Made by a program: the position numbers and the translations under genes
Source of the DNA: Candidatus Roizmanbacteria bacterium
GTDB taxonomy: Bacteria > Patescibacteriota > Microgenomatia > UBA1406 > GWC2-37-13
Reading direction: 5' to 3'
DNA length: 64,000 nucleotides
Assembly: GCA_012798265.1 (NCBI GenBank)
Contig: JAAZNM010000007.1
Coordinates: forward strand, 124,001 to 188,000
The notes under the pieces: generated by a model
What the model saw: the letters and a program-made list of their open reading frames with translations, nothing else
What the model was told of the DNA's origin: nothing
Databases searched by the model: none
Part shown: piece by piece, positions 1 to 64,000 of the stretch
How the letters are laid out: every line of letters starts with the position of its first letter
Position numbering within the stretch: position 1 is the stretch's first letter

Positions 1-122
1 AGCTTTTCAGGTAGTGTCAACTTGATCTCTCCCTCCTTGCCTTTTATATTGATGTTTTGTCCGCTGATCTCAATCGTGACCGTGTTGGGAACGCTGACTA
101 TTTTTTCTCCTATCTTGGACAT
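1..122 (-). CDS. rplF: 50S ribosomal protein L6, N-terminal fragment (runs off the window)
   Basis: The first 40 codons of L6 (uL6), which binds 23S rRNA near the sarcin-ricin loop. The reading begins MSKIGEKIVSVPN, matching the family start (M-S-R-I-G-x-x-P-I). The start codon lies 13 bases after the rpsH stop, and it is the last visible gene of the long ribosomal operon. The remainder lies beyond position 1, so this is a window cut and not a broken gene. No Shine-Dalgarno sequence is visible before the ATG. Confidence 0.9.
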   Translation of the reverse strand, partial: MSKIGEKIVSVPNTVTIEISGQNINIKGKEGEIKLTLPEK

Positions 123-135
123 AATGTAAATTAGC

Positions 136-522
136 TTACCAAATATTAAATAACAACTCGCCACCCGTCTTTTCTTTTTTAGCTTCTTTATTTGTTTTTA
201 TTCCTTTTGGGGTAGAAAGGATAGCATATCCAAAGCCGCCTAAAACCGGCTTAAGATTCTTGTATTGGACATAATGCCTTTGGCCGGGTTTTGAAAAAAT
301 CTTGACGTCAGTTACGGCCGGCAGATTTTTTTCATAGAGCAGGTCGACTGAAATCTTTTTTACTTTATCCCCCTCAACTTTATACTCTTTGATGAAACCG
401 AGTTTTTTTAGCTTTGCCAAAATTTCCTCTTTAAAACGGGAGTAAGAAGAAACTATTGTTTCTTTCCTGGCCATGTAACCGTTTTTTATTCTGATAATTA
501 AATCTATATAAGAATTTCCCAT
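136..522 (-). CDS. rpsH: 30S ribosomal protein S8
   Basis: uS8, a primary 16S rRNA binding protein of the small-subunit platform. I chose the internal ATG (MGNSYIDLIIRIKNG), which aligns with the family N-terminus (D-P-I-A-D-M-L-T-R-I-R-N). A start six codons upstream is possible but would overlap rpsS. The C-terminus carries the S8 signature S-T-P-K-G-I-x-T. About 128 residues, normal for S8. In most bacteria rpsN precedes rpsH directly; here rpsS sits between them. Confidence 0.95.
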   Translation of the reverse strand: MGNSYIDLIIRIKNGYMARKETIVSSYSRFKEEILAKLKKLGFIKEYKVEGDKVKKISVDLLYEKNLPAVTDVKIFSKPGQRHYVQYKNLKPVLGGFGYAILSTPKGIKTNKEAKKEKTGGELLFNIW

Positions 523-526
523 ATTA

Positions 527-811
527 TTAAGTGGCTTCAACTACCTTTTTGGTAACCTTACCGTGACTTCTAAAAGTTCTTGTCGGGGCAAACTCTCCCA
601 AACGATGACTTATCATAGCCTCAGAAACGAATATTTCTATAAACTTCCTCCCGTTATGGACGGCGATTCTGTGTCCGACAAACTCCGGAGCCACCTGACT
701 ATCCCTGGCCCATGTTTTAATCGCCGATCTGTCAGAACCTGATTTTTGTCTGATTATCTTTTTTAACAAATTTTGGTCTACGTAAGGACCTTTTTTTAAT
801 GATCTACTCAT
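527..811 (-). CDS. rpsS: 30S ribosomal protein S19 (at an unusual operon position)
   Basis: uS19 of the 30S head, contacting S13 and the A-site finger. The start is the ATG giving MSRSLKKGPYVDQ; a longer in-frame reading would run into rpsN. Diagnostic blocks are IKTWARDS, PEFVGH, IAVHNGRKF and KLGEFAPTRTF-like (here RLGEFAPTRTF). About 94 residues, normal. In the conserved S10 operon this gene lies between rplB and rplV, yet here rplV follows rplB directly and rpsS is found between rpsN and rpsH. It looks intact, so a relocation rather than a duplicate remnant. Confidence 0.97.
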   Translation of the reverse strand: MSRSLKKGPYVDQNLLKKIIRQKSGSDRSAIKTWARDSQVAPEFVGHRIAVHNGRKFIEIFVSEAMISHRLGEFAPTRTFRSHGKVTKKVVEAT

Positions 812-815
812 ATTG

Positions 816-1001
816 TCACCAGGAAACTTTTCTAACTCCGGGTATCTCACCCTGTAAGGCTTTTTCTCTGAAACAAATCCTGCACATGCCAAACCTTCTC
901 ATATATCCCCTTGCCCGACCGCAAAAAGGACAACGATTATGATGGCGGACAGCGTATTTCTGCTTTTTCAAAAATTTAACCTGAGATGATTTTTTTGCCA
1001 T
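816..1001 (-). CDS. rpsN: 30S ribosomal protein S14, zinc-binding type
   Basis: uS14 of the 30S head. It is the short 61-residue, zinc-binding form, with Cys pairs CPFC (residues 25-28) and CRIC (residues 40-43) that hold one zinc. The C-terminal end G-x-x-K-x-S-W is typical. It starts 8 bases after the rplE stop and is followed by rpsS with a 4-base gap, so translation is probably coupled. Confidence 0.96.
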
Positions 1002-1009
1002 ATATAATT

Positions 1010-1549
1010 TTATGATTTAAAAGGAATGCCCAAAATCTCAAATAACTTTTTTCCTTTCTGCTTATCTTTGGCATTGGTAACTAAAGTAACTTCCAAACCG
1101 CGTATTTTGTCAATTTTGTCAAACTCAATTTCTGGAAAAATCGTCTGCTCGTAAAATCCCAAGTTAAGATTGCCGTTTTGATCAATGCTTCTTTCAGGAA
1201 CGCCACGGAAATCCTTTAATCTGGGAATAACTATTTTAATTAATTTTTCCAGAAAAGCAAACATCTTCTTACCTCTCAAAGTAACCTTTACCCCGATAGC
1301 CAGACCTTTTCTTATCTTAAAGGCGGAAATCGATTTTTTGGCTTTGGTGACAATAGCTTTTTGTCCAGCTATAAGCCCCAATTGTTCCTGAATCTTATCT
1401 AGAGCGTTTTTATTGATTAAAGCTTCTCCCGCGCCTGTATTAATGACTATTTTAACTATTTTGGGGACAGCCATGGCGTTTGATATCTTAAGCTCTTCCA
1501 TTAGCCTTTTCCTGATTTCCTGATTGTATATTGGTGTAAAGTCTGACAT
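1010..1549 (-). CDS. rplE: 50S ribosomal protein L5
   Basis: uL5, which binds 5S rRNA and forms an intersubunit bridge in the central protuberance. The 179-residue length is normal. Recognised by the N-terminal [14 protein letters not shown], the central K-I-V-I-N-x-G-x-G-E and the block [15 protein letters not shown], followed by the C-terminal [13 protein letters not shown]. Lies between rplX and rpsN with gaps of 8-9 bases, the conserved order. Confidence 0.97.
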
Positions 1550-1558
1550 ATCCGTATT

Positions 1559-1864
1559 TTAAATTTTGCTTTGACATTTTTTGCAAACTCTAAATTTTTT
1601 GTTTTTTTCTACTTTATAACCTATCTTAACCGCCGCTCCGCACTTAGGACAGACAAGCATAACCTTAGATATGTCCAAAGCCCGGGGTAACTCGACCACT
1701 CCTCCTTGGGGCATTTTTTCGTTTTTTTTGATATGTCTTTTGTAAAGGTTGATGCCAGGAACAATCACTTTTCCTGTTTTTTTGTATACCTTCTCGACTA
1801 CTCCTTCACGACCTTTGTCTTTTCCGGATATGATTTTTACTTTATCCTTTTTTTTGATTTTCAT
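1559..1864 (-). CDS. rplX: 50S ribosomal protein L24 with zinc-ribbon tail
   Basis: uL24, an assembly-initiator protein of the large subunit. The KOW motif is at residues about 3-30 (KVKIISGKDKGREG). The C-terminal third carries two Cys pairs, CPKC and CKKC, forming a putative zinc ribbon that many bacterial L24 proteins keep and E. coli has lost. 101 residues. The gene follows rplN by 12 bases; no Shine-Dalgarno sequence is visible. Confidence 0.95.
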   Translation of the reverse strand: MKIKKKDKVKIISGKDKGREGVVEKVYKKTGKVIVPGINLYKRHIKKNEKMPQGGVVELPRALDISKVMLVCPKCGAAVKIGYKVEKNKKFRVCKKCQSKI

Positions 1865-1876
1865 ACGATTATTTTT

Positions 1877-2251
1877 TTAATAAATCTCTTCTGCCAAACT
1901 GGCGATTTTATTATAGCCGGCATCTTTGGTTTCTTTGGCTATCGGCCCGAAAACCCGTGTCCCTTTGGGATCTTTAACGTCTTTACTAGCCAGTATCACG
2001 CAGGCATTGTCGTCAAATCTTATATAGCTTCCGTCCTTGCGTCTTTTTTCTTTCTTGGTCCTGACAATTACGGCCTGGAGAACCTCGCCTTCCTTAACCT
2101 GGGCATAGGGAATAGCCTCTTTAACGGTAATATTTATCGCCTCACCCAAATAAGCATAACGACGATTACCTTTTTTTGCCATTCCAATCATTATTGCTTT
2201 TTTGGCGCCGGTATTATCGGCGACTGTCAATACCGTTCTTAGTTGTATCAT
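1877..2251 (-). CDS. rplN: 50S ribosomal protein L14
   Basis: uL14, at the subunit interface where RsfS and IF-6-like factors bind. 124 residues. Diagnostic features are the N-terminus MIQLRTVLTVADNTGAK, the central VVRTKK-like block (IVRTKKEKRR), the stretch DGSYIRFDDNA and the terminal GTRVFGPIAKE. It sits two bases after rpsQ in the normal S17-L14-L24 order. Confidence 0.97.
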   Translation of the reverse strand: MIQLRTVLTVADNTGAKKAIMIGMAKKGNRRYAYLGEAINITVKEAIPYAQVKEGEVLQAVIVRTKKEKRRKDGSYIRFDDNACVILASKDVKDPKGTRVFGPIAKETKDAGYNKIASLAEEIY

Positions 2252-2253
2252 TT

Positions 2254-2493
2254 TTATTTAGCTGAGATTTTTTCCATTACCTCAAAATTTTTATCTTTCG
2301 ATATGGGACGAGTCTCTCTAATCTGTACCATATCGCCTAATTTCAAATCCTTCTTTTCGCTGTGGGCTTTTATTCTTTTGTGTTTCGTAATTATTTTTTT
2401 ATACAAAGGATGCCTCAGTTTTCGTTCAATCAAAACCGTTACCGTTTTTGGCGATTTATTGGAAACAACTCTGCCTAAAAATATTTTTGCCAT
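2254..2493 (-). CDS. rpsQ: 30S ribosomal protein S17
   Basis: uS17, a primary 16S rRNA binder with an OB fold. 79 residues. The family pattern G-R-V-V-S-x-K-x-x-K-T-V-T-V is at the N-terminus and GDMVQIRETRPISK near the C-terminus (family: G-D-x-V-x-I-x-E-x-R-P-L-S-K). Gaps of two bases separate it from rpmC and rplN, typical of a tightly coupled operon. Confidence 0.96.
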   Translation of the reverse strand: MAKIFLGRVVSNKSPKTVTVLIERKLRHPLYKKIITKHKRIKAHSEKKDLKLGDMVQIRETRPISKDKNFEVMEKISAK

Positions 2494-2495
2494 AT

Positions 2496-2699
2496 TTATT
2501 TATCTAACTGATGTTTTCCGGTCAAAAGGGTCATTACTACCGCCAGTCTTTTCTTTTTCTGTCTTAGACCATTGGTGTTTTTTTCCATTTTGACTTTTTT
2601 TTCCAACCCCAATCTAGATATATCGAGCAACAATGTTTTTCTTTCGCTTTCCAATTCTTTGACGGTTTTTTCTTTCAGTTCTTTTGTCAGTTTTTTCAT
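2496..2699 (-). CDS. rpmC: 50S ribosomal protein L29
   Basis: uL29, a small two-helix protein next to the polypeptide exit tunnel, where SRP and trigger factor dock. 67 residues, charged and helical. The N-terminal K-E-L-K-E-K-T-V-x-E-L motif and the C-terminal block with R-x-x-K-x-R-L-A-x-V-M-T-L-L match the family. It is four bases from rplP and two from rpsQ. Confidence 0.93.
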   Translation of the reverse strand: MKKLTKELKEKTVKELESERKTLLLDISRLGLEKKVKMEKNTNGLRQKKKRLAVVMTLLTGKHQLDK

Positions 2700-2703
2700 A
2701 TCA

Positions 2704-3114
2704 TCAGATTTCCTTACTGATAACTTTTGTTTTTACGGAAAGTTTTGAACTCAAATTCTTAAGAACCGTCATCGATTCCTCCTTGGTTAAACCGTCAACT
2801 TCAAACAAAACCCTACCCGGGACCACGGAGGCAACAAAATAAGCAACATCGCCTTTGCCGGCACCCATGGTCACTTCAGGTGGTTTTTTGGTGAATGGTT
2901 TGTCGGGAAAAATTCTGATCCAGAACTTACCATTTTTTCTGGTCGCCCGTGCCAAAATCACCCGACAGGATTCGATCTCCCTGTCCTTTATCCAACCAAC
3001 CGTCATCGACTTAAGACCAAAACCGCCAAAGTTAAGGCGATCACCTTTTACGGCTAATTTTCGCCAAATTCCCCGAAACTGTTTCCGGTATTTTTGTCTT
3101 TTTGGAGCCAACAT
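2704..3114 (-). CDS. rplP: 50S ribosomal protein L16
   Basis: uL16, near the A site and peptidyl-transferase centre. The start is placed at the ATG giving MLAPKRQKYRKQFRG, the usual N-terminus; a start six codons upstream would overlap rpsC. About 136 residues. The central R-x-x-K-x-G-K-F-W-I-R-I-F-P-D-K-P block and the segment MGAGKGDV are diagnostic. Directly follows rpsC. Confidence 0.97.
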   Translation of the reverse strand: MLAPKRQKYRKQFRGIWRKLAVKGDRLNFGGFGLKSMTVGWIKDREIESCRVILARATRKNGKFWIRIFPDKPFTKKPPEVTMGAGKGDVAYFVASVVPGRVLFEVDGLTKEESMTVLKNLSSKLSVKTKVISKEI

Positions 3115-3116
3115 AT

Positions 3117-3755
3117 TTAACGGCAAATCCAAACTTTTACTCCGACATATCCCGATTTGGTTAGAGCGGGATATTTTGCATAATCGACGTCTTCTCTGAT
3201 GGTTGAAACCGGAACCGTTCCCTCGAAATATTTTTCCCTTCTGGAAATCTCTGCACCGTTAATACGACCACCAAGCTGTATCTTAATGCCCTTAGCTCCG
3301 GCCTCAATGGAACGACTCATAGCGTTGTGGACAACCGAACGATGGGGAAAACCCCTGACCAACTTCTCCGCTATATTCTGGGCAACATAATAGGCACTAA
3401 GATATGGCCTTTTAACAGGTTCTATCTTCAGATCGACCTTAGACTCTTTATTTTTTTCACCCTTATTCAGGTATTGGACAACGGTTTTCTTCAGTTCTTC
3501 CAAGCCTTTTCCGCCGCGGCCGATAATCATTCCGGGTTTAACCGAGTAAATTATCAAGCTGATCTTATTTATAGCTCTTTCAATATCTATCTGAGTTACC
3601 CCAGTAAAGCTGAGTTTCTTCATCAAGGTTTTTCTGATTGACGAGTCAGAAATAAGATTCAGACGATAAATCTTTTTGTTTGAAAAAAACCAGCGAGAAC
3701 TCCAGTTGTTGACTATTCCAAGTCTCAATCCCTTAGGATTTACTTTTTGCCCCAT
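3117..3755 (-). CDS. rpsC: 30S ribosomal protein S3
   Basis: uS3, part of the mRNA entry channel. 212 residues: an N-terminal helix beginning MGQKVNPKGLRLGI, a KH type-2 domain with the G-x-x-G segment GMIIGRGGKG, and a C-terminal domain with the signature block GAKGIKIQLGGRINGAEISR. The first 23 bases overlap the end of rplV, so translational coupling is likely. Confidence 0.97.
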   Translation of the reverse strand: MGQKVNPKGLRLGIVNNWSSRWFFSNKKIYRLNLISDSSIRKTLMKKLSFTGVTQIDIERAINKISLIIYSVKPGMIIGRGGKGLEELKKTVVQYLNKGEKNKESKVDLKIEPVKRPYLSAYYVAQNIAEKLVRGFPHRSVVHNAMSRSIEAGAKGIKIQLGGRINGAEISRREKYFEGTVPVSTIREDVDYAKYPALTKSGYVGVKVWICR

Positions 3756-4137
3756 ATGTTTTTTTCCTGACTAAAGGTAACTTATGAACTTTTTTGCTTG
3801 TGTCTGTCGGCGCTTCTAAAACAATTTTTATATGAGAGAATCTCCGCATAATCGTTTTAGGAGTACCCCGACTTCCCGGTTTGAATCTCTTAAGTTTTTG
3901 ACCTTCTTCAACCGTCAGAAGTTTAAATTTTAACAGACTCTCGTCGGCTTTTAAAGTGTTTTTAGCGTTGTTAATAGCCGATTTGATACTCTGGTAAAAA
4001 ACTCTTGCTCCTTTTTTCGGAGTATATTTGAGCCTGTCTAAAGCTTCGAAAGGACTGGTTTTTTTTATAGAAGGCAACAAAAATCTTAATTTTTTTGGTG
4101 AAATTTTCAGGTTTTTTATATAGGTTTTTGATTCCAT
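3733..4137 (-). CDS. rplV: 50S ribosomal protein L22
   Basis: uL22, whose beta hairpin lines the exit tunnel. I use the ATG giving MESKTYIKNLKISPKKLRFL, since upstream codons in this frame overlap the rplB end and do not resemble L22. About 134 residues. The C-terminal arm carries LKRFKPGSRG and the pattern R-x-S-H-I-K-I-V. It follows rplB directly; the usual intervening gene rpsS is absent here and found at 527-811. Overlaps rpsC by 23 bases. Confidence 0.95.
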   Translation of the reverse strand: MESKTYIKNLKISPKKLRFLLPSIKKTSPFEALDRLKYTPKKGARVFYQSIKSAINNAKNTLKADESLLKFKLLTVEEGQKLKRFKPGSRGTPKTIMRRFSHIKIVLEAPTDTSKKVHKLPLVRKKTYGAKSKS

Positions 4138-4147
4138 ATTTAAAAAA

Positions 4148-4915
4148 TTATTTCCTTTTTTGCAGGATAAACTTATTACTCCATTTTCTCTTGCTTCGGG
4201 TTTTTTTACCTCGGGCCGGCTTCCCCCATGGCGTCTTTGGTAGCATGCCTTCACCGGTTCTTCCCTCTCCACCTCCGTGTGGATGACTACGCGGATCCTG
4301 AGCCGTACCTCTAACCGTAGGACGAATTCCCATTAATATTTTTCTTCCGGCTTTGCCGATCGGTTCATCTTTAAATTCCAGATTACCTACCTGACCAACC
4401 GTGGCACAACAATCAGCAAAAAAACGGCGGACCTCTCCTGACAAAAGTTTCAAATGAACGTATTTGTCTTCTTTAGCAATGACCATTGCGTAAGTTCCGG
4501 CACTCCTTACCATCTGTCCACCTCTTCCCTTATACATCTCAACGTTATGTACCTGGATTCCGAGGGGAATATTTTTTAAAGGTAGAGCATTGCCGATTTT
4601 TATCTCTGCATTATCGCCCGATACTATAACATCCCCGATTTTCAAGTCCTTGGGATGAAGAATATACCTTCTTTCCCCGTCTTTGTATTCAATCAGGGCA
4701 ATATGGCAGTTCCTGTTCGGATCACGTTCGATATCAATGACCTTTCCTTCGATGTCTTTTTTATCTCTTAAAAAATCTATCTGACGGTAATAACGTTTTT
4801 GCCTACCGCCCTGATGCCTGACGCTTATCTGTCCGGAGTTATCCCGACCGGAGTGCTTTTTCAGCATCGATACCAATTTTTTTTCGGGATTTTTAGTGCT
4901 TTTAATTTTTATCAT
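4148..4915 (-). CDS. rplB: 50S ribosomal protein L2 (short N-terminus)
   Basis: uL2, required for subunit association and peptidyl transfer. 255 residues against about 275 in E. coli; the missing part is the N-terminal segment with the K-P-T-S-P-G-R-R motif. The reading starts directly before the S-G-R-D-N-S-G-Q-I region. The catalytic-loop block is intact: [19 protein letters not shown] includes the conserved His. The 6-base gap to the rplW stop leaves no room for a longer start, so the short form seems real. Confidence 0.96.
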
Positions 4916-4921
4916 ATGTTT

Positions 4922-5209
4922 TTAAGTTTGAGGGAACATGTCGATCTTTCCCTCTTTCAACTTGACAAACACCATTTTGCGGTCGGACATCTGTTTAACT
5001 GTCATACGTCGACCCGTCCTTCTGGTTTTGCCTTTTCTTACGTTTACTCTGATATTTTTTATCTTTATCTTCAAAAGATTTTCCAGGCTTGTTTTAATCT
5101 GATGTTTGTTTGCTTTGGTCGAAACCTCAAAAAGATAAACATTGTCTTTGGTCAAATTTGTAGCCTTTTCGGTTAAAACCGGTCTGACTATGGCTTCATT
5201 AATTTTCAT
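4922..5209 (-). CDS. rplW: 50S ribosomal protein L23
   Basis: uL23, the exit-tunnel rim protein that binds trigger factor and SRP. 95 residues. The N-terminal block [10 protein letters not shown] and the central K-A-N-K-H-Q-I-K pattern identify it. Overlaps the end of rplD by 11 bases, and rplB follows after 6 bases. Confidence 0.95.
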
Positions 5210-5915
5210 TCTTTTTTGAAAAACGGCTAATTAACTCGCTTAAGGCATCTTCCGTTACCAGTATATTGCGACTTTTTAAAACAAAATATGCATTAAGCGA
5301 ATGGGCGGGAGTAACGATCATTTTGGCCAAATTTCTTGCCGATAAGGACAGACTGTTGTTTTTATCCTTGGCCGAAATGATCAATAAATTCCGATTGTTT
5401 TCCAGGTTTTTCGTTTTTAAAAACCGGTATAAAGTGCTGGTTTTAGGCTTGTCCATCTTCAAAAAATCGCTGCCTAAACCAAAAATCGCTTTCTCTTTTA
5501 ATTTTTCCGATAAAGAGCTGCTCAGGGCCAATCTTGCTTGTTTTTTGTTAATCTTAAGTGAAAAATCCCTGGGCTTTGGGCCAAAAGCAATGCCGCCACC
5601 GACAAAAATAGGGGCTTTGATATCGCCGTGTCGGGCGCGTCCCGTCCCTTTTTGTCGATAGATCTTCCTGGTTGATCCGGTTACTTCACCTCTTGTTTTG
5701 GTCGAAACAGTTCCCTGACGCTGATTAGCTAAAAATACCTTGACGTACTGGGCAATTAACGATTTGTTTACTTTTTGGCCGAATATTTTTTCAGGTAAGG
5801 CGATCTTTTTTTCTTCGTTTCCTTTGATATCGTAAAAAGCCATACTAAATCCGACCTCTGTTTTTTTAAGACCGGTTTTGATGGTTTTTGCTTTGGCGGT
5901 TTTTTTTACTTCCAT
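5199..5915 (-). CDS. rplD: 50S ribosomal protein L4
   Basis: uL4, with an extended loop into the exit tunnel; in E. coli it also represses its own operon. The core has the diagnostic R-G-E-V-x-G-S-T-R-K, [11 protein letters not shown], and FGPKPRDF blocks. The start used gives an N-terminal extension of about 24 basic residues before MAFYDIKG; a start at position 5843 is an alternative. The 4-base spacing to rplC favours the longer form. The upstream leader of rplC is a candidate site for feedback control. Confidence 0.94.
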
Positions 5916-5919
5916 AATA

Positions 5920-6588
5920 TTAATAACTCCTTATTTCCAAGAGACCGTTTTTACCTCCGGGAACAACTCCTTTAACGATTAAACCGTCTTCTTTCACCTC
6001 TATCACCTGAAGATTTTTAACAGTGACTCTTTCTCCTCCCATTCGTCCGGCCATACGTTTTCCTTTATAGATCCGTCCGGGAGTCGTGGTCTGACCGATG
6101 GAGCCAGGGGCTCTTTCCCGATCGGACTGACCGTGAGTTCTGTACCCTCCGGCAAAATGATGTCTTTTAACAACTCCCTGAAAACCTTTACCCTTAGATA
6201 TGCCTGACACATCGACTAAGTCGCCTTTCTTAAACAAAGAGCCGGGGTTTATGAATTGTCCCGGACTCAGTTTTTCGCTACCGAAGGTCAAGATCTTTTT
6301 ACCGTTTTCGTCAACGACTGAAAATTTACCCCTAAACCTATCGAGACGAAACTCTTTTAAAAAACGAAGCGGGTTTTTTATCCCCGCTTTCGTCAACTCT
6401 CCTTGGATTGATTTTTTGTTTTTTTTTGTTTGGCCGAAACCAAGTTTAACGGCGCAATATTTGTCGGTATTAATAATCTTCACTACGTGACATGAAGAAG
6501 TCCTTATAAAAGTAGTGGGTATCCTCTCACCCAAATCATTGAATTTTTGCGATTGAACTGATTTTTCTCCAAGAATTATGCCTGCCAT
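5920..6588 (-). CDS. rplC: 50S ribosomal protein L3
   Basis: uL3, an early-assembly protein reaching the peptidyl-transferase centre. The start is the ATG giving MAGIILGEKSVQSQ; the in-frame codons upstream lie in the attenuator leader. About 222 residues. The core pattern is DVSGISKGKGFQGVVKRH, then GGYRTHGQSD and PGSIGQ, then the C-terminal GRMGGERVTVKNL. First gene of its transcript, preceded by its own promoter and an intrinsic terminator ending just before the ATG. Confidence 0.97.
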   Translation of the reverse strand: MAGIILGEKSVQSQKFNDLGERIPTTFIRTSSCHVVKIINTDKYCAVKLGFGQTKKNKKSIQGELTKAGIKNPLRFLKEFRLDRFRGKFSVVDENGKKILTFGSEKLSPGQFINPGSLFKKGDLVDVSGISKGKGFQGVVKRHHFAGGYRTHGQSDRERAPGSIGQTTTPGRIYKGKRMAGRMGGERVTVKNLQVIEVKEDGLIVKGVVPGGKNGLLEIRSY

Positions 6589-6589
6589 A

Positions 6590-6621
6590 TTAAAACAAAA
6601 AAATAGCCCCAGATTGGGGCT
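6590..6621 (-). terminator. Intrinsic terminator in the rplC leader (attenuator)
   Basis: On the minus strand a six-base-pair GC-rich stem (AGCCCC / GGGGCT, 6605-6621) with a five-base loop is followed by a U-rich run. It lies between the rplC promoter and the rplC start, and the U-run ends only a base or two before the ATG. It also lies downstream of rpsJ, so it could end tuf-rpsJ read-through as well as attenuate the new transcript. Confidence 0.8.
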
Positions 6622-6644
6622 TTTATCCGAAAAAACCAATCCGG
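6609..6644 (-). promoter_or_regulatory. Candidate antiterminator stem competing with the rplC terminator
   Basis: In the minus-strand RNA, CCGGAUUGG (6644-6636) can pair over nine positions, with one G-U, to CCAAUCUGG (6617-6609). The second arm spans the loop and two bases of each terminator strand, so the two structures exclude each other. This is the geometry of transcription attenuation or a riboswitch-like leader. The ligand, if any, is unknown; a ribosomal protein such as L4 is one possibility by analogy with known r-protein leaders. Confidence 0.6.
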
Positions 6645-6658
6645 AAAAATTAAACTAT

Positions 6659-6680
6659 AATTTTCCCAAACAGGAAAATT
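6659..6680 (-). promoter_or_regulatory. Leader hairpin upstream of the rplC attenuator
   Basis: A perfect eight-base-pair inverted repeat (AATTTTCC / GGAAAATT) with a six-base loop, starting only a few bases after the predicted transcription start. It may be a protein-binding stem in the r-protein leader or simply a 5' stabilising hairpin. Confidence 0.5.
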
Positions 6681-6693
6681 AACATTGCTGTAA

Positions 6694-6722
6694 ATTATAT
6701 AATATTTGCCGTCTTAGGTCAA
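6694..6722 (-). promoter_or_regulatory. Sigma-70 type promoter for the rplC operon
   Basis: TTGACC (-35, 6717-6722), a 17-base spacer and a perfect TATAAT (-10, 6694-6699) on the minus strand. Predicted start is near 6687, giving a leader of about 100 nt before rplC. One of the best-matched promoters in the window, as expected for ribosomal genes. It makes the rplC operon independent of tuf-rpsJ. Confidence 0.85.
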
Positions 6723-6739
6723 GGATAAATTGTTACCAC

Positions 6740-7048
6740 CTACATCTTTACCTCGACCTCAACTCCAGCAGGAAGTTCAAGATGCATTAAGGAATCTATA
6801 GTTTGATTCGTGGGATTGACGACATCAATTAATCTTTTATGGATTTTTAAGCCAAAGTGTTCACGGGCATCCTTATCAATAAACGAGGACTTGTTGACTA
6901 CATAAGTTTCTTGTTTTGTCGGTAAGGGAATCGGACCAATTACGGAAGCACCGGTTCTTATAGCCGAATCTATTATTTTCTGACAGGTGTCATCTATCAG
7001 ATGATGGTCATAAGACTTGAGTTTTATTCTTATCCTTCCCTTTGGCAT
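6740..7048 (-). CDS. rpsJ: 30S ribosomal protein S10
   Basis: uS10, a 30S head protein that also acts as NusE in transcription antitermination. 102 residues: N-terminal RIRIKLKSYDHHLID, the loop SAIRTGASVIGPIPLPT, and the C-terminal HLELPAGVEVEVKM. It lies 33 bases after tuf and is separated from rplC by the promoter/attenuator region, so it may be transcribed mainly with tuf. Confidence 0.97.
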   Translation of the reverse strand: MPKGRIRIKLKSYDHHLIDDTCQKIIDSAIRTGASVIGPIPLPTKQETYVVNKSSFIDKDAREHFGLKIHKRLIDVVNPTNQTIDSLMHLELPAGVEVEVKM

Positions 7049-7081
7049 AATTTAAAAGAGCTTATTTTGCTTTTAACAGGT

Positions 7082-8266
7082 TTATTTTAATATTTTGGAA
7101 ACGACTCCGGCTCCGACGGTGTGGCCACCTTCGCGAATGGCAAATTTCAATCCTTCTTCCAAAGCTACCGGATAAATTAACTTACCAGTAACTTTTATGT
7201 TGTCTCCGGGCATAACCATCTCGACCCCGGCGGGTAAAGTAACCTCACCTGTAACATCGGTGGTTTTGATATAGAATTGGGGACGGTAACCTTTGAAGAA
7301 AGGAGTGTGTCGACCGCCTTCTTCTTTTGTCAAAACGTATATTTGGGCTTCAAATTCTGTGTGGGGAGTAATCGTCCCGGGTTTAGCCACTACCTGACCT
7401 CTTTGAACATCGTCTTTTTCAATGCCTCTAAGGAGAAGACCGACATTGTCTCCCGCCCTTGTCTCGTCAAGAGTCTTTCTGAACATTTCCAGACCGGTAA
7501 CAACGGTTTTTTTGGTTGCTTTTAAACCAACAATCTCGACCTCTTCATTGACCTTCAAAGTACCTCTTTCGACCCTTCCGGTAACAACCGTACCGCGACC
7601 TTGGATGGTAAAGACATCCTCGATTGCCATAAGGAACGGCTGGTCGACCGGTCTTTTCGGTTCAGGAACATACTCATCAACCGTCTTCATCAACTCTTCG
7701 ATGGTCTTAATAGCTTCCGGATCATCCTGGAGAGCTTTTAAAGCCGAACCTCTTATGACTGGGATCGTATCTCCTGGAAACTCATATTTTTTTAACAGGT
7801 CTCTAACTTCCATTTCAACCAAATCAAGTATCTCTTTATCCTGAACCATATCGACCTTGTTTAAAAAGACGACTATGGCCGGGACATTGACTTGATGAGC
7901 CAATAAAATATGTTCTCTTGTCTGAGGCATTGGGCCGTCTGGAGCTGATACGACCAGAATAGCTCCATCCATCTGGGCAGCTCCGGTAATCATATTCTTG
8001 ATATAATCGGCATGGCCAGGAGCATCAATGTGGGCGTAATGTCTTTTGTCGGTTTCGTACTCTGAGTGATGAAGATTGATGGTAACGCCTCTCGCTTTTT
8101 CTTCCGGAGCCTTGTCAATCTCTTCGTATTTCAGAAACTGGGCCATTCCTTTTTTGGAGAGGACGTAATGAATTGCGGACGTCAAAGTTGTTTTACCATG
8201 ATCAACATGACCGATGGTTCCAATATTTAAATGAGGTTTGTTTCTTTGAAAGACTCCTTGTGCCAT
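7082..8266 (-). CDS. tuf: Elongation factor Tu
   Basis: GTPase that delivers aminoacyl-tRNA to the ribosome. 394 residues, full length. G1 is GHVDHGKT (residues 19-26), G3 is DAPG (81-84), and G4 is NKVD (136-139). Domains II and III follow, with [15 protein letters not shown] and [10 protein letters not shown]. The G3 motif has Ala where E. coli has Cys (D-C-P-G). No fusA, rpsL or rpsG precedes it; the genes upstream run the other way, so tuf heads its own transcript with rpsJ. Confidence 0.98.
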
Positions 8267-8301
8267 ATGATTTTTATAGAATTAAAATTAATAAAAAAAA
8301 T

Positions 8302-8329
8302 ATTATAACCTAAAGATAAACAAATGCAA
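8302..8329 (-). promoter_or_regulatory. tuf promoter
   Basis: Minus strand TTGCAT (8324-8329), 16-base spacer, TATAAT (8302-8307). The start site would be near 8295, giving a leader of about 28 nt, one of the few promoters here not placed right next to its start codon. Confidence 0.75.
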
Positions 8330-8375
8330 CTGCTCTTTTAAAAAAGGAGTTGATTTCTTTAGGATATTACTTTAC

Positions 8376-8381
8376 TATAAT
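8376..8381 (+). promoter_or_regulatory. -10 box of a leaderless-type promoter for the 8389 gene
   Basis: TATAAT ending seven bases before the ATG at 8389, so transcription should begin about one base before the start codon. No good -35 at standard spacing (TTGATT is 20 bases away). Confidence 0.6.
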
Positions 8382-8388
8382 TCTTAGT

Positions 8389-9273
8389 ATGAAAAAAGTC
8401 AAGACCTTTTTTCATGTTTTTGTCAATAGTTTGCTCCCGCAGGCTAACTATTATAAAAAAATATTGAAGACGCATTTTGATTTTTCCCTTCGTTATTTTA
8501 TTGGTCTGATAATAATATTAAATGTATTATTTGTAATTAATATATACTCCAGATACAGTTACCCAACAATCGGCCGTTTGACAGACAGCGCCATAAAAGG
8601 TTTGAAGAATATCCCCGAAGATCTTCAAATCTATCTGAACAAAGGTCTTTTTTTTACCTCCTATTCTCGCCCGTATTTTTTTTGGATAGACGATCAAAAA
8701 TCCATAAAGCTGCTTTTTGTTATAGATGAAACCGCTTATCCTCAAAAAATTAACACCTACGGAGCAAGCGCCATGATAACTTCCAAAGAAGTCGTCATAG
8801 GAATTAATAAGAAAGAGCCTATCACTCTGCCGCTTAACGATTATTGGCCGGTCAAGATGATTATCGACCATCAAGAGATCACCAAGATAACCGATTCGCT
8901 TGTCCAGTTTAGGCAGTGGTTGCCCGTAATCTATACGGCCCTGTTTTTGGTCTTATTGATTGCCATTCCGTTAATTTCGCTTCTGACCATTGGTTGTTAT
9001 CTGATTGCCGCCTGCCTCGTCATATATTTTGTTTTCAGTATGTTTATCCGCAAAAAAATCCATTTCAAAAAAGTCGTCCAGATATCTTTTCATTCGTTTA
9101 CTTTGCCTTTGATTCTGGACTACGCGACCATAATTTTCCAACCTTTTAACTGGTTGGGTAACTTTACGCAGTTTACCGTTAAACCTTCTTTCCTCTTGCC
9201 TTTTCTGTTTTTTTTGATGATCATTGTCTTCGTCTTTGCCGGAGCCTACGAAGCGTATCTTGACCAGGACTAA
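8389..9273 (+). CDS. DUF1189-like integral membrane protein
   Basis: 294 residues. The N-terminus MKKVKTFFHVFVNSLLP, followed by a TM helix (about 30-50), an extracytoplasmic region of about 130 residues, and four or so TM helices at the C-terminus, resembles DUF1189 membrane proteins (resemblance from memory, not a search). Function unknown. I use the ATG at 8389 because the -10 box sits seven bases upstream; a TTG 13 codons earlier would lie upstream of that box. Divergent from tuf, and ends 17 bases before the helicase gene. Confidence 0.75.
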   Translation: MKKVKTFFHVFVNSLLPQANYYKKILKTHFDFSLRYFIGLIIILNVLFVINIYSRYSYPTIGRLTDSAIKGLKNIPEDLQIYLNKGLFFTSYSRPYFFWIDDQKSIKLLFVIDETAYPQKINTYGASAMITSKEVVIGINKKEPITLPLNDYWPVKMIIDHQEITKITDSLVQFRQWLPVIYTALFLVLLIAIPLISLLTIGCYLIAACLVIYFVFSMFIRKKIHFKKVVQISFHSFTLPLILDYATIIFQPFNWLGNFTQFTVKPSFLLPFLFFLMIIVFVFAGAYEAYLDQD

Positions 9274-9278
9274 TCTGA

Positions 9279-9284
9279 TAGAAT
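9279..9284 (+). promoter_or_regulatory. -10 box for the UvrD-nuclease gene
   Basis: TAGAAT followed by exactly six bases and the ATG at 9291, so the predicted first transcribed base is the A of ATG. A TTGACC lies upstream but only 13 bases away, too close for a normal -35. Confidence 0.5.
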
Positions 9285-9290
9285 TACCTC

Positions 9291-12227
9291 ATGTATCAAG
9301 AAACGCCCCTGTCTTTGAACAAAAATCAGTTAAAAGCCATTAGATATAATAAGGGACCGTTGCTTATCATAGCCGGCGCCGGTACCGGAAAAACTTCTGT
9401 CCTGGTTGAAAAAATAAAATACATAATAAAAAAAAACCTGGCCAAACCTGAAAATATTCTAGCCCTGACCTTTACGGATAAGGCCTCATCGGAAATGGAA
9501 GAAAGGGTGGATAAAGCTATCCCCTACGGTTATTTCCAAATGTGGATCTCCACTTTCCATGCCTTTGCAGAAAAGATCTTGAAGGAAGAAGCCGGCCACA
9601 TAGGTCTTAACCACGGATTCCGATTGATGACGGAGGCCGAATCGATCATCTTCATAAAAAAAAATCTTTTTGTTTTTGATTTTAACTACTTCCGACCGTT
9701 AGGAAATCCCAACAAATTCATATATGACCTCATTAAACATTTTTCAAGGTTAAAAGACGAAGACATAAGTCCGGAAAATTACCTTGATTGGTTAAACAAA
9801 ATCAAAAAAAACCGTTCGATATTAAATGAGGAAAAAGACAAATACGGCGAACTTGCCCATGCTTATTTGAAATACCAATCCCTTAAGATCAAGGAGGGAC
9901 TGATGGATTTTTCCGATCTCGTTTATTACACCAACATGCTTTTTCGTAAAAGAAAAAGCGCATTGAACCATTATAGGCAACGTTTTTCCTATGTCCTGAT
10001 CGACGAGTTCCAGGATACCAATATCGCCCAATACCAATTGATAAAATTACTGTGCCCTGCAACAAAAAAACCGCGATTGACGGTCGTAGGAGACGATTCT
10101 CAGGCGATATATAAATTCAGAGGCGCTTCGATATCCAATATCCTTGGATTTATGAAGGATTATCCCCGGGCTAAGCAGATTACCTTGAACGATAATTACC
10201 GTTCAAACCAGACCATACTTGATACCGCCCATACTCTAATCAAAAAAAACAACCCTGACACCCTCGAATATCGTCTGGGGATATCCAAGAAGCTGATATC
10301 TCACAATAAAAACGACCCGGAGGCGGTTAGTTTTTTTCTAGCAGATAAGGTTGAAGAAGAAGCCGACTGGGTGGGAGAACAGATTAGATCATTAAACAGC
10401 CGTTATCGACTTTCCGAACTGGCGATACTCGTCAGAGCCAATAGTCATGCCCAAGCATTTATCCGTTCCCTGACGAGGAAAGGAATCCCTTACCAGTTTT
10501 TGGGACCAGGTATGCTTTTTAAACAACCTGAGGTTAAAGACTTAATCGCTTATTTGAAGGTGCTCGGCAATCTTGAAGACTCGCCTTCATTTTTCAGAGT
10601 GCTGTCTATGGATATTTTTCAGATAGATCATCAGGATCTCAGTTTGTTATTGTCTTTTTCCAAAAAAATCAATCTGCCCTTATTCCAAGCTCTTGAGATA
10701 TATCTTGGCTTTTTTTATCCGGAACTGTTTCGGAAGGAGTTCGAGATATACAAAAAATACCTGCCCCTCCTTAGGGAAGATAGCCGCAACCGATTCCTAT
10801 CAATCGTCAGATTGATAAAAAAACACCTTTCCCTGGTTAAACAGGAAAGTGCCGGACAGATCCTTTATTATTTTTTGGATAAAACCGGCTATCTGTCAAA
10901 ACTGGTAACTTTTAAAACCGTCAAAGAAGAAAAAGTCGCCACTAATGTGTCCAAATTCTTCGGTTGGCTGAGAACGTATGAGTCCGACCATGAAGACACC
11001 TCTGTGTTTGCGACCATAGATCATATAGAGATGAATCTTGAACTTGGGGAATCCCCTCTTATCGCCAAAACCGATCTACCAGAATATGAAGCCGTAAACA
11101 TCCTAACGGTCCATTCAGCTAAAGGCCTGGAATTTCCGGTCGTATTTTTGGTCAATCTGTCGCGAGGCAGATTTCCCCCTTATGACAAAAAGGAAGTTAT
11201 CCCCATACCTCAAAACCTTATCAAAGAAACTTTACCCGAGGGAGATTACCACCTTCAGGAGGAAAGACGACTTTTTTATGTCGGACTGACACGGGCTCAA
11301 GACAAGCTGTTCCTAAGCAGTTCAAGATTATACGGTGAGGGGAAAAAACAGTCGAAAATTTCACCTTTCATTTTGGATATCTTCGGCCAGGAGTTAATCA
11401 ACAGGCAATCAAAAACAAAGCTGGAACAAAAAAACCAGTTGTCAATATTTGAGTATAAACAGCCGAACGCACCGGTAAAGCCGGCGACTAACCTGCCCGA
11501 TAGTTTTTCATACTCCCAACTACAGACTTACAATACCTGCCCTCTGCAGTATAAGTATTATTATATTCTTAAGATCCCGACAACGCCAACCGCCCAGGAA
11601 TCGCTCGGTATCTCAATCCACAACACCCTCGAGCAGTTCTATAAGGAGTTTTTGATAAACAAAAAGATCGACAGAAAAAGGCTTATTAAGATCTATGAAG
11701 CCGAATGGCAGCCCATAGGTTATTCTTCTGCTTCTCATGAAAACAAGGTAAAAAAAGAAGGGGAAAAAATGTTAGACGGTTTTTTCAAAAACCACCATCG
11801 CCAAAACTTGAGGATTATCAATCTGGAAAAATTTTTCAAAATAAAGATTGCCCCGGACATTAAGGTTGTCGGGAAGATCGACAGAGTTGACAGACTGAAT
11901 AACTCGGAAATAGAGGTAATAGACTATAAAACCGGGCGCCAGCCTACAGAAAAAGAGATATTCAAAAATCTTCAGTTGGGCATCTACGCCCTGGCATGTA
12001 GTTCAAAAGGTCTTTATGACAAAAAAATTTCCCAGATAACCCTCAGTCTGTTTTTCCTCACTAACCTTAAAAAGATATCAATCAAAAAAACCGATAACGA
12101 TATTGAAGAGGTAAAAAAAGAAATAATCGATACCGTCGCCAGGATAAAAAAAGACGGTTTTTCTCCAAAACCGGGTTTATGGTGTTCTTTCTGCCCTTTC
12201 AAGATAATTTGCGAAGCTTGGCAGTAA
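9291..12227 (+). CDS. UvrD/PcrA-type helicase fused to a RecB-family nuclease
   Basis: 978 residues. The N-terminal two thirds is an SF1 helicase: Walker A AGAGTGKT (28-35), motif II LIDEFQD, motif III VGDDSQAIYKFRG, motif V TVHSAKGLEF and motif VI RRLFYVGLTRA. The C-terminal third has the PD-(D/E)XK nuclease signature EVIDYKTG. One cysteine (in NTCPLQY) before the nuclease and a cluster CSFC...C at the very end resemble the iron-sulfur staple of AddB/AdnA nucleases. Likely role is double-strand-break end processing or general repair. It combines in one chain what AdnA-type proteins do; no separate recB/addA partner is in the window. Confidence 0.92.
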   Translation: MYQETPLSLNKNQLKAIRYNKGPLLIIAGAGTGKTSVLVEKIKYIIKKNLAKPENILALTFTDKASSEMEERVDKAIPYGYFQMWISTFHAFAEKILKEEAGHIGLNHGFRLMTEAESIIFIKKNLFVFDFNYFRPLGNPNKFIYDLIKHFSRLKDEDISPENYLDWLNKIKKNRSILNEEKDKYGELAHAYLKYQSLKIKEGLMDFSDLVYYTNMLFRKRKSALNHYRQRFSYVLIDEFQDTNIAQYQLIKLLCPATKKPRLTVVGDDSQAIYKFRGASISNILGFMKDYPRAKQITLNDNYRSNQTILDTAHTLIKKNNPDTLEYRLGISKKLISHNKNDPEAVSFFLADKVEEEADWVGEQIRSLNSRYRLSELAILVRANSHAQAFIRSLTRKGIPYQFLGPGMLFKQPEVKDLIAYLKVLGNLEDSPSFFRVLSMDIFQIDHQDLSLLLSFSKKINLPLFQALEIYLGFFYPELFRKEFEIYKKYLPLLREDSRNRFLSIVRLIKKHLSLVKQESAGQILYYFLDKTGYLSKLVTFKTVKEEKVATNVSKFFGWLRTYESDHEDTSVFATIDHIEMNLELGESPLIAKTDLPEYEAVNILTVHSAKGLEFPVVFLVNLSRGRFPPYDKKEVIPIPQNLIKETLPEGDYHLQEERRLFYVGLTRAQDKLFLSSSRLYGEGKKQSKISPFILDIFGQELINRQSKTKLEQKNQLSIFEYKQPNAPVKPATNLPDSFSYSQLQTYNTCPLQYKYYYILKIPTTPTAQESLGISIHNTLEQFYKEFLINKKIDRKRLIKIYEAEWQPIGYSSASHENKVKKEGEKMLDGFFKNHHRQNLRIINLEKFFKIKIAPDIKVVGKIDRVDRLNNSEIEVIDYKTGRQPTEKEIFKNLQLGIYALACSSKGLYDKKISQITLSLFFLTNLKKISIKKTDNDIEEVKKEIIDTVARIKKDGFSPKPGLWCSFCPFKIICEAWQ

Positions 12228-12236
12228 GTAATCTAG

Positions 12237-12242
12237 TATAAT
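12237..12242 (+). promoter_or_regulatory. -10 box for the envelope-glycan operon
   Basis: TATAAT ends ten bases before the ATG at 12253; predicted 5' UTR about four bases. Directly after the helicase stop codon. No convincing -35 at 17 bases. Confidence 0.55.
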
Positions 12243-12252
12243 AATTCCCAAT

Positions 12253-13707
12253 ATGTTTTTGAACCATTTGGCTGATAAATTTGTTCCCCTCCTCACCTGG
12301 ATCCTGATCACCTTTCCCCTATGGATGTCGCCATTCCATCCGGCGCTGGTTGCTTATTTTATTATCGCTTTTGATATCTATTTTTTGTATAAGGCTTTGA
12401 GGACCGCCTATTTTGCCAGCTTATCCTATCAGGAAATACAGTTGGCAAAAAAAAACAATTATGCAGATAAGCTCGCTTCTTTTCCCGAAACAAAAAAGAT
12501 CAGGCATTTTGTCATTATCCCAAACTACAAAGAACCTCTTTACAAACTCGAATTAACCATAGGCAACCTCGTCAAAAATGATTATCCCGGCAAAAAAATT
12601 TACCTGGTCCTGGCTTTCGAAAAAAGGGAAAACGAAGCTGTCCAAAAGGCAAAATCCCTTATTAAAAAATTCAAAAACGATTTCAACGATATTATCGTTT
12701 CCTATCACGTTCTTGGGGTAAACGAAACCGCCGGAAAAGCCAGCAACCAAACTCATGCCGCCCGACAGGTTGACAGATATGTCGAAAAAAACCATTGGGA
12801 CAGAAAAGATATATTGATTACCATATGCGATGCCGATAGCCTCCTATCTAAAGATTATTTTTCTTACCTTACTTATGTTTACTGCCAGGACAAAGACCGG
12901 ATTTACCATTTTTACTGGGGACCGGTTCTTTTATACAACAATTTTTGGAAGCTGCCTTTTTTTCTGCGGATGCAGGCAACTTTATCATCGATACTACGTC
13001 TGGCATTTCTCTCCCAAAAAAATAATCTCATTCAGATATCAACCTATTCGACCAATCTATGGCTCTTGAAAGAGATCGACTTTTGGGATGTCGATATCAT
13101 ACCCGAAGACTGGCATATCTATCTCCAGGCTTTTTTTACCTTTGGGGAAAAGGTAAGGACTATTCCCTTGTATACCATCATCAACGGTGACGCTGTTTAT
13201 TCGGGAAAGATAATCAAGACCTCTCTTAACCGGTACGAACAAGAAAAACGTTGGGCATGGGGAGTTTCCGATGTCGGCTACGCCATAAAAAAATTTTTTG
13301 ACACACCTAAGATTGGCGTAAGGATTAAGATTTCCAAAATACTTTTCCTTATTGAAAACCATCTGCTTTGGCCGACTTCTTTTTTTATTCTGACCGTTAG
13401 CGCTTCCATCCCACCCTTGATTAATCCTGTGTTTAAAAGGACCGTACTCGGTTTTCTTCTTCCTAAGCTGGCCGGCCTTATCCTTACCTTGTCTTCATTG
13501 ATGTTGGGCCTTTACGTCTATCTGGACATCAAATTAAGGCAAAAAGTTAATCAAAAAACCCAACTGATCTCTCTACCTTTTTTGATAGTCCAATGGTACT
13601 TGTTGCCGGTCGTTTCTTTCCTCTTTTCGTCTTTACCCGCCCTTGAGGCCCATACTCGACTGTTGCTCGGAAAGGATATAAAATATAAGGTAACCGAAAA
13701 GGTTTAA
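12253..13707 (+). CDS. Membrane glycosyltransferase, family 2
   Basis: 484 residues. Two N-terminal TM helices flank a cytoplasmic GT-A domain starting HFVIIPNYKEP; the DxD-type metal site is CDADS and a further conserved acidic block is IIPEDWH. Three to four C-terminal TM helices follow. The architecture resembles processive or membrane-anchored GT2 enzymes (BcsA/HasA-like), which transfer sugars from nucleotide donors onto a growing glycan or lipid. A Q-x-x-R-W-like segment (EQEKRWAWG) supports this. Substrate unknown. First of a row of envelope genes, three bases before a GT39 gene. Confidence 0.85.
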   Translation: MFLNHLADKFVPLLTWILITFPLWMSPFHPALVAYFIIAFDIYFLYKALRTAYFASLSYQEIQLAKKNNYADKLASFPETKKIRHFVIIPNYKEPLYKLELTIGNLVKNDYPGKKIYLVLAFEKRENEAVQKAKSLIKKFKNDFNDIIVSYHVLGVNETAGKASNQTHAARQVDRYVEKNHWDRKDILITICDADSLLSKDYFSYLTYVYCQDKDRIYHFYWGPVLLYNNFWKLPFFLRMQATLSSILRLAFLSQKNNLIQISTYSTNLWLLKEIDFWDVDIIPEDWHIYLQAFFTFGEKVRTIPLYTIINGDAVYSGKIIKTSLNRYEQEKRWAWGVSDVGYAIKKFFDTPKIGVRIKISKILFLIENHLLWPTSFFILTVSASIPPLINPVFKRTVLGFLLPKLAGLILTLSSLMLGLYVYLDIKLRQKVNQKTQLISLPFLIVQWYLLPVVSFLFSSLPALEAHTRLLLGKDIKYKVTEKV

Positions 13708-13710
13708 AAG

Positions 13711-15030
13711 ATGCGGATTATGGTCAATTATCTGTTTACAAAAACACCATTATTGTTTTTGACTCAAAGTCTATGGCGAGATGAAGCCTTTTCTTATCTG
13801 TTGGCCAAAAACGGGCTGACTCAGATAATCCGTCTTACCGCCAATGACTTCAACCCGCCCCTTTATTATTTTATCCTCCATTTTTGGATTAAATTGTTGG
13901 GGCGTTCGGAAATAGCGCTAAGATCGCTTTCTTTTTTGTTTTATTGGGCCACCGTATACGTTGTTTATCTTTTTTTGACAAAAATCATTAAGCTGAAAAG
14001 CAAAAAAAGTCTCCCATACATACTTCTGGTCACCATTAATCCTGTTTTGCTGTATTATGCCTTTGAGGCACGGATGTATACCCAACTCGCCTTTTTCGTT
14101 ACCCTCTCGTACTACAGCTACTGGTTAAAAAAAAACAGACTGTATTTTATCTCAACCTTAGCCTCTCTTTTTACCCATTATTTTGCCATAGCCGTAGTTT
14201 TTTCCCAGTTGTTTACGAGTCTGTGGGGAAAAAAACATAGTAAAAAAGGGCCTATCCTCTGTTTGGTTTTGTTTGTTCCGTGGATGATATATGTCTTTAG
14301 TCTCCATATACTGGTTAAAGAACCGTTTTGGATCATCAACTCCAAACCAACGTTCTACAACATTTTGATAATCATCCTTAACTTTCCGGCCACCATCTAT
14401 CTTGGCCATATACGGGACAGCCTTTTCTTAAACTATCTAAAAGCCAATACGTTTTTTTCCTTACTGTTGTATCTTTCTCTGATTTTCACCTATCTTAAAA
14501 CTGCTTTGAAAAGGGACCGGGAGATGTTTTTTTACCTGTTTTTTTGGGCCATTGTTATTCCTGCCGTTGTCGGTATTTTTTCCATATGGAAACCTCTATA
14601 TCTGTCTCGATATCTGATTTTTTCTTCAGTGGGGTTTTTAATCCTTCTGATCTTCGGTCTTGAAAAAATCAAACCGTTAAGCCGTTATCTTGCGATCGCG
14701 GTCATCTTCATCTTTACGGTCCGATATGATTTTGCCCAAACCAAATACCTGCAAAAAACCAATATGGCCAAAAGCATCAAAGAGATAAAGGCCATTTCCG
14801 GAAAAAAAGACCTGATTTACGTAACCGATGTCCTTGATTTTTTCGTCGCCCAATACTATTTTGACGAAAATCGGGTTCTAATCTATGAAAACCAGTATGA
14901 GCAAATCCCCAACTTTGTCGGTAAAGTATTGATACCGAAAGAAAAAATCACTTCCCTGTTGCCGACCTATCCTGTTAGGGCTTTTATGATTAAGGATAAC
15001 GGAAGCTATACGATTCAAGCTGTTTATTGA
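13711..15030 (+). CDS. Glycosyltransferase family 39-like membrane protein
   Basis: 439 residues with about ten TM helices, a GT-C fold. The first extracytoplasmic loop has the family signature W-R-D-E-A-F-S and then D-F-N-P-P-L-Y-Y, giving the acidic catalytic residue. Such enzymes move mannose, arabinose or similar sugars from a polyprenyl-phosphate donor to lipid or protein on the outer side of the membrane. A short C-terminal soluble domain follows. Likely cotranscribed with the upstream GT2 gene. Acceptor and sugar cannot be told from sequence. Confidence 0.82.
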   Translation: MRIMVNYLFTKTPLLFLTQSLWRDEAFSYLLAKNGLTQIIRLTANDFNPPLYYFILHFWIKLLGRSEIALRSLSFLFYWATVYVVYLFLTKIIKLKSKKSLPYILLVTINPVLLYYAFEARMYTQLAFFVTLSYYSYWLKKNRLYFISTLASLFTHYFAIAVVFSQLFTSLWGKKHSKKGPILCLVLFVPWMIYVFSLHILVKEPFWIINSKPTFYNILIIILNFPATIYLGHIRDSLFLNYLKANTFFSLLLYLSLIFTYLKTALKRDREMFFYLFFWAIVIPAVVGIFSIWKPLYLSRYLIFSSVGFLILLIFGLEKIKPLSRYLAIAVIFIFTVRYDFAQTKYLQKTNMAKSIKEIKAISGKKDLIYVTDVLDFFVAQYYFDENRVLIYENQYEQIPNFVGKVLIPKEKITSLLPTYPVRAFMIKDNGSYTIQAVY

Positions 15031-15066
15031 TTGAATTTAGCCAAGTCTTTTGATAGTCTTATAACC

Positions 15067-16407
15067 ATGAACTTTGTTAAAAAAACCGATTCTGACATAC
15101 TCGGGCTTATCAAAAAGGAAGAAAAAAGACAAAAAGAAGGAATCGAACTAATTCCCTCAGAAAACTACGCTTCAAAGCAAGTCAGGTCAGTATTGTCCTC
15201 CTGTTTCGTAAATAAATACTCGGAAGGATATCCAAATAAAAGATATTACGGCGGAAACGAAAACGTTGATCGTGTAGAAATAATGGCCCAAGAACGCGTC
15301 AAAAAAATATTTAAAGTTCCTTTTGCCAATGTCCAACCCTATTCGGGATCGCCGGCCAACTTAGCCATATATATAGCCACCTGCAAACCTGGTGATACCA
15401 TCATGGGTCAGTCGCTTACGGCCGGTGGACATCTTACCCACGGACATAATGTCTCGGCTACCGGTATTTTTTTCAAAACCATCCAGTACGGTGTAAAAAA
15501 ATCAATCGGCCCAAAAGAAGATCTGTTTGATTTTGACGAAATCAGGAACCTGGCCGTTAAACATCGACCGAAACTAATATGGGTCGGTGGTACGGCTCAC
15601 CCCTTAATATTCAATTACAAAAAGTTTGCCGAAATAGCCGACGAAATAGGGGCATATCTTGCATCCGATATCGCCCACGTTGCCGGTCTGATAGCCGGAG
15701 GAGCCCATCCTTCGCCCGCTCCCTACGTGCATATAATAACTACTACTACCCACAAAACATTACGCGGACCACGAGGAGGAATTATTATGGTCACCCACAA
15801 AGGGCTAAAAAAAGATTTGGACCTTCCTAAAAAGATAAACAGCGCTGTTTTTCCCGGACTTCAAGGAGGACCGCATGATAATCAGACGGCCGCCATTGCT
15901 ACAGCTTTGTTTGAAGCTCAACAGCCCGCCTTCAGAAAATATGCGATTCAGATAGTAAAGAATTCGAAAGCCTTGGCCAAAACTCTAATCGAAGGAAAAC
16001 TTCCTTTAATCGCTGGCAGAAGCGAAAATCACCTGATATTGGTCGATCTGACAACCACCCTTGGAGCCGGAGGCGGAATATTTGCCCAAAAAGCCCTGGA
16101 TATGGTAGGGTTGACTTTGAACAAAAATACCGTCCCCAATGAACTTTCATCGCCTTTTTATCCATCAGGCATAAGGTTGGGAACCCCGGCATCGACCACC
16201 CGGGGTATGAAAGAGAAAGAGATGAAATCTATAGGCAAAATGATAGTCGATATCGTCAAGATGCTCAAACCGTACAAGTTACCCGAGGACAAAAATAAAA
16301 GGAAAGATTACATAAAAAACTTTGAAAAAGAATTCGAAAAAAACCATAAAGTGAAAGAGATCAGACAACAGGTCAAAAAAATAGCTTTGCGTTTTCCAAT
16401 CCCTTAA
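15067..16407 (+). CDS. glyA: Serine hydroxymethyltransferase
   Basis: PLP enzyme converting serine and tetrahydrofolate to glycine and methylene-THF. 446 residues, some 25-30 longer than E. coli GlyA because of small insertions and a longer C-terminus. The substrate-binding block ELIPSENYAS and the PLP lysine in TTTTHKTLRGPRGG (Lys 230) are present. I use the ATG at 15067: the distance to ELIPSEN matches the family, whereas a TTG at 15031 would add 12 codons. It sits among glycan genes with no obvious functional tie. Confidence 0.96.
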   Translation: MNFVKKTDSDILGLIKKEEKRQKEGIELIPSENYASKQVRSVLSSCFVNKYSEGYPNKRYYGGNENVDRVEIMAQERVKKIFKVPFANVQPYSGSPANLAIYIATCKPGDTIMGQSLTAGGHLTHGHNVSATGIFFKTIQYGVKKSIGPKEDLFDFDEIRNLAVKHRPKLIWVGGTAHPLIFNYKKFAEIADEIGAYLASDIAHVAGLIAGGAHPSPAPYVHIITTTTHKTLRGPRGGIIMVTHKGLKKDLDLPKKINSAVFPGLQGGPHDNQTAAIATALFEAQQPAFRKYAIQIVKNSKALAKTLIEGKLPLIAGRSENHLILVDLTTTLGAGGGIFAQKALDMVGLTLNKNTVPNELSSPFYPSGIRLGTPASTTRGMKEKEMKSIGKMIVDIVKMLKPYKLPEDKNKRKDYIKNFEKEFEKNHKVKEIRQQVKKIALRFPIP

Positions 16408-16410
16408 ATT

Positions 16411-16716
16411 ATGGAATTCATTCTTATTGGAGCCAATCTGATAATAATGGCTGTTTTTTTACTCAGTTTCAATCGTCTTCCGCCACAAATACCTTTGTTC
16501 TATTCGCGACTTTGGGGAGAAGATCAACTGGCCGATACCTGGATGTTGGTTTTTGTACCTATATTTATAAACGGCCTGTTTTTTTTGAACAATTTTGTAT
16601 CCAATCGTTTGTTTTCTACCGACACTCTTATAAAAAAAATGGTCAGATATCTTAACCTATTCATAATCATCGGCCTAACGCTCGTTTTCATAAAAATTAT
16701 CTTATTGGTTACTTAA
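16411..16716 (+). CDS. Small three-helix membrane protein, DUF1648-like
   Basis: 101 residues with three predicted TM helices. The segment R-L-P-P-Q-I-P-L-F-Y-S followed by W-G resembles the DUF1648 motif (L-P-x-x-I-P-x-H). Function unknown. Starts four bases after glyA and ends 11 bases before the WecA-type gene, so it belongs to that operon. Confidence 0.65.
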   Translation: MEFILIGANLIIMAVFLLSFNRLPPQIPLFYSRLWGEDQLADTWMLVFVPIFINGLFFLNNFVSNRLFSTDTLIKKMVRYLNLFIIIGLTLVFIKIILLVT

Positions 16717-16727
16717 GCTGTCAAAAA

Positions 16728-17810
16728 ATGGTTTATTTTTTAAGTTTCACCGCTGCTGCCCTCTTTTCTTTTATCTTGACTGTCCCGACAATAATCTTGG
16801 CCAAAAAGTACAAGTTGGTCACCGATAAAACCAAAAGATATCATCCGGCCCATACGCATCAAGGCATTATTCCTCGCGGCGGTGGTTTACCGATCTATCT
16901 TGCCCTGCTGGCCAGTTGTTTCATATTTATCGATATCAATAAAATTATGATTGGAATCCTTTTAGCAGGATTTTTATTGGTGGTATTAGGCTTGCTTGAT
17001 GATTATTTTGATATTTCGCCTTATGCCAGATTTGTGGCTAATATTCTCATATCGGCCACAGCCATCGGTTTTGGTTTGGGTATACCATATATTTCCAATC
17101 CTTTTGGGGGAATAATCAGGTTGGACACCTGGAAGATCGCCGTTAATTTCTTAGGCAGCCATCATGTTTGGGTTCTGGCCGACTTGCTGGCCATTATCTG
17201 GCTTTCATGGACTATGAACATGGTCAACTGGAGTAAGGGGGTAGACGGCCAGCTACCCGGATTTGTCGGGATAACGGCCTTTTTCCTCGGGCTTCTTTCC
17301 CAAAGATTTACCGCCCACGACATCAGCGTTGAATCGGTGGTTATTTTCGCATTTATTGTATCCGGCAGCTATATCGGATTTCTCCCCTTTAATTTTTACC
17401 CGCAGAAAATTATGCCCGGTTATGGAGGCGGCGCATTGGCCGGTTTCCTGCTCGGAGTACTGTCTATATTGTCTTTTGGCAAAGTCGGAACCGCTATATT
17501 GATAATGGCCGTCCCGACCATAGATGCTTTCTATACCATAGTCCGTCGATTGAAAAACCGTCGCTCCCCTTTCCGGGCCGACTGGGGACACCTCCACCAC
17601 CGTCTTCTGGAAATAGGCTGGGGGAAAAGAAGAATCGCCGTTTTTTATTGGACTGTTTCCTTAATCCTCGGCTTGGTCAGTCTATGGGTTAAGGGAATCT
17701 ATAAATTGATAATTTTTCTCACCATCGCCGTGGTTATCCTGATTTTTATCATGATGGTTAACAAAATTAAAAGACAAAGAAAAACCGCTTTTAGTAAAAT
17801 AGGGCAATGA
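16728..17810 (+). CDS. WecA/TagO/MraY-family polyprenyl-phosphate sugar-1-phosphate transferase
   Basis: 360 residues, about ten TM helices. It would start lipid-linked glycan synthesis by moving a HexNAc-1-phosphate from a UDP-sugar to undecaprenyl phosphate. Visible motifs are PRGGGLPIYL, the Mg-binding GLLDDYFD, NMVNWSKGVDG (usually N-x-x-N-x-x-D-G-x-D-G; here Ser-Lys replaces the first Asp region), and the terminal DWGHLHHRL. The altered third motif makes the exact substrate uncertain. Its last four bases overlap the miaB start. Confidence 0.88.
   Translation: MVYFLSFTAAALFSFILTVPTIILAKKYKLVTDKTKRYHPAHTHQGIIPRGGGLPIYLALLASCFIFIDINKIMIGILLAGFLLVVLGLLDDYFDISPYARFVANILISATAIGFGLGIPYISNPFGGIIRLDTWKIAVNFLGSHHVWVLADLLAIIWLSWTMNMVNWSKGVDGQLPGFVGITAFFLGLLSQRFTAHDISVESVVIFAFIVSGSYIGFLPFNFYPQKIMPGYGGGALAGFLLGVLSILSFGKVGTAILIMAVPTIDAFYTIVRRLKNRRSPFRADWGHLHHRLLEIGWGKRRIAVFYWTVSLILGLVSLWVKGIYKLIIFLTIAVVILIFIMMVNKIKRQRKTAFSKIGQ
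17795..17800 (+). promoter_or_regulatory. Possible -10 box for miaB
   Basis: TAAAAT with exactly six bases to the ATG at 17807. It lies inside the end of the preceding gene, so it may be chance; the spacing matches the leaderless pattern seen elsewhere. Confidence 0.35.
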
Positions 17811-18913
17811 GGTACTTTATAAAAACCTTCGGATGTCAACAAAATACTGCTGATTCGGAAAAAATCGCCGCCTTTCTTGCTTCAAAAGGAATGACTCCGT
17901 CAGAAGACTATAAACACGCCGACTATGTGGTAATTAATACCTGTATGATACGGCAGTCGGCCGAAAACAGAGCTTATGGATTGATTATTAACCTGAAAAA
18001 GATAAAAACGTCAAGGAAAAAACGTTTAAAGATAATCGTCACCGGTTGCCTTGCCGGTCTGGCCCACAAAGACAGATCCGGCAAAATACTCGCTTCTTTG
18101 ATGGAAAGGTTTCCTGAAGTCGACGAATTTGTTCCCATCGAAGAAGTCGGCATCGGTGAGACGCCCGTCAGACAAGACCAGTCAAACGCCTTGGTTCCTA
18201 TCTCCAGCGGATGCAACAACTACTGCAGCTACTGCGTCGTGCCCTACACCAGGGGAAAAGAAATCAGCCGTCCCTATAACGATATAATCGGAGAATGCCG
18301 GAAGTTAAGGCAAAAAGGGTATAAGAGGATAACCTTGCTTGGCCAGAATGTTAATTCGTACGGAGCCGATATCCGTAAATCAAAGACAAAAAAACCTATC
18401 TATGTCAAACATCTCGGAAAACTGAGGATTCCGACGCTTTTTCCCCATCTTTTGCATGAGATATCTCAGATGGGTTTTGACATGGTCGATTTTCTCTCGT
18501 CAAACCCTTGGGATTTTTCAAAAGAATTGATCGAGGTTATCGCCAACAATAAAAATATTTCCAGGACCATTCATTTACCGGTTCAGTCAGGAGACAACAC
18601 CGTTTTAAAAAAGATGAACCGTTGGTATACAAAAGGCCAATACCTCAAACTGGTTAAACAGTTAAAACTAAGAATCGAAAATTTAAAATTAACAACGGAT
18701 ATTATCGTCGGGTTTCCGGGTGAAACCGAAAAACAATTTCAAAATACGGTCGAACTTTGCCGGGAAGTTGATTTTGAAAAAGCATACATTTCCTTATACT
18801 CACCCAGACCGTTAACCGCATCGACTCGACTGATGAAAGATGATATCCCATATTCCGTAAAAAAAAGACGTTGGCAGATACTGGAAAATTTGATCAACAA
18901 AGCTCATCTGTGA
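17807..18913 (+). CDS. miaB: MiaB-type tRNA methylthiotransferase, lacking the TRAM domain
   Basis: Radical SAM enzyme that adds methylthio to i6A37 of tRNAs. 368 residues; usual MiaB length is about 440-470. The N-terminal Fe-S domain has Cys 10, 46 and 81; the radical SAM cluster is CNNYCSYC (Cys 136, 140, 143), followed by VPYTRG as in MiaB. The LGQNVNSYG and GFPGET blocks are intact. The chain stops after the radical SAM barrel, so the C-terminal tRNA-binding TRAM domain is missing. MtaB is the alternative, but the GCNNYCSYCVVPYTRG signature favours MiaB. Confidence 0.88.
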   Translation: MRYFIKTFGCQQNTADSEKIAAFLASKGMTPSEDYKHADYVVINTCMIRQSAENRAYGLIINLKKIKTSRKKRLKIIVTGCLAGLAHKDRSGKILASLMERFPEVDEFVPIEEVGIGETPVRQDQSNALVPISSGCNNYCSYCVVPYTRGKEISRPYNDIIGECRKLRQKGYKRITLLGQNVNSYGADIRKSKTKKPIYVKHLGKLRIPTLFPHLLHEISQMGFDMVDFLSSNPWDFSKELIEVIANNKNISRTIHLPVQSGDNTVLKKMNRWYTKGQYLKLVKQLKLRIENLKLTTDIIVGFPGETEKQFQNTVELCREVDFEKAYISLYSPRPLTASTRLMKDDIPYSVKKRRWQILENLINKAHL

Positions 18914-18933
18914 AATAGGGTTATATTTTTTGA

Positions 18934-18939
18934 TAAAAT
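18934..18939 (+). promoter_or_regulatory. -10 box for rmlB
   Basis: TAAAAT ending nine bases before the ATG at 18949; predicted UTR about three bases. Confidence 0.5.
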
Positions 18940-18948
18940 AGATCTAAT

Positions 18949-19965
18949 ATGAACATGCTTGTTACCGGTGGCGCTGGATTTATAGGCAGCAATTTCATTC
19001 TTTATTGGTTAAAAAAATATCCGCAGGACAAAATAATTAATCTTGACAAACTCACCTATGCCGGTAATCTCGAAAACCTGAAATCCGTTGAAAAAAACCC
19101 TGGCTATTTTTTTATCCACGATGACATCTGCAATTCTCATGCCGTCGACTTGATAATCAAAAATTATCAGATCGAAACTATAGTTCATTTTGCCGCCGAA
19201 ACTCATGTAGACCGTTCCATTATGGATCCGTCCCCTTTTATAAAAACTAATGTCGAAGGCACTTATGTTTTGTTGGAAGCGGCCCTAAAAAACAAAGTTA
19301 AAAGATTTCACCATATATCAACCGATGAAGTCTTTGGTGCCTTGCCGTTAGGTTCAAAAACAAAGTTCGATGAAACCACCGCCTATGATCCTCGTAGCCC
19401 CTACTCTGCTTCCAAAGCCGGTTCCGATCATCTGGTCAGGGCCTACCATACCACTTTTAATCTACCGATAACCATATCTAACTGTTCAAATAATTTCGGG
19501 CCATATCAGTTCCCGGAAAAACTCTTTTCCCTGGCTATCACCAATCTTATGGAGGGAAAAAAAGTCCCTGTTTACGGAGATGGTTTGTACGTCAGAGATT
19601 GGCTTTACGTGGAAGATCATTGTCGGGCCATAGACCTTATCTTGGAAAAAGGCGTTATCGGGGAAACCTACCTTATCGGCGGACTTACCGAAGACATTCC
19701 CAATATTGAAGTTATAAGGAGAATCATTAAGATTATGGGGCATAACGAAGAAATGATCGCCTATGTTAAAGATCGTCCTGGCCATGATCGTCGCTACGCT
19801 ATGGACTGGCGAAAGATTAAGGAACATTTAGGATGGCAACCGGAGTACAGTTTTGATCAAGCGCTCGAAAAAACCATTGCCTGGTACAAAAACAACCAAA
19901 ACTGGTGGAAAGATATAAAAACCGGTGCCTATCAGGAATATTATAAAAAACAGTATCAACATTAA
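18949..19965 (+). CDS. rmlB: dTDP-glucose 4,6-dehydratase
   Basis: 338 residues, extended SDR fold. Makes dTDP-4-keto-6-deoxyglucose from dTDP-glucose. NAD-binding TGGAGFIGSN (residues 6-15), then LDKLTYAGN, typical of RmlB. The catalytic S-T-D-E-V-F-G and Y-S-A-S-K-A motifs are both present, as are NNFGPYQFPEKL and the R-D-W-L-Y-V-E-D-H block. Followed after five bases by rmlD. The partners rmlA and rmlC are not in the window. Confidence 0.94.
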   Translation: MNMLVTGGAGFIGSNFILYWLKKYPQDKIINLDKLTYAGNLENLKSVEKNPGYFFIHDDICNSHAVDLIIKNYQIETIVHFAAETHVDRSIMDPSPFIKTNVEGTYVLLEAALKNKVKRFHHISTDEVFGALPLGSKTKFDETTAYDPRSPYSASKAGSDHLVRAYHTTFNLPITISNCSNNFGPYQFPEKLFSLAITNLMEGKKVPVYGDGLYVRDWLYVEDHCRAIDLILEKGVIGETYLIGGLTEDIPNIEVIRRIIKIMGHNEEMIAYVKDRPGHDRRYAMDWRKIKEHLGWQPEYSFDQALEKTIAWYKNNQNWWKDIKTGAYQEYYKKQYQH

Positions 19966-19970
19966 ATAAA

Positions 19971-20810
19971 ATGCTAAAGATCGCCCTAACCGGAGCTTCA
20001 GGTCTTGTTGGCTCAAGAATAATCGAGATCCTAAAAGACCGTTTTGATTTTATTCCCGTTTCCCAGGACAGGATGGATATAACAAACAAAGACCAGGTTG
20101 AAAAAAACCTAAGTAACCTTGAGTTTGATATCTTCCTGCATCTGGCAGCCTACACCGATGTCGACGGGGCGGAAAAAGAAAAAACAGCCGCGTACGTTAT
20201 CAACGTTAAAGGAACGGAAAACGTTTTTAAGACGGTAAAAAAACTTGGCAAGAAGTTTATATACGTATCGACTGATTTTGTGTTTGACGGCCAAAAACCG
20301 CCTTATTTCGAGGATAGTCAACCCAACCCCATTTCTTATTACGGCCTGACCAAATACGAAGGAGAGAGGATCGTCCGCGATCAGGCGATGATCGTCAGAT
20401 TTTCTTATCCATATCGAGCTCGCTTTGACCAAAAAAAGGATTTTGTCCGTACCATCAAAACCTTTCTCGAACAACAAAAATCTCTAACCATGGTAAATGA
20501 CAGTCTTATGACCCCGACATTTATCGATGATATTGCCGAAAGTTTCGGTCATCTTTTTCTAAACTTCTCTCCGAAGATCTATCATATTGTCGGGCAGGAT
20601 AGCATGTCACCATTTCAAGCCGCCCGAAAAATCGCCGAAACTTTCAATCTGGATTCTCGACTAATCTCTTCCATAAGTTATGACAAATACTTCAAAAACA
20701 AGGCAAAAAGGCCTAAACTGGCAGATATGAAAAGCAAAAAAAATGACTTTTTTTCCATGAAAACCTTTAGCCAAGGATTGAAAATCCTAAGTCAGTCTAG
20801 TATGATTTAA
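19971..20810 (+). CDS. rmlD: RmlD-like sugar-nucleotide reductase
   Basis: 279 residues, SDR fold: T-G-A-S-G-L-V-G-S at the N-terminus, HLAAYTDVDGAE, the S-T-D-F-V-F-D-G block and catalytic YYGLTKYEGE. This matches dTDP-4-dehydrorhamnose reductases, which finish dTDP-rhamnose. The block AAYTDVDGAE is characteristic of RmlD. Without rmlC nearby, the product could be another 6-deoxysugar. Confidence 0.82.
   Translation: MLKIALTGASGLVGSRIIEILKDRFDFIPVSQDRMDITNKDQVEKNLSNLEFDIFLHLAAYTDVDGAEKEKTAAYVINVKGTENVFKTVKKLGKKFIYVSTDFVFDGQKPPYFEDSQPNPISYYGLTKYEGERIVRDQAMIVRFSYPYRARFDQKKDFVRTIKTFLEQQKSLTMVNDSLMTPTFIDDIAESFGHLFLNFSPKIYHIVGQDSMSPFQAARKIAETFNLDSRLISSISYDKYFKNKAKRPKLADMKSKKNDFFSMKTFSQGLKILSQSSMI
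20778..20806 (+). promoter_or_regulatory. Promoter for the ugd-uxs-DPM genes
   Basis: TTGAAA (20778-20783), 17-base spacer, TATGAT (20801-20806), ATG eight bases later at 20815. Predicted UTR about two bases. The promoter lies inside the 3' end of the rmlD-like gene. Confidence 0.65.
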
Positions 20811-20814
20811 ACTT

Positions 20815-22113
20815 ATGACAATAACTATAGTCGGACACGGATATGTAGGTTTGGTGACTGCTTGTGTTTTTGCCGACTTCGGCAACAAAGTCTGGGTAAT
20901 CGGCCATACCGAAGAAAAAATAGACCGGTTAAAAAAAGGTGATCCGATCATCTATGAACCGGGCCTTAAAGAACTACTGGAAAAAAATCTTAAAAGCGAT
21001 CGGATTCATTTCACCACCGATTACCAAAAACCGGCGGCCGAATCGGAGATTATTTTTATTACGGTCGGGACACCACCAAAAGCCGACGGTGAAGCCGATC
21101 TTTCCGCCGTCTTTGAAGTCAGTCATAAAATTGCAAAAAACCTGAGGCGAGAGTTCACCGTAGTTTCCTGCAAAAGTACGGTCCCGGTGGACACCAACAA
21201 GAAGATAGAGCAGATTCTCCTTAAAGAAAAACCGGATAACGTAGAGATAGCCGTGGCGTCTTGCCCTGAGTTTTTAAGGGAAGGAACCGGGTTGCACGAT
21301 ACTTTAAATCCCGATCGGATCGTCATCGGTTCAAACTCAAAAAAAGCGATTGGTCTGCTCCTTGATCTTCACGAACCCTTAAACGGCAAAAGGGTTATAA
21401 CCGATCTGGCCTCGGCGGAGCTTATCAAATACACATCAAACTCAATCCTGGCGACAAAAATTTCTTTTGCCAACCTTATTTCTTTTTTCTGCGAAAAAAC
21501 AGGTGCCGATGCCGAAACCGTTCTTGATGCGGTTGGTTTTGACCACCGGATTGGCCGGATATTTATGGATCCCGGAGTCGGTTACGGGGGGTCATGTTTT
21601 CCGAAAGATGTCAAGGCCCTCCTCCAAACCGGAAAAAACCTGGGAATAAACGTCAACTTCCTCCAAGCTGTCGAAGATATAAACGAACAGGCTAAAATAA
21701 ACATTATCCAAAAGATAAAAAAGTTTTCCCCCGGCAAAAAGATTGCCCTTTGGGGGCTGAGTTTTAAACCGAATACCGATGATATACGTTTTGCCCCTTC
21801 CATATATATAATCGAGAATCTCGTCAAAAATAATTTCATCATAAAAGCTTATGACCAGATAGCCTCAAAAAATATCGAGAGGATTTTCGGGAAACAGATC
21901 GAACTGGTCCAAAATCCATACGAAGCTGTAAAAAACGCCGACGCCCTGGTTATCGTCACCGAATGGAATGAGTTTAAACAAGCCGATTTGATGAAAGTAA
22001 AAAAATTAATGAAACATCCGGTGATTTTTGATGGCCGAAATATCTATGAACCGGCAAATATGAAAAAACTTGGCTTTAAATATTTTTCTACAGGCAGAAA
22101 AACCATCCTATAA
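20815..22113 (+). CDS. ugd: UDP-glucose 6-dehydrogenase
   Basis: 432 residues. NAD-dependent double oxidation of UDP-glucose to UDP-glucuronate. The N-terminal Rossmann motif is GHGYVGLVTA; FITVGTPP, the segment CPEFLREG and the catalytic-cysteine block YGGSCFPKDV are present. The C-terminal UDP-binding domain contains LWGLSFKPNTDDIR. Followed after three bases by the UDP-xylose synthase gene, so the product is probably passed on directly. Confidence 0.96.
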   Translation: MTITIVGHGYVGLVTACVFADFGNKVWVIGHTEEKIDRLKKGDPIIYEPGLKELLEKNLKSDRIHFTTDYQKPAAESEIIFITVGTPPKADGEADLSAVFEVSHKIAKNLRREFTVVSCKSTVPVDTNKKIEQILLKEKPDNVEIAVASCPEFLREGTGLHDTLNPDRIVIGSNSKKAIGLLLDLHEPLNGKRVITDLASAELIKYTSNSILATKISFANLISFFCEKTGADAETVLDAVGFDHRIGRIFMDPGVGYGGSCFPKDVKALLQTGKNLGINVNFLQAVEDINEQAKINIIQKIKKFSPGKKIALWGLSFKPNTDDIRFAPSIYIIENLVKNNFIIKAYDQIASKNIERIFGKQIELVQNPYEAVKNADALVIVTEWNEFKQADLMKVKKLMKHPVIFDGRNIYEPANMKKLGFKYFSTGRKTIL

Positions 22114-22116
22114 ACT

Positions 22117-23061
22117 ATGGAAATTTTAATTGCGGGAGGAGCCGGGTTTATCGGTTCCAATTTGACGGAGTTTCATTTGAATAGAAAAGATGAGGTTACG
22201 ATCATCGATAATTTGATTACCGGAAACAACAAAAATATTGAATCGTTTGTAAACAAAAACTTGGTTAAGTTTATCAAGGCCGATATTGTTGACTATGATT
22301 ATGACGAACTGCCGACTTTTGACATTGTCTATCATCTGGCCTCCCCGGCCTCACCCATCCAATACAAAAAATATCCGCAGGAAACCTTGATCACCAACTC
22401 ATTCGGAACCAAAAAACTACTTGATTTTTTCGTCAAAAGCCATAGCGGCTCTTTTGTAATTTCCTCAACATCCGAGGTATATGGAGATCCGCTTGTCCAT
22501 CCCCAACCAGAGACATATTGGGGTAATGTTAATCCCGTCGGTATCCGCTCCTGTTATGATGAGGCTAAACGGTTTGCCGAAGCCTTGGTCATGGTGTACT
22601 TTAGAAAATACAAAATCAATCTTCGCGTTGCCAGAATATTTAACACTTACGGACCGAATATGGAAAAAAACGATGGCCGAGTTGTCTCAAACTTCATAAT
22701 CCAAGCTTTAAGCAATCACCCCATCACAATCTATGGGGATGGAAACCAAACCCGATCCTTTTGTTATGTTAGCGATATGGTAAAAGGGCTTTACGGTTTG
22801 GCCTCTAGGAAAAATTTGGCCGGAGAGATTATAAATCTCGGCAACCCCGTTGAAAAATCCATAAAAGAAATGGCTACTTTAATAAAAGAGCTTACCGGTT
22901 CCGATTCTCCGATAGTTTTTGAAAAAATTGATCAAGATGACCCGAAAAAAAGAAAACCGGACATAAACAAGGCCCAAAAAAAACTGGGTTGGAACCCGGA
23001 GATACCTCTAACAGAAGGACTAAAAAAAACCATCAGTTATTTCAAAGAACGATTTTTATGA
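22117..23061 (+). CDS. uxs: UDP-glucuronate decarboxylase (UDP-xylose synthase)
   Basis: 314 residues, extended SDR. Converts UDP-glucuronate to UDP-xylose. NAD motif GGAGFIGSN. The family-specific blocks HLASPASP, STSEVYGDPLVHPQ, YWGNVNPVGIRSCYDEAKR (catalytic Tyr and Lys) and ARIFNTYGP all fit UXS closely, better than GalE or ArnA. The upstream ugd supplies its substrate. Its stop overlaps the next start (ATGA). Confidence 0.92.
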   Translation: MEILIAGGAGFIGSNLTEFHLNRKDEVTIIDNLITGNNKNIESFVNKNLVKFIKADIVDYDYDELPTFDIVYHLASPASPIQYKKYPQETLITNSFGTKKLLDFFVKSHSGSFVISSTSEVYGDPLVHPQPETYWGNVNPVGIRSCYDEAKRFAEALVMVYFRKYKINLRVARIFNTYGPNMEKNDGRVVSNFIIQALSNHPITIYGDGNQTRSFCYVSDMVKGLYGLASRKNLAGEIINLGNPVEKSIKEMATLIKELTGSDSPIVFEKIDQDDPKKRKPDINKAQKKLGWNPEIPLTEGLKKTISYFKERFL

Positions 23062-24173
23062 AAAGCTCTGTCGTCGTCATCCCTACCTATAACGAAGCCG
23101 GCAACATAGAAAAACTTATCACCGGTATATTTGATCAAACCAAAAAAATATCCAACTGGGATATAAGCATTCTCATAGTCGACAGTCACTCCAAAGATAA
23201 CACCTCCGGAATCGTCAAAAAACTGCAAAAAAATTACCCTCGCCTTTATTTATTGGAAACTGAAAAACAAGGATTGGGAAAAGCTTATATAGACGGATAT
23301 TCCTATGTCATTAAAAAAATCAATCCATTCGCCATAGTCCAGATGGATGCCGATCTGTCACATAACCCCTCTTACCTACCGGAGTTTTTTAATAAAATAG
23401 AAAAAGGAGCTGATTTGGTCCTTGGATCCCGGTACATAAGGGGCGGCAGTATTCCGCAAGACTGGGGCATTCACCGGAAGTTCTTTTCTTACTTCGGCAA
23501 CCTCATCTTCAGATTAGGGTTCATGAACTTTAAGATAGCCGACTGGACATCTGGTTACCGTGCCATTAAAACCTGGTTGGTTAGAGACGCCTTCAGTCAC
23601 ATAAAAAACTACTCCGGCTACGTTTTTCAGGTGGCCATGCTTGACTTCGCCATTAAAAAAGGCGCCGACATTAAAGAAGTACCGATCAACTTCGTCGACA
23701 GAAAATCCGGCCAGTCGAAAATTATCTTTACTCAATACATCCTCAATAATTTTTATTATATTTTTAAATACTCTTCGTTTGTTAAATACGTTATCGTAGG
23801 TTTGATCGGAGCTTTTATCGATTTCGGGATTTCCTTTACCTTGATTGAAAAACTGAGGATAGCCAAAAAACTTTACTGGTTGGCAACGACCATCAGCGCC
23901 GAAACTTCAATCGTATCGAATTTCCTGTTTAACAATTATTGGAGCTTTTCCCATAAAAAAATCGATGGCGGTTCGATCGGATTTTTTTCCAGTTTCCTAA
24001 AATTCAATTTAGTTTCCCTCGGAGCTTTGGTAATCCAGGCAGTGGGGATACAACTATTGACCAATCTATTTGGAGCAAAACTCTGGTATCTTTACAAGAT
24101 AGCCATATTGGCTTTTATCATCATTCCTTATTCATACTTTTTTTATAATAAGATCGTTTGGAAAAAGAAGTAG
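23058..24173 (+). CDS. DPM1-like polyprenyl-phosphate glycosyltransferase fused to GtrA
   Basis: 371 residues. N-terminal GT2 domain (about 1-240): VVIPTYNEAGNI, then D-A-D-L-S-H-N-P with the DxD metal site, LVLGSRYIRGG, and WTSGYRA, as in dolichyl-phosphate mannose synthases. C-terminal GtrA domain (about 250-371) with four TM helices starting KYVIVGLIGAFIDFG. Likely makes a polyprenyl-phosphate sugar and helps flip it, supplying donors for the GT-C enzymes found here. The start chosen is the ATG overlapping the uxs stop. Confidence 0.92.
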   Translation: MKSSVVVIPTYNEAGNIEKLITGIFDQTKKISNWDISILIVDSHSKDNTSGIVKKLQKNYPRLYLLETEKQGLGKAYIDGYSYVIKKINPFAIVQMDADLSHNPSYLPEFFNKIEKGADLVLGSRYIRGGSIPQDWGIHRKFFSYFGNLIFRLGFMNFKIADWTSGYRAIKTWLVRDAFSHIKNYSGYVFQVAMLDFAIKKGADIKEVPINFVDRKSGQSKIIFTQYILNNFYYIFKYSSFVKYVIVGLIGAFIDFGISFTLIEKLRIAKKLYWLATTISAETSIVSNFLFNNYWSFSHKKIDGGSIGFFSSFLKFNLVSLGALVIQAVGIQLLTNLFGAKLWYLYKIAILAFIIIPYSYFFYNKIVWKKK

Positions 24174-24182
24174 TTAAAAAAA

Positions 24183-25040
24183 TCAAGGTGTTTGTTTTTC
24201 AGAATAAGAAGAAGAGATCCAACCTTCTTTACCGTCTTCATACCTTATTTTATACCAGTCGCCTTGTTCCTCAAGTAACGGATATTTTTCGCCTGGTTTC
24301 ACCCGAGCCGCCTCAGAAGCATCGATCGAAGGCTCGACCCTAACCCTAAGCCAACCAGTCGGCGTATCTTTGATCAGTACGGAAGAGTCTTTTAATGAAG
24401 CACTTCCCGACGCATTCTGACCGGTTTCTTTTTTTATGATCGATGGTTGGGTCTGATCTATCGAAAGTTTAACATATCCCGAAACACGGTAACCGGAGTC
24501 GACGTTTATCTTTTGAGTCCTTCTGATGAAGTTCGGCATTGAGACTGAAAGTTCATGAGTTCCCTTCAATACATCGGCCAATATTAAAGGCGCCACCCCC
24601 TTTTCGTCGTTATCAAGATAGACAATAGCTCCTTGAGGTTCCGTCTCCACATAAATCTCACCATAGTTCTTATTGGACGGAGCTTTTTCCATCTTGGTAG
24701 TCGTGTATACCTCTCCGGCCGAGCTGACGTCTGAGGATCCCAGTTCTCTGTTGACATAGGTCAGGGCGTTTTTATAGATATTAATCTTACCCTGCCAGGA
24801 AGCCGCTTCGGTCGCCGTACCTTCGGGAATTATTTTAATCACATATTCTCCCACCTTGTATTTGTCGAAAAAAGGAGTCTTGCCAATGACCACATTGTTG
24901 ATAAAGACGCTGGCTGTCGGGGATGATACAACTTTCAACTCACCCGTGGCATTACGTTGGTCTAAAAAAATAAATCTGCCTATCAAAAAAAGAATAAACA
25001 AAAAAACCAAGGACGAAAATATAGCCAGTTTGACTTTCAT
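24183..25040 (-). CDS. PEGA-domain surface protein with C-terminal SH3b domain
   Basis: 285 residues. N-terminal TM anchor (about 5-25), then two PEGA repeats (one starting GELKVVSSPTASVFINN, the second GEIYVETEPQGAIVYLD), a linker rich in Ser and Lys, and a bacterial SH3 domain at the C-terminus (WLRVRVEPS ... WYKIRY ... GWISS). Predicted outside the cell, perhaps binding cell-wall material. The start is the ATG giving MKVKLAIFSS. It converges on the DPM-GtrA gene with a 9-base gap and diverges from argS. Confidence 0.82.
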   Translation of the reverse strand: MKVKLAIFSSLVFLFILFLIGRFIFLDQRNATGELKVVSSPTASVFINNVVIGKTPFFDKYKVGEYVIKIIPEGTATEAASWQGKINIYKNALTYVNRELGSSDVSSAGEVYTTTKMEKAPSNKNYGEIYVETEPQGAIVYLDNDEKGVAPLILADVLKGTHELSVSMPNFIRRTQKINVDSGYRVSGYVKLSIDQTQPSIIKKETGQNASGSASLKDSSVLIKDTPTGWLRVRVEPSIDASEAARVKPGEKYPLLEEQGDWYKIRYEDGKEGWISSSYSEKQTP

Positions 25041-25056
25041 AAGATTGGTCAAAATA

Positions 25057-25085
25057 ATTTTATTAAAAAAAATAATATTATGCAA
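25057..25085 (-). promoter_or_regulatory. Promoter for the PEGA/SH3 gene
   Basis: Minus strand TTGCAT (25080-25085), 17-base spacer, TAAAAT (25057-25062). Predicted leader about ten bases to the ATG at 25040. Confidence 0.6.
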
Positions 25086-25106
25086 CATCGGACAAGTTTT
25101 TTTTGG

Positions 25107-25112
25107 TAAGAT
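25107..25112 (+). promoter_or_regulatory. -10 box for argS
   Basis: TAAGAT ending eight bases before the ATG at 25121, predicting a two-base UTR. This spacing also supports 25121 over the in-frame ATG at 25115. Confidence 0.45.
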
Positions 25113-25120
25113 ATATGCCA

Positions 25121-26869
25121 ATGATAAAAGATCATATCGCTGCAAAAATCCGAGACGCTTTAAAAAAAATCGGGTGCGAAGTGACGGTGGTTGAGATCGA
25201 AGAACCTGTAAATCGCGCCTTCGGTGATTATTCGACGTCGGTTGCCCTTAGACTGGCGAAGACTATAAAACAACAGCCGCTTATTATTGCCAAAAAAATA
25301 GCCGAGGAAATATTGGCCGATAAATATATTCATAAGGCCGAAGCGGTTAAGCCAGGGTTTGTTAACTTCTGGCTTACCAAAGATTATCTGTTGAAACAAA
25401 CCAAAGACATTGTTCTTAAAAAAACAGAGTACGGAAAAACCAGCGTCTATGAAAATAAAAAAATTCTGATTGAATTTACCGATCCCAATCCGTTTAAGGA
25501 GTTTCATATCGGCCATCTATACAGCAATACCGTTGGCGAATCTTTGGCTCGGTTGTACCAAACGCTCTCTGCCGATATCAAAAGGGCCAACTATCAAGGA
25601 GATGTCGGCATGCATGTCGCCAAGTCAATATGGGGGTTAAAAAAACAGATGAAAGAAGACGGACTTTCTCTGGCAGATATCGAAAAAAAAGAATTAAATG
25701 AAAAAATAAAATATCTGGGAAAAAGTTATGCGTTAGGAGCAACCCTGTATGAAACAGACCAACAAGCAAAAGACGAGATCACTCAGTTGAACAAAAAAAT
25801 TTATGATAAAAACCCGGAGATAACAGACATCTATGAAAAAGGCCGGAGATGGAGTCTTGAATATTTCGAAAAAATTTACGATCGACTTGGCATGAAAGCA
25901 GTTCACGGCGGCAAGCACTTTGATTTCTACTATTTTGAAAGTCTGGTGGGCGGCAAAGGACTTGATCTGGTAAAAACTTTTATCCCTAAAGGAATTTTTG
26001 AAAAAAGTCAGGGAGCGATAATTTTCCCGGGCGAAAAATACGGACTTCATACCAGAGTCTTTATAAACTCTTTGGGATTGCCTACATATGAGGCAAAAGA
26101 ACTCGGATTGGCCATAAAAAAATCCGAAGATTTCGACTACGATCAGTCTATAGTCGTCACCGGCAATGAGATCAACGGTTATTTTAAGGTGTTGTTAAAA
26201 AGCCTTTCTCTTATAAGGCCTGATCTGGCTGCAAAAACCGTCCATATCGGCCACGGGATGGTCAAACTGCCTGAAGGCAAGATGTCGAGCCGAACGGGAA
26301 AGATCATTACCGGTTTGTCTTTGATCGAACAGACTAAAAAAGAGGTTATGAAAATAATCGAAAAGAGTAAAAAAATAGATTTAAAAGACAGGGAAACCAT
26401 CGCCGAAAAAGTCACTGTCGGGGCGATAAAGTATTCCCTTCTCAAAAACGGTATCGGCCACGATGTCATATTCGACATGAAAGAAACTTTATCTTTGGAA
26501 GGAAATTCAGGACCCTATCTTCAATATACTTATGCCCGCTGTCAGTCGGTTTTAAGGAACTGCCAGCTTGACTACAACCTAAACCCAGACGATATTGGGT
26601 TTTTGGAAGCTGAAGAAGTCAGTTTGTTGAGAGCCCTTGCCAAATATCCGGATACGGTCTGCCTTGCTGGGAACAATCTGTCACCCCATCTTATCTGCAA
26701 CTATCTATATGACCTATCCCAAAAATTCAATTATTTTTACCAGAAATTGCCGATTATCAAAACGGAAAAACAAACCAAGCGGTTAAGGCTTTTGCTAACC
26801 ACCGCCACCGCTCAAGTTGTCAAAAACGGTTTATTTCTTTTGGGTATAGAAACTGTTGATAGGATGTGA
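25121..26869 (+). CDS. argS: Arginyl-tRNA synthetase
   Basis: Class I aminoacyl-tRNA synthetase, about 582 residues. N-terminal Add-1 domain, then the HIGH motif in DPNPFKEFHIGHL, the KMSKS equivalent in EGKMSSRTGK, and the C-terminal helical DALR anticodon-binding domain (GPYLQYTYARCQS). Start taken at MIKDHIAAKIRDAL from the position of the -10 box. Two earlier in-frame starts exist (25103, 25115). Confidence 0.96.
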   Translation: MIKDHIAAKIRDALKKIGCEVTVVEIEEPVNRAFGDYSTSVALRLAKTIKQQPLIIAKKIAEEILADKYIHKAEAVKPGFVNFWLTKDYLLKQTKDIVLKKTEYGKTSVYENKKILIEFTDPNPFKEFHIGHLYSNTVGESLARLYQTLSADIKRANYQGDVGMHVAKSIWGLKKQMKEDGLSLADIEKKELNEKIKYLGKSYALGATLYETDQQAKDEITQLNKKIYDKNPEITDIYEKGRRWSLEYFEKIYDRLGMKAVHGGKHFDFYYFESLVGGKGLDLVKTFIPKGIFEKSQGAIIFPGEKYGLHTRVFINSLGLPTYEAKELGLAIKKSEDFDYDQSIVVTGNEINGYFKVLLKSLSLIRPDLAAKTVHIGHGMVKLPEGKMSSRTGKIITGLSLIEQTKKEVMKIIEKSKKIDLKDRETIAEKVTVGAIKYSLLKNGIGHDVIFDMKETLSLEGNSGPYLQYTYARCQSVLRNCQLDYNLNPDDIGFLEAEEVSLLRALAKYPDTVCLAGNNLSPHLICNYLYDLSQKFNYFYQKLPIIKTEKQTKRLRLLLTTATAQVVKNGLFLLGIETVDRM

Positions 26870-26891
26870 TTCCGGTTTGTTTAACAGGCTT

Positions 26892-26897
26892 TATAAT
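26892..26897 (+). promoter_or_regulatory. -10 box for radA
   Basis: TATAAT fourteen bases before the ATG at 26912; predicted UTR about eight bases. -35 not clear. Confidence 0.5.
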
Positions 26898-26911
26898 TTA
26901 AAAAGACGGTA

Positions 26912-28192
26912 ATGTCTTTATATATCTGTTCCAATTGTGGCTATGGGTCGGCTTCTTGGATAGGTCGTTGTCCGGACTGCCAGCAATGGGACACTTTAAA
27001 AAAACAAGCCGACGGCAAAGAAAAAAACAAAACGACCGACAAATTCGTCATCACCTCTTTTGCCAACGTCAAGCCGATAAACAATATCCGTTTGAAAACC
27101 GGAATTTTTGAATTTGATCGGGTTATCGGAGGAGGATTGGCACCAGACGAAGTTATATTGTTTACCGGAGAACCGGGAATCGGAAAATCAACTATTATTC
27201 TTCAGGCATTCCATAATCTCAAAACCCTGTACGTATCAGGAGAAGAGTCAGCGGAACAGGTTAAGGAACGAGTTGACAGATTGGGAATAAAGGAAAATAA
27301 AATCTCCTTTTCCAACAATCAGCAGGTCGAATCGATTATCGAAGGAATAAAAAACCACAGAAATTCTTTTCAAGTCATCATAATAGATTCTATCCAAACC
27401 ATTTACTCAAACAGCATTGAAGGAGCTCCCGGAAACATTAATCAGCTTAAAGAAACGGCCATGAAAATTATCGATATGGCCAAAAGTTTTAAAATACCTG
27501 TTATCCTGATAGGCCATGTCACCAAGGGAGGAGAGGTGGCCGGGCCAAAAACTCTGGAACATATGGTCGATGCCGTTCTTTCGTTTGAGGGCGAAAAGAT
27601 ATCCCATTTCAGAATACTGAGAGCAACCAAAAACCGCTTCGGAACTACGGAAGAAATCGGTATTTTTGAGATGACGGCTAAAGGGTTGTCTCAGGTGAAT
27701 AACCCTTTGGCATTTTTGGAGCCGGGAAACGGATCTTCCCCCGGAATGGCGATTGTCGGTATATCCGAGGGTAAAAGACCTATTTTTTTCGAGATCCAAA
27801 CGCTGGTCTCACCGACGATACTGGCTATTCCGAGAAGAATCGTAAAAGGAGTCGATTACAATAAAATATTGCTGTTGCTGGCGGTAATAAAAAAATATCT
27901 GAATCTCCCACTGGATAAATTTGATGTCTATATAAATGTTGTCGGCGGAGTCAGCGTTAAATCGCCGGCAGCTGATTTGGGAATAGCCGCTTCGATCATC
28001 TCCTCATTAAAAAACGTCCCCATCAAACAACATATAGTCTTTACCGGTGAGATCGGTCTTTTGGGCGAAACGAGAAAAGTCGTTTTTGAAGACAAAATCG
28101 TGTCCGAAGCTCAAAGACTAGGTTTTAAACAAATATACAGTTCAAAAAACCTTGCGAACATAAAACAGCTAAAGTCAAAGATCATTCCATAA
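26912..28192 (+). CDS. radA: DNA repair protein RadA
   Basis: 426 residues. Zinc finger at the N-terminus (C6, C9, C20, C23), RecA-like ATPase with Walker A GEPGIGKST (86-94), the RadA-specific KNRFG motif, and a C-terminal Lon-protease-like domain (VNVVGGVSVKSPAADL). A branch-migrating helicase acting in recombinational repair. The C-terminal 11 bases overlap the rodZ-like gene on the opposite strand. Confidence 0.96.
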   Translation: MSLYICSNCGYGSASWIGRCPDCQQWDTLKKQADGKEKNKTTDKFVITSFANVKPINNIRLKTGIFEFDRVIGGGLAPDEVILFTGEPGIGKSTIILQAFHNLKTLYVSGEESAEQVKERVDRLGIKENKISFSNNQQVESIIEGIKNHRNSFQVIIIDSIQTIYSNSIEGAPGNINQLKETAMKIIDMAKSFKIPVILIGHVTKGGEVAGPKTLEHMVDAVLSFEGEKISHFRILRATKNRFGTTEEIGIFEMTAKGLSQVNNPLAFLEPGNGSSPGMAIVGISEGKRPIFFEIQTLVSPTILAIPRRIVKGVDYNKILLLLAVIKKYLNLPLDKFDVYINVVGGVSVKSPAADLGIAASIISSLKNVPIKQHIVFTGEIGLLGETRKVVFEDKIVSEAQRLGFKQIYSSKNLANIKQLKSKIIP

Positions 28193-28802
28193 AAAAATCT
28201 TTTTTTATGCTGGTCTTTTTTCCGTTGGCTCCGACAACTTCAATAACCAAAGGGTTGCGCCCTTTCTGTAGCGGCATCTCATACTCAAACAAACCGTCTT
28301 TATTTTGATATATCCGCTCATTAAAAATATTGACGGTTGCCTCTTTATCGGTTTTCCCGATTATTTTTATCTTTTCTTCTTTTTTGAAATATGCGGTCCT
28401 GGGTGAAATTATCTCGACTTTTGGGGGAGACATATAAAGATTCAGTTGATAAACGAAGTACGCCACAAAAAGTGAAACCAAAAAAAACAAAATCCCGAAA
28501 AAATATTTTTTCGTCTCCGGAGCCAGATACTTGCCGGAAACTTTTTTTTTAAACCTTATATCCTCTTTTTTTTCGTAATCGCTGTTAAAAAAAGCCAAGG
28601 CTTTTTTATGGTCCAAGCCAAGAATTTTGGCGTAGTTTTTGATGATTCCGCTTATGTATATTTTTGAAGAAAAATTATTCCAATCGTTATTCTCTACGGC
28701 TTTTAAAAATTTTTCCCTGATGCAGATTTCTTTAGCTACATTTGAGAGCGACAGCCCTTTTTTTTCGCGGGTCTGTTTAAGCATTTCTCCTACTGAGATC
28801 AT
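28182..28802 (-). CDS. RodZ-like HTH membrane protein
   Basis: 206 residues. N-terminal HTH (about 5-70: VGEMLKQTREKKGLSLSNVA, then YISGIIKNYAKILGL), a basic linker, one TM helix (about 103-121), and an extracytoplasmic Ig-like domain (PPKVEIISPRTAYF ... GRNPLVIEVVGANG). The order HTH-TM-beta domain is that of RodZ, which links MreB to the wall machinery, though the outer domain looks like a bacterial Ig/glucodextranase-B type. Seven bases after efp, so likely the last gene of the heat-shock operon. Confidence 0.8.
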   Translation of the reverse strand: MISVGEMLKQTREKKGLSLSNVAKEICIREKFLKAVENNDWNNFSSKIYISGIIKNYAKILGLDHKKALAFFNSDYEKKEDIRFKKKVSGKYLAPETKKYFFGILFFLVSLFVAYFVYQLNLYMSPPKVEIISPRTAYFKKEEKIKIIGKTDKEATVNIFNERIYQNKDGLFEYEMPLQKGRNPLVIEVVGANGKKTSIKKDFFME

Positions 28803-28809
28803 ACTTTTT

Positions 28810-29376
28810 TTAAGTCTTAACTCTTTCGGAATAGGTACCGGTTTCCGGGTTGACCAGAATTACCTCACCCGCTTTGACAAAAAGAGGAACCATAATCGTC
28901 ACCCCGGTTTCAAGCTTGGCGGGTTTTTTCGCCCCTGATACCGTATCACCCTTAACCGCCTCTTCCGTCTCAACTACCTTCAACCTGACACTCATCGGCG
29001 GTCTGATATTCAAGGCTTTTTCGTTGCTTAAATAAACATATATTTTATCCCCTTCCTTTATGAAGGACGCCACTTCTCCGACGATTTGGAGCGGGACCGG
29101 ATACTGATTATATGTCCGTTCATCCATGAAATAAAGATTTTCGGCGTCTTTATAAAGGAACTGCATCTCAATAGATTCGACATCGAGAGTCTCGACCTGC
29201 TCGTTTGATTTGAAAGTATAGTCGATATTTTTTCCCGAAAGGATATTCTTTATCTTGGTTTTCATTAACGCCGACCCTTTGCCTGGAGAATAAAAATCGG
29301 CTTTCTGTATCTGCCAAATTTCGTTTTGGTATTTTACAAACTCCCCTTTTTTTAGGTTTCCGGCATTAGTGCGCAT
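28810..29376 (-). CDS. efp: Elongation factor P
   Basis: 188 residues, three beta-barrel domains. Binds between P and E sites and rescues ribosomes stalled at polyproline. The domain I loop reads S-P-G-K-G-S-A, so the modifiable lysine is present (Lys 33, equivalent to E. coli Lys 34). The middle and C-terminal OB domains have FMDERTYNQYP and GDTVSGAKKPAKLETG. Upstream in the same operon (22 bases away) lies an EpmA-type ligase that could modify Lys 33. Confidence 0.96.
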   Translation of the reverse strand: MRTNAGNLKKGEFVKYQNEIWQIQKADFYSPGKGSALMKTKIKNILSGKNIDYTFKSNEQVETLDVESIEMQFLYKDAENLYFMDERTYNQYPVPLQIVGEVASFIKEGDKIYVYLSNEKALNIRPPMSVRLKVVETEEAVKGDTVSGAKKPAKLETGVTIMVPLFVKAGEVILVNPETGTYSERVKT

Positions 29377-29398
29377 ATGTCAAGTATTAATTTATTGA

Positions 29399-30421
29399 TT
29401 ATTCAATGTCAATCAATTTTATTTCCTTTATGGAACGGGCGTCGGCGAAGATCATAGCTAGTCTTTCGAATCCTACGGCAACTCCCGAACAATCCACAAG
29501 CCCATATTTTAACGCTTCTATGAACCCTTTGTCAACGGTATGTCCGGTCTTACCGGCTTTTTTCCGTTTTATGTCTTCTTGTTCGAACCTGATTGACTGC
29601 TCTTTCCAGTCGGTTAATTCCGTGTAGCAATCCCCCAATTCTATGCCGGCGACATAAAACTCAAATCTCTGCGATGTCTTACCGTCAGGATTTAACTTCG
29701 CTAAGGCGGCAAACTCTTTCGGGTAGTCGTATATTAGCGTTGGATAACCGTTAACTCCAAGATTCGGTTCTATCTCAGATGTATAGATCTGAGACCAAAG
29801 GTCTTCATAACCAAAACCTTTGGAACGGTAGCCTTTTTTTTCGGCCTTATTGATGAAGGCCTTCTGGTCAAACAGTTCTTTCTCTTTTATTCCGGCATAT
29901 TTTTCAAAAGCGTCCGCCACCGAGATTTTTTCCCACTGTCCCAGTGATATTTTTTGTCCCTGATATGTTATCGTCTTGCTTTTTCCTGCCCCAGATTTAT
30001 CGGCAGACAGATGCCGACTGACATAACCAAGCATTTCCAAAAGTTCGTCCGCTATACCCCAATAATCGGTCTTTGTCTTATAAAATTCTAGCATCATAAA
30101 CTCAAAAGAATGCAGAGTGGATGAAGGATCGCTGTTCCTGAACGACTTTCCCAGATAAAAACAGTCCTTTATCCCATATGACAACAACCGCTTCAGAAAA
30201 AGTTCCGGGGAAGGAGTAAGATATAGCTTTTCTTTCTGCGACAGATATCTGAAGTCGGTTTCGAATACCTCCAGATATGACTCGGGGATCAAACTGGGAG
30301 ACAGGATCGGAAGATCAACTTCAAGGTAGTTTTTTTTGTTTAAAAAATCTATTACTGATTTTTTTACATCTATATAGATTTTGTATTTAGTCAGGTTATC
30401 AGTGTTGGTTATTATCTTCAT
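29399..30421 (-). CDS. epmA: EpmA-type EF-P lysine ligase (LysRS paralogue without anticodon domain)
   Basis: 340 residues: only the class II catalytic core of a lysyl-tRNA synthetase. There is no N-terminal OB anticodon domain. Class II motif 2 is in [19 protein letters not shown] (EpmA: F-R-N-x-x-x-x-x-x-H-N-P-E-F-T-M-L-E) and motif 3 in [12 protein letters not shown]. The blocks [22 protein letters not shown] and [13 protein letters not shown] match E. coli EpmA closely. EpmA attaches (R)-beta-lysine to EF-P; the mutase EpmB is not in the window, so it may use lysine itself. It overlaps dnaJ and is followed by efp, its expected target. Confidence 0.9.
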
Positions 30422-31266
30422 GCCTCTGTTTTTAGCTCTTCAAGGATCCGCCGTACTTTCGAAGAGACCCTTTCCGGAATGTTTATTCTGTATATCACGT
30501 ACTGGTCCCCTTTCCGGGAAGAGTTGGGATAGGGAATACCCTCGCCACGCAGCCTGACCGTAGTTCCGACCTGGGTACCGGGACGGATCTTCAAGCGAAC
30601 CTTACCATGAATGGTCGGGACTTCGACAGATCCCCCCAAAACCGCCAAGGGATAAGATATCTCTTTTTCCAAATATATATCCTGACCGTCTCTCTTAAAA
30701 TAAGGGTGGGGGTTAACCTTGACCAAAACATCAAAATCGGAAAACCTTATCCTGGTCCCATCGTCAACGCCGGCCGGAATCCTTATTTTTTTACTCTCGC
30801 CCTTTATCACCGTTTGTTTCTCTGCACCCCGGACAGCTTCATCAAAGTCTAGAACGACCTGAAAAACCGACCGTCTGCTTCTTGATCTTGAAGACGAGAA
30901 GGGTGATCTGACACCAAAAAATTGTTCGAAAATCTCGAACGGATCGGAAAAACCTTCGAAGTTGATTCCTTCAAAAGGTGACCCTTGACCGCCAAAGTTG
31001 GTATAAGTGTATGAAAAAGGACCTTGGGAAGAAGAAGCGGCTCCGCTCCGAGAAAAAGCCTCCGGACCCAGTTCGTCGTAACTTGACCTTTTACGCGGAT
31101 CAGACAAAACCTCATAGGCTTTATTTATTTCCTTAAATCTCTCCTCCGCCTCGCTGGTTTTATTCCGGTCCGGATGCCATTTTAGAGCCTGTTTGCGATA
31201 AGCCGTTTTTATCTCTTGGTCGCTGGCGTTTTTTGAAACACCCAGTACTTCATAAAAATCTCTCAT
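30418..31266 (-). CDS. dnaJ: J-domain co-chaperone without zinc finger (type II DnaJ/CbpA-like)
   Basis: 282 residues. J domain with the HPD motif at 31-33, a G/F-rich linker (about 75-125), then two C-terminal substrate-binding beta domains. The CxxCxGxG zinc repeats of classical DnaJ are absent, so it is a type II (CbpA/DnaJB) protein. It stimulates DnaK ATPase and passes clients to it. It follows dnaK by 15 bases, taking the place dnaJ usually holds. Confidence 0.93.
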
Positions 31267-31281
31267 AAAAAAACCGTGTGT

Positions 31282-33165
31282 TTAGTTAATAACCTCTCCT
31301 TCTTCAACTTTTTTGTCTTTGTTTTTATCGCCGCTTTGTTTATCGTCGGCCTTGGGAACTTCGCCAGGCTGTTTTTGCTGATACATATACTGGCCGATTT
31401 TCTGCAGACTTTCCGACAGGTCTTTGGTTTTATTTTCAATGTCTTCGGGAGTCCCCTTGTCAAGTACATCTTTCAAAGCCTTTATCTTACCATCCACCTC
31501 TGACCTGACTTCTTTTGGAGCTTTATCGCCTGCGTCTTTTAATGATTTTTCCGAAACATAGATCATATTCTCGGCTTTGTTTTTTGCCTCGATTTTTTCT
31601 TTTTCTTTTTTATCCTCGTCGGCATGTTTTTCCGCCTCGTTTTTCATCCTGTCGATCTCCTCTTTGGTTAAACCGGTTGATCCGGTAATTTTAATGCTCT
31701 GAGCCTTTCCCGTGGCTTTATCTTTTGCGGTTACCGTCAAAATACCGCTGGCGTCGATGTCAAAGGCCACCTCCACTTGAGGCACTCCCCGGGGAGCCGG
31801 CGGAATACCGTCCAATATGAATCTTCCCAAAGATTTGTTATCTTTGGCCATTGATCTTTCTCCTTGCAGAATATGAATCTCGACCTGGGTCTGATTATCC
31901 GCGGCCGTCGAAAATACCTCCGATTTTGTCGTCGGGATAGTCGTATTCCGACTGATCAATGGAGTCATCACTCCTCCGAGAGTTTCAACCCCCAAGGTCA
32001 ATGGAGTGACATCCAACAAAACGACATCTTTCGTCTCCCCGGTCAAAACTCCAGCTTGAATGGCGGCGCCGACAGCCACAACTTCATCGGGATTGACGGA
32101 TCGATTCGGTTCCTTGCCGAAAAACTCCCTAACCTTTTCTATTACCTTAGGCATTCTCGTCATACCACCGACCAGAACCACCTCATCTATCTTTGTTGTC
32201 TCTGTTTTGGCATCCTTCAAGCAGGCCTTAACCGGAACAAAAGTCTTGTCAATAAGCTGACCAACCAAAGACTCCAACTTGGCCCGGGTAAGCTTGGTAA
32301 CCAAATGAAGCGGTTGGTTGTCTCTTACCGTAATAAACGGCAGGTTTACCTCAGCCTCAAGAGAAGAAGATAGCTCTATCTTGGCTTTTTCAGCCGCGTC
32401 TCTTAATCGCTGCAACGCCTGGGCATCTTTTTTCAAATCTATACCGTTGTCTTTTTTAAACTCATCGGCCAGATAATCTAGAATAACCTTATCAAAATCA
32501 TCGCCTCCAAGATGGGTATCGCCGTTGGTGGCCTTAACCTGGAAGACGCCTTCGCCCAGTTCCAACACGGTTATATCAAAAGTCCCGCCGCCGAGATCGT
32601 ATACGGCTATCGTATGGGCGTGTTTTTTGTCAAGACCATATGCCAACGATGCCGCCGTAGGTTCATTGATAATCCTGACCACTTCTAATCCGGCCACTTC
32701 GCCCGCTTGTTTGGTCGCCTGACGCTGCGAATCGTCAAAATATGCGGGAACGGTAATAACGGCTTTATCAACCTTCTCTCCCAAGTAACTTTCGGCGTCC
32801 TTTTTTATTTTTTGAAGAATCTGGGCCGAGATTTCTTGAGGAGTAAAGGTTTTACCAGATACTTCGACTACCGCCATCTGATCTCTACCTTCTTTTATAT
32901 TGTAAGGCAACCATTTGGCATCGTTTTTAATCGACTCATCGGAGTAGCGCCGACCCATAAGTCTTTTAATAGAAAAGATCGTATTTTTCGGGTTGATAAC
33001 GATCTGTCTTTTGGCGACATCGCCGACGATCCTCTTAATCGGATCAACCACCGAAGGAATGACGTTCCTTCCTTCTTGGGAATGGATAACTTTTGGCTTG
33101 CCGCCTTCCATAACGGCCACACAAGAGTTGGTTGTTCCCAGATCTATACCAATAATTTTGCTCAT
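31282..33165 (-). CDS. dnaK: Chaperone DnaK (Hsp70)
   Basis: 627 residues, full length. ATPase domain with [14 protein letters not shown], the phosphate-2 block [10 protein letters not shown] and [10 protein letters not shown]; substrate-binding domain with [11 protein letters not shown] and a C-terminal helical lid ending in a charged tail (E-E-G-E-V-I-N). Cotranscribed with grpE and dnaJ. No Shine-Dalgarno sequence precedes the ATG. Confidence 0.98.
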
Positions 33166-33189
33166 AGATATAAAAAAATAAACTAATAA

Positions 33190-33678
33190 TTAATTTTGCC
33201 TTGTGGTTTTTTTGCCGACCTTTACTTGAGCCGGCCTTAACACTCGACCTTCGTACCGATAGCCTTTTTTTATGACTTCGACCACCATATTGTCCTTATC
33301 TCCAGCCACAATCTCAACTGCTTCGGCTGAAAATGGGTCAAATTCCCTATTCAGAACCGCTATTTCCTCAACCCCTAAGCCAGACAAGATTTGCCAAAGA
33401 TTATTTTTGACGATCGCAAGCCCTTCGTCTTTTATGAAAACTTCGGCTTTTTCCAGACTGTCCAATACGGGCAACATCTTCAATATCATCTGACCGATGA
33501 CGTTTTTTTTGTAAGACTCTTTTTCTTCGGACACTCTTTTCTCGAGATTCTGATAGTCGGCCAAAGCTCTCAAATATTTATTTCTATAAGCCTCTATTTC
33601 CTTTTTCAGACTGTCCGTTTCCCCTTTGGTCTTTTTATTCTCATCAGTCGAATTATTCTGGCTGTTTTTTTTGTCCAT
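33190..33678 (-). CDS. grpE: Nucleotide exchange factor GrpE
   Basis: 162 residues. Charged N-terminal tail, a long coiled coil (about 20-85, LRALADYQNLEKRV) and the C-terminal beta domain with the family ending V-x-x-V-x-x-x-G-Y-x-x-x-x-R-V-L-R-P-A-x-V. Releases ADP from DnaK. Between hrcA and dnaK in the conserved order. Confidence 0.95.
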   Translation of the reverse strand: MDKKNSQNNSTDENKKTKGETDSLKKEIEAYRNKYLRALADYQNLEKRVSEEKESYKKNVIGQMILKMLPVLDSLEKAEVFIKDEGLAIVKNNLWQILSGLGVEEIAVLNREFDPFSAEAVEIVAGDKDNMVVEVIKKGYRYEGRVLRPAQVKVGKKTTRQN

Positions 33679-33703
33679 AAAATAAGCTAATAACTTGCAA
33701 GTT

Positions 33704-34444
33704 TTAGATCCTTTGCTCTTTAAAAATATTTTCTATCAGGTTGGAAAAATACTTGATCTGAGGAGTAATTACTTCGTAATACATTCTTTTAGGTCCGACG
33801 ACGCCGATAATCCCTTTTATAGACTCTCCCTCAAATTCCCCGAAAACACTGGCACACGATTCAAAATTCGGATCGCGAAAATCCTCTTCGCCAAGCATAA
33901 AAATTATCTCTTCCTCAACTTTTCCGAAATCGTCAACTATTTTTTCCCAAAATGCAACTTCATCGAGCCTTTCAAATAGATTTTTAGAAAGGCTCAAATT
34001 AAGGAACTCCTGGTTCTCGAGCAAATTAGCTATTCCTGAATAGTAAATATCACCCACGTTGGTAGCCGCCAAAGAAAGCATGCCGGTACGGTGAGACAAT
34101 ACTTTTGTCGCCTGAGAAAGAAGCCGGTGGGCTTCCCGACGTTCATCCCAGATACTGTTTTTGTAGGCGACTTCGTCAGTTGTCGACATTTCTTTTTCTT
34201 TCATGATATTTTTTATGTAAAACCGAAAGCCCTTGGCCGAAGGAACCCTGCCCGAGGAAAAATGATTTTTTTTAAGATAGTTTTTTTTAGCAAGTTCGAC
34301 CATCTCGTTACGAATCGTTGCCGGGGAAACCCCCAGTTTGTATTTTTTTTCGATTATCTCAGAACCGACGGCCATTCCTGTTTCGGTATATTCCTTGATA
34401 ATCGCCTTAAGGATATCTATCTGCCTGTGAGTTAGTTCGTCCAT
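33704..34444 (-). CDS. hrcA: Heat-inducible repressor HrcA (compact form)
   Basis: 246 residues against about 340 in Bacillus. The N-terminal winged helix is clear (LTHRQIDILKAIIKEYTETG, then GVSPATIRNEMVEL, then F-S-S-G-R-V-P-S-A-K-G-F-R), matching the HrcA signature. The C-terminal GAF-like part is shortened, probably lacking much of the inserted dimerisation domain. HrcA binds CIRCE operators; a CIRCE-like repeat overlaps this gene's own promoter at 34481-34507, so autorepression is expected. Confidence 0.93.
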   Translation of the reverse strand: MDELTHRQIDILKAIIKEYTETGMAVGSEIIEKKYKLGVSPATIRNEMVELAKKNYLKKNHFSSGRVPSAKGFRFYIKNIMKEKEMSTTDEVAYKNSIWDERREAHRLLSQATKVLSHRTGMLSLAATNVGDIYYSGIANLLENQEFLNLSLSKNLFERLDEVAFWEKIVDDFGKVEEEIIFMLGEEDFRDPNFESCASVFGEFEGESIKGIIGVVGPKRMYYEVITPQIKYFSNLIENIFKEQRI

Positions 34445-34480
34445 ATTATTTAATTTTAATCAAAATTGTCTTCGATGCAA

Positions 34481-34507
34481 TTAGCAATAATATAACAACT
34501 CTGCTAA
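34481..34507 (-). promoter_or_regulatory. CIRCE-like HrcA operator
   Basis: TTAGCA and TGCTAA arms separated by 15 bases, the exact geometry of CIRCE (TTAGCACTC, nine bases, GAGTGCTAA). The outer six positions of each arm are perfect; the inner three differ from consensus. It overlaps the -10 box of the hrcA promoter. Confidence 0.8.
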
Positions 34508-34517
34508 CAGATGTCAA
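34489..34517 (-). promoter_or_regulatory. hrcA operon promoter
   Basis: Perfect TTGACA (34512-34517), 17-base spacer and TATATT (34489-34494) on the minus strand. Leader of about 37 bases to hrcA. The CIRCE-like repeat covers the -10 box and most of the spacer, so HrcA binding should block polymerase. Confidence 0.85.
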
Positions 34518-34533
34518 GCGGAAAATTTCGTGA

Positions 34534-34539
34534 TAGAAT
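34534..34539 (+). promoter_or_regulatory. -10 box for nfo
   Basis: TAGAAT ending five bases before the ATG at 34545, predicting a leaderless transcript. Lies about 20 bases from the divergent hrcA -35. Confidence 0.5.
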
Positions 34540-34544
34540 AAGGT

Positions 34545-35381
34545 ATGAAAATCGGTGCCCACCAATCGATAGCCGGAGGTTATTTTAGGGCCATCGAAAG
34601 AATCGTTGGCATCGGCGGCAACTGTTTGCAGATTTTTTCCTCTTCTCCCAGAAGCTGGCAGTCGGCAAATCCCAAACAGCAAGAAATCGACCGGTTTTTG
34701 TCAGAAAAAGAAAAATATCGCATCGATCCCGTGTATTTTCACGCGACTTATTTGATAAACCTGGCCGATGACGGGAAAATAGGCCTCATGTCAAAAAAAA
34801 CATTAATCAACGAGATGGCTCTTGCCGGTAAATTAAACATAAAAGGCAGCATAGTTCATCTGGGATCTTTTAAAAAAAACGATCGTCGGAAATATTATTC
34901 CGTTCTTATTAAGAATATCTCTGAAGTGCTTGAGGCGACTCCTTCCCGGACTTTTCTTATTGCCGAAAATTCCGGCAACCACAAAATCGGGGAGAACCTT
35001 AAGGAGATCTCTAATATAATCAAAGATGTCGCCTCAGACAGATTAAGAGTTTGTCTCGATTCCTGCCATCTTCATGCTGCCGGATACAATCTCGGAAAAA
35101 AAGATAAATTTGAGGCTTTATTGTCCGATTTTGATAAAAAAATAGGTCTGGAAAAACTTGAGGTCTGGCATATAAACGACAGCCGAGATGGATTTGCCTC
35201 TTTTCGCGACCGCCATGACAATATCGGTAAAGGATTTATTGATATTGAAGCTTTCAGACTTATCCTTAATCATCGTAAAACTCGCAATCATCCGTTTATC
35301 ATCGAAACCCCTGGATTTGACAATCAGGGACCTGATAAAAAAAATTTGGATATCCTGAAAGCTTTGAGATCATCTTCTTAA
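34545..35381 (+). CDS. nfo: Endonuclease IV (AP endonuclease)
   Basis: 278 residues, TIM barrel with three zinc ions. Cuts 5' to abasic sites in base excision repair. The N-terminus KIGAHQSIAGG and metal-ligand blocks HATYLINLA, VHLGSF, AENSGN, CLDSCHLHAAG, WHINDSRDGF, DRHDNIGKG and FIIETPG are all present. Followed after 23 bases by the CCA-type gene with its own promoter. Confidence 0.95.
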   Translation: MKIGAHQSIAGGYFRAIERIVGIGGNCLQIFSSSPRSWQSANPKQQEIDRFLSEKEKYRIDPVYFHATYLINLADDGKIGLMSKKTLINEMALAGKLNIKGSIVHLGSFKKNDRRKYYSVLIKNISEVLEATPSRTFLIAENSGNHKIGENLKEISNIIKDVASDRLRVCLDSCHLHAAGYNLGKKDKFEALLSDFDKKIGLEKLEVWHINDSRDGFASFRDRHDNIGKGFIDIEAFRLILNHRKTRNHPFIIETPGFDNQGPDKKNLDILKALRSSS

Positions 35382-35392
35382 TCCGGATAAGT

Positions 35393-35398
35393 TATAAT
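35393..35398 (+). promoter_or_regulatory. -10 box for the tRNA nucleotidyltransferase gene
   Basis: Perfect TATAAT followed by exactly six bases and the ATG at 35405; predicted start is the A of ATG. Confidence 0.6.
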
Positions 35399-35404
35399 TA
35401 GACC

Positions 35405-36745
35405 ATGATTGACTTACCCCAACATGTAAAAACATTCATGCGGCGTTTTGAAAAAAAAGGCTATCGGATTTATTTGGTGGGTGGAGCGGTAAGGAACGCC
35501 CTGCTTGGCAAAAAAGTTGACAACTGGGACTTCGCTACCGACGCCACCCCCGAGAAGATTCTTGAACTTTTTCCCGACGGTTATTGTAATAACCAGTTCG
35601 GAACAGTGGGCGTTTCCCAAAACATCGGAAAAGAAAAATACATTTTTGAAGTCACTCCCTTCAGAAAGGAGTCAGACTATCAAGACTTTCGCCACCCTAA
35701 AAAGATAGTTTGGGCAAAAACGGTGGAAGAAGACTTGGCTAGACGCGACCTTACCATCAATGCCATTGCCTATGACGGGAAAAAAATTATTGATCTTTTT
35801 GATGGACAGAATGACCTTAAAAACAAAGTCATCGCCTGCGTCGGTGATCCTGATAAAAGATTTTCCGAAGACGCCTTAAGGCTCATTAGGACGATACGTT
35901 TTGCTTCCCAACTCGGATTCATCATAGAAGAAAAAACCAGGTTATCCATTCAAAAAAACTGCCGACTGATAAAAAATATTTCCTGGGAAAGGATCAGAGA
36001 CGAGTTTTTGAAAATTCTCGCTTCTGATTATCCTTCGGAGGGAGTACTTTTTTTACACAATACCGGATTACTCTCTCAAATTTTACCGGAACTCGACGTC
36101 TGCTTTGTCATTCCGCAAAAAAGCCCTAAAAGGCATCATATATTCGACGTCGGCACCCATGCGATCATGTCATTAAAACACTGTCCGTCTAAAGATCCTA
36201 TTACCCGTTTTGCCACCTTAATCCACGACATCGGCAAGGTCAAAGCCTTCAACAAAGACCAAAAAACAGGATTGATCACTTTTTATAACCACGAAGTTAT
36301 CGGAACAAAACTCGCCGAAAAAATCGCCGATCGTTTCAGGTTATCCAATACTCATAAAGAAAAACTAGTTCGTCTCGTCAAATATCATCAATTTACGGTA
36401 TCTGAGATAATTACCGATAAGGCCGTTCGCCGGTTCATACGGGAGGTCGGCAAGGAATATATCCAAGATATGCTTGATTTGCGGGTCGGCGACCGCATCG
36501 GTTCAGGCGCCAAGCCTACTTCGTGGCGACTGGAGCTTTTCAAAAAACGGATCATCGAAGTCCAAAAAGAACCGTTCAAAATTACCGATCTGAAAATCAA
36601 CGGTCATGACGTTATGAAAAAACTAAATCTGCAACCAGGCCCGCAAATCGGAAAAATTCTTAAAGAAATTTTTGATCAGGTAATCGATGGAAAAATAAAA
36701 AATGAAAGACAAACTCTCTTAGAGAAAATTAATACGAATCTTTAA
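35405..36745 (+). CDS. cca: tRNA nucleotidyltransferase (CCA-adding/poly(A) polymerase family) with HD domain
   Basis: 446 residues. Class II nucleotidyltransferase head: VGGAVRNALLG, then D-N-W-D-F-A-T with the catalytic carboxylates, RRDLTINAIAYD, and the nucleotide-selecting E-D-x-L-R-L-I-R-T-I-R-F-A. An HD phosphohydrolase domain follows (THAIMSLKH ... ATLIHDIGK), as in bacterial CCA enzymes. Probably adds or repairs the tRNA 3' CCA end; poly(A) polymerase activity cannot be excluded. Its last four bases overlap the end of the convergent MBL gene. Confidence 0.9.
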   Translation: MIDLPQHVKTFMRRFEKKGYRIYLVGGAVRNALLGKKVDNWDFATDATPEKILELFPDGYCNNQFGTVGVSQNIGKEKYIFEVTPFRKESDYQDFRHPKKIVWAKTVEEDLARRDLTINAIAYDGKKIIDLFDGQNDLKNKVIACVGDPDKRFSEDALRLIRTIRFASQLGFIIEEKTRLSIQKNCRLIKNISWERIRDEFLKILASDYPSEGVLFLHNTGLLSQILPELDVCFVIPQKSPKRHHIFDVGTHAIMSLKHCPSKDPITRFATLIHDIGKVKAFNKDQKTGLITFYNHEVIGTKLAEKIADRFRLSNTHKEKLVRLVKYHQFTVSEIITDKAVRRFIREVGKEYIQDMLDLRVGDRIGSGAKPTSWRLELFKKRIIEVQKEPFKITDLKINGHDVMKKLNLQPGPQIGKILKEIFDQVIDGKIKNERQTLLEKINTNL

Positions 36746-37353
36746 AAAACCTTGTTTTTTTCATCTTTGATGATTGTGCTTTCTCCATGGCCTGGGTAAA
36801 CTAATGTCTTTTCCGGAAGCGATAAAATGTTTTTCAAAGAATGGTCAAGATCGTTTTTATTGCTGTAAGAAAAATCAAAGCGGCCAATACCTTTTTTAAA
36901 CAAAGTATCACCGGTAAAGATAGCGTTTTCTTTTTTAAAATATAGACAGCCACTTCCTGGAGTATGACCAGGAGACTGAAAAATATTAAATTCAAAATTT
37001 TGAATTGTCAATTTGCCCTTCTTTAAATATCTAATGTTTTTTGGGGAAAGTGCTTGAGGATCATAACCTAAAAAATATTTTGCAGTTTCGTTAACTCTCT
37101 TAACTAAAAACATATCTTCTTTAAAGATATAAAAAGGAGTATCGATGCTTGCTTGGATTTCGTAAGCAGCCATAATATGGTCAAAATGCCCATGAGTTGC
37201 AATAATCGCTTTTAATCTCAGTCTTTTTCTTATCAGCTGTTCCAATAGAAAATCGGCTTCATCACCCGGGTCGATTATCAAGCTATTTTCTCCGTCACTT
37301 AGCAAATAACAGTTGGTTTTCATCGCTCCCAGGGAATAAGTAAATATATTCAT
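36742..37353 (-). CDS. Metallo-beta-lactamase fold hydrolase (glyoxalase II-like)
   Basis: 203 residues. Zinc-binding motif THGHFDH (H-x-H-x-D-H), then SPGHTPGS, FTGDTLF and YPGHG, the standard order of glyoxalase II/MBL hydrolases. Substrate unknown. Start placed at the ATG that overlaps the stop of the upstream HAD gene; a start eight codons earlier is possible. By hand count this gene and the next are far more AT-rich (about 28-30% GC) than their neighbours. Confidence 0.88.
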   Translation of the reverse strand: MNIFTYSLGAMKTNCYLLSDGENSLIIDPGDEADFLLEQLIRKRLRLKAIIATHGHFDHIMAAYEIQASIDTPFYIFKEDMFLVKRVNETAKYFLGYDPQALSPKNIRYLKKGKLTIQNFEFNIFQSPGHTPGSGCLYFKKENAIFTGDTLFKKGIGRFDFSYSNKNDLDHSLKNILSLPEKTLVYPGHGESTIIKDEKNKVF

Positions 37354-37925
37354 ATGCTCAAAATTATTTCTTTCCAATTAAAGACTCGTTTGATTTTAGG
37401 ATGAAGGTTGTTTTTTTGATTCCAGGGAGAATCAACTAACAAAACTTTTATTCCATTGACAGCGCAATCTAATGCATACTCTAAGGCATCTTCTATCATC
37501 ACTCCAACTTTTTCCTCTTTACATATATCTGACTTCTTTTTTTTCTTCTCATGGCTTTGGGTTATTTGATTAGTATGAACAATTTTTGAAAATTGATTTG
37601 GAAAGTGCTTGTCCAACCAAGCTTTAGAATGATTTTCGACAAAATGAGGTCTTGATGTAATTAATATTAATGAATGATTCTTGCTTAAATAGCTTATTCC
37701 TTTTTTTGATTCTGGTAACGGTAAAACCTTATGGAAAAAAACTGAGTCATAAAACTTATGGACTCTCTTTATTACTTCTTTACTTGAGCACTGCCAAATT
37801 TTTGTCAGATCGTAAATTGAGTGATGGGTTATATTATAAGCAGTATTATATGTATGGTTATGAAAATCTATCAAATGGGGCGTAAGATTGGCAATTACTC
37901 CATCCATGTCTACCCCAATTTTCAT
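37350..37925 (-). CDS. HAD-family 5'-nucleotidase (NT5C-like)
   Basis: 191 residues. HAD motif I is GVDMDGVIA (nucleophile Asp 6 and Asp 8), motif II ITSRPH, motif III in the K-V-G-V-M-I-E-D-A region. Closest in type to 5'(3')-deoxyribonucleotidases, which dephosphorylate nucleoside monophosphates. The pair with the MBL gene is translationally coupled (stop/start overlap). Markedly AT-rich, possibly acquired. Confidence 0.82.
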   Translation of the reverse strand: MKIGVDMDGVIANLTPHLIDFHNHTYNTAYNITHHSIYDLTKIWQCSSKEVIKRVHKFYDSVFFHKVLPLPESKKGISYLSKNHSLILITSRPHFVENHSKAWLDKHFPNQFSKIVHTNQITQSHEKKKKKSDICKEEKVGVMIEDALEYALDCAVNGIKVLLVDSPWNQKNNLHPKIKRVFNWKEIILSI

Positions 37926-37933
37926 ATTTGATT

Positions 37934-37939
37934 ATTATA
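37934..37939 (-). promoter_or_regulatory. -10 box for the HAD-MBL pair
   Basis: TATAAT on the minus strand, eight bases before the ATG at 37925; predicted UTR two bases. Overlaps the very end of secF. Confidence 0.55.
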
Positions 37940-38812
37940 TCAGTTTTTCTTTTTTCTCATTTTTTCGATCCATACCAAAATTGGAGTGGCGACAAAAGGA
38001 GAAGAATATGTCCCGGTAATCGTTCCTATAAGAAGAGTGACAGCAAAAAAACGTATAGTTGATCCGCCAAGCAGAACCAAGGCAAGAAGCATAAAGATTA
38101 TCGTCATAGAATTATTCACCGAGCGAACCATCGTTTCCGTCAACGCTTTATTGGCAAAATAGTCTATCTCCGCTTTTCCCTCGGATCTAAAATACTCCCT
38201 GATCTTATCAAAGATTATGATTGTGTCATGGGTTGAAAAAGACATCGAGGTCAAAAGTGCCGTCACAAACATCGTATCCAGTTCGGCACCGAAAAAATGA
38301 GAGATAAGCGAATAACTGCCCATCACAACCAAAAAATCGTGAACCGTTGCCAGAACAGCCGACAGGGCATAGTAAAAACCCTTAAATGCCAAGCTTATGT
38401 AAATGATTATCGCCAAGATACCTAACGAGGCAGCTACGATAGTCTTATTTATCGCTTCCTGGCCGATAACTGGACCAACCGTGTCAAAACGCTGCGTTTT
38501 AACCTTCAGTTTGAGTTTGTTTTCCAGTTGACCACGCAACAAAAGTTCCTGTTTTTCGTCTATCGGTTTTGCTTTTATTGTTAATTGATTATCTTTTACC
38601 CGCCAACTGTTTACCTCAAGTTTACTGCTTTTAATAACAGATGCGATCTGTTGTTTATCCACTCCTCTATCCAATTCGTACTCTATGTCAGTTCCGCCGG
38701 TAAAATCGATTGAAGGCCGGAATCCCCATCTGTATATGGAAAACAAACCCGCGACAATAACTGTAAGCGATATTAAAAAATAAAGCCAGCGATATTTCAT
38801 AAAATTGACCAT
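37940..38812 (-). CDS. secF: Protein translocase subunit SecF
   Basis: 290 residues, six TM helices with a large first extracytoplasmic loop. The N-terminal F-R-P-S-I-D-F-T-G-G-T and the TM4 block S-T-H-D-T-I-I-I-F-D-K-I-R-E (family: S-x-x-D-T-V-V-x-F-D-R-x-R-E) identify SecF. Works with SecD to drive late steps of Sec export with the proton gradient. Three bases after secD. Confidence 0.95.
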   Translation of the reverse strand: MVNFMKYRWLYFLISLTVIVAGLFSIYRWGFRPSIDFTGGTDIEYELDRGVDKQQIASVIKSSKLEVNSWRVKDNQLTIKAKPIDEKQELLLRGQLENKLKLKVKTQRFDTVGPVIGQEAINKTIVAASLGILAIIIYISLAFKGFYYALSAVLATVHDFLVVMGSYSLISHFFGAELDTMFVTALLTSMSFSTHDTIIIFDKIREYFRSEGKAEIDYFANKALTETMVRSVNNSMTIIFMLLALVLLGGSTIRFFAVTLLIGTITGTYSSPFVATPILVWIEKMRKKKN

Positions 38813-38814
38813 AG

Positions 38815-40161
38815 TTATTTTTTATATAGAATGTCTATCAATCTCCTGGTTATAACAATACCGGTAAACAAACTCGTGGCAACTCCGATTGCCCAGGTTA
38901 AGGCAAATCCGCGGACCATACCGAATTGAGGCAAAAACTCCCAGTTCAAAGGGTTGAAAAGAATGAAGGCAACTATCAGGGCCGTTATGTTGGTATCTTT
39001 GATCGCATCCATAGCCCGGCCAAAACCGAGTTTAATAGCTATGTTAAACTCCTTGCCTTTTCTCAGTTCTTCCTTAATCCGTTCAAAAATAAGGATATTG
39101 GAATCGACGGCCATACCTATCGAAAGAATGAATCCGGCTACACCGGGAAGGGTCATAACCACCGGTATTATCCTGAATATAGCCAAAGAGATCAGTCCGT
39201 ATATTACCAAAGCCATCGAAGCTATCGCTCCCAGTTTCCCATAATAGATAATCATAAAAAAAAGAACCATCATCAATCCGATAACTCCCGCATAAACGCT
39301 TTTCCTTACCTCCAGACTACCTAAAGTCGGACCGACGTTCCTCTGTTCAACCAACTTGATTGACAAAGGTAAAGCTCCCGAGTTAATCGACACCGAAAGT
39401 TTTTTGGCTTCGTCTACAGAAAAATTACCACTGATCACCGCTTCTCCGTCGTTAATAATCTGTTGTACCGTCGGGGCCGACACGATAAAGTTGTCTATAT
39501 ATATCGCCACCGGTTTATTGATGTTGCGTTCGGTGACTTTGGAAAATATGCTAGCTCCTTCCTCGGTAAACTTCAGAGCCACTTGAGGTTTACCAGTTTG
39601 GGAATCAAAGGTAACTGTTGACTTTTTCACGTGTTTTCCTGTTAAACCGGTATCCTTAGTCAGTCTGTAGTAGATCGGAGTGGCCGTCGCTTCTTTATTG
39701 TCTGCCGGAGACTCTTCTTTGAAGGTCAGTTGAGCTGTCTGTCCGATCAGATTAACAGCGCTTACGACATTGTCTATACCGGGAAGATCGACTATTATCC
39801 TGTATTTGTTACCGCTTTTTAACGTCTGGACTATCGGCTCGGAAACGCCGAAAAAGTTGACCCTTTTCTCGATAACGTCTCTGACCGAGTTAAGGGCATC
39901 CTGCAGATCTTCGGACTTTACCTTGGAAGTATCGGTCTCAAAAACAAGATGACTGCCTCCTTTTAGGTCCAAACCTAGCTTTGTTTGAAACTTTTTTTGG
40001 ATCTTTAAACCTAAAAAACTGCTGTCAATTGATAAAGGGTTGATGGTAAAACTTACCTTGTTTTTGCCCAGCTTAAAATTTATCGGAAGATTTTCTGGAA
40101 GATCTATCCAAATTATCAAAAAAAGGGCCAGTCCGACTAAAACCGTTGATATTTTTTTCAT
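38815..40161 (-). CDS. secD: Protein translocase subunit SecD
   Basis: 448 residues. N-terminal TM helix, periplasmic P1 domain starting LGLDLKGGSHLVFE, then a C-terminal six-helix RND-type bundle with GMAVDSNILIFERIKEEL and the conserved DTNITALI. Separate from SecF, not fused. Start overlaps the upstream regulator's stop by four bases. Confidence 0.96.
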   Translation of the reverse strand: MKKISTVLVGLALFLIIWIDLPENLPINFKLGKNKVSFTINPLSIDSSFLGLKIQKKFQTKLGLDLKGGSHLVFETDTSKVKSEDLQDALNSVRDVIEKRVNFFGVSEPIVQTLKSGNKYRIIVDLPGIDNVVSAVNLIGQTAQLTFKEESPADNKEATATPIYYRLTKDTGLTGKHVKKSTVTFDSQTGKPQVALKFTEEGASIFSKVTERNINKPVAIYIDNFIVSAPTVQQIINDGEAVISGNFSVDEAKKLSVSINSGALPLSIKLVEQRNVGPTLGSLEVRKSVYAGVIGLMMVLFFMIIYYGKLGAIASMALVIYGLISLAIFRIIPVVMTLPGVAGFILSIGMAVDSNILIFERIKEELRKGKEFNIAIKLGFGRAMDAIKDTNITALIVAFILFNPLNWEFLPQFGMVRGFALTWAIGVATSLFTGIVITRRLIDILYKK

Positions 40162-40733
40162 TTTAAAAGTTCTTCTTCAACTCCCACTAACATTATTTTT
40201 GGCTGTTTTAAAAAACGCCAGATAAAAGGATCGTTGTTTTTCTTTCTAAAAATAAACTCCTCTTCTGTCATTGCCGTATAGTTTATCTCGCGACCGAAGT
40301 TTTTTTCAACTTCATTTATTATGGCAGTAATCTCGGGTATGACTATGGTTCCTACGAACAAAAGATAGATTTCATCTTCTTTGATTGAAATTTTTTTGGC
40401 GTATTTGGTGGACAGGGCTATATATTTAATCTTACCGATTTTAGGTAAGTTGCTATAGATCATGGCCGGTAATTGGCCTGTTTTGGTAAAAATCCGCAGA
40501 AATTCGTCATAAAAACGATAGTTCTTGTTTATGTTATAAAATACCTTATTCAGCCTTCTTTCTTTGGTTAAGACTTTCTCTTCGTTCAAAATGTCCAACT
40601 CTCTTTTGACGGCATTCACCTCTTCATCGATCAATCTGACTACTTTCCTTAAATAATAATTCTCATCAATATGAGTAAAAAATAGCTCCAAAATTTTCCT
40701 TCTTGTTTTCGAAGGGATAATATGTTCAAACAT
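40158..40733 (-). CDS. Winged-helix regulator with nucleotidyltransferase-like C-terminal domain
   Basis: 191 residues. N-terminal winged HTH (about 1-75: P-S-K-T-R-R-K-I-L-E-L-F-F ... AVKRELDILNEEKVL). The C-terminal half (about 90-190) has alternating hydrophobic strands (IKYIALST, EIYLLFVGTIV) like the minimal nucleotidyltransferase domain found next to such HTH domains, but no clear G-S...DxD is seen. Probably a DNA-binding regulator; target unknown. Sits just upstream of secD in one operon. Confidence 0.65.
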   Translation of the reverse strand: MFEHIIPSKTRRKILELFFTHIDENYYLRKVVRLIDEEVNAVKRELDILNEEKVLTKERRLNKVFYNINKNYRFYDEFLRIFTKTGQLPAMIYSNLPKIGKIKYIALSTKYAKKISIKEDEIYLLFVGTIVIPEITAIINEVEKNFGREINYTAMTEEEFIFRKKNNDPFIWRFLKQPKIMLVGVEEELLK

Positions 40734-40739
40734 AAAAAA

Positions 40740-41918
40740 TCAATAATTGACCTTGTTGCCCTCGGGCAAGATCTCAAAAAAAATCTGACCCCTGACGAAA
40801 GAAATTTCCTGGTCTTTATTATCGTAAAACTTCATCCGCGTTTCTTCGTCTTTTTTGCTCCAGCTTATTTCCGTTGCTTGACCGTTTTGGAAAAGGATTC
40901 CTTCTCCTTGACCGGTTAACTTATACAGGATATGTCCTCCTTCATAACCGTCATTGGCCGGTGATTCCTTGGCAAATAAGACAACGATGTTTTTTGCCGA
41001 AAGGGGTTTGCCGGTATTTTTGTCAAGATGGGGAGACCCACCGTTATTACGCTTGTAGGAATTGGTGGTTTTGTCGTATAACCATTCAACTGCGTAATCG
41101 CTGGCAAAACTGTTCCAAAAACCAAAACTGATTTTCCCCACGTTGCCGATCTCGTTTACTTTTCCGTCGTCCTTAAACTTCCAGGAAACAAAATTTTTAT
41201 CCCAAGAGACTCCTTTATCGTCGACATTGGTCAAATTTCTTTTTGATGACGCATACTGCCATAATTTTGTCGTCGACGAATAAACCGTATGCTCGGTGAC
41301 TCTTCCCGGCAACCTTTCGTAATCCCGCCAATAATAGGGAAAAGGCACTGAAAATTGATTCATGTCGTTATAAAGACTCCATTCAATATCCTCTATTTCG
41401 CCGAGAGCGTTAGCCGGTCCCGGAGTATTGGCTCCGCCGACATGGGCGTAAAGAGGATTACTGCCGTATTCCTGGAGAAGTTTGACAAAATATATCCTTG
41501 CCGAACGTACCGGACCGATATAAGCGGCGTCTTTACAATAAAAAATCGACAGAAACCTAGTAATGCCTCCTTCGGCTACTGCCTCATAAATGATATCGGC
41601 CGAAGAAAGTCCCGACTGCGGTCTCGCCTCTTTGTGGTTTTCTATCATAACCCCAAGCGGCCGTCTTTTTTCCCATTTTGTTTTTTGGGTTTTACTAAGC
41701 ATCTCGCCGTTCAAGGGGCAGACCTCTGTTTTCGGTTCGTTATCGACGGTAGTAGTCTCCTGACTTGCTGTACCGTTACCTTTCGGAGCCGAATAGTTGC
41801 TTACGATCGATGATTTAATACCAAAGGCTTTCCCTCCGGAAAAAAAGGCATAAGAAAAATAAACGGAAACAAAAAATAAAATCGCAATAACCGGATAACC
41901 CAATTTTTTGCCGACCAT
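40740..41918 (-). CDS. DUF3048 domain lipoprotein/membrane-anchored protein (YerB-like)
   Basis: 392 residues. One N-terminal TM anchor (about 8-28) then a Thr/Ser-rich linker. The DUF3048 core is recognisable: RPLGVMIENHKEARPQSGLSSADIIYEA, then ARIYF, then LYAHVGG, and in the second half SYKRNNGGSPHLDKNTG. Secreted but tethered; function unknown, and related Bacillus YerB is an extracytoplasmic lipoprotein. Part of the DUF4446-to-secF operon. Confidence 0.88.
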   Translation of the reverse strand: MVGKKLGYPVIAILFFVSVYFSYAFFSGGKAFGIKSSIVSNYSAPKGNGTASQETTTVDNEPKTEVCPLNGEMLSKTQKTKWEKRRPLGVMIENHKEARPQSGLSSADIIYEAVAEGGITRFLSIFYCKDAAYIGPVRSARIYFVKLLQEYGSNPLYAHVGGANTPGPANALGEIEDIEWSLYNDMNQFSVPFPYYWRDYERLPGRVTEHTVYSSTTKLWQYASSKRNLTNVDDKGVSWDKNFVSWKFKDDGKVNEIGNVGKISFGFWNSFASDYAVEWLYDKTTNSYKRNNGGSPHLDKNTGKPLSAKNIVVLFAKESPANDGYEGGHILYKLTGQGEGILFQNGQATEISWSKKDEETRMKFYDNKDQEISFVRGQIFFEILPEGNKVNY

Positions 41919-41958
41919 AAAAATATGTTTGAAAATTAATAATTAATAAAAATTAAGC

Positions 41959-42402
41959 CTAGTTGCTTTTTTCGATCGCTTTTTTTTCTTCTTCGGAAAG
42001 TTCGTATTCAGATCCTTTGCCGTTCTTTACTTTTTTCCCGTATACCCGTAAACCGTCTCTTGTGTAAATAAAGTTTAATACTAAACCGTTCTTCTGATAA
42101 TCCAGCAAGGCGATAACAAAACTTTGGTCCCCTCCGCTCCTTTCAAACGGATTGAACCTGACCAAACCAACCCTACTGAAATAAAACTCTTTTTCTTTGT
42201 CTAAAATGTTGAGTCTTTTGTTTATCTGGCCAATCTCGCTTATCAAACCGCGATCATGTTCGAGAAGTTTTTCCAACATTCCGTCAAGCTTTTCTCTTTT
42301 TGTCCCGGAAACCAGATTTTGGTAATGGTTTCGGGTCCTATACAAAATCCATGACAAAAAAACCAACCATATGCCAATAAACAAAAAAAAATACGAACTC
42401 AT
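41959..42402 (-). CDS. DUF4446 family membrane protein
   Basis: 147 residues. One N-terminal TM helix (about 3-20), a coiled-coil region (about 35-75) and a conserved C-terminal domain (VGLVRFNPFERSGGDQSFVIALLD, RDGLRVYGK), which matches DUF4446. Function unknown. First gene of the minus-strand operon toward secD-secF. Confidence 0.88.
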   Translation of the reverse strand: MSSYFFLFIGIWLVFLSWILYRTRNHYQNLVSGTKREKLDGMLEKLLEHDRGLISEIGQINKRLNILDKEKEFYFSRVGLVRFNPFERSGGDQSFVIALLDYQKNGLVLNFIYTRDGLRVYGKKVKNGKGSEYELSEEEKKAIEKSN

Positions 42403-42411
42403 TTGGTTATC

Positions 42412-42440
42412 ATTTTAACGACTTTACAAATGACTGTCAA
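42412..42440 (-). promoter_or_regulatory. Promoter for the DUF4446-secDF operon
   Basis: Minus strand perfect TTGACA (42435-42440), 17-base spacer, TAAAAT (42412-42417), nine bases to the ATG at 42402. UTR about three bases. Abuts the divergent -10 box at 42441-42446. Confidence 0.75.
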
Positions 42441-42446
42441 TATGAT
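42441..42446 (+). promoter_or_regulatory. -10 box for the 42458 gene
   Basis: TATGAT directly beside the divergent -35 box at 42435-42440; predicted UTR about five bases to the ATG at 42458. Confidence 0.45.
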
Positions 42447-42457
42447 AAGAATTATCT

Positions 42458-42751
42458 ATGCCAAAAAAGACCAAGAAACAAAAAATAATCTCCCAATACC
42501 GGAAAAAGTTAAAAATGATACAGCAAACCAATCAAGTACCTACTCCCGCAATCGTTCTCAATACACCTCCAAACGACATCGAACATCCTATAACAAAAGA
42601 GCAACCCCAAGCCCTGTCTAAAGAAGACGCTTCTTTGGTTTTTTTCTTTAAATCCGACTTGAAAAAAAGTCTTGCCCTGATCTTTTTCATGATTGCGCTT
42701 GAATTTTTCCTTTATTTTGCTACGATTAAAAATTATTTAAAACTATTTTAA
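42458..42751 (+). CDS. Small single-pass membrane protein, unknown
   Basis: 97 residues: a lysine-rich N-terminus (MPKKTKKQKIISQYRKKLK), a polar middle and a C-terminal TM helix (about 73-92, A-L-I-F-F-M-I-A-L-E-F-F-L-Y-F). The positive N-terminus suggests an inside location. No family recognised. It precedes the DUF5679 mini-protein by 24 bases. Confidence 0.6.
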   Translation: MPKKTKKQKIISQYRKKLKMIQQTNQVPTPAIVLNTPPNDIEHPITKEQPQALSKEDASLVFFFKSDLKKSLALIFFMIALEFFLYFATIKNYLKLF

Positions 42752-42754
42752 CCT

Positions 42755-42766
42755 GAAGGGGGTGAT
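42755..42766 (+). promoter_or_regulatory. Strong Shine-Dalgarno sequence before the mini zinc-ribbon gene
   Basis: GAAGGGGGTGAT is one base off the perfect complement of the 16S tail (AAGGAGGTGAT). It ends nine bases before the ATG at 42776 and sets this start. Exceptional here, since nearly all other starts in the window lack any such site. Confidence 0.7.
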
Positions 42767-42775
42767 AAACAGATT

Positions 42776-42919
42776 ATGGCATCAATGTATTGCGTAAAAT
42801 GTCGGGCAAAAAAAGAAGTGGCTAATCCTGAAAAAGTCACTATGAAAAATGGCAAGCCAGCTATGAAAGGTAAATGCCCCGATTGCGGAACCGGAATGTA
42901 TAAAATAGGAGCGGCATAA
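42776..42919 (+). CDS. Mini zinc-ribbon protein, DUF5679-type
   Basis: 47 residues. Two Cys pairs, C-V-K-C at residues 6-9 and C-P-D-C at 34-37, form a zinc ribbon; between them is K-N-G-K-P-A-M-K-G-K, and the end is G-x-G-M-Y-K-I-G, as in DUF5679 proteins. Function unknown, perhaps nucleic acid or ribosome binding. It has a near-perfect ribosome binding site and is followed by a strong terminator, suggesting high expression. Confidence 0.85.
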   Translation: MASMYCVKCRAKKEVANPEKVTMKNGKPAMKGKCPDCGTGMYKIGAA

Positions 42920-42937
42920 AACTTATTTAAAAATAAG

Positions 42938-42970
42938 CCATTCCCAAAGAAATTTGGGAGTGGTTTTTTT
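42938..42970 (+). terminator. Intrinsic terminator after the mini zinc-ribbon gene
   Basis: Eleven-base-pair stem (CCATTCCCAAA / TTTGGGAGTGG, one G-T pair), GAAA tetraloop, then seven T. The best terminator in the window. It lies right at the stop of the convergent thpR gene and has a weaker U-rich run on the other strand, so it may work both ways. Confidence 0.9.
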
Positions 42971-43502
42971 ATATCAAATCAAATTTTTCTATCTGTTTAT
43001 AGATCGGCGTTTTCCCCACGATGATGCTTTCAAAAAGGATCAGACTATTGACCGGAAAATCTATATCGATTGCAAGTTTGGCTAATCTGGTCTTCAGGGC
43101 GAAATACTGCTGTTTTGAGGGAATCCGATGACGCGCCAAGGTCAGATGAGGAAAGTATTTGCCACTTCTTTTTTGAGTGTCAAAACTTCGTTCAATTTTT
43201 CCTGCCAGAATTTCAAGCTTCTTCTCCCGACGAAAACCCGTATATATAAGTATCTTATTATTAATAAAAAGGTCCAACTTCAAAGAATAAAGATAAAACG
43301 ATTCTCCGTCAAAGAGTAAATCTCTAAGTTCCTTCTTTATTCTATCCGACTGACTGGTTTCGCCGAAAAAATATACGGTTATATGGTAATTGTTCGGCGG
43401 TACCCACTGGAAATCCGGATATAGCTTTTTAAGAGAAGCCACCTGTCCTGAAAGTTTTTCTTTTACTGGTTTTGGTATGTCAATCGCTAAAAAAAGGCGC
43501 AT
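42969..43502 (-). CDS. thpR: RNA 2',3'-cyclic phosphodiesterase (2H family)
   Basis: 177 residues. Two H-x-T-x motifs, HITV (about 41) and HLTL (about 119), define the 2H phosphoesterase fold; the N-terminus MRLFLAIDIP is typical of ThpR/LigT. Hydrolyses 2',3'-cyclic phosphate ends of RNA. Its first 23 bases overlap the end of the upstream nucleotidylyltransferase gene. Confidence 0.92.
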   Translation of the reverse strand: MRLFLAIDIPKPVKEKLSGQVASLKKLYPDFQWVPPNNYHITVYFFGETSQSDRIKKELRDLLFDGESFYLYSLKLDLFINNKILIYTGFRREKKLEILAGKIERSFDTQKRSGKYFPHLTLARHRIPSKQQYFALKTRLAKLAIDIDFPVNSLILFESIIVGKTPIYKQIEKFDLI

Positions 43503-43959
43503 ATTTAATTATTTTCGAACCGGAAAATTTTTTTAAAAATGGACTGACGACTGATATCTCCGCCCCAATCTCTTGAGCCTGGCGTTTTTTCAGGTTTATT
43601 TGGTTATCCCCTTCGGTAACCGCTATAACGCGCGGTTTTACGTTCCTGACAAGTTCAGCATAATCCCGATCACAGGAAAAATAAGGAATTTTGACAACCA
43701 AGTCAACGATTGTCAACGCCGATAGGATTTTTGCCCGCTGTTCCTGAGTATGGACGGGTATTTTTTTCTTTTTGTTCTCAATAAAACCATCCGACTCAAG
43801 GACAACGATTAAAAAATCGCCCCTAGTTTTGGCTTTTTTTAAAAAAAACCAATGCCCGTAATGAAAGATATCAAAACAACCTCCTACCAATACCGTCTTT
43901 TTTTTTGACCAAAGATCATGATACCTGTTTATTTCCCGGCTATTTATAATCTTTTTCAC
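43480..43959 (-). CDS. Cytidylyltransferase-like nucleotidyltransferase (RfaE/TagD type)
   Basis: 159 residues. The nucleotide-binding motif GGCFDIFHYGH (family G-x-F-D-x-x-H-x-G-H) is at about residues 26-36, and a weak I-S-S-T-K equivalent (SGSKII) is near the end. Such enzymes transfer CMP or AMP onto a phosphorylated polyol or sugar. Substrate unknown. I place the start at the GTG at 43959, because the -10 box overlaps the longer TTG start at 43977. Confidence 0.8.
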   Translation of the reverse strand: MKKIINSREINRYHDLWSKKKTVLVGGCFDIFHYGHWFFLKKAKTRGDFLIVVLESDGFIENKKKKIPVHTQEQRAKILSALTIVDLVVKIPYFSCDRDYAELVRNVKPRVIAVTEGDNQINLKKRQAQEIGAEISVVSPFLKKFSGSKIIKYAPFFSD

Positions 43960-43968
43960 GGCAGAAAA

Positions 43969-43974
43969 ATTATA
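43969..43974 (-). promoter_or_regulatory. -10 box for the nucleotidylyltransferase gene
   Basis: TATAAT on the minus strand, nine bases before the GTG at 43959; predicted UTR about three bases. Overlaps the plus-strand -10 box at 43973-43978. Confidence 0.55.
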
Positions 43975-43978
43975 CAAT
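43973..43978 (+). promoter_or_regulatory. -10 box for the DUF4012 gene
   Basis: TACAAT, six bases, then ATG at 43985; predicted leaderless. Shares two bases with the divergent -10 box. Confidence 0.5.
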
Positions 43979-43984
43979 AAGCTT

Positions 43985-46261
43985 ATGAAATTAAAAGTCG
44001 AAACTCTCGAAGATAAGCAAAAGTCACTGATAGTCTATCGTAAACTCGGGCATCTGATTGAACTTCTTAAGTCCAAACTGGCAAAAAAAAATGTCGAGGT
44101 CTATCTGTCGCCTTTGTTGCCTAAAAAAATCGACGTTTTCGACTATTGTTTTTTGATAGACGAAAAAAGGGCCGCCGAAAAAGCGATTGAGTATCCTAAA
44201 AAAAACATCGTCGCCATCTTTATCAATCAGGAAAAAGCGGCAAAAAAACTGGTCCATCGGCGTTTAAAGAATTTGAAAATAATTAATATCGCCGGTAATT
44301 TTTTTTCCGAGATGGATGTGGATCGCATACTCTGGTTTTCTTTTTCCCAAACCAAGGAACAGTATCTGTCCATCTACGCCCTAACCAAAAGCAAACCGTT
44401 TAAAAACAAATTCAGACCGTCTCTTGACCTTAAAAAAATGGTTTCAAAAAAAGTGATTGTACCGCTAATTCTCGTGTTGCTTTTTCTTTATCATTTTGCG
44501 TTTCTTGTTCCCCTATCGTTTTCAGGTTACCTTTCTTACCAAGTTTATTCGGCTTTAAAAAAGGAAGACTGGGAAAAAAGCGGTAACTATCTTAGATGGC
44601 TTAACAATTCCAACAAAATAACCAAAGAAATATACTCCTTGTCCCGACCGACGTTTTCGCTTTTCTCGGCTGCCATTCTCCCTGACAATCTGATCGAAAT
44701 AAACGAAAAAGCTTACTTGGTATTCAACGAACTGACCGTAACTAACCAGAATGTCAAAGAGATTGCCAAACTCATTGCCAACAAGTCAAAAAACCAACAG
44801 GAAAAACAAGAAATAGCATTCAGAGTTAAGGTCCTCCAGGATAATCTCAAACAAATGGAAGAAAATCTCAGCACAATCGTCAGCAAAATACCCAATCAAC
44901 TGCCGGTTGCCAAACAGGCGGGTCAAAAAATCTCCGAGATTACCCAAAATCTCTCCCTCGCCAACAAACTCATCCCTTACTTGGACAATATTTTGGCCAA
45001 AGACACGGAAAAAAAATATCTTTTGATCTTCGCCAACAATATGGAACTTCGACCCGGAGGAGGTTTTATCGGTTCTTTCGGAGTACTGACTGTCAAAGAC
45101 TATACCTTTCAGGAGATAAAAATTTATGACGTCTACGATGCCGACGGCCAACTAGTCGCCCATATAGAACCTCCAGCCCCGATCAAAAAGTATTTGAACA
45201 TGCCCCATTGGTTTCTTCGTGATTCAAATTTTTCCCCTGATTTTTATGAAAATTATGAACAGGCAAAATTTTTTTTGGATAAAGAGATGAATATGAGAGG
45301 TTTTGCCGGATCTTTTCTTATGACAACAACAGCTGTCCAGAATATTCTTGAGTCATTCGGAAACATATATCTTCCCGACTACAATGAAACCATAAACCAA
45401 AAAAATTTTTATTTAAAAACCCAGTATTATGCCGAAAACAACTTTTTGCCGGGATCTATTCAAAAAAAAAGCTTTCTCGGATCGCTGTCGCGCCAAGTCA
45501 TCTTAAACTGGGAAAATGCTTCGCCAAAAAAGATGGCTCTTGGTTTGAAAAAGTCTCTGGACGAAAAACAGATGGTTTTTTATGCCGAAGATCCCGATCT
45601 TCAGGAAGCGATTGACTCTTTGTTCTGGTCCGGAAAAATATCCCAACCGAAGTGCATCCAGGAAATGGACAACTGCGTTGTTGATTACCTTTATCCTGTG
45701 GACGCAAATTTAGGGGCTAACAAGGCAAATTTTTTTATAAACCGCCTCATAGATATTAAAATCAAGATTGATGAAAATGGGGAAATAATCCATAGCCTCA
45801 CCGTCAACTTCAAAAACGACTCGCCAAACGACGTTTTTCCAGGAGGAACTTATCATAATTATTTTCAAACATATCTGCCAAAGGATGCCCTGCTTGGCGA
45901 TATAACCCAAGACGGAACCGCCGTAGACCAAAGCGAAATAACCGTAGAAGAAAAAAACAGTCTCTTCAAGACCGTCGGTTTCATGGTTCGAATCAGACCA
46001 AAAACCAGTTCTATCGTCAAAATTGACTATAAATTAGGCAACGCTTTCAAAAAAGGCAAAGGGCTTTATCAGCTGATAATCCAAAAACAGATCGGATCGG
46101 CCAACAATGATTTGGTGCTAAGGCTGGATGTCGCCAAAAACGTTTATATCCTCAACCAAAATTTTTCTCCTCTTGTCAAAGATAATCAAATCGTCTATAA
46201 TACCAATTTATCGGCTGACAAAATATTTTTTGTCGAAATAATTAAAGACGCTGATAAATAA
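43985..46261 (+). CDS. DUF4012 domain membrane protein
   Basis: 758 residues. The first 150 residues are a cytoplasmic globular part, then one TM helix (about 157-178), and a large extracytoplasmic region. The DUF4012 core has LLIFANNMELRPGGGFIGSFG followed by D-V-Y-D-A-D-G-Q-L. Families with this domain are often linked to exopolysaccharide or surface layers, without known activity. It is followed eight bases later by rplY. Confidence 0.9.
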   Translation: MKLKVETLEDKQKSLIVYRKLGHLIELLKSKLAKKNVEVYLSPLLPKKIDVFDYCFLIDEKRAAEKAIEYPKKNIVAIFINQEKAAKKLVHRRLKNLKIINIAGNFFSEMDVDRILWFSFSQTKEQYLSIYALTKSKPFKNKFRPSLDLKKMVSKKVIVPLILVLLFLYHFAFLVPLSFSGYLSYQVYSALKKEDWEKSGNYLRWLNNSNKITKEIYSLSRPTFSLFSAAILPDNLIEINEKAYLVFNELTVTNQNVKEIAKLIANKSKNQQEKQEIAFRVKVLQDNLKQMEENLSTIVSKIPNQLPVAKQAGQKISEITQNLSLANKLIPYLDNILAKDTEKKYLLIFANNMELRPGGGFIGSFGVLTVKDYTFQEIKIYDVYDADGQLVAHIEPPAPIKKYLNMPHWFLRDSNFSPDFYENYEQAKFFLDKEMNMRGFAGSFLMTTTAVQNILESFGNIYLPDYNETINQKNFYLKTQYYAENNFLPGSIQKKSFLGSLSRQVILNWENASPKKMALGLKKSLDEKQMVFYAEDPDLQEAIDSLFWSGKISQPKCIQEMDNCVVDYLYPVDANLGANKANFFINRLIDIKIKIDENGEIIHSLTVNFKNDSPNDVFPGGTYHNYFQTYLPKDALLGDITQDGTAVDQSEITVEEKNSLFKTVGFMVRIRPKTSSIVKIDYKLGNAFKKGKGLYQLIIQKQIGSANNDLVLRLDVAKNVYILNQNFSPLVKDNQIVYNTNLSADKIFFVEIIKDADK

Positions 46262-46268
46262 AATTAAT

Positions 46269-46997
46269 ATGGCAAAATTAAAAAAAAGTGTAGAAGAAAA
46301 AATTACTCTTTCGGTTACTCCAAGAACGGTTTTCGGCAAACAGCTGAAAAAAATCAGAGAACAAGGCCTGGTTCCGGCAAATATATTTGGCACTGATTAC
46401 AAATCAAAAGCCATCTCCATAAATATCAAGGACTTTTTAAAAACCTATAAAAAAGCTAAAGAAACCGCGGTCGTTTATCTTCAGCTTGACAAAGAAGAAA
46501 TACCGACCCTTATAAAGGGTATCCAAAGACACCCTGTCTACGATTCTCTTCTCCACATCGATCTACGGAAGATCGACTTGAAAAAAGAGATCGAAACTCT
46601 TGTACCGGTTAAAACTGTGGGAGTGTCAGAAGCGGTCGCCCAGAAAGGTGGAGTCTTGCTTACCCAAAGCGATAACTTAAATATCAAGGCCTTACCGGAA
46701 AAAATTCCGTCTTATATAGAGATAGACATATCGAAAATTAAGGAAATCGGTCAGGAAATCAAAGTTTCCGACCTAGCCAAATCAGGGGATTACGCGATAA
46801 CCGAAGATGCCAACAAAGTGATCGTGTCGGTAATCGCCCATAAAGAAGAAAGCATTGCTCCTGAGACTACCGCGGCTGCGCCCGAGGTAATAACCGAAAA
46901 GACCGAGGAAGTAACCGGCACTGAAGCCGCCACCGAACCAATCAAAAATGCTCCACCCGCAGAAAAAGCAAGTCCCAAACAACCTGAAAAAAAGTAA
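46269..46997 (+). CDS. rplY: 50S ribosomal protein L25 (CTC type)
   Basis: bL25, 242 residues, the long general-stress form. N-terminal 5S rRNA-binding domain (about 1-100: R-x-x-F-G-K-Q-L-K-K-I-R-E-Q-G-L-V-P-A-N-I-F-G) and a C-terminal beta TL5 domain, then a low-complexity Glu/Thr/Ala tail. The tail codons overlap the next gene by 50 bases. Confidence 0.93.
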   Translation: MAKLKKSVEEKITLSVTPRTVFGKQLKKIREQGLVPANIFGTDYKSKAISINIKDFLKTYKKAKETAVVYLQLDKEEIPTLIKGIQRHPVYDSLLHIDLRKIDLKKEIETLVPVKTVGVSEAVAQKGGVLLTQSDNLNIKALPEKIPSYIEIDISKIKEIGQEIKVSDLAKSGDYAITEDANKVIVSVIAHKEESIAPETTAAAPEVITEKTEEVTGTEAATEPIKNAPPAEKASPKQPEKK

Positions 46998-48408
46998 ATT
47001 TGACAAGGTTGCGATTATTGTCTCTTTGATTTTTTTCATCTTGGTTGCGTTGAATCCGATATCGCTTCTTCGGGGACCGGCTCCTTATCCTCCAGAATGG
47101 CAATATCCCTATCTTTATGTCAACACATGGTCAAAGATATGGGCTCCGGGTCTTGTGATACTTTTTGTTATGGGAGTCGGTTGTTTTTACAAAAAAAGCC
47201 GACTTTTACAAAAAAACGTTTTTTTTCTTTCCTTATTGGTCGTTTTGAGCTATCTATTCCAAATGAGTGTCCTTTTTTTCAGTCGCTCAGGCGTGAATGT
47301 ACTTTTCCACAGGATAACCAATCCCGGGCTTAACGGATACTTTTCCTCATCACTTGAGATAAAAAATATAGGCGAATTCTTGCGACAATATGGCGATGTT
47401 GTTTTGCAGATGCCGATGCACGCCAAAGGCCACCCTCCGGGAACGATCCTGTTTTTTCACTTGGTTAATAAGATATCCAGCCTGTTGCCGACCGACCTAC
47501 TGTTGCCTTCAACCTTACGACCGGAGAGAGGTGACGTCTTTATACTCTGGCAGTCGCTTGCCCCTTATCAAAGACTGGGGGCAATGATTGGAGGATTGGC
47601 GATCCCTTTTTTGTCAAGCCTCGGAGTAATACCGGTATATTACCTGGCCAGGATATTAAAAAACAAAGAGACGGCCGCATGGACAACTCTGTTTTATATT
47701 TTTACTCCGGCCATAGTCTTATTTACCCCCCTGCCTGATGTTTTTTTTCCCGTTTTCGGAGTTGCAGCATTTTTTTTAGCTGCAGTCGCCCGGCGGAATA
47801 ATAATTATTTCCTTGTATTTCTTTCAGGTATGGTCCTGTCACTTGGGCTTTTTTTCGGGATTTCGCTCTTACCTATAGTTCTCATGGTCATATTGTTTTT
47901 ATTTTTAAATCAGCCCGTTAAAAAGATCGTCTCTTCCGGTTCCGGTTCGATGATATTATTTTTCTTATTCGGCATAGCCGTATCTTTCGGGTTTTTATAT
48001 ACGATCGGTTATGACAGCTTCTCCAACTCAATAAAAATCATCGGTGGACAAGCCCATAGATCATATCTTGTCTGGATTTTTTATAACCTATATGATTATT
48101 TTCTGTTCTTGGGAATTCCAACGGCTATCGTATATTTCGCTAATCTGTTTGACTATATTGATAAAAAAACAAAGAGTCGGCCGGTTTTGGTTTTATCAAC
48201 CTTAATCCCCTTCCTGATTCTTAATTTTTCCGGCTTAAGCCGTGCGGAAACAGGACGCATATGGTCATTCTTCATGCCATTTTTTACAATAAGCGCTGTT
48301 CAATATTTAATCAAATCCAAAGCGTCGAAAACCGTTTTTTTAACACTGATATTACTGCAAGCGGTACAAATATTGTTTATCCAGGAATTTTGGGTGACTC
48401 TCTGGTAG
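46948..48408 (+). CDS. GT-C type membrane glycosyltransferase-like protein
   Basis: 486 residues, about 11 TM helices. After the first TM comes an extracytoplasmic loop with H-A-K-G-H-P-P-G-T-I-L-F-F-H, resembling the GT39/PMT pattern of acidic and H-P-P residues. Probably uses a polyprenyl-phosphate sugar donor. The ATG used overlaps the L25 tail by 50 bases; later starts within the first 20 codons are possible. Substrate unknown. Confidence 0.75.
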   Translation: MLHPQKKQVPNNLKKSKFDKVAIIVSLIFFILVALNPISLLRGPAPYPPEWQYPYLYVNTWSKIWAPGLVILFVMGVGCFYKKSRLLQKNVFFLSLLVVLSYLFQMSVLFFSRSGVNVLFHRITNPGLNGYFSSSLEIKNIGEFLRQYGDVVLQMPMHAKGHPPGTILFFHLVNKISSLLPTDLLLPSTLRPERGDVFILWQSLAPYQRLGAMIGGLAIPFLSSLGVIPVYYLARILKNKETAAWTTLFYIFTPAIVLFTPLPDVFFPVFGVAAFFLAAVARRNNNYFLVFLSGMVLSLGLFFGISLLPIVLMVILFLFLNQPVKKIVSSGSGSMILFFLFGIAVSFGFLYTIGYDSFSNSIKIIGGQAHRSYLVWIFYNLYDYFLFLGIPTAIVYFANLFDYIDKKTKSRPVLVLSTLIPFLILNFSGLSRAETGRIWSFFMPFFTISAVQYLIKSKASKTVFLTLILLQAVQILFIQEFWVTLW

Positions 48409-48447
48409 ACAGCTCCTTCTTTTAGGCTTTTGCAGCCTGGATCTCAA

Positions 48448-48475
48448 TTGATTTTTACCCGTCTTGTGTTACAAT
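48448..48475 (+). promoter_or_regulatory. nusA promoter
   Basis: TTGATT (48448-48453), 16-base spacer, TACAAT (48470-48475), six bases, ATG at 48482. Predicted leaderless. Confidence 0.65.
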
Positions 48476-48481
48476 AAAATA

Positions 48482-49510
48482 ATGGCAATTATAAAATCTG
48501 AGTTTTCTTTAGCATTAAATCAGGTCGCAACCGAAAGAGGTATCTCGCCTACCGATGTGATTGCTTCAATAGAACTGGCTATTTTGGCTGCCTATAAAAA
48601 AGAATATCCCGAAGCCGAAGAAACAGGTATTTCCGTAAAAATAAACAAAGACACCGGGGAAACAAAGATATTGAAAGACGGCAAAGACATTACCCCTCCC
48701 GGTTTTGGCCGAATAGCCGCTCAAACCGCCAAACAGGTAATTCTGCAAAAAATTAGGGAAGCCGAGAAAAAAACCGTCATCTCCCAATACCGAAATCAAA
48801 TAGGATCAATTGTTAAAGGCCGGGTAATCCGCTTTGACGGATATAACGTTTACATGGACATCGGTAGAACTGAAGCGGTATTGCCAAGAGATGAACAGAT
48901 CAAAAACGAAAAATACCAGCTTAATAATACTTTTACCGTCTATATAAAAGAGATCGCCAATGACAAATTTGACAATTCGCGTATTATCATCTCAAGAACA
49001 AGCCCGGCTTTGATTGAAGAACTTTTTAAAAGGGAGGTTCCCGAAATAGCCAACGGCACGGTTGAGGTTAAAAAGGTAGTCCGGGAACCGGGTGAAAGAG
49101 CCAAAATAGCCGTCTTCAGCGGTCAGGGTGGCGTTGACCCGGTAGGAGCCTGTGTTGGACAAAAAGGCGTTCGGGTCCAAACGGTTACCGACGAATTGGG
49201 GGGATACGAAAAGATAGATATCATCCAATGGAACAAGGACAGAAAACTGTTCCTTATTGCCTCCCTTTCTCCAGCCAAGATCACTCAGGTCGAGACGGAT
49301 GAAGACAAAAACGTCGCCAAAGTAATAGTCGATGAAGAACAAGCGCCCCTAGCTATTGGAAAAGGGGGGATTAACGTCAATCTGGCTTCAAAATTAACCG
49401 ATTTTCAGATAGATATCATACAGACTGATAAGAAAACTGAGGAAAAAACTTCAGACTCCCCTGTTGAAAAAAATAACCAAACAGAAAATAATTCCGAAAA
49501 GGCTAAATAA
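48482..49510 (+). CDS. nusA: Transcription termination/antitermination factor NusA
   Basis: 342 residues. N-terminal RNA polymerase-binding domain, S1 domain (about 125-195, G-S-I-V-K-G-R-V-I-R-F-D) and two KH domains (G-A-C-V-G-Q-K-G-V-R-V in the first, A-I-G-K-G-G-I-N in the second), with a charged tail. No acidic C-terminal repeats. The start at 48482 matches the promoter; an ATG 18 bases earlier is less likely. Followed by infB, the standard order. Confidence 0.96.
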   Translation: MAIIKSEFSLALNQVATERGISPTDVIASIELAILAAYKKEYPEAEETGISVKINKDTGETKILKDGKDITPPGFGRIAAQTAKQVILQKIREAEKKTVISQYRNQIGSIVKGRVIRFDGYNVYMDIGRTEAVLPRDEQIKNEKYQLNNTFTVYIKEIANDKFDNSRIIISRTSPALIEELFKREVPEIANGTVEVKKVVREPGERAKIAVFSGQGGVDPVGACVGQKGVRVQTVTDELGGYEKIDIIQWNKDRKLFLIASLSPAKITQVETDEDKNVAKVIVDEEQAPLAIGKGGINVNLASKLTDFQIDIIQTDKKTEEKTSDSPVEKNNQTENNSEKAK

Positions 49511-49533
49511 TTAACCGTTCATCATACTTTATT

Positions 49534-50982
49534 ATGTCTGTCAGGCCTCCGGTTGTCACCATCCTGGGTCATGTCGATCACGGAAAAACCACGCTTCTTG
49601 ACTTTGTCAGAAAAAGCCGTATCGCCGCCAAGGAGTTCGGCGGAATTACCCAACGAATTGGCGCTTATGAGATAAAGACAGGCATAAAAGGTTATAAAAA
49701 CGACCGGATCACCTTCGTTGATACGCCCGGACATGAGACGTTTGCCCAATTACGGGCTCGAGGAGCCAATGTCGCCGACATAGCCTTGCTCCTCATTGAT
49801 GCCAAAGATTCCCTTATGCCGCAAACCGTTGAGTCTATCTCCCATATCAAAGCCGCCAAAATCCCTTTCGTAGTGGTTTTGAACAAAACCGACCTGCCGG
49901 AAGCCAATCCGGAAAAAGTCAAGACCGACCTCCTTAAACACCAGGTTATGGTTGAGGGTAAGGGTGGTACCGTACCGGTTGTTAATATATCGGCCAAGAC
50001 AGGCCAAGGAGTAAATGACCTGCTTGAAACCATCCTACTGCTGTCTTCGGATCTCAATCTCACCTTTGACGAAAACAAAGCGCCGCTGGCATACGTCATC
50101 GAAACGAAAAAAGACAAAAGGGGTATTGTAGCCAGCTTGATTATTAAGGAAGGCCAAATCAAAGTGGGCGATTCCGTTTACGCCCTGAACGTCAAAGGCA
50201 AAGTAAAGTCACTCATAAACGATATGGGAAAACCTATGCGAGCGGTTATACCCTCTTCTCCTTTTGAGCTTTTGGGATTTGAGTCTTTGCCAATGGTTGG
50301 AGCCAAAGTCACCGATCAAGCTACAGATTCTCCAGACAACACAAAGTCGGTAAAAACAAAGAAGGTTTTCGATCTGGATTCGATTATTAAACCGGTTGAG
50401 GAAGAAAAAAAACTTTCTCTCATAATCAAAACCGACTCTTTCGGATCACTTGAAGCCACTACCCATAGCTTAGCCAACAACAAAAACCTCAATATTATCT
50501 TGAGCGCTGTCGGCGACATAAACAAATCCGATGTTTTTCTTGCCAAAACAACCAAGTCGGTTATTGTCGGTTTCAACGCCAAAGCGGACCTGACCGTCAA
50601 AGACCTGGCAAAACAGGAAAAAGTGATCATCAAATCCTATAATATTATTTATGAACTACTCGAAGAACTAAATGAGGTAGCCGATCTTATCAAAGAAAAG
50701 GAGGAAAAAGAAAAAAGCCTCAAAGGAGAAGCCAAGATCCAAGCCGGATTCATAATCGAAGGCGAAAAGGTTCTGGGAATAAAGGTTACCAAAGGAAAGA
50801 TCAATCTAGGCGACATGCTGGAAATATATCGCCAAAACAATCCTATAGGCAAAAGCAAACTTGTCTCTCTAAAAATAAGGGCCAAACGAGTAACCGAGGT
50901 AAAAAAAGATCAAGAAGCGGGTATGATCGTCTCCCCTCAACTTGACATCCGCACCGGTGATGTGGTAAAATCTATCCTATAG
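49534..50982 (+). CDS. infB: Translation initiation factor IF-2 (core-only form)
   Basis: 482 residues; most bacterial IF-2 are 700-900. The reading begins almost at once with the G1 block [18 protein letters not shown]3 is DTPGHETF and G4 NKTD. Domains II-IV follow to the C-terminal fMet-tRNA-binding domain (SLKIRAKRVTEVKK). The N-terminal IF2N domains are absent. GTPase that places fMet-tRNA on the 30S. 23 bases after nusA. Confidence 0.95.
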   Translation: MSVRPPVVTILGHVDHGKTTLLDFVRKSRIAAKEFGGITQRIGAYEIKTGIKGYKNDRITFVDTPGHETFAQLRARGANVADIALLLIDAKDSLMPQTVESISHIKAAKIPFVVVLNKTDLPEANPEKVKTDLLKHQVMVEGKGGTVPVVNISAKTGQGVNDLLETILLLSSDLNLTFDENKAPLAYVIETKKDKRGIVASLIIKEGQIKVGDSVYALNVKGKVKSLINDMGKPMRAVIPSSPFELLGFESLPMVGAKVTDQATDSPDNTKSVKTKKVFDLDSIIKPVEEEKKLSLIIKTDSFGSLEATTHSLANNKNLNIILSAVGDINKSDVFLAKTTKSVIVGFNAKADLTVKDLAKQEKVIIKSYNIIYELLEELNEVADLIKEKEEKEKSLKGEAKIQAGFIIEGEKVLGIKVTKGKINLGDMLEIYRQNNPIGKSKLVSLKIRAKRVTEVKKDQEAGMIVSPQLDIRTGDVVKSIL

Positions 50983-50986
50983 AATT

Positions 50987-51925
50987 ATGTATCCAGATAA
51001 TAATGATCCGTCTTTGATCCGTATTGCCGATATCATTTCAAAAAACAACTCGGGAATCATTGTTGTTCCCGGCAATCCTTCAACCGATACCCTTGCTTCC
51101 GCAACAAGCCTGTATCTTGGCCTTTCAAAAGCCGGCAAAAATATGACGATTGTTTCTCCTACTCCGGCAACAGCCGACCTGGCCGCAGCTGATAAAATCC
51201 AAAACGATCTTAATGTCAGCGGCGATAATTTAGTGGTCTCTTTTCCTTATGTTGAAGGAGCGATTGATAAAGTTGATTACAACATCCAAGGCGGACATTT
51301 CAATCTGATCGTTTCCCCAAGAGCCGGTTTCCCTAAACTTGACCCAAGCCAAGTCAAATATTCATATTCGGGAGGTCTGTTTCAGTTCATTATTGTAATC
51401 GACGCTCCAAGCCTGAGTTCTTTGGGACAGGTATATTCGGAAAACCAAAGTCAGTTCCAAGGAAAAGAGATTATAAATATCGATAGGCATCTAACCAACG
51501 GTTATTTCGGCACCGTCAACCTGGTTAATAAAACATCTTCTTCGCTGTCAGAGATTGTCTTTAAAATTATTCAGTTTTTGAAACTCGAAATAGATAAGGA
51601 TATGGCAACCAATCTATACGTCGGCATATCAACCAGCACCAATAACTTTACTTCCTATTCGGTAACCGCCGATACTTTTGACACCATCAGCCGACTTTTG
51701 AGAATGGGAGCCGTAAAAAAAGCCGTGAAAAAACCGGTAGCTTCCCCAAGCGTTCCTTTTATGGTCAAACCGCCTAAAATATTTACCCAATCGCCATCAA
51801 AAACCAAAGAAGTTATCTCAAACAAACCCATTGAGAGCGTTGAGAAAGAAACTCAGGTTGAGGAAACTCCGGCTCCCCAGGATTGGCTTAAGCCAAAAAT
51901 TTTTCGGAGCGGTGGTTTAATTTGA
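50987..51925 (+). CDS. Degenerate DHH-type phosphoesterase-like protein
   Basis: 312 residues. The fold of the NrnA/RecJ N-terminal domain can be followed: I-I-V-V-P-G-N-P-S-T-D-T-L-A-S replaces the usual H-x-x-P-D-x-D-x-x-G-S, IINIDRHLTNGYFG replaces I-D-H-H, and GISTSTNNF replaces G-I-x-x-D-T-G-x-F. Most metal ligands are therefore lost, only scattered Asp and His remaining. The C-terminal DHHA1 domain is replaced by a Lys/Pro-rich tail. The slot after infB is where rbfA and nrnA lie in Firmicutes. Probably a non-catalytic derivative; function unknown. Confidence 0.6.
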   Translation: MYPDNNDPSLIRIADIISKNNSGIIVVPGNPSTDTLASATSLYLGLSKAGKNMTIVSPTPATADLAAADKIQNDLNVSGDNLVVSFPYVEGAIDKVDYNIQGGHFNLIVSPRAGFPKLDPSQVKYSYSGGLFQFIIVIDAPSLSSLGQVYSENQSQFQGKEIINIDRHLTNGYFGTVNLVNKTSSSLSEIVFKIIQFLKLEIDKDMATNLYVGISTSTNNFTSYSVTADTFDTISRLLRMGAVKKAVKKPVASPSVPFMVKPPKIFTQSPSKTKEVISNKPIESVEKETQVEETPAPQDWLKPKIFRSGGLI

Positions 51926-51937
51926 GCTTCCATAGGG

Positions 51938-51943
51938 TATAAT
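51938..51943 (+). promoter_or_regulatory. -10 box for rmuC
   Basis: TATAAT followed by exactly six bases and a GTG start at 51950; predicted leaderless GTG transcript. Confidence 0.6.
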
Positions 51944-51949
51944 GATTGA

Positions 51950-52903
51950 GTGAATCTTACTATAATCTTAACGGCTATCTTCTTTTTAATAACTCTGGTG
52001 ATAATCCGCCTGTGGCTTACGCAGATAGAGCAAAAAACCAACCCGTCAGATGAATTGGTGGCTTGGCTGAAAGATCTAGGTTCCAGAGTCGAGAGTTCCA
52101 CCAACATGTTTAACAGCCGTCTGGACAAAGCCGCTTATGTCATTGCCGATGTTCAAAAAAGCATCGGCGAATTTTCCGAGATCGGCCGGTCGATGAAAGA
52201 TATCCAACAAATACTCCAATCACCCAAACTCAGAGGCAACATCGGTGAACAGGTATTGAAAGAGCTTTTATCGCAGTATTTTCCCAAAAGCTCATTTATG
52301 CTCCAATATCAGTTCAAAAACGGCGAAAAAGTCGATGTCATCATAAAAACCAGCCAAGGAATCATCCCCATAGACTCTAAATTTCCCATGGAAAACTTCA
52401 GAAAACTAATAGCCTCAGAAAAAGATGAGGATAAAAATAAAGCTAAAAAAGAGTTTGAAAAAGATGTCAAAAAACATATCCTGGATATCAGCCGCAAATA
52501 CATCTTGCCTGATGAAGGGACGATTGATTACGCACTGATGTATATTCCCTCAGAGACCGTTTATTACGAAATCGTAAACAACAACGAACTGTTTGACTTT
52601 GCCGGCAACAAAAAAGTTCTGCCCGTATCGCCAATGAGTTTTTACGCTTATATAAAAGCCATTCTCATGTCTTTTGAAGGATTGCAGATACAGTCGAAGG
52701 CAAAAGAAATCCTCATCCTTCTCCAAGCCATAAAAAAAGATTATCAAAAAAGCGACGAATCTTTTTCAATTCTCTCCAGGCATATTGGTAACGCCTATAA
52801 CCAGTTAAACCAGGTCGGTAAAAATTTTTCCTCACTTGGCCAAAAAATAAACTCCAGCCATCTTATTGCCGACAAAGAAACATCAAAAAAAATACTTGAA
52901 TAG
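51950..52903 (+). CDS. rmuC: RmuC-family DNA recombination protein
   Basis: 317 residues, GTG start. N-terminal TM (about 3-22) and coiled coil, then the RmuC nuclease-like core: R-G-N-I-G-E-Q-V-L-K-E-L-L, the D-V-I-I-K block, I-P-I-D-S-K-F-P, and MYIPSETVYYE. The order E...D...D-S-K is the PD-(D/E)XK-like site. Limits DNA inversions at repeats in E. coli. The next gene is recJ, 17 bases later. Confidence 0.9.
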   Translation: MNLTIILTAIFFLITLVIIRLWLTQIEQKTNPSDELVAWLKDLGSRVESSTNMFNSRLDKAAYVIADVQKSIGEFSEIGRSMKDIQQILQSPKLRGNIGEQVLKELLSQYFPKSSFMLQYQFKNGEKVDVIIKTSQGIIPIDSKFPMENFRKLIASEKDEDKNKAKKEFEKDVKKHILDISRKYILPDEGTIDYALMYIPSETVYYEIVNNNELFDFAGNKKVLPVSPMSFYAYIKAILMSFEGLQIQSKAKEILILLQAIKKDYQKSDESFSILSRHIGNAYNQLNQVGKNFSSLGQKINSSHLIADKETSKKILE

Positions 52904-52920
52904 TTTTTGCATATTTCATC

Positions 52921-54591
52921 ATGAAGATAAGAATAAAAAAAGATCTAACCAAAGTACAAAAGGTTACCGAAAAAAAAATCGTCGACTACCTCCTTGAGAA
53001 CCGGGATATTAAGGATAAACATGAGTTTACTCATCCTCAACCGCCTACAGATATAGATCTTATCCGCATTCGCCGCGTTTTTAAAAGCAGGTTGGAGAAA
53101 GTATTCCGAACCCTTGAAAAAATAAAAAAAGAAGGTAGGCTGATCGTTGTTTATACCGATTATGACGCCGACGGAATTACCGGGGGAGCTATCCTTTGGG
53201 AAACTCTTTATATTCTTGGCTTTAAAGTCATGCCTTATGTACCGGACAGAAAATCAGAAGGCTACGGATTTTCCGTCAAAGGAATAGATAAAGTAAAAAA
53301 ACTCTATAATCCGGCTCTGATAATAAGTGTCGACCACGGCATTACCGCTCACGAAAAAATCATCTATGCCAAATCCCTGGGAATAGATGTCGTTGTCACC
53401 GACCATCATTTGAGATCAGAAACAGCACCCAAACAAGCTTTAGCCGTATTTCATATACCCGAACTGTCGGGTGCCGGCGTCTCTTATTTTTTTGCCAAGG
53501 ATATTTTTGATTATTTTGTCAAAAAAACTCCGCAGGCGGCCATTTATAAGAATTATTTTACTTCTGACTATTTGGCTTTCGCCGCCATAGGCGGCATAGC
53601 CGATCTGATTCCCCTGACGGGAATAAACCGCAGTTTGGTTAAGTTCGGACTGGCGGCTTTAAACACGACCGGGAGAATCGGACTGGTACATATCCTAAAG
53701 GAAGCCGGCATCTATGGTAAAAAAATAACTCCTTATGAGGTCGGTTTTGTCATCGCTCCAAGAATTAATGCCGTCGGCAGACTGGAAAAAGCCATCGACG
53801 CCCTACGGCTTTTATGCACAAAAAAAGAAGACAGGGCCTATCAACTAGCCGAACATATAGGCAAGAAAAACCAGTTGAGGCAGGATCTGGTCAAACAAGC
53901 TTTTGACCAGGCAAAAAAAATTGTAGACGGATATGGTAAAATTCCAAAGATAATTATTCTTTATCCGCCTCCAAGTCAAGTATGGGATGAGGGGATAATC
54001 GGTCTCATAGCCGCCAAAATAACCGAAACATATTATAGGCCGACCTTGGTACTGACTCCGATCGACGGATATTATAAAGGTTCCGGACGTTCGATAGCTT
54101 CATTCCATATCACTGATTTTTTAAGGGATCTTAATCTGCTTAAAGAAGTGGGTGGCCATAGACAAGCAGTTGGGTTTACCCTGGAAGAATCTATTTTTGA
54201 CAGGTTCGTAAAAAAAATCAACCAACGGGCTGATAAAACACTTACCGAAAAAGACCTGGAAAAAACTATTGAAGCCGATTTTAAGATAGATCCTAACATG
54301 ATCACCCTGGACTTGGTCAAAGAGATGGAAAAACTACAACCTTTTGGAATCGGCAACCCCACCCCTTCTTTTTACAGCAAAGTCACGGTAAACGGCGCCG
54401 AGATTTTTGGAAAAAACAACAATCATCTGAAAATATGGGCAGGTCAACTGGAGTTGATAGCTTTCGGCGAAGCCGACCGTTATCTGGAACTTTCTCGCGG
54501 AAAACAGATCGGGGCAGTCTATAATGTCGAAATTGACAGATGGGCCGGCAAAGAAAAACTAAGAGGGAAAATTAGTCATTGGACAACCTAA
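52921..54591 (+). CDS. recJ: Single-stranded-DNA exonuclease RecJ
   Basis: 556 residues. DHH motifs YTDYDADGITGG, SVDHGITAHE and VTDHH, then the DHHA1 domain (YKGSGRSIASFHI ... EVGGHRQAVGF) and a C-terminal OB domain. Degrades 5' ends of single-stranded DNA in repair. The last 33 bases overlap the convergent PRPP synthetase gene. Confidence 0.94.
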   Translation: MKIRIKKDLTKVQKVTEKKIVDYLLENRDIKDKHEFTHPQPPTDIDLIRIRRVFKSRLEKVFRTLEKIKKEGRLIVVYTDYDADGITGGAILWETLYILGFKVMPYVPDRKSEGYGFSVKGIDKVKKLYNPALIISVDHGITAHEKIIYAKSLGIDVVVTDHHLRSETAPKQALAVFHIPELSGAGVSYFFAKDIFDYFVKKTPQAAIYKNYFTSDYLAFAAIGGIADLIPLTGINRSLVKFGLAALNTTGRIGLVHILKEAGIYGKKITPYEVGFVIAPRINAVGRLEKAIDALRLLCTKKEDRAYQLAEHIGKKNQLRQDLVKQAFDQAKKIVDGYGKIPKIIILYPPPSQVWDEGIIGLIAAKITETYYRPTLVLTPIDGYYKGSGRSIASFHITDFLRDLNLLKEVGGHRQAVGFTLEESIFDRFVKKINQRADKTLTEKDLEKTIEADFKIDPNMITLDLVKEMEKLQPFGIGNPTPSFYSKVTVNGAEIFGKNNNHLKIWAGQLELIAFGEADRYLELSRGKQIGAVYNVEIDRWAGKEKLRGKISHWTT

Positions 54592-55758
54592 GTACATCGC
54601 CTGGAACTCCTCCCATATCTCTTCTTTGTTCCTCGGTTCAAGAACATATCGGGACAGTTCCGGATCGGACTTTATTTCTTCCGGTGAAGTTAGGGCTAAA
54701 AACTGGGCCATGCGCGTCATGAGTAAAGCGGTATGGATAACTTGGACTCCTTTTATCCCCTCAAGATTAAAGCTCGCGTTAGGCAAAGAGTCGGTCAAAA
54801 CCAATCTGGAGATTATTCCTTCATCTATGAATCTTTCGATATTGTCCCGTGCCGGATGAGATAAAACTCCGTGGACCGCCATTACCACAATTCCTTTTTC
54901 CGCCCCTTTATCGATTAGTGATTTGCTTGTTTTTCCTATCGAATCGGTCGTATCGATGACATCGTCAAAAATTATCAGTTTTCGACCTCTAGGATCTCCA
55001 TAAAGGACCTCACAACCGTCTACATGATTTTGACCGGACCGGTTTTTATTAAGGACTATGATGTGATCTCTTGGATCAAGTCCCAACAGATCGCAAAGAT
55101 ACAGACAGCGTTGAAGACTACCTTTGTCCAAAGCCACAAAAGCCGATTTTTTGTCGATCAATTTCTTTTTCTCGAGGAAGTCGGCGAACAAAGGAGCAGA
55201 TGTCAAATCAAGATGGGTGATCCCGGCCCTATCAAAATGCCTTAATGACTCTTGACTATGAGGATCAAGCAGAACAAGTTTGCCGTATCCGCTGTTTGCC
55301 AAATTATTGGCTATAATCTCATCATTGATCGCCTCACCAACCTTATGGCTCAAACCATCCGATGAAATACTGTCCCTGTCCTGACGGAGCTCTATATAAG
55401 GGGCGATACCGATTATTTGGTCTACCAAGGACGGTCGGTTTCTTTCCTGATGCGTCAAGGCATTTCCCACCTGCTCGACGGCAAACAAGTTATCGCCCAG
55501 ACTAGCAAACTGCTCAGAAATCCAAAAAGGAACAAAAGCCGTGGTCGGTCTTTCTTTTAATAAATCCGCCTCCGTCCCCTTGCCGAGAATAATCTGACAC
55601 CAAGGACTGCCATCCTTGAACTTAGTGTAATTACCCTGAAGACGAGGTATGTTTCCCAATCCTTTTTTGATAGCTTCTATGTATCTGTCATACTGAAAAA
55701 ACAACTTATGGACCACCCTGACTTCCTGAAGATTATTTAACCCGTATTCTTTTGGCAT
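54559..55758 (-). CDS. prs: PRPP synthetase-like enzyme (ribose-phosphate pyrophosphokinase)
   Basis: About 399 residues, longer than the usual 310-320. Makes PRPP from ribose-5-phosphate and ATP. The ATP site pattern P-Y-x-x-x-R-Q-D-R (APYIELRQDR) is followed by the LLDPHSQE block (family D-L-H-A-x-Q) and the PRPP loop IFDDVIDTTDSIGK (family D-D-x-I-D-T-x-G-T). The N-terminal segment before it is unusual. A TTG five codons upstream is an alternative start. Convergent with recJ, overlapping it by 33 bases. Confidence 0.82.
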   Translation of the reverse strand: MPKEYGLNNLQEVRVVHKLFFQYDRYIEAIKKGLGNIPRLQGNYTKFKDGSPWCQIILGKGTEADLLKERPTTAFVPFWISEQFASLGDNLFAVEQVGNALTHQERNRPSLVDQIIGIAPYIELRQDRDSISSDGLSHKVGEAINDEIIANNLANSGYGKLVLLDPHSQESLRHFDRAGITHLDLTSAPLFADFLEKKKLIDKKSAFVALDKGSLQRCLYLCDLLGLDPRDHIIVLNKNRSGQNHVDGCEVLYGDPRGRKLIIFDDVIDTTDSIGKTSKSLIDKGAEKGIVVMAVHGVLSHPARDNIERFIDEGIISRLVLTDSLPNASFNLEGIKGVQVIHTALLMTRMAQFLALTSPEEIKSDPELSRYVLEPRNKEEIWEEFQAMYLGCPMTNFPS

Positions 55759-55762
55759 TATG

Positions 55763-55779
55763 TAGTTTTTCAAAAACTA
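55763..55779. repeat. 17-base perfect palindrome upstream of prs
   Basis: TAGTTTTT and AAAAACTA around one central base, between the predicted prs transcription start and its ATG. It could be an operator or an AU-rich hairpin in the leader. May be chance in AT-rich DNA. Confidence 0.45.
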
Positions 55780-55789
55780 GTTGTTTTCG

Positions 55790-55817
55790 ATTATATTGAA
55801 AATATATCAAAAATCAA
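55790..55817 (-). promoter_or_regulatory. prs promoter
   Basis: Minus strand TTGATT (55812-55817), 16-base spacer, perfect TATAAT (55790-55795). Start near 55783, giving a leader of about 25 bases to the ATG at 55758. Confidence 0.65.
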
Positions 55818-55843
55818 CTGTTGTTATTAACGAGTAAAAATAC

Positions 55844-55852
55844 TATTATATT
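55844..55852 (+). promoter_or_regulatory. -10 region for aspS
   Basis: Overlapping TATTAT (55844-55849) and TATATT (55847-55852) just before the ATG at 55857, consistent with a near-leaderless transcript. Confidence 0.45.
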
Positions 55853-55856
55853 GGTT

Positions 55857-57194
55857 ATGAAAAAAATGTATGTTGAGGAGACGGCCGACAAAGTTGGTCT
55901 TGAGGTCGAACTAAAAGGCTGGATAAACTCCATCCGCAACCATAAAAAAATCGTATTTTTGGATCTGCGCGATCGGAGCGGACTGGTCCAGGTTGTCGGA
56001 GACGAACGATTTGCCGTGCTTAATCCCGAGGACGTCATTGTGATAAAGGGGTTGGTTAAAAAAAGACCGGAAAAACTATTTAATAAAAAACTGAAAACCG
56101 GAGAAGTTGAGATAGAAGCTAAAGATTTCAAACTTCTTGCCAAAGCCGAAACACTCCCCTTCGATATAAGCAAAGAGGAGCTTGGACTGACCTTGCCGAC
56201 TTTACTTGATTACCGATCATTAACTCTCCGTCACCCAAAGATAAAGGACATATTCAAGGTCCAACAGACCATAGTCCAAACCTTTAGAAAAACAATGACG
56301 GAGTTGGGTTTTTTTGAATTTCAAGCACCGACAATAGTGGCAACCGCAACTGAGGGAGGTGCCGAAGTTTTTCCTGTCAAATACTTCGATTCCCAGGCTT
56401 ATCTTGCCCAAAGCCCTCAGTTCTACAAACAGATCATGGTCTCAATTTTCGAAAAAGTCTTTACGGTTGCCCATGCTTATCGAGCTGAACCGTCGGTGAC
56501 GACCCGTCATCTGACCGAGTATGTCGGTCTTGATGTCGAAATGGGTTTTATCGACAACTGGACGGATATTATGGCAACCGCGGAAAAATTGCTGAAAGAT
56601 ATCTTCAAAGCCGTTGAAGATAAACATTCCGACATTTTGGAATCCTACAAAACCACCATCCCAAAAATAACCGGCCGAATACCGCGGATCAAACTAAAAG
56701 AAGCCAAGGAAATAATATACAAAAGAACCGGACGGGATATCAGACAGGAACCCGACCTCGATCCTGAGGGAGAAAAAGAAATTTGGCGTTGGGCACAAGA
56801 TGAACATAATAGCGAACTCGTCTTCGTCAGCCATTATCCGACCAAAAAACGGCCAATGTATACCTATCCCGATCCAGATAACGCTGAAGAAACACTGAGT
56901 TTTGATATGATCGGCCGCGGCCAGGAATGGATCACCGGCGGTCAAAGGATCAATGACTATAAAACGCTCACAACCAATATAAAAAAATGGGGGTGCTCCA
57001 TTAAGGATTTCGAGTTCCCATATCTTCAGGCTTTCAAATACGGAATGCCCCCAGAAGGCGGATTTTGCCTCGGACTGGAAAGAATTACCATGAATATCCT
57101 TGGCTTAAAAAATATTCGGGAAGCCACTCTTTTCCCGAGAGATATGGAAAGGGTGGATATCAAACTGTCGAGTACCAAACAAAAAAACAGTTGA
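55857..57194 (+). CDS. aspS: Aspartyl-tRNA synthetase, archaeal/eukaryal type
   Basis: 445 residues, class IIb. N-terminal OB anticodon domain (GWINSIRNHKKIVFLDLRD), then motif 2 in RAEPSVTTRHLTEY and motif 3 GFCLGLERITMNIL. It lacks the GAD insertion of bacterial AspRS and has the archaeal blocks TATEGGAEVFPVKYF and SPQFYKQ. It could be non-discriminating and also charge tRNA-Asn for GatCAB; this cannot be decided here. The AsnRS family is an alternative, but the archaeal AspRS match is closer. Start set by the -10 box. Confidence 0.88.
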   Translation: MKKMYVEETADKVGLEVELKGWINSIRNHKKIVFLDLRDRSGLVQVVGDERFAVLNPEDVIVIKGLVKKRPEKLFNKKLKTGEVEIEAKDFKLLAKAETLPFDISKEELGLTLPTLLDYRSLTLRHPKIKDIFKVQQTIVQTFRKTMTELGFFEFQAPTIVATATEGGAEVFPVKYFDSQAYLAQSPQFYKQIMVSIFEKVFTVAHAYRAEPSVTTRHLTEYVGLDVEMGFIDNWTDIMATAEKLLKDIFKAVEDKHSDILESYKTTIPKITGRIPRIKLKEAKEIIYKRTGRDIRQEPDLDPEGEKEIWRWAQDEHNSELVFVSHYPTKKRPMYTYPDPDNAEETLSFDMIGRGQEWITGGQRINDYKTLTTNIKKWGCSIKDFEFPYLQAFKYGMPPEGGFCLGLERITMNILGLKNIREATLFPRDMERVDIKLSSTKQKNS

Positions 57195-57203
57195 AAAACG
57201 GTT

Positions 57204-58136
57204 ATGAAATTTAAATTCCATCTTCTTTTCATTATCTTTACCTTTTTGTTTTTGTTTTATCCTGGAGACTCATATTATTTCCATATCTTTGCCTACAACC
57301 GACCGATATTTGACAAACCTCCGAAAAAATATAATTTAGATATAAAAGAAATCCCTTTTTTAAAAGACCCGAATCTCCAACCTGACTTGTCGGCCGAAGG
57401 GATCTATATGGTCGACCTCCCTTCTTTTACGCCAATATATATAAAAAACCACCAACAGGGTTTTTATCCGGCTTCGACCACAAAGATCATCACCGCTCTT
57501 GTCGCCTATGATATTTATAAACCGGACCAGATTATTACTGTAAAAAGAACCATCGCCGACGGCCAAATAATGAACCTCGCCATCGGCGAAAGAATCACGG
57601 TGGAAAATCTGCTTTACGGACTGCTTGTTTATTCTGCTAATGACGCTGCTTTTGTCCTAGCCGATAACTACGGACTGGACAAATTCGTAAGACTTATGAA
57701 CGATAAGGCCAAAAAACTTCACATGGGAAACAGCCGATTCAAAAACCCAAGCGGCCTGGACGACCCTCAACAGTACACCACTCCCTTTGATCTGGCTCTG
57801 GCCGCCAGAGAACTTATGGATAATAAATATCTCTCAAGAATCGTCGGTATCAAGGAAATCACTATCGCTGACGCAGACTATAAATACTTTCACCAACTGA
57901 CCAATGTCAATAAACTGCTTGGCGAGATACAGGGACTGGGGGGCTTAAAAACAGGACATACCGAAGGAGCGGGCGACAATCTCGTAAGTTTTTACAAAAA
58001 AGACGGACACGAGTATATACTGGTCATTCTTAAAAGCCAAGACAGGTTTGCCGATACCCGTGAAGCAATAAATTGGTTAAACGGCAATGTGGATTATTAC
58101 TCGGTCAAGTACTCGTTGGCTACCGCCGGCACATAA
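57204..58136 (+). CDS. dacA: D-alanyl-D-alanine carboxypeptidase (peptidase S11)
   Basis: 310 residues. N-terminal TM anchor or signal (about 5-20). Active-site S-T-T-K (Ser 91, Lys 94), S-A-N (144-146) and the K-T-G block (LKTGHTEG) are all present in order. Trims the peptidoglycan pentapeptide outside the membrane. It shows that this organism builds its own peptidoglycan. The end overlaps the convergent unknown gene by 40 bases. Confidence 0.93.
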   Translation: MKFKFHLLFIIFTFLFLFYPGDSYYFHIFAYNRPIFDKPPKKYNLDIKEIPFLKDPNLQPDLSAEGIYMVDLPSFTPIYIKNHQQGFYPASTTKIITALVAYDIYKPDQIITVKRTIADGQIMNLAIGERITVENLLYGLLVYSANDAAFVLADNYGLDKFVRLMNDKAKKLHMGNSRFKNPSGLDDPQQYTTPFDLALAARELMDNKYLSRIVGIKEITIADADYKYFHQLTNVNKLLGEIQGLGGLKTGHTEGAGDNLVSFYKKDGHEYILVILKSQDRFADTREAINWLNGNVDYYSVKYSLATAGT

Positions 58137-59146
58137 CCGACAAAATTATCGTCTCCCAAAAATACGTAAACCGGCTGCAGATAGGACTGGTAAATATCAG
58201 GGTCAAGATAAGCATAAAACATTTTTTTTATCGAGATATTATTCTTTCCGGCTGGGGCAGATATGATTATCCCCTTATTGTCCTGCAGTTCCGACCAAGC
58301 TTGAGACCCTTTTTTTAAAGGATAAGTAGCTACCTGTTCTGACGATTTTTCAAAGAAACTGACTTCGGCTTTAAGTACTTTGTAATCCGTCTGATTAAAA
58401 ACCAGTATGACCGAATTCTGACTGTTGTAATAAGAGGGGGAAACCACTTCAAAACCGTCTATTGGCGGCCTGAAAAAATCAACCTCAACAACGTTAGCCT
58501 CGATCGGCCTTTCTTTTACCGACATCTGTTTGGATATGTAGTTATAATACAAATAAATGATATGGGTTTGCCCTTGAGCCAGTTCCGTCGGATAACGGTT
58601 GACGCTTTGCAAAAACTCCCTGGCCTTGTCTTCTATCTCCTTTTGCTCGGGAATTCTGGTTCCGAAAAAAAGACTTCTTTCGCTGCTGAAATCATAGACA
58701 TATTTGAAATTATAATTAGTGACGTCTATTGTCAGATTCCGTTTGTCGTCTACAAAAGAAATCTCCCTGGCGCTGAGTTTTGTATATTTCACGTTCTCGG
58801 TATCAAATCCTATCTTTTTAGCCATAAGATAGACTTTTCCTTCCGTACTCAAATCCGAATAAGACGAAGGCATATAGAATATTTTTGCCGTTTCCGAAGC
58901 TTCAATAGCCTGGCCTTCAATTGTGTCTAGAGTGAAACGGAAACTACCGCTTGCACTGGCGTTTTTTACCTGGGGGGCCGGTATCTTTCCCCATTTGGCA
59001 TCATAAGTGACTTTCTCCGGCATATTAAGTTTGATAAAAAGAAGAAATACCTGAATGATCAAATAAAAAATTATCAAGATCAAACCCGTCAACAGGGCAA
59101 AAGGGAGCATTTTTCTCGAATAATAAGAAAGTTCTGTTAAGGTCAT
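58097..59146 (-). CDS. Single-pass membrane protein with large outer domain, unknown
   Basis: 349 residues. One TM helix near the N-terminus (about 15-37), then a long extracytoplasmic region rich in Tyr, Ser and beta strands. No motif or family recognised. It is the last gene of a three-gene minus-strand block but has its own -10 box. Its final 40 bases overlap dacA. Confidence 0.7.
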   Translation of the reverse strand: MTLTELSYYSRKMLPFALLTGLILIIFYLIIQVFLLFIKLNMPEKVTYDAKWGKIPAPQVKNASASGSFRFTLDTIEGQAIEASETAKIFYMPSSYSDLSTEGKVYLMAKKIGFDTENVKYTKLSAREISFVDDKRNLTIDVTNYNFKYVYDFSSERSLFFGTRIPEQKEIEDKAREFLQSVNRYPTELAQGQTHIIYLYYNYISKQMSVKERPIEANVVEVDFFRPPIDGFEVVSPSYYNSQNSVILVFNQTDYKVLKAEVSFFEKSSEQVATYPLKKGSQAWSELQDNKGIIISAPAGKNNISIKKMFYAYLDPDIYQSYLQPVYVFLGDDNFVGYVPAVANEYLTE

Positions 59147-59152
59147 ATATTC

Positions 59153-59158
59153 ATGATA
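59153..59158 (-). promoter_or_regulatory. -10 box for the 59146 gene
   Basis: TATCAT on the minus strand, exactly six bases before the ATG at 59146; predicted leaderless. Confidence 0.45.
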
Positions 59159-59190
59159 ACAAAGAAAGCGGGATTATTATGAAGATTTTC

Positions 59191-59721
59191 TTACTCACGG
59201 CAGCAATCCAAAACCTTACCTATCAATCCGCTTATCTTCCCCAACATATCTTTTTTTTCATAGGGGATCGGCCGTTCCTCTTTAGATACAAAAGCGTCCT
59301 CCATTCCTTTTTTATCGACGATCTTCAAATTCAAGCCCCAAAAAAGATTATAAAGATCGTATGATTTTTTAAACAGATCGTAAGCTTCTTTTTTGTCACC
59401 TTTGGTCAAAGCTTTTGTCCCCACTTCCATCAATCTCATCGACGCCGCCAGCAGGTGTTTGCTTATACACCAGACCTCACCTTCATAATCTTTAACAAGT
59501 TTTTTCAACAACTCTTTGCGCATCTCCCTGATTTCGTTAAGAAGATCGTAGTATTTGGTTTTTCCAGTTTTGCCGGCCGAAAAAAACAGATGTTCCTCTA
59601 TTGAAATTAAGTTCATAACCCCTATGGAAAGGTCTTCATCTGACGACAGATCCAGTCTATTACCTTTCTCTATTTTTTTAGCTTTGTTTAAAAAATCGTT
59701 TATTTTTTTGTCAAGATCCAT
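59191..59721 (-). CDS. Helical protein of unknown function
   Basis: 176 residues, almost all alpha-helical and charged, no TM, ending V-L-D-C-C-R-E. A helical-bundle protein, perhaps HEPN- or four-helix-like; no motif is conclusive. Fifteen bases after the CPVC membrane gene and presumably cotranscribed with it. Confidence 0.65.
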   Translation of the reverse strand: MDLDKKINDFLNKAKKIEKGNRLDLSSDEDLSIGVMNLISIEEHLFFSAGKTGKTKYYDLLNEIREMRKELLKKLVKDYEGEVWCISKHLLAASMRLMEVGTKALTKGDKKEAYDLFKKSYDLYNLFWGLNLKIVDKKGMEDAFVSKEERPIPYEKKDMLGKISGLIGKVLDCCRE

Positions 59722-59736
59722 ATTAAAAAAATAACT

Positions 59737-60192
59737 TTATAATACCGATCTGAAAATATAAGTAACCGCCGTAAGCACCACTAACGGAATAATCACTTTC
59801 TGGTATGGGAAAAGAACCTTACCCCCGTTTTTAAAACGGATGAATTTGTCTATAAAAAAGGCGACGAAAAAAGTGAGCAAACCGACTGTCATCCCGACTA
59901 TTATTTTGTCCAGACCATAAAGTTTGTTCACCGGATGGCCTATCTGTTTTGAATAAAAAAAATAGGCCATGGAAAAAAAATAAAACATAAGCGACCAAAG
60001 AAAGGGGTTATTAATGATTCTGTTTTTGATTGTCGAAGCTATCCAAAAAGCTATCGCGCTATTTAATCCGGAGATCCAGATCGAAACCAACAGATCGTCT
60101 ATCCCCAACTTTTTGGCGATGAAGAGACCTCCTCCGACTGTAAGGATACAAACAGGACAGTTGGCATAAACCGGTTTAGCCAATAAAAACAT
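59737..60192 (-). CDS. Small multi-pass membrane protein with CPVC motif
   Basis: 151 residues, four to five TM helices. A C-P-V-C motif (Cys 12 and 15) follows a short hydrophobic N-terminus, then T-V-G-G-G-L-F-I-A-K-K-L-G-I-D-D. The CxxC could be redox-active or bind a metal near the membrane surface. No named family is assigned. First gene of the block. Confidence 0.68.
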   Translation of the reverse strand: MFLLAKPVYANCPVCILTVGGGLFIAKKLGIDDLLVSIWISGLNSAIAFWIASTIKNRIINNPFLWSLMFYFFSMAYFFYSKQIGHPVNKLYGLDKIIVGMTVGLLTFFVAFFIDKFIRFKNGGKVLFPYQKVIIPLVVLTAVTYIFRSVL

Positions 60193-60199
60193 AGAAAAG

Positions 60200-60205
60200 A
60201 TTATA
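60200..60205 (-). promoter_or_regulatory. -10 box for the CPVC membrane gene
   Basis: TATAAT on the minus strand, seven bases before the ATG at 60192; predicted UTR one base. Confidence 0.55.
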
Positions 60206-60252
60206 CTATATTTTCCTATCGGTTTTTCCGACTGTTTGTTTCGGCTTGGTGT

Positions 60253-60258
60253 TATAAT
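60253..60258 (+). promoter_or_regulatory. -10 box for the 60268 gene
   Basis: TATAAT, nine bases before the ATG at 60268; UTR about three bases. Confidence 0.55.
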
Positions 60259-60267
60259 AATAAAAAC

Positions 60268-60861
60268 ATGAGGTTTAATGGCTTGAGATTGACCAAAAAA
60301 GAGCTGTATTTTTTGCCAGTCATTTTATTCTTTTTCTTTGCCGCTTACCGTAACTTCAGATTTTACATAAACGAACAAAAAAGAATCGGCGACTACGTAA
60401 AACTGGACTTCCGCAAGGATATTTATGACGAAATACAGACCCAACACACCTATTATCTCATTTATAAAACCGCCAGAGACTACAAAGATAAATCCGGAGT
60501 AAAGATTTATTATTTCAGCAACAAGACCTCTCCCGAGAATCTCGACTACAACTCGACGCTGTATGCCAACCAAAAATCAAACGGTTCCTCTGAAAAACAG
60601 AACGTATATCTCAGCGAGGTCGGACTCTATATAAATTATTATTTTTATCCAAAGATCGTCGATACCTGTTATTCCGACTCCGATCTCAGCCAAAAAATAA
60701 AATACGGCGGCGGTAAAGCCGTTATCATATCGGATATCGATCTTATCGATCAACCCATAAAAACCCTTCCCAAACTAAAAAGAATACCCGACCCGTACGG
60801 CGAAAAAAGGCTTGTTTACAGAAACCCCGAACCTTTTCACGTTTTTGAAACATATGAGTAA
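60268..60861 (+). CDS. Membrane-anchored protein of unknown function
   Basis: 197 residues. One N-terminal TM helix (about 14-28) and an outer domain rich in Tyr and Lys. No family recognised. Its end overlaps the next start by eight bases, a GT-C type gene, so it may be an accessory of that enzyme. Confidence 0.65.
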   Translation: MRFNGLRLTKKELYFLPVILFFFFAAYRNFRFYINEQKRIGDYVKLDFRKDIYDEIQTQHTYYLIYKTARDYKDKSGVKIYYFSNKTSPENLDYNSTLYANQKSNGSSEKQNVYLSEVGLYINYYFYPKIVDTCYSDSDLSQKIKYGGGKAVIISDIDLIDQPIKTLPKLKRIPDPYGEKRLVYRNPEPFHVFETYE

Positions 60862-62269
60862 TCCTATTTACGCTGTTTTAGTTTACATAGCATCCGTCTA
60901 TCTTGTCGGTTTTTTGATCCTCCAGGTTTTTTTTAAGAAAATCAGCCGTTCCACCAATCTTTTTCTCGGTTTCGGCTTATCCTGGCTATGGGGAACTGTG
61001 TTTTTCTTCCTGATCGGTTATTTTTTGGCTTTAACCAACAATCTGGAATTGATCTCTATGGGAAAATTATATTGGTTTGCCGCACCTGCGGTTCTGATAA
61101 ACCTAACAATCGTCATAAAAAGACAGGTAAAGGAAAAGACCGGTGTAAATTGGCTTAATTTTGTTGTTTTTATCTTTACTCTGGTCTTTTTTTACCCTTT
61201 GGCCAAAGAGGCACTATTCACGCCGATGAAAAGCTGGGATAGCGTAGCTATGTGGCTGATGAAAGCCAACAGCTTTTACTTAAGTTCCGGCATATGGACT
61301 AACGATCTATACACTAAGCCGGGTTTTGATTATTTAATCAAGGCCTATCCTATTGGCTTCCCTCTTTTGACATCAATCTATTACAGGCTGATCAACAACA
61401 TAAACGACCAAACGGTGCAGTTATATTACCTGTTTTTTTATCTTAATTTGATCTGGACTTTTTTCGGTTTTTTGTTGGAAGTTTTCGCCGACCGGAAAAA
61501 GATATTATTGCTGGTTTTGACTTTGATAATATTTTTGGGGCCGGACTTTATAATTTATTCGCACAACGGCTACGCCGATATCGCCATTGCCTTTCTTTTC
61601 TTGATATCATTTACGTCTCTGGTCATTTTCCACGACAAAAAAAACGCCTCCTTAGGTTATCTAATCACCGCCATAGCCGGATCGACCTTGAGTGCTTGTT
61701 TCAAAAATGACGGTCTGCCTTTTTTTATATTGATAACGGTTTTTAGCTTTATGATTATCGCAAAAGATTTGTTGAAAAAAAAAGCCGGTATAAAAACGCT
61801 TCTTATTACCGGAACGACAATCTTTGTTGGGACCGCCATCCTGATAAGCTGGGAAACGGTTAAAAACAAACTTCATCTCATCCATTACCTGGATTATGGA
61901 TCGTTTAACCTCAACTCTCTTAAAAGGGTTGGTCTGATTTATTTTTATTTCTGGGATAACTTTACCAATGTCAATAAGTTCGGAATGATCGCCATACCTT
62001 CTCTAGTCGTCATTATGACCGAGATAACCTATCTGTTGCTCAACGGAAAAACAAATCGGTTGATTTTTTTTGTTGTACTGCTCGGACAAATATCGGCCTA
62101 TGCTTATGCCTATATGAAAACCCCTCTTCCGCTCGAGCTTCATCTTCAAACATCTATGGAGAGATTGATCATCCAAAGTCTACCGGTCTACCTTGCTTTG
62201 GTATTTTTATATACGAAAGAAGTTGTTGCAAGAGTTACCTCACCAACCCCAAGGGCATATACCAAGTAA
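60854..62269 (+). CDS. GT-C type multi-pass membrane protein, probably a glycosyltransferase
   Basis: 471 residues, about 12 TM helices. The start is the ATG giving MSNPIYAVL, overlapping the upstream stop. A loop with S-W-D-S-V-A-M-W-L-M-K-A-N-S-F-Y resembles the acidic site of GT39/GT83 enzymes. Donor and acceptor unknown. The last 35 bases overlap the convergent rubrerythrin gene. Confidence 0.7.
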   Translation: MSNPIYAVLVYIASVYLVGFLILQVFFKKISRSTNLFLGFGLSWLWGTVFFFLIGYFLALTNNLELISMGKLYWFAAPAVLINLTIVIKRQVKEKTGVNWLNFVVFIFTLVFFYPLAKEALFTPMKSWDSVAMWLMKANSFYLSSGIWTNDLYTKPGFDYLIKAYPIGFPLLTSIYYRLINNINDQTVQLYYLFFYLNLIWTFFGFLLEVFADRKKILLLVLTLIIFLGPDFIIYSHNGYADIAIAFLFLISFTSLVIFHDKKNASLGYLITAIAGSTLSACFKNDGLPFFILITVFSFMIIAKDLLKKKAGIKTLLITGTTIFVGTAILISWETVKNKLHLIHYLDYGSFNLNSLKRVGLIYFYFWDNFTNVNKFGMIAIPSLVVIMTEITYLLLNGKTNRLIFFVVLLGQISAYAYAYMKTPLPLELHLQTSMERLIIQSLPVYLALVFLYTKEVVARVTSPTPRAYTK

Positions 62270-62792
62270 ACGGTTTTTTGCATACCGGACAGTTCACCGG
62301 CGGCTGCTTACCTTTGTGAATATTCCCACAGTTAACACACTTCCATTCAAGTTCGGCTTCAGAGTCATATAGAGTTTTGTTATCAAGTTTTTTTGCGATT
62401 ATTATGTAACGTTCTTCGTGTTTGGCTTCGACCAGTTTGACCGAACCGAAAAGTTTGGCAGCTTTTTCTTGTTTCTCTTCAATGGCGATTTTTTCAAAAT
62501 CAGGATACATAGTCGTCCATTCATACTTTTCTCCGGCGGCCGCCATTTTCAAGTTGTCACTGGTTTTTTTATATGGCTCTATTTCAAGATTACCGGTCGT
62601 CTGGACGTGACCGGAAATAAGCTCAAAGAGTTCTTCCGCGTGAGCCTTTTCATTATCGGCAGTTTCCTCAAAAACACGGGCAATCCATTCAAGATTTTCT
62701 TTCCGGGCCATTTTGGCAAACTGCGTATATTTGTTTCTTGCCTGACTTTCCCCGGCAAAAGCCCTAAGCAAGTTCTGTTGTGTTTGATTCAT
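62235..62792 (-). CDS. rbr: Rubrerythrin
   Basis: 185 residues. A ferritin-like diiron domain (GESQARNKYTQFA ... DNEKAHAEE ... EAKHEERY carries the E-x-x-H ligands), then a rubredoxin-like domain with CVNC and CPVC. Reduces peroxide in anaerobes. It has a good near-leaderless promoter, divergent from thrC. Confidence 0.95.
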   Translation of the reverse strand: MNQTQQNLLRAFAGESQARNKYTQFAKMARKENLEWIARVFEETADNEKAHAEELFELISGHVQTTGNLEIEPYKKTSDNLKMAAAGEKYEWTTMYPDFEKIAIEEKQEKAAKLFGSVKLVEAKHEERYIIIAKKLDNKTLYDSEAELEWKCVNCGNIHKGKQPPVNCPVCKKPFTWYMPLGLVR

Positions 62793-62801
62793 ATGGATAA
62801 A

Positions 62802-62830
62802 ATCGTATCAGATAATTGTCTTTGGGTCAA
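62802..62830 (-). promoter_or_regulatory. Rubrerythrin promoter
   Basis: Minus strand TTGACC (62825-62830), 17-base spacer, TACGAT (62802-62807), nine bases to the ATG at 62792; UTR about three bases. Confidence 0.65.
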
Positions 62831-62843
62831 TATGTAATATAAT
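62816..62843 (+). promoter_or_regulatory. thrC promoter
   Basis: TTGTCT (62816-62821), 16-base spacer, TATAAT (62838-62843), with a leader of about ten bases to the ATG at 62860. Overlaps the divergent rubrerythrin promoter. Confidence 0.6.
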
Positions 62844-62859
62844 AATGAGATAGAAAAAT

Positions 62860-64000
62860 ATGATCAGATACAAAAGTACGCGGGGCGACAAAAAACTCGT
62901 TTCTTTTTCCGAAAGCATCCTTAAGGGAATCGCTTATGACGGAGGTCTCTTTGTCCCGGAAAAGATTCCCCTGATACCCCCCCGTCTGCTAAAAATCATA
63001 ATCTCCCAACCTTATAACAAAGTCGCTCTCGAGATATTCAAGGTTTTTGAAACGGATTTCGGAGAAGATCAGTTGAAGAAAGCTATTAATGAAGCGTATG
63101 GAAAAAACTTTGACAGTAAAGACATCTCTCCCCTTGTTCAGATCGGCGATTTTTTTGTCCTGGAACTTTTTCATGGCCCAACTTACGCTTTTAAAGACCT
63201 GGCCCTGCAACTTATGCCACGGCTTTTCCGAATGGCGGTCGATAAAGATAACCGTCTGAGGATTAAACAAGGCTTGAAACCCCTTAAACATCTTATTTTA
63301 GTGGCTACTTCGGGCGACACGGGAAAAGCGGCTCTTGAAGGATATAAAGATTTGAAAGACATAAAAATAGTTGTACTATATCCCAAAGGCGGCGTATCTC
63401 CCCTCCAGGAAAAAGCCATGCTTACTCAGACGGGTAACAACGTCATGGTTGTCGGCATTAAAGGCAACTTTGACGACTGTCAATTCCTTGTGAAAAAAAT
63501 ATTCGCCGACAAGGGATATAATCGGAAGATCTATGAAACAAAATCAACGGTTCTGTCATCGGCCAACTCAATCAACTGGGGAAGAATCATTCCTCAAATA
63601 GTCTATTATTTTTATGCCTATGGCCAACTGGTGAAAAAAAAGGTGATAAGATTCGGCCATAAGACGGATTTTGTAATTCCGACCGGGAACTTCGGCAATA
63701 TCCTGGCCGGGTTCTACGCATATAAAATGGGCTTACCCGTGGGTAAACTTATATGTGCATCAAATGCTAACAACGTTCTGTCGGAATTTTTGGAAAGCGG
63801 TGTCTATAGGATCGACGACCGCTCTTTGGTGAAAACTCCCTCTCCCTCGATGGACATATTGATCGCAAGCAACATAGAAAGATTCCTGTACGAAATCACA
63901 AAAGATCCGAAACAGGTAGGTTCGTGGACTAAACAGTTGAAAGAAAAAAAGAGATTTGGCATCGGAAACAAGAACCTCAAAAAAATCGCCAGATTGTTTT
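62860..64000 (+). CDS. thrC: Threonine synthase (3' end beyond the window)
   Basis: First 380 codons. PLP enzyme converting O-phosphohomoserine to threonine. N-terminus MIRYKSTRGD, then LKGIAYDGGLFVPE, the PLP-lysine block HGPTYAFKDLALQ, and the phosphate-binding ATSGDTGKAAL. The frame is open to the edge, so the gene is cut by the window. No other threonine genes are seen nearby; it could also scavenge. Confidence 0.96.
   Translation, partial: MIRYKSTRGDKKLVSFSESILKGIAYDGGLFVPEKIPLIPPRLLKIIISQPYNKVALEIFKVFETDFGEDQLKKAINEAYGKNFDSKDISPLVQIGDFFVLELFHGPTYAFKDLALQLMPRLFRMAVDKDNRLRIKQGLKPLKHLILVATSGDTGKAALEGYKDLKDIKIVVLYPKGGVSPLQEKAMLTQTGNNVMVVGIKGNFDDCQFLVKKIFADKGYNRKIYETKSTVLSSANSINWGRIIPQIVYYFYAYGQLVKKKVIRFGHKTDFVIPTGNFGNILAGFYAYKMGLPVGKLICASNANNVLSEFLESGVYRIDDRSLVKTPSPSMDILIASNIERFLYEITKDPKQVGSWTKQLKEKKRFGIGNKNLKKIARLF

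Follow-up and report, generated by a model that had tools for sequence, protein, structure and literature searches.

The window, i.e. the whole 64,000-nucleotide stretch of DNA that was analyzed, lies on contig C8 of G000, a 0.95 Mb genome in 8 contigs from the Candidate Phyla Radiation. The gene order on the minus strand is tuf, rpsJ, a 151-bp gap, and rplC-rplD-rplW-rplB-rplV-rpsC and onward. The gene for S19, rpsS (MSRSLKKGPYVDQ...), is displaced to window positions 527–892 (minus strand), between rpsN and rpsH and not between rplB and rplV, while the rest of the cluster is canonical. The features around the gap are listed below in the direction of transcription.

7082–8266, minus strand: tuf, which precedes rpsJ
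6740–7048, minus strand: rpsJ (S10), the upstream gene, outside the putatively attenuated unit
6694–6722, minus strand: promoter, TTGACC (6722–6717), 17-nt spacer, TATAAT (6699–6694)
6650–6685, minus strand: predicted leader ORF (uORF) of 11 codons, ATG TTA ATT TTC CTG TTT GGG AAA ATT ATA GTT TAA, MLIFLFGKIIV*
within 6659–6680, minus strand: hairpin 1, AATTTTCC-TGTTT-GGGAAAATT, inside the uORF
6636–6671, minus strand: alternative (pre-emptor) hairpin in which UUUGGGAAAAUUAU..., from the 3' part of the uORF, pairs with AUUUUUCCGGA and would sequester the antiterminator strand
6636–6644, minus strand: antiterminator 5' strand CCGGAUUGG (= CCGGATTGG), CC[G/A]GAUUGG in relatives
6597–6621, minus strand: intrinsic terminator AGCCCC-AAUCU-GGGGCU (AGCCCCAATCTGGGGCT, 6621–6605) with U-run 6603–6597
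6609–6617, minus strand: antiterminator 3' strand CCAAUCUGG (= CCAATCTGG), common to the 5' arm and loop of the terminator
5920–6588, minus strand: rplC (L3), first gene of the putatively controlled cluster, ATG at 6588 (start set by homology)

The promoter, already recognized in the initial annotation, matches the consensus at 11 of 12 positions and is the top promoter-like site across 15 kb. Most leaders of the family repeat the TATAAT box and a −35 box of the TTGA type. rplC itself has no Shine-Dalgarno sequence, and an SD-like motif precedes it in only 2 of 64 relatives. The rplC ATG in most relatives is located within 10–30 nt of the terminator U-run. In the tuf leader (8266–8402), inspected by eye, a comparable attenuator was not seen.

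Competing RNA structures and their conservation

The whole leader has a folding energy of −29.9 kcal/mol, compared with −16.7 ± 2.8 kcal/mol for dinucleotide shuffles (z = −4.8). Hairpin 1, the CCGGAUUGG strand, the terminator, and the rplC ATG are all located where the initial annotation had placed them, and the nine pairs between CCGGAUUGG and CCAAUCUGG, one of them G-U, form as it described. Hairpin 1 is stable in the window (−9.2 kcal/mol, z = −3.6); across 46 relatives its mean z is −1.5, and its sequence differs between genera. The terminator and the antiterminator share the CCAAUCUGG strand and are thus mutually exclusive, as had been claimed. In an alignment of 45 leaders, 94% of the antiterminator cells pair with the terminator loop, compared with 13–57% in slid registers, and the pairing collapses on a slide of a single column. 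The median stabilities of the antiterminator (−11.7 kcal/mol) and the terminator (−11.1 kcal/mol) are nearly equal. RNAfold favors the terminator at equilibrium in the full-length leader of the window, and therefore the antiterminator must win kinetically.

A third competitor, absent from the initial annotation, is the pre-emptor hairpin (UUUGGGAAAAUUAU with AGUUUAAUUUUUCCGGA; 14 bp plus 2), which reaches −15.1 kcal/mol in nascent RNA of 60–64 nt. Since this hairpin is strong in the window (z = −4.9) and on average weakly favored among relatives (mean z = −0.9), it is perhaps species-specific, and it was rejected as a general element of the leader.

rplC was located in 69 of 72 genomes of the same family, and its upstream DNA could be read at 62 loci. 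In 52 of the 62, rplC is preceded by the antiterminator strand together with the terminator: a strand resembling CC[AG]GATTGG (degenerate in a few) is followed, after 15–26 nt, by CCCCAATCTGGGG with a T-run. That both elements are kept supports the initial proposal that the rplC leader contains a conserved attenuator of transcription, and judging from the aligned leaders the competing stems are not due to chance. Five of the ten exceptions are scattered, and the other five (L022, L024, L034, L040, and L041) form a subclade within a single genus that has lost the antiterminator and the terminator. In these five, the T-run directly follows hairpin 1, and a leaderless uORF spans the hairpin and enters rplC out of frame, an arrangement that is possibly an attenuator of reversed logic.

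Covariation among related rplC leaders, which the initial annotation named as a check on the stems, is found in the terminator and not in the antiterminator. The outer pairs of the terminator have nine cells in which both sides are changed, compared with 1.9 ± 1.2 in shuffles, none of 500 reaching that number. For the antiterminator, no excess over shuffles is observed within the family; its columns barely vary, so that the test is uninformative. The strand is nearly invariant while its flanks vary freely, and this near-invariance exceeds what simple pairing needs.

The leader ORF

The initial annotation also did not mention the uORF. In the window, its ATG is located 8 nt past the −10 box, its stop codon ends 5 nt short of the antiterminator strand, and it overlaps hairpin 1. 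These positions are maintained in relatives. The ATG lies 7–10 nt past the −10 box in 51 of 55 leaders (shuffles, 7.2 ± 2.5, maximum 15), and in 48 of 53 the distance from the stop codon to the antiterminator strand downstream is −2 to 12 nt (shuffles, 6.9 ± 2.3, maximum 16), for the most part 1–12 nt. With one leader per genus, the stop is so placed in 28 of 30 (4.2 ± 1.9, maximum 11 in 2000 shuffles), and 29 of 30 genera have a short ORF at the leader start, many more than expected from shuffles. Some members of g31 have the ATG shifted or missing.

The peptides, on the other hand, are not maintained. Fifty of the 53 are distinct, Met is the only residue common to all, and no control codon for a regulating amino acid is shared among them. 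In L014, a one-base deletion alters the frame and the peptide, and the stop codon is still 5 nt from the antiterminator. A YGGGA motif in hairpin 1 is read in all three uORF frames. No third-position excess was found in the uORFs of one genus, a comparison in which one member was misregistered, and thus there is no evidence of selection at the peptide level. As far as sequence comparison can tell, selection keeps the start position, the stop position, and the openness of the uORF, and not its peptide.

Since the ATG sits where transcription normally begins, 7–10 nt past the −10 box, the mRNA is probably leaderless or nearly so, with a 5' UTR of 0–4 nt when the start is assumed from the −10 box. 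Starts of the leaderless type are common in the same genome, where the pattern TTGA-N-TATAAT-N6-10-ATG occurs at 16 sites (L234–L249), versus one for the reversed pattern. Most of the other sites with such promoters open real genes, apparently including rplU, rpsO, rpmE, and tpiA (triosephosphate isomerase), judged by their N-terminal sequences. Polycysteine leaderless short ORFs of mycobacteria, a leaderless version of the trp-type attenuator, were reportedly described by Canestrari in 2020. Leaderless AUGs are bound directly by 70S ribosomes (PMC9031893).

Leaders in sister families, the class, and the phylum

Both sister families sampled carry the same element before rplC, also in genomes in which rpsJ is no longer the neighboring gene. 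The terminator stem of family f3 is changed in a compensatory manner to AGACCC/GGGTCT, and in one member (L151) the antiterminator is changed along with the terminator, CAGATGGG pairing with CCCAGTCTG with one bulge. In a covariance-model search of 373 genomes of the class, the matches are nearly confined to the order of the window; matches with E below 1e-4 occur only in this order, and weaker ones in families f25 and f24 also lie before rplC. The leaders of the window type that were read in the order precede rplC, although they were collected via rplC; the covariance-model search, which is independent of rplC, gives one match per genome, and within the order nearly all of these are at the rplC site.

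In distant families, the antiterminator pairing is replaced by other complementary sequences. Families f25, f9/f42, f18, f31, f13, and f40 of the Microgenomatia have rplC leaders of unrelated sequence with the same plan, as represented by ACGGATTTTGGG with CCCCGATCCG in f25, CTCGGATGAG with CTCAACCGAG in f9/f42 (CTTGGAA with TTCCAAG in L209), and CTACATAGT with ACTATGTGG in f18, where the uORF stop lies inside the antiterminator strand. A competing helix is detected at p ≤ 0.05 in 15 of 32 leaders of other families in the class, and the uORF is likewise placed in 20 of 30 leaders outside the order, a count that relies on visual choice of the −10 boxes and on a wide window for the stop. The evidence from these families for a common plan is accordingly weaker.

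Twenty genomes from other classes of the phylum, inspected by eye, have rplC leaders of other kinds, with no evident plan of a leaderless uORF plus an antiterminator. Four of these leaders (L260, L261, L262, and L266) share a conserved sequence, roughly CGGGGTA..AAGTC..GAAACTA..TGTCGGAAA, which looks like an undescribed ribosomal protein leader (r-leader); L262 and L266 match nothing in Rfam. Conserved elements are also found in the rplC leaders of L265 and L269 (TTTATTTAAGCCCGTCAA.A.GATTGGCGGAAACAAATAAATTCATA), of L218, L227, and L228 (GGTGGGACACCTGAA..AAGGAGTCCTGC), and of L219, L221, and L226 (TTTCAGTAGAT.G.GCGTC..GATACG..ATACTGAGTGAG). The members of these three groups that were searched have no Rfam match.

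Proposed mechanism, rival readings, and known systems

From the promoter, the position of the uORF, the complementarity, and their conservation, which can be read directly from the DNA, we infer the following course of events. Transcription would begin at or just before the uORF ATG. When no ribosome is loaded, hairpin 1 would close and CCGGAUUGG would pair with the emerging CCAAUCUGG, allowing readthrough into rplC and the downstream genes. A translating ribosome that reaches the uORF stop would mask the first bases of CCGGAUUGG; in a masking model with the stop codon in the A site, the median antiterminator stability is weakened from −11.7 to about −7 kcal/mol. If the ribosome is still at an earlier point of the uORF, segment 2 would, in the window species, likewise be released and could sequester CCGGAUUGG. 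Once the antiterminator is blocked, the GC-rich hairpin and the U-run would form, and transcription would end before rplC. The terminator would be favored in either of the ribosome-occupied states of the uORF, and the empty leader would favor hairpin 1 and the antiterminator. Ample ribosomes would lead to termination and to less ribosomal protein, a negative feedback from translation capacity. Since neither a sequence nor a control codon is common to the peptides, what is sensed is most likely the capacity for translation as such, meaning the ribosomes that can initiate at a leaderless AUG. We consider the rplC leader, with a probability of about 0.6, to be a transcription attenuator of the leader-peptide type that controls the rplC operon, lacks control codons, and probably reads ribosome availability.

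The element sits before an r-protein operon, and r-leaders are known for many r-proteins (PMC7247131), which brings up autogenous control: a protein encoded in the operon, such as L4 or L3, would bind hairpin 1 or the conserved AAUCU/GAUUGG sequences and favor the terminator, by analogy with the E. coli S10 operon, with the uORF being incidental. The surplus conservation of the antiterminator and terminator-loop sequence beyond the demands of pairing would fit a binding site, and so would [CU]GGGA in hairpin 1, which occurs in differing uORF frames and hence belongs to the RNA level. However, this motif is found in only 24 of 55 leaders, the sequence and length of hairpin 1 vary freely between genera, and the fixed start and stop of the uORF are left unexplained. 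Short scans against 23S rRNA with CCAAUCUGG, CC[AG]GAUUGG, and UUCGGGAA gave no convincing mimicry, only matches with one mismatch, which are numerous at that length and at the chance level. Conservation of the kind seen at protein-binding sites is not apparent in any part of the leader, and the feedback binding of L3 or L4 envisaged in the initial annotation is not supported in that form; we regard autogenous control as unlikely. A reading of opposite sign, in which uORF translation aids readthrough by opening hairpins or blocking Rho and couples ribosome synthesis positively to growth, has a parallel in Bacillus subtilis rplJL, where the leader peptide increases expression, presumably because Rho is blocked (PMC4538822). 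The uORF of the g10 subclade, spanning the sole remaining hairpin and the T-run, would also agree with it. In nearly all leaders of the main type, however, the uORF stop directly precedes the antiterminator, so that a ribosome there would hinder the antiterminator and not the terminator, making this reading quite improbable.

Even less probable are two further readings. The anatomy resembles that of trp, and the uORFs are rich in Leu, Ile, and Phe (each in about three quarters), so that starvation stalling at particular codons might give antitermination as in amino-acid-specific attenuation. No amino acid is present in all uORFs, though; Leu, Ile, and Phe are expected in AU-rich RNA, the peptides of sister families (MPIDILVIGIRAQ, MTKVVSAGKEGV, and MELSKLSHKQV) speak against such stalling, and the target genes are not biosynthetic. 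Equally doubtful is a plain terminator or insulator with constitutive weak readthrough and no regulation. The hairpin and U-run are of the standard type and may also stop transcripts from tuf-rpsJ, but they sit downstream of their own strong promoter, they are retained in sister-family leaders without rpsJ upstream, and a conserved complementary strand and uORF make little sense for an insulator.

Most of what is known about how bacteria adjust r-protein synthesis to the supply of ribosomes comes from r-proteins binding to the mRNAs that encode them. An attenuator with a uORF and without control codons would, if the preferred reading of ribosome availability is true, let the ribosome itself and not one of its proteins report abundance, and it would provide a concrete, testable mechanism of gene regulation in the Candidate Phyla Radiation. 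More tentatively, at somewhat less than even odds in our estimate, the whole class Microgenomatia may share such a sensor, in which a peptide-independent leaderless uORF gauges the supply of ribosomes able to initiate at a 5'-terminal AUG and sets the largest r-protein operon by attenuation, in place of feedback by r-protein binding, with a common geometry but RNA sequences that evolved differently in each family.

The leader of the E. coli S10 operon is subject to L4-mediated attenuation. The rplC leader resembles it and other r-leaders (PMC7247131) in placing attenuation before an r-protein cluster that contains rplC. It differs in starting at rplC and not at rpsJ, in having a uORF, and in having neither an evident conserved structure like a protein site nor an Rfam match. 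No Rfam family reaches its gathering score in a search with the leader, in agreement with the initial view that the structure is not a described one; weak matches to Phe_leader and His_leader (E of 3–4) were judged to be chance. No description of transcription attenuation in Patescibacteria or the Candidate Phyla Radiation was found in the open-access literature, and our claim of novelty, which is based on that literature, is provisional. In the list of new r-leaders by Eckert and Weinberg, the only leader with rplC as the first gene is an L4 candidate in Archaeoglobi (PMC7247131), rated borderline by its authors (Table 1 therein). It is likewise a candidate regulatory RNA directly before rplC-rplD-rplW-rplB, but it is archaeal, and nothing in that table points to a uORF.

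B. subtilis rplJL also combines an r-protein operon with an antiterminator, a terminator, and a leader peptide. There, L10(L12)4 binds an anti-antiterminator, the SD of the leader peptide lies inside the 3' arm of the terminator, and the peptide raises expression (PMC4538822), whereas the rplC uORF precedes the antiterminator and, placed there, should lower expression. The trp-type attenuators (E. coli trp, S. meliloti trpL, and M. tuberculosis ilvB1NC) share with the rplC leader a short ORF at the 5' end, an antiterminator and a terminator that exclude each other, and a stop codon placed for the terminating ribosome to mask the antiterminator. The same logic of masking at the stop codon is described for ilvB1NC (PMC13236596), and the leaderless start has a precedent in the trp leader peptide of S. 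meliloti trpL (PMC7298713). In contrast to these systems, the rplC leader of the uncultivated Microgenomatia precedes an r-protein operon and not an amino-acid operon, has no control codons, and does not conserve its peptide. By this analogy, the rplC leader would work like a trp-type attenuator without being an amino-acid attenuator.

Follow-up and report, generated by a model that had tools for sequence, protein, structure and literature searches.

Hexamers resembling TATAAT recur a few bases before start codons on both strands of a 64-kb window (the whole stretch of 64,000 nucleotides analysed here). Are they promoters and, if so, do the genes behind them yield messengers with hardly any leader? 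An earlier note on this DNA had read them as -10 elements and proposed leaderless transcription as the default. The host is an uncultured member of Patescibacteria with a genome of 954 kb; by sequence comparison, its nusA is closest to that of Ca. Roizmanbacteria.

Genome-scale counts were made on 372 genes over 410 kb of this genome, whose starts were placed by a codon-based caller that uses coding content only and so does not see upstream signals. A gene was regarded as boxed when a hexamer with at least five of six matches to TATAAT, A-11 and T-7 kept, lay at a gap of 4-12 nt from its start. Tried on 42 annotated E. coli starts, the caller recovered 34, so some of the starts called here are wrong. 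It superseded a hexamer-chain gene caller which lost genes in small samples; the picture was unchanged (107/347 boxed genes with the former caller, 130/372 with the present one).

Boxes and start codons in the window

Eighteen of the 20 hexamers listed previously matched TATAAT in at least five positions at a gap of 4-12, while TAAGAT (25107..25112, plus strand, gap 8 to ATG 25121 of arginyl-tRNA synthetase) and TACGAT (62802..62807, minus strand, gap 9 to ATG 62792 of rubrerythrin) reached only four of six. All six cases described as having exactly six bases between box and start were exact on reading. On the plus strand these were TAGAAT at 9279..9284 (ATG 9291, UvrD/PcrA-like helicase with a Cas4/AddB-like C-terminus), TATAAT at 35393..35398 (ATG 35405, CCA tRNA nucleotidyltransferase), TACAAT at 43973..43978 (ATG 43985, DUF4012), TACAAT at 48470..48475 (ATG 48482, nusA, with TG a few bases upstream) and TATAAT at 51938..51943 (GTG 51950, RmuC-like), and on the minus strand TATCAT at 59153..59158 (ATG 59146).

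The remaining plus-strand boxes were TATAAT at 8376..8381 (gap 7 to ATG 8389), TATAAT at 12237..12242 (gap 10 to ATG 12253), TAAAAT at 18934..18939 (gap 9 to ATG 18949, dTDP-glucose 4,6-dehydratase), TATGAT at 20801..20806 (gap 8 to ATG 20815, nucleotide sugar dehydrogenase), TAGAAT at 34534..34539 (gap 5 to ATG 34545, endonuclease IV), TATGAT at 42441..42446 (gap 11 to ATG 42458 of a short ORF with no family match), TATTAT at 55844..55849 (gap 7 to ATG 55857, class II tRNA synthetase of D/K/N type) and TATAAT at 60253..60258 (gap 9 to ATG 60268). The minus strand carried TATAAT at 37934..37939 (gap 8 to ATG 37925), TAAAAT at 42412..42417 (gap 9 to ATG 42402, DUF4446), TATAAT at 43969..43974 (gap 9 to GTG 43959), which overlaps the opposite-strand box of the DUF4012 gene, and TATAAT at 60200..60205 (gap 7 to ATG 60192). 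Three TAAAAT boxes were new: 17795..17800 (plus, gap 6 to ATG 17807, a start 4 nt inside the preceding gene), 34453..34458 (minus, gap 8 to ATG 34444, divergent partner of 34545) and 46259..46264 (plus, gap 4 to ATG 46269, ribosomal protein bL25).

Among 63 called genes of the window, 21 were boxed; the control windows gave 6, 7 and 3, and dinucleotide shuffles a mean of 4.7 (maximum of 500, 14). Longer leaders had been proposed for tuf, prs, rplC and hrcA. They held for the first two, where the best boxes were minus-strand TATAAT at 8302..8307 (gap 35 to tuf ATG 8266) and at 55790..55795 (gap 31 to the prs-like ATG 55758). The rplC leader was not confirmed, because in the L3-domain call the best box directly abuts the start (gap 0). 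No hrcA turned up among the scanned proteins.

The blind caller agreed with 17 of the 20 starts listed in the earlier note. It moved GTG 43959 to TTG 43977, left 42458 uncalled and gave 35438 instead of 35405; the CCA-transferase family profile aligns residue 9 of the 35405 reading to profile position 10. One might suppose that the boxes are true promoters and that many starts have been called too far upstream, a later start codon leaving an ordinary leader. The eight E. coli starts missed by the caller would fit this, as would 51950 and 35405, for which one or other of two callers gave alternative starts. We find this hardly credible, as the called starts show no Shine-Dalgarno (SD) enrichment and the gap peak is bound to them within 1 nt. 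Moreover, nusA starts align across the class, box-less loci included, and family profiles fit from near residue 1 at several boxed genes (e.g. 18949, 20815 and 34545).

Gap distribution and promoter character across the genome

Over the 410 kb, 130 of 372 genes were boxed, whereas the control windows gave 33 and 28. The excess persisted with the 64-kb window excluded (109/309 genes; control windows 27 and 21; dinucleotide shuffles, mean 24.1 and maximum of 100, 38). The gap profile over called starts, the test proposed in the earlier note, gave the predicted sharp peak: 40 genes at gap 6, then 25, 23 and 20 at gaps 7, 8 and 9, with every gap in the range 10-29 holding 1-11 genes. This peak supports transcripts that would start at or within a few bases of the start codon, as had been suggested, their 5' ends being predicted from box position. 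Internal in-frame ATGs were rarely boxed (47/1808). For the pattern search, a spacing control, which also takes in genes whose leaders measure some 20 nt, was considered fairer than a backwards control.

Likely operon heads were boxed in 94 of 223 cases (controls 24 and 20). An EM mixture model placed 46% of heads at gap 4-11, 21% at gap 12-49 and 6% at gap 0-3, leaving about 27% with no detectable box within 50 nt. At gap 4-11, the same model gave 0-1% for shuffled own heads and 0% for E. coli, where boxes preceded 2 of 65 heads. Tightly packed internal genes were boxed in 32 of 143 cases (controls 8 and 7), so that some boxes must be internal promoters or AT-rich chance matches. As for leaderless transcription being the default, close boxes form the commonest single class among likely operon heads but not a majority of all genes. 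The heads lacking a box and those with a distant one could also mean that the architecture is real and leaderless expression a minority mode, most units having longer leaders from degenerate, missed promoters. This seems rather unlikely to us: leadered SD genes would be expected to produce an SD excess at heads, where none was seen (19/223 against 19.1±3.6), and boxes at gap 4-11 outnumber those at 12-49 by about 2:1 (102.6 against 46.9 by the EM estimate).

Several features point to promoters. TATAAT ranked first among 20 permutations of its own letters (44 genes against 10 and 5 in control windows), and the TG of an extended -10 element preceded 36 of 114 boxed genes (0-18 at eight other offsets). 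The -35 boxes were weak, as had been noted, with at least four of six matches to TTGACA at spacer 16-18 in 37 of 114 genes, against 11-19 at control spacers. One RpoD-type sigma factor scored above its cut-off. Box presence was also common to orthologues: at limits of 40% identity and 8 residues at the start, family orthologues were boxed for 19 of 39 boxed genes and 7 of 71 unboxed ones (p=1e-5; 3/39 and 2/71 in the control window). A stricter version (45%, 6 residues; one pair per gene; two genomes double-counted) gave 7/17 against 4/28 (p=0.07). At the laxer limits, relative G316 alone gave a weak 7/19 against 4/33 (p=0.074). Bases flanking the box agreed at only 0.1-0.6; agreement of the box letters themselves arises by construction, because both members were picked for having a box.

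Could the hexamers instead be an AT-rich, unstructured context for translation initiation that merely resembles TATAAT? Sequence before starts is indeed A/T-rich, unboxed genes have an A-rich stretch and a T before the start, and some other A/T hexamers also rise there (ATAATT, 25 against 5 and 4; ATTATA, 20 against 5 and 10). Nevertheless, we judge this very improbable in view of the rank of TATAAT above every permutation, the TG, the spaced -35 matches and the sharp position at 6 nt, together with the rarity of boxes in shuffled heads and in E. coli and their sharing by orthologues with divergent flanks. The boxes are, with high probability, sigma-70 -10 elements, and from their placement relative to the start codon most operon-first genes with a recognisable promoter would have leaderless or near-leaderless mRNA. 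RNA polymerase, guided by a TGnTATAAT-like -10 with a weak or absent -35, would begin transcribing at the start codon or no more than some 3 nt away.

Relatives and known leaderless systems

Relatives carry the same boxes, some alongside SD use. Among the 14 nearest nusA loci read, 13 had the box 6-9 nt from the start, with unlike spacers; elsewhere in the class, nusA was mostly box-less (3/26 boxed). G182 (27% GC) had 24 of 61 heads boxed against controls of 21 and 15, though its EM estimate was 39%; being weak by simple counts, it was not counted as firm. Outside the class, near/far box ratios from 262 genomes (247 usable) had a median of 1.35, with 196 above 1 and 89 significant at 0.01; in 107 families with enough sites the ratio exceeded 1.3 in 50 and was at most 1 in 24. 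Since these ratios are patchy, we make no phylum-wide claim.

Leaderless transcription is known in Deinococcus, Actinobacteria and archaea. In the latter two, as predicted here, transcription starts at the start codon are common; their leaderless transcriptomes rest on start mapping, and archaeal promoters differ. Our literature search found no published report of leaderless transcription for this Patescibacteria lineage. A close likeness is the '-10 region adjacent to ORF' of Deinococcus-Thermus (PMC12340547), where nearly a third of D. radiodurans genes have a -10 motif 6-7 bp ahead of the ORF (PMC12340547; PMC3160421); here, 35% of genes are boxed with a peak at 6 nt. According to the available text, however, the Deinococcus box is TANNNT rather than TATAAT-like with TG, a GGAG ribosome-binding motif is also present, whereas SD motifs here are at chance, and the case includes transcriptome and promoter experiments where ours is known from sequence (PMC12340547).

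Zheng 2011 described 'TA-led' leaderless genes in 207 of 953 bacterial genomes; these genes carry the same signal roughly 10 bp ahead of the start, and a TG peak was noted for several low-GC genomes. In the portion available, the named groups do not include Patescibacteria, and one unclassified genome is mentioned (PMC3160421). Features of that class were present here: a -10-like signal in a large share of genes, SD-poor boxed genes and orthologue conservation. A survey of base composition before starts likewise ascribed a Pribnow-box-like bias to leaderless mRNA; it dealt with bias only, its authors also allowed S1 binding sites, and candidate phyla are absent from its text. Widespread leaderless genes are known as a kind, of which this lineage would be a further case.

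Translation initiation without Shine-Dalgarno guidance

SD 4-mers stood at chance, preceding 36 of 372 genes against 36.6±5.0 in shuffles (hybridisation energy is a different measure). They occurred before 4 of 114 boxed and 31 of 242 unboxed genes, a difference that is partly mechanical, as the box fills the SD place. An SD depletion appeared against windows further upstream; local shuffles brought it to chance level, and it is not claimed. The anti-SD CCUCC is intact in the 16S rRNA, whose 3' end reads ggatcacctcctttc.

In one survey, SD-scarce organisms are those in which fewer than 5.5% of genes have an SD as judged from hybridisation energy (PMC10783764). Those lacking CCUCC include the Patescibacteria lineages Absconditabacteria, Campbellbacteria, Peregrinibacteria and Wolfebacteria; our genome resembles class ii in retaining CCUCC while its SD appears to be unused, and the available text of that survey treats no promoters and names no Microgenomates (PMC10783764). 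In relative G109, SD preceded 44 of 56 unboxed and 0 of 25 boxed genes, an exclusion that is partly mechanical because the box physically takes the SD position. Compared with shuffles, SD counts were 9/63 against 4.8±1.5 in G316 and 9/72 against 8.5±2.2 in G306. The SD-free state holds for the genome itself, not surely for the family.

We lean, with considerable reserve, towards the wider view that SD-guided initiation has been abandoned genome-wide, within operons too, while the anti-SD was kept. Leaderless expression would then be the default for first genes, the others would rely on coupling and an A-rich, U(-1) context, and the relatives would form a series from mixed (G109) to SD-free, one initiation mode replacing another. 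A 5'-terminal AUG might be initiated by ribosomes already loaded with fMet-tRNA and IF2, and internal genes through coupling to the preceding gene, which many of them overlap by 4 nt, together with an A-rich tract and a U at -1. If leaderless expression is a main mode, SD-expecting gene finders may misplace starts, expression constructs should fuse the promoter straight to ATG, and the group offers a natural series for loss of SD-guided initiation with the anti-SD kept.

Unboxed genes were A-rich at -3 to -7 and had T at -1 in 156 of 242 cases. At gap 6, where base -1 should be untranscribed, T was found in 20 of 40 genes and C in 9 of 40, against C in 17 of the 242 unboxed genes (T versus C, p=0.004; a small test), while genes at gap 7 resembled unboxed ones (T at -1 in 17/25).

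-10 boxes upstream of start codons

In the genome that holds the window, promoter-like boxes are spaced to make the start codon the first codon, are common to orthologues and occur without an excess of Shine-Dalgarno (SD) motifs. An earlier note had listed 20 such hexamers in the window, read as signs of leaderless transcription. We read all of them, and 18 matched TATAAT in at least five of six letters (A-11 and T-7 kept) at a gap, counted between hexamer and start codon, of 4-12 nt; genes with such a hexamer are called boxed here. The listed sites 25121 and 62792 match in only 4/6 letters, while the six cases claimed to have a gap of exactly 6 are all exact. A start caller using coding content only agrees with the noted start in 17/20 cases. 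Where it differs, start 35405 is supported by the family profile, 42458 belongs to a short ORF without a family match, and 43959 is uncertain. In total, 21 of the 63 called genes in the window are boxed (shuffle mean 4.7, maximum 14 in 500; control windows 6, 7 and 3). As for the genes named as leadered, tuf and prs indeed have their best boxes at gaps of 35 and 31. A leader was not confirmed for rplC, as the best box of the called gene with an L3 domain lies at gap 0, and a scan of the proteins did not turn up hrcA. At 43969-43978, -10 boxes overlap on opposite strands (TATAAT on the minus, TACAAT on the plus strand); these would serve two divergent genes, neither with a leader.

The genome comprises 954,489 bp in 8 contigs and is 99.4% complete, the window being C8:124001-188000. 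NusA of the window is 64-78% identical to its nearest matches, named Candidatus Roizmanbacteria, followed by Gottesmanbacteria, Levybacteria, Beckwithbacteria and Woesebacteria; on this basis we assign the genome to Roizmanbacteria or its close vicinity (Patescibacteria, Microgenomates group). We sampled 410 kb (the window and 18 further stretches), giving 372 genes with 100 nt upstream. Boxes preceded 130 of these, compared with 33 and 28 in control windows placed 20 and 40 nt further upstream; in the sample minus the window, 109/309 genes were boxed. Heads, here likely operon-first genes that either diverge from their neighbour or follow it at a distance of 15 nt or more, were boxed in 94/223 cases (controls 24 and 20), and tightly packed genes in 32/143 (controls 8 and 7). 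Box score plotted against distance upstream, the check that had been proposed, peaks at gap 6 (40 of the 372 genes); at this spacing, with the last base of the -10 hexamer at -7, +1 falls on the start codon. The 9-letter motif of an EM mixture model came out as TGnTATAAT (TG at 0.68 and 0.42), and the model assigned 102.6 of the 223 heads to gap 4-11, 46.9 to gap 12-49 and 12.9 to gap 0-3. For two sets of shuffled sequence the counts were 1.0 and 1.6 in the gap 4-11 class, compared with 7.5 and 15.3 in the gap 12-49 class, which makes the leadered class less certain. A minor second rise of TATAAT-like hexamers abutting the start codon was seen at gaps 0 and 1 (15 and 13 genes), part of which may be due to the T at -1 described below.

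Promoter character and conservation

At gap 4-11, none of the 20 arrangements of the same letters is as frequent as TATAAT itself, which precedes 44 genes (control windows 10 and 5). Of 114 boxed genes, 36 have TG at the extended -10 position, for which eight other offsets gave counts of 0-18, and 37 have a -35 match of at least 4/6 at spacer 16-18, for which control spacers gave 11-19. A box precedes 47 of 1808 in-frame ATGs inside genes. One RpoD-type sigma factor scored above cut-off (355.9 vs 354 bits), and a further sigma-like frame is shorter (187 aa).

For 110 genes, an orthologue start was available in 615 kb of family DNA. The orthologue was boxed for 19/39 boxed genes vs 7/71 unboxed ones (p=1e-5; heads only, 14/28 vs 6/34, p=0.013), and a control at 24-31 nt gave 3/39 and 2/71. 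By relative, the counts were 11/20 vs 3/41 in G306 and 7/19 vs 4/33 in G316 (p=0.074). Agreement between the members of the 19 boxed pairs is 0.1-0.6 at flanking bases; within the box it is high by construction, because both members were picked for having one. Of the 14 nearest nusA loci, 13 (all but L054) carry a TAnAAT-type box 6-9 nt before the ATG, and their spacers differ. Elsewhere in the class, a box at gap 4-12 was present in 3/26 other nusA loci; of 8 further named loci, 4 were boxed and one yielded no start.

Shine-Dalgarno motifs and bases before the start

SD 4-mers at gap 4-13 were compared with shuffles. No SD excess was detected in the sampled genes as a whole (36/372; 36.6±5.0), in heads (19/223; 19.1±3.6) or in packed genes (15/143; 15.8±3.4). 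Within the family, SD was at chance in G306 (9/72 vs 8.5±2.2) and slightly over shuffles in G316 (9/63 vs 4.8±1.5). E. coli gave 44/80 vs 18.8±3.9 and G109, a relative outside the class, 44/84 vs 23.3±3.2; counts also exceeded shuffles in the Patescibacteria samples G312 (29/91; 19.4±2.7), G199 (22/90; 14.4±2.6) and G167 (39/114; 28.8±4.4). The 16S 3' end of the window's genome reads ...ggatcacctcctttc (L001, about 2990-3013); the anti-SD is intact, although the genes lack an SD excess, and a bS21 gene is present.

In G109, SD-led genes stand beside boxed genes without SD (L151-L154, L171, L172). SD was found in 44/56 unboxed and 0/25 boxed genes, an exclusion that is partly mechanical because both signals need the same bases, and in 10/11 genes whose sole box lies at 20-44 nt. 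Pooling four SD-using relatives, chosen after SD counts were known, gave SD in 1/75 boxed vs 130/286 unboxed genes. G109 is a good model of a mixed system.

Unboxed genes of the window's genome carry T at -1 in 156/242 cases (92 have T at -2 and 67 at -3). In packed genes, A is frequent at -3 to -7. Ten other Patescibacteria samples likewise show a raised share of T at -1 (44-57%; E. coli 22/78). U(-1) pairs with A37 of the initiator tRNA. With a box at gap 6, base -1 should lie outside the transcript; here it is T in 20/40 and C in 9/40 genes, C occurring in 17/242 unboxed ones (T vs C, p=0.004). The share of T is 17/25 for boxes at gap 7 and 33/43 for those at gap 8-9. Small as the numbers are, this fits a translation signal relaxed only where it is absent from the mRNA. 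Alternatively, the promoter itself may favour certain bases at -1.

Reach in relatives and likeness to known systems

The pattern TATAATN{5,9}ATG (near) occurs 154 times in the genome vs 71 for TATAATN{25,29}ATG (far). The near/far ratio is at least 1.4 in all 24 class genomes sampled, this one included, and enrichment is patchy outside the class. Boxed heads numbered 17/46 and 19/48 in the family and 14/67, 12/59, 27/66, 23/71 and 22/59 in the class (controls 2-9). Other families gave 25/64, 29/60 and 24/61, with controls of 6 and 7 in G109, 13 and 7 in G071, and 21 and 15 in G182, the last being weak on account of these controls. In E. coli 2/65 heads were boxed (controls 5 and 4).

The observation in the earlier note was thus right, and so, as far as sequence can tell, was its leaderless interpretation. 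Leaderless architecture is already known as a kind of system; what seems new is its weight in a Roizmanbacteria-like lineage, alongside an SD apparently disused. The closest pattern is that of Deinococcus, where almost one gene in three has the motif 6-7 bp upstream (PMC12340547). In Zheng 2011, 207/953 bacterial genomes carried such signals, and Patescibacteria are absent from the groups named in its section on them (PMC3160421). Among SD-scarce organisms that lack CCUCC, PMC10783764 includes four Patescibacteria lineages. Our search found no report of leaderless genes in Patescibacteria, Candidate Phyla Radiation, Saccharibacteria or Microgenomates; most subscription journals lay outside it, so one may exist.

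Transcripts of boxed genes would begin at the start codon, and ribosomes would load on the 5'-terminal AUG with fMet-tRNA and IF2, as described for leaderless mRNA elsewhere (PMC10783764). Packed genes, among which 38 overlaps of 4 nt occur, are probably served by coupling. S1 repeats number three, in one 391-aa frame. IF2 (49534-50982) directly follows nusA and has 482 aa, which is short relative to the usual length, with the GTPase domain almost at the N-terminus; this short IF2 occurs in a lineage seeming to rely on leaderless mRNA.
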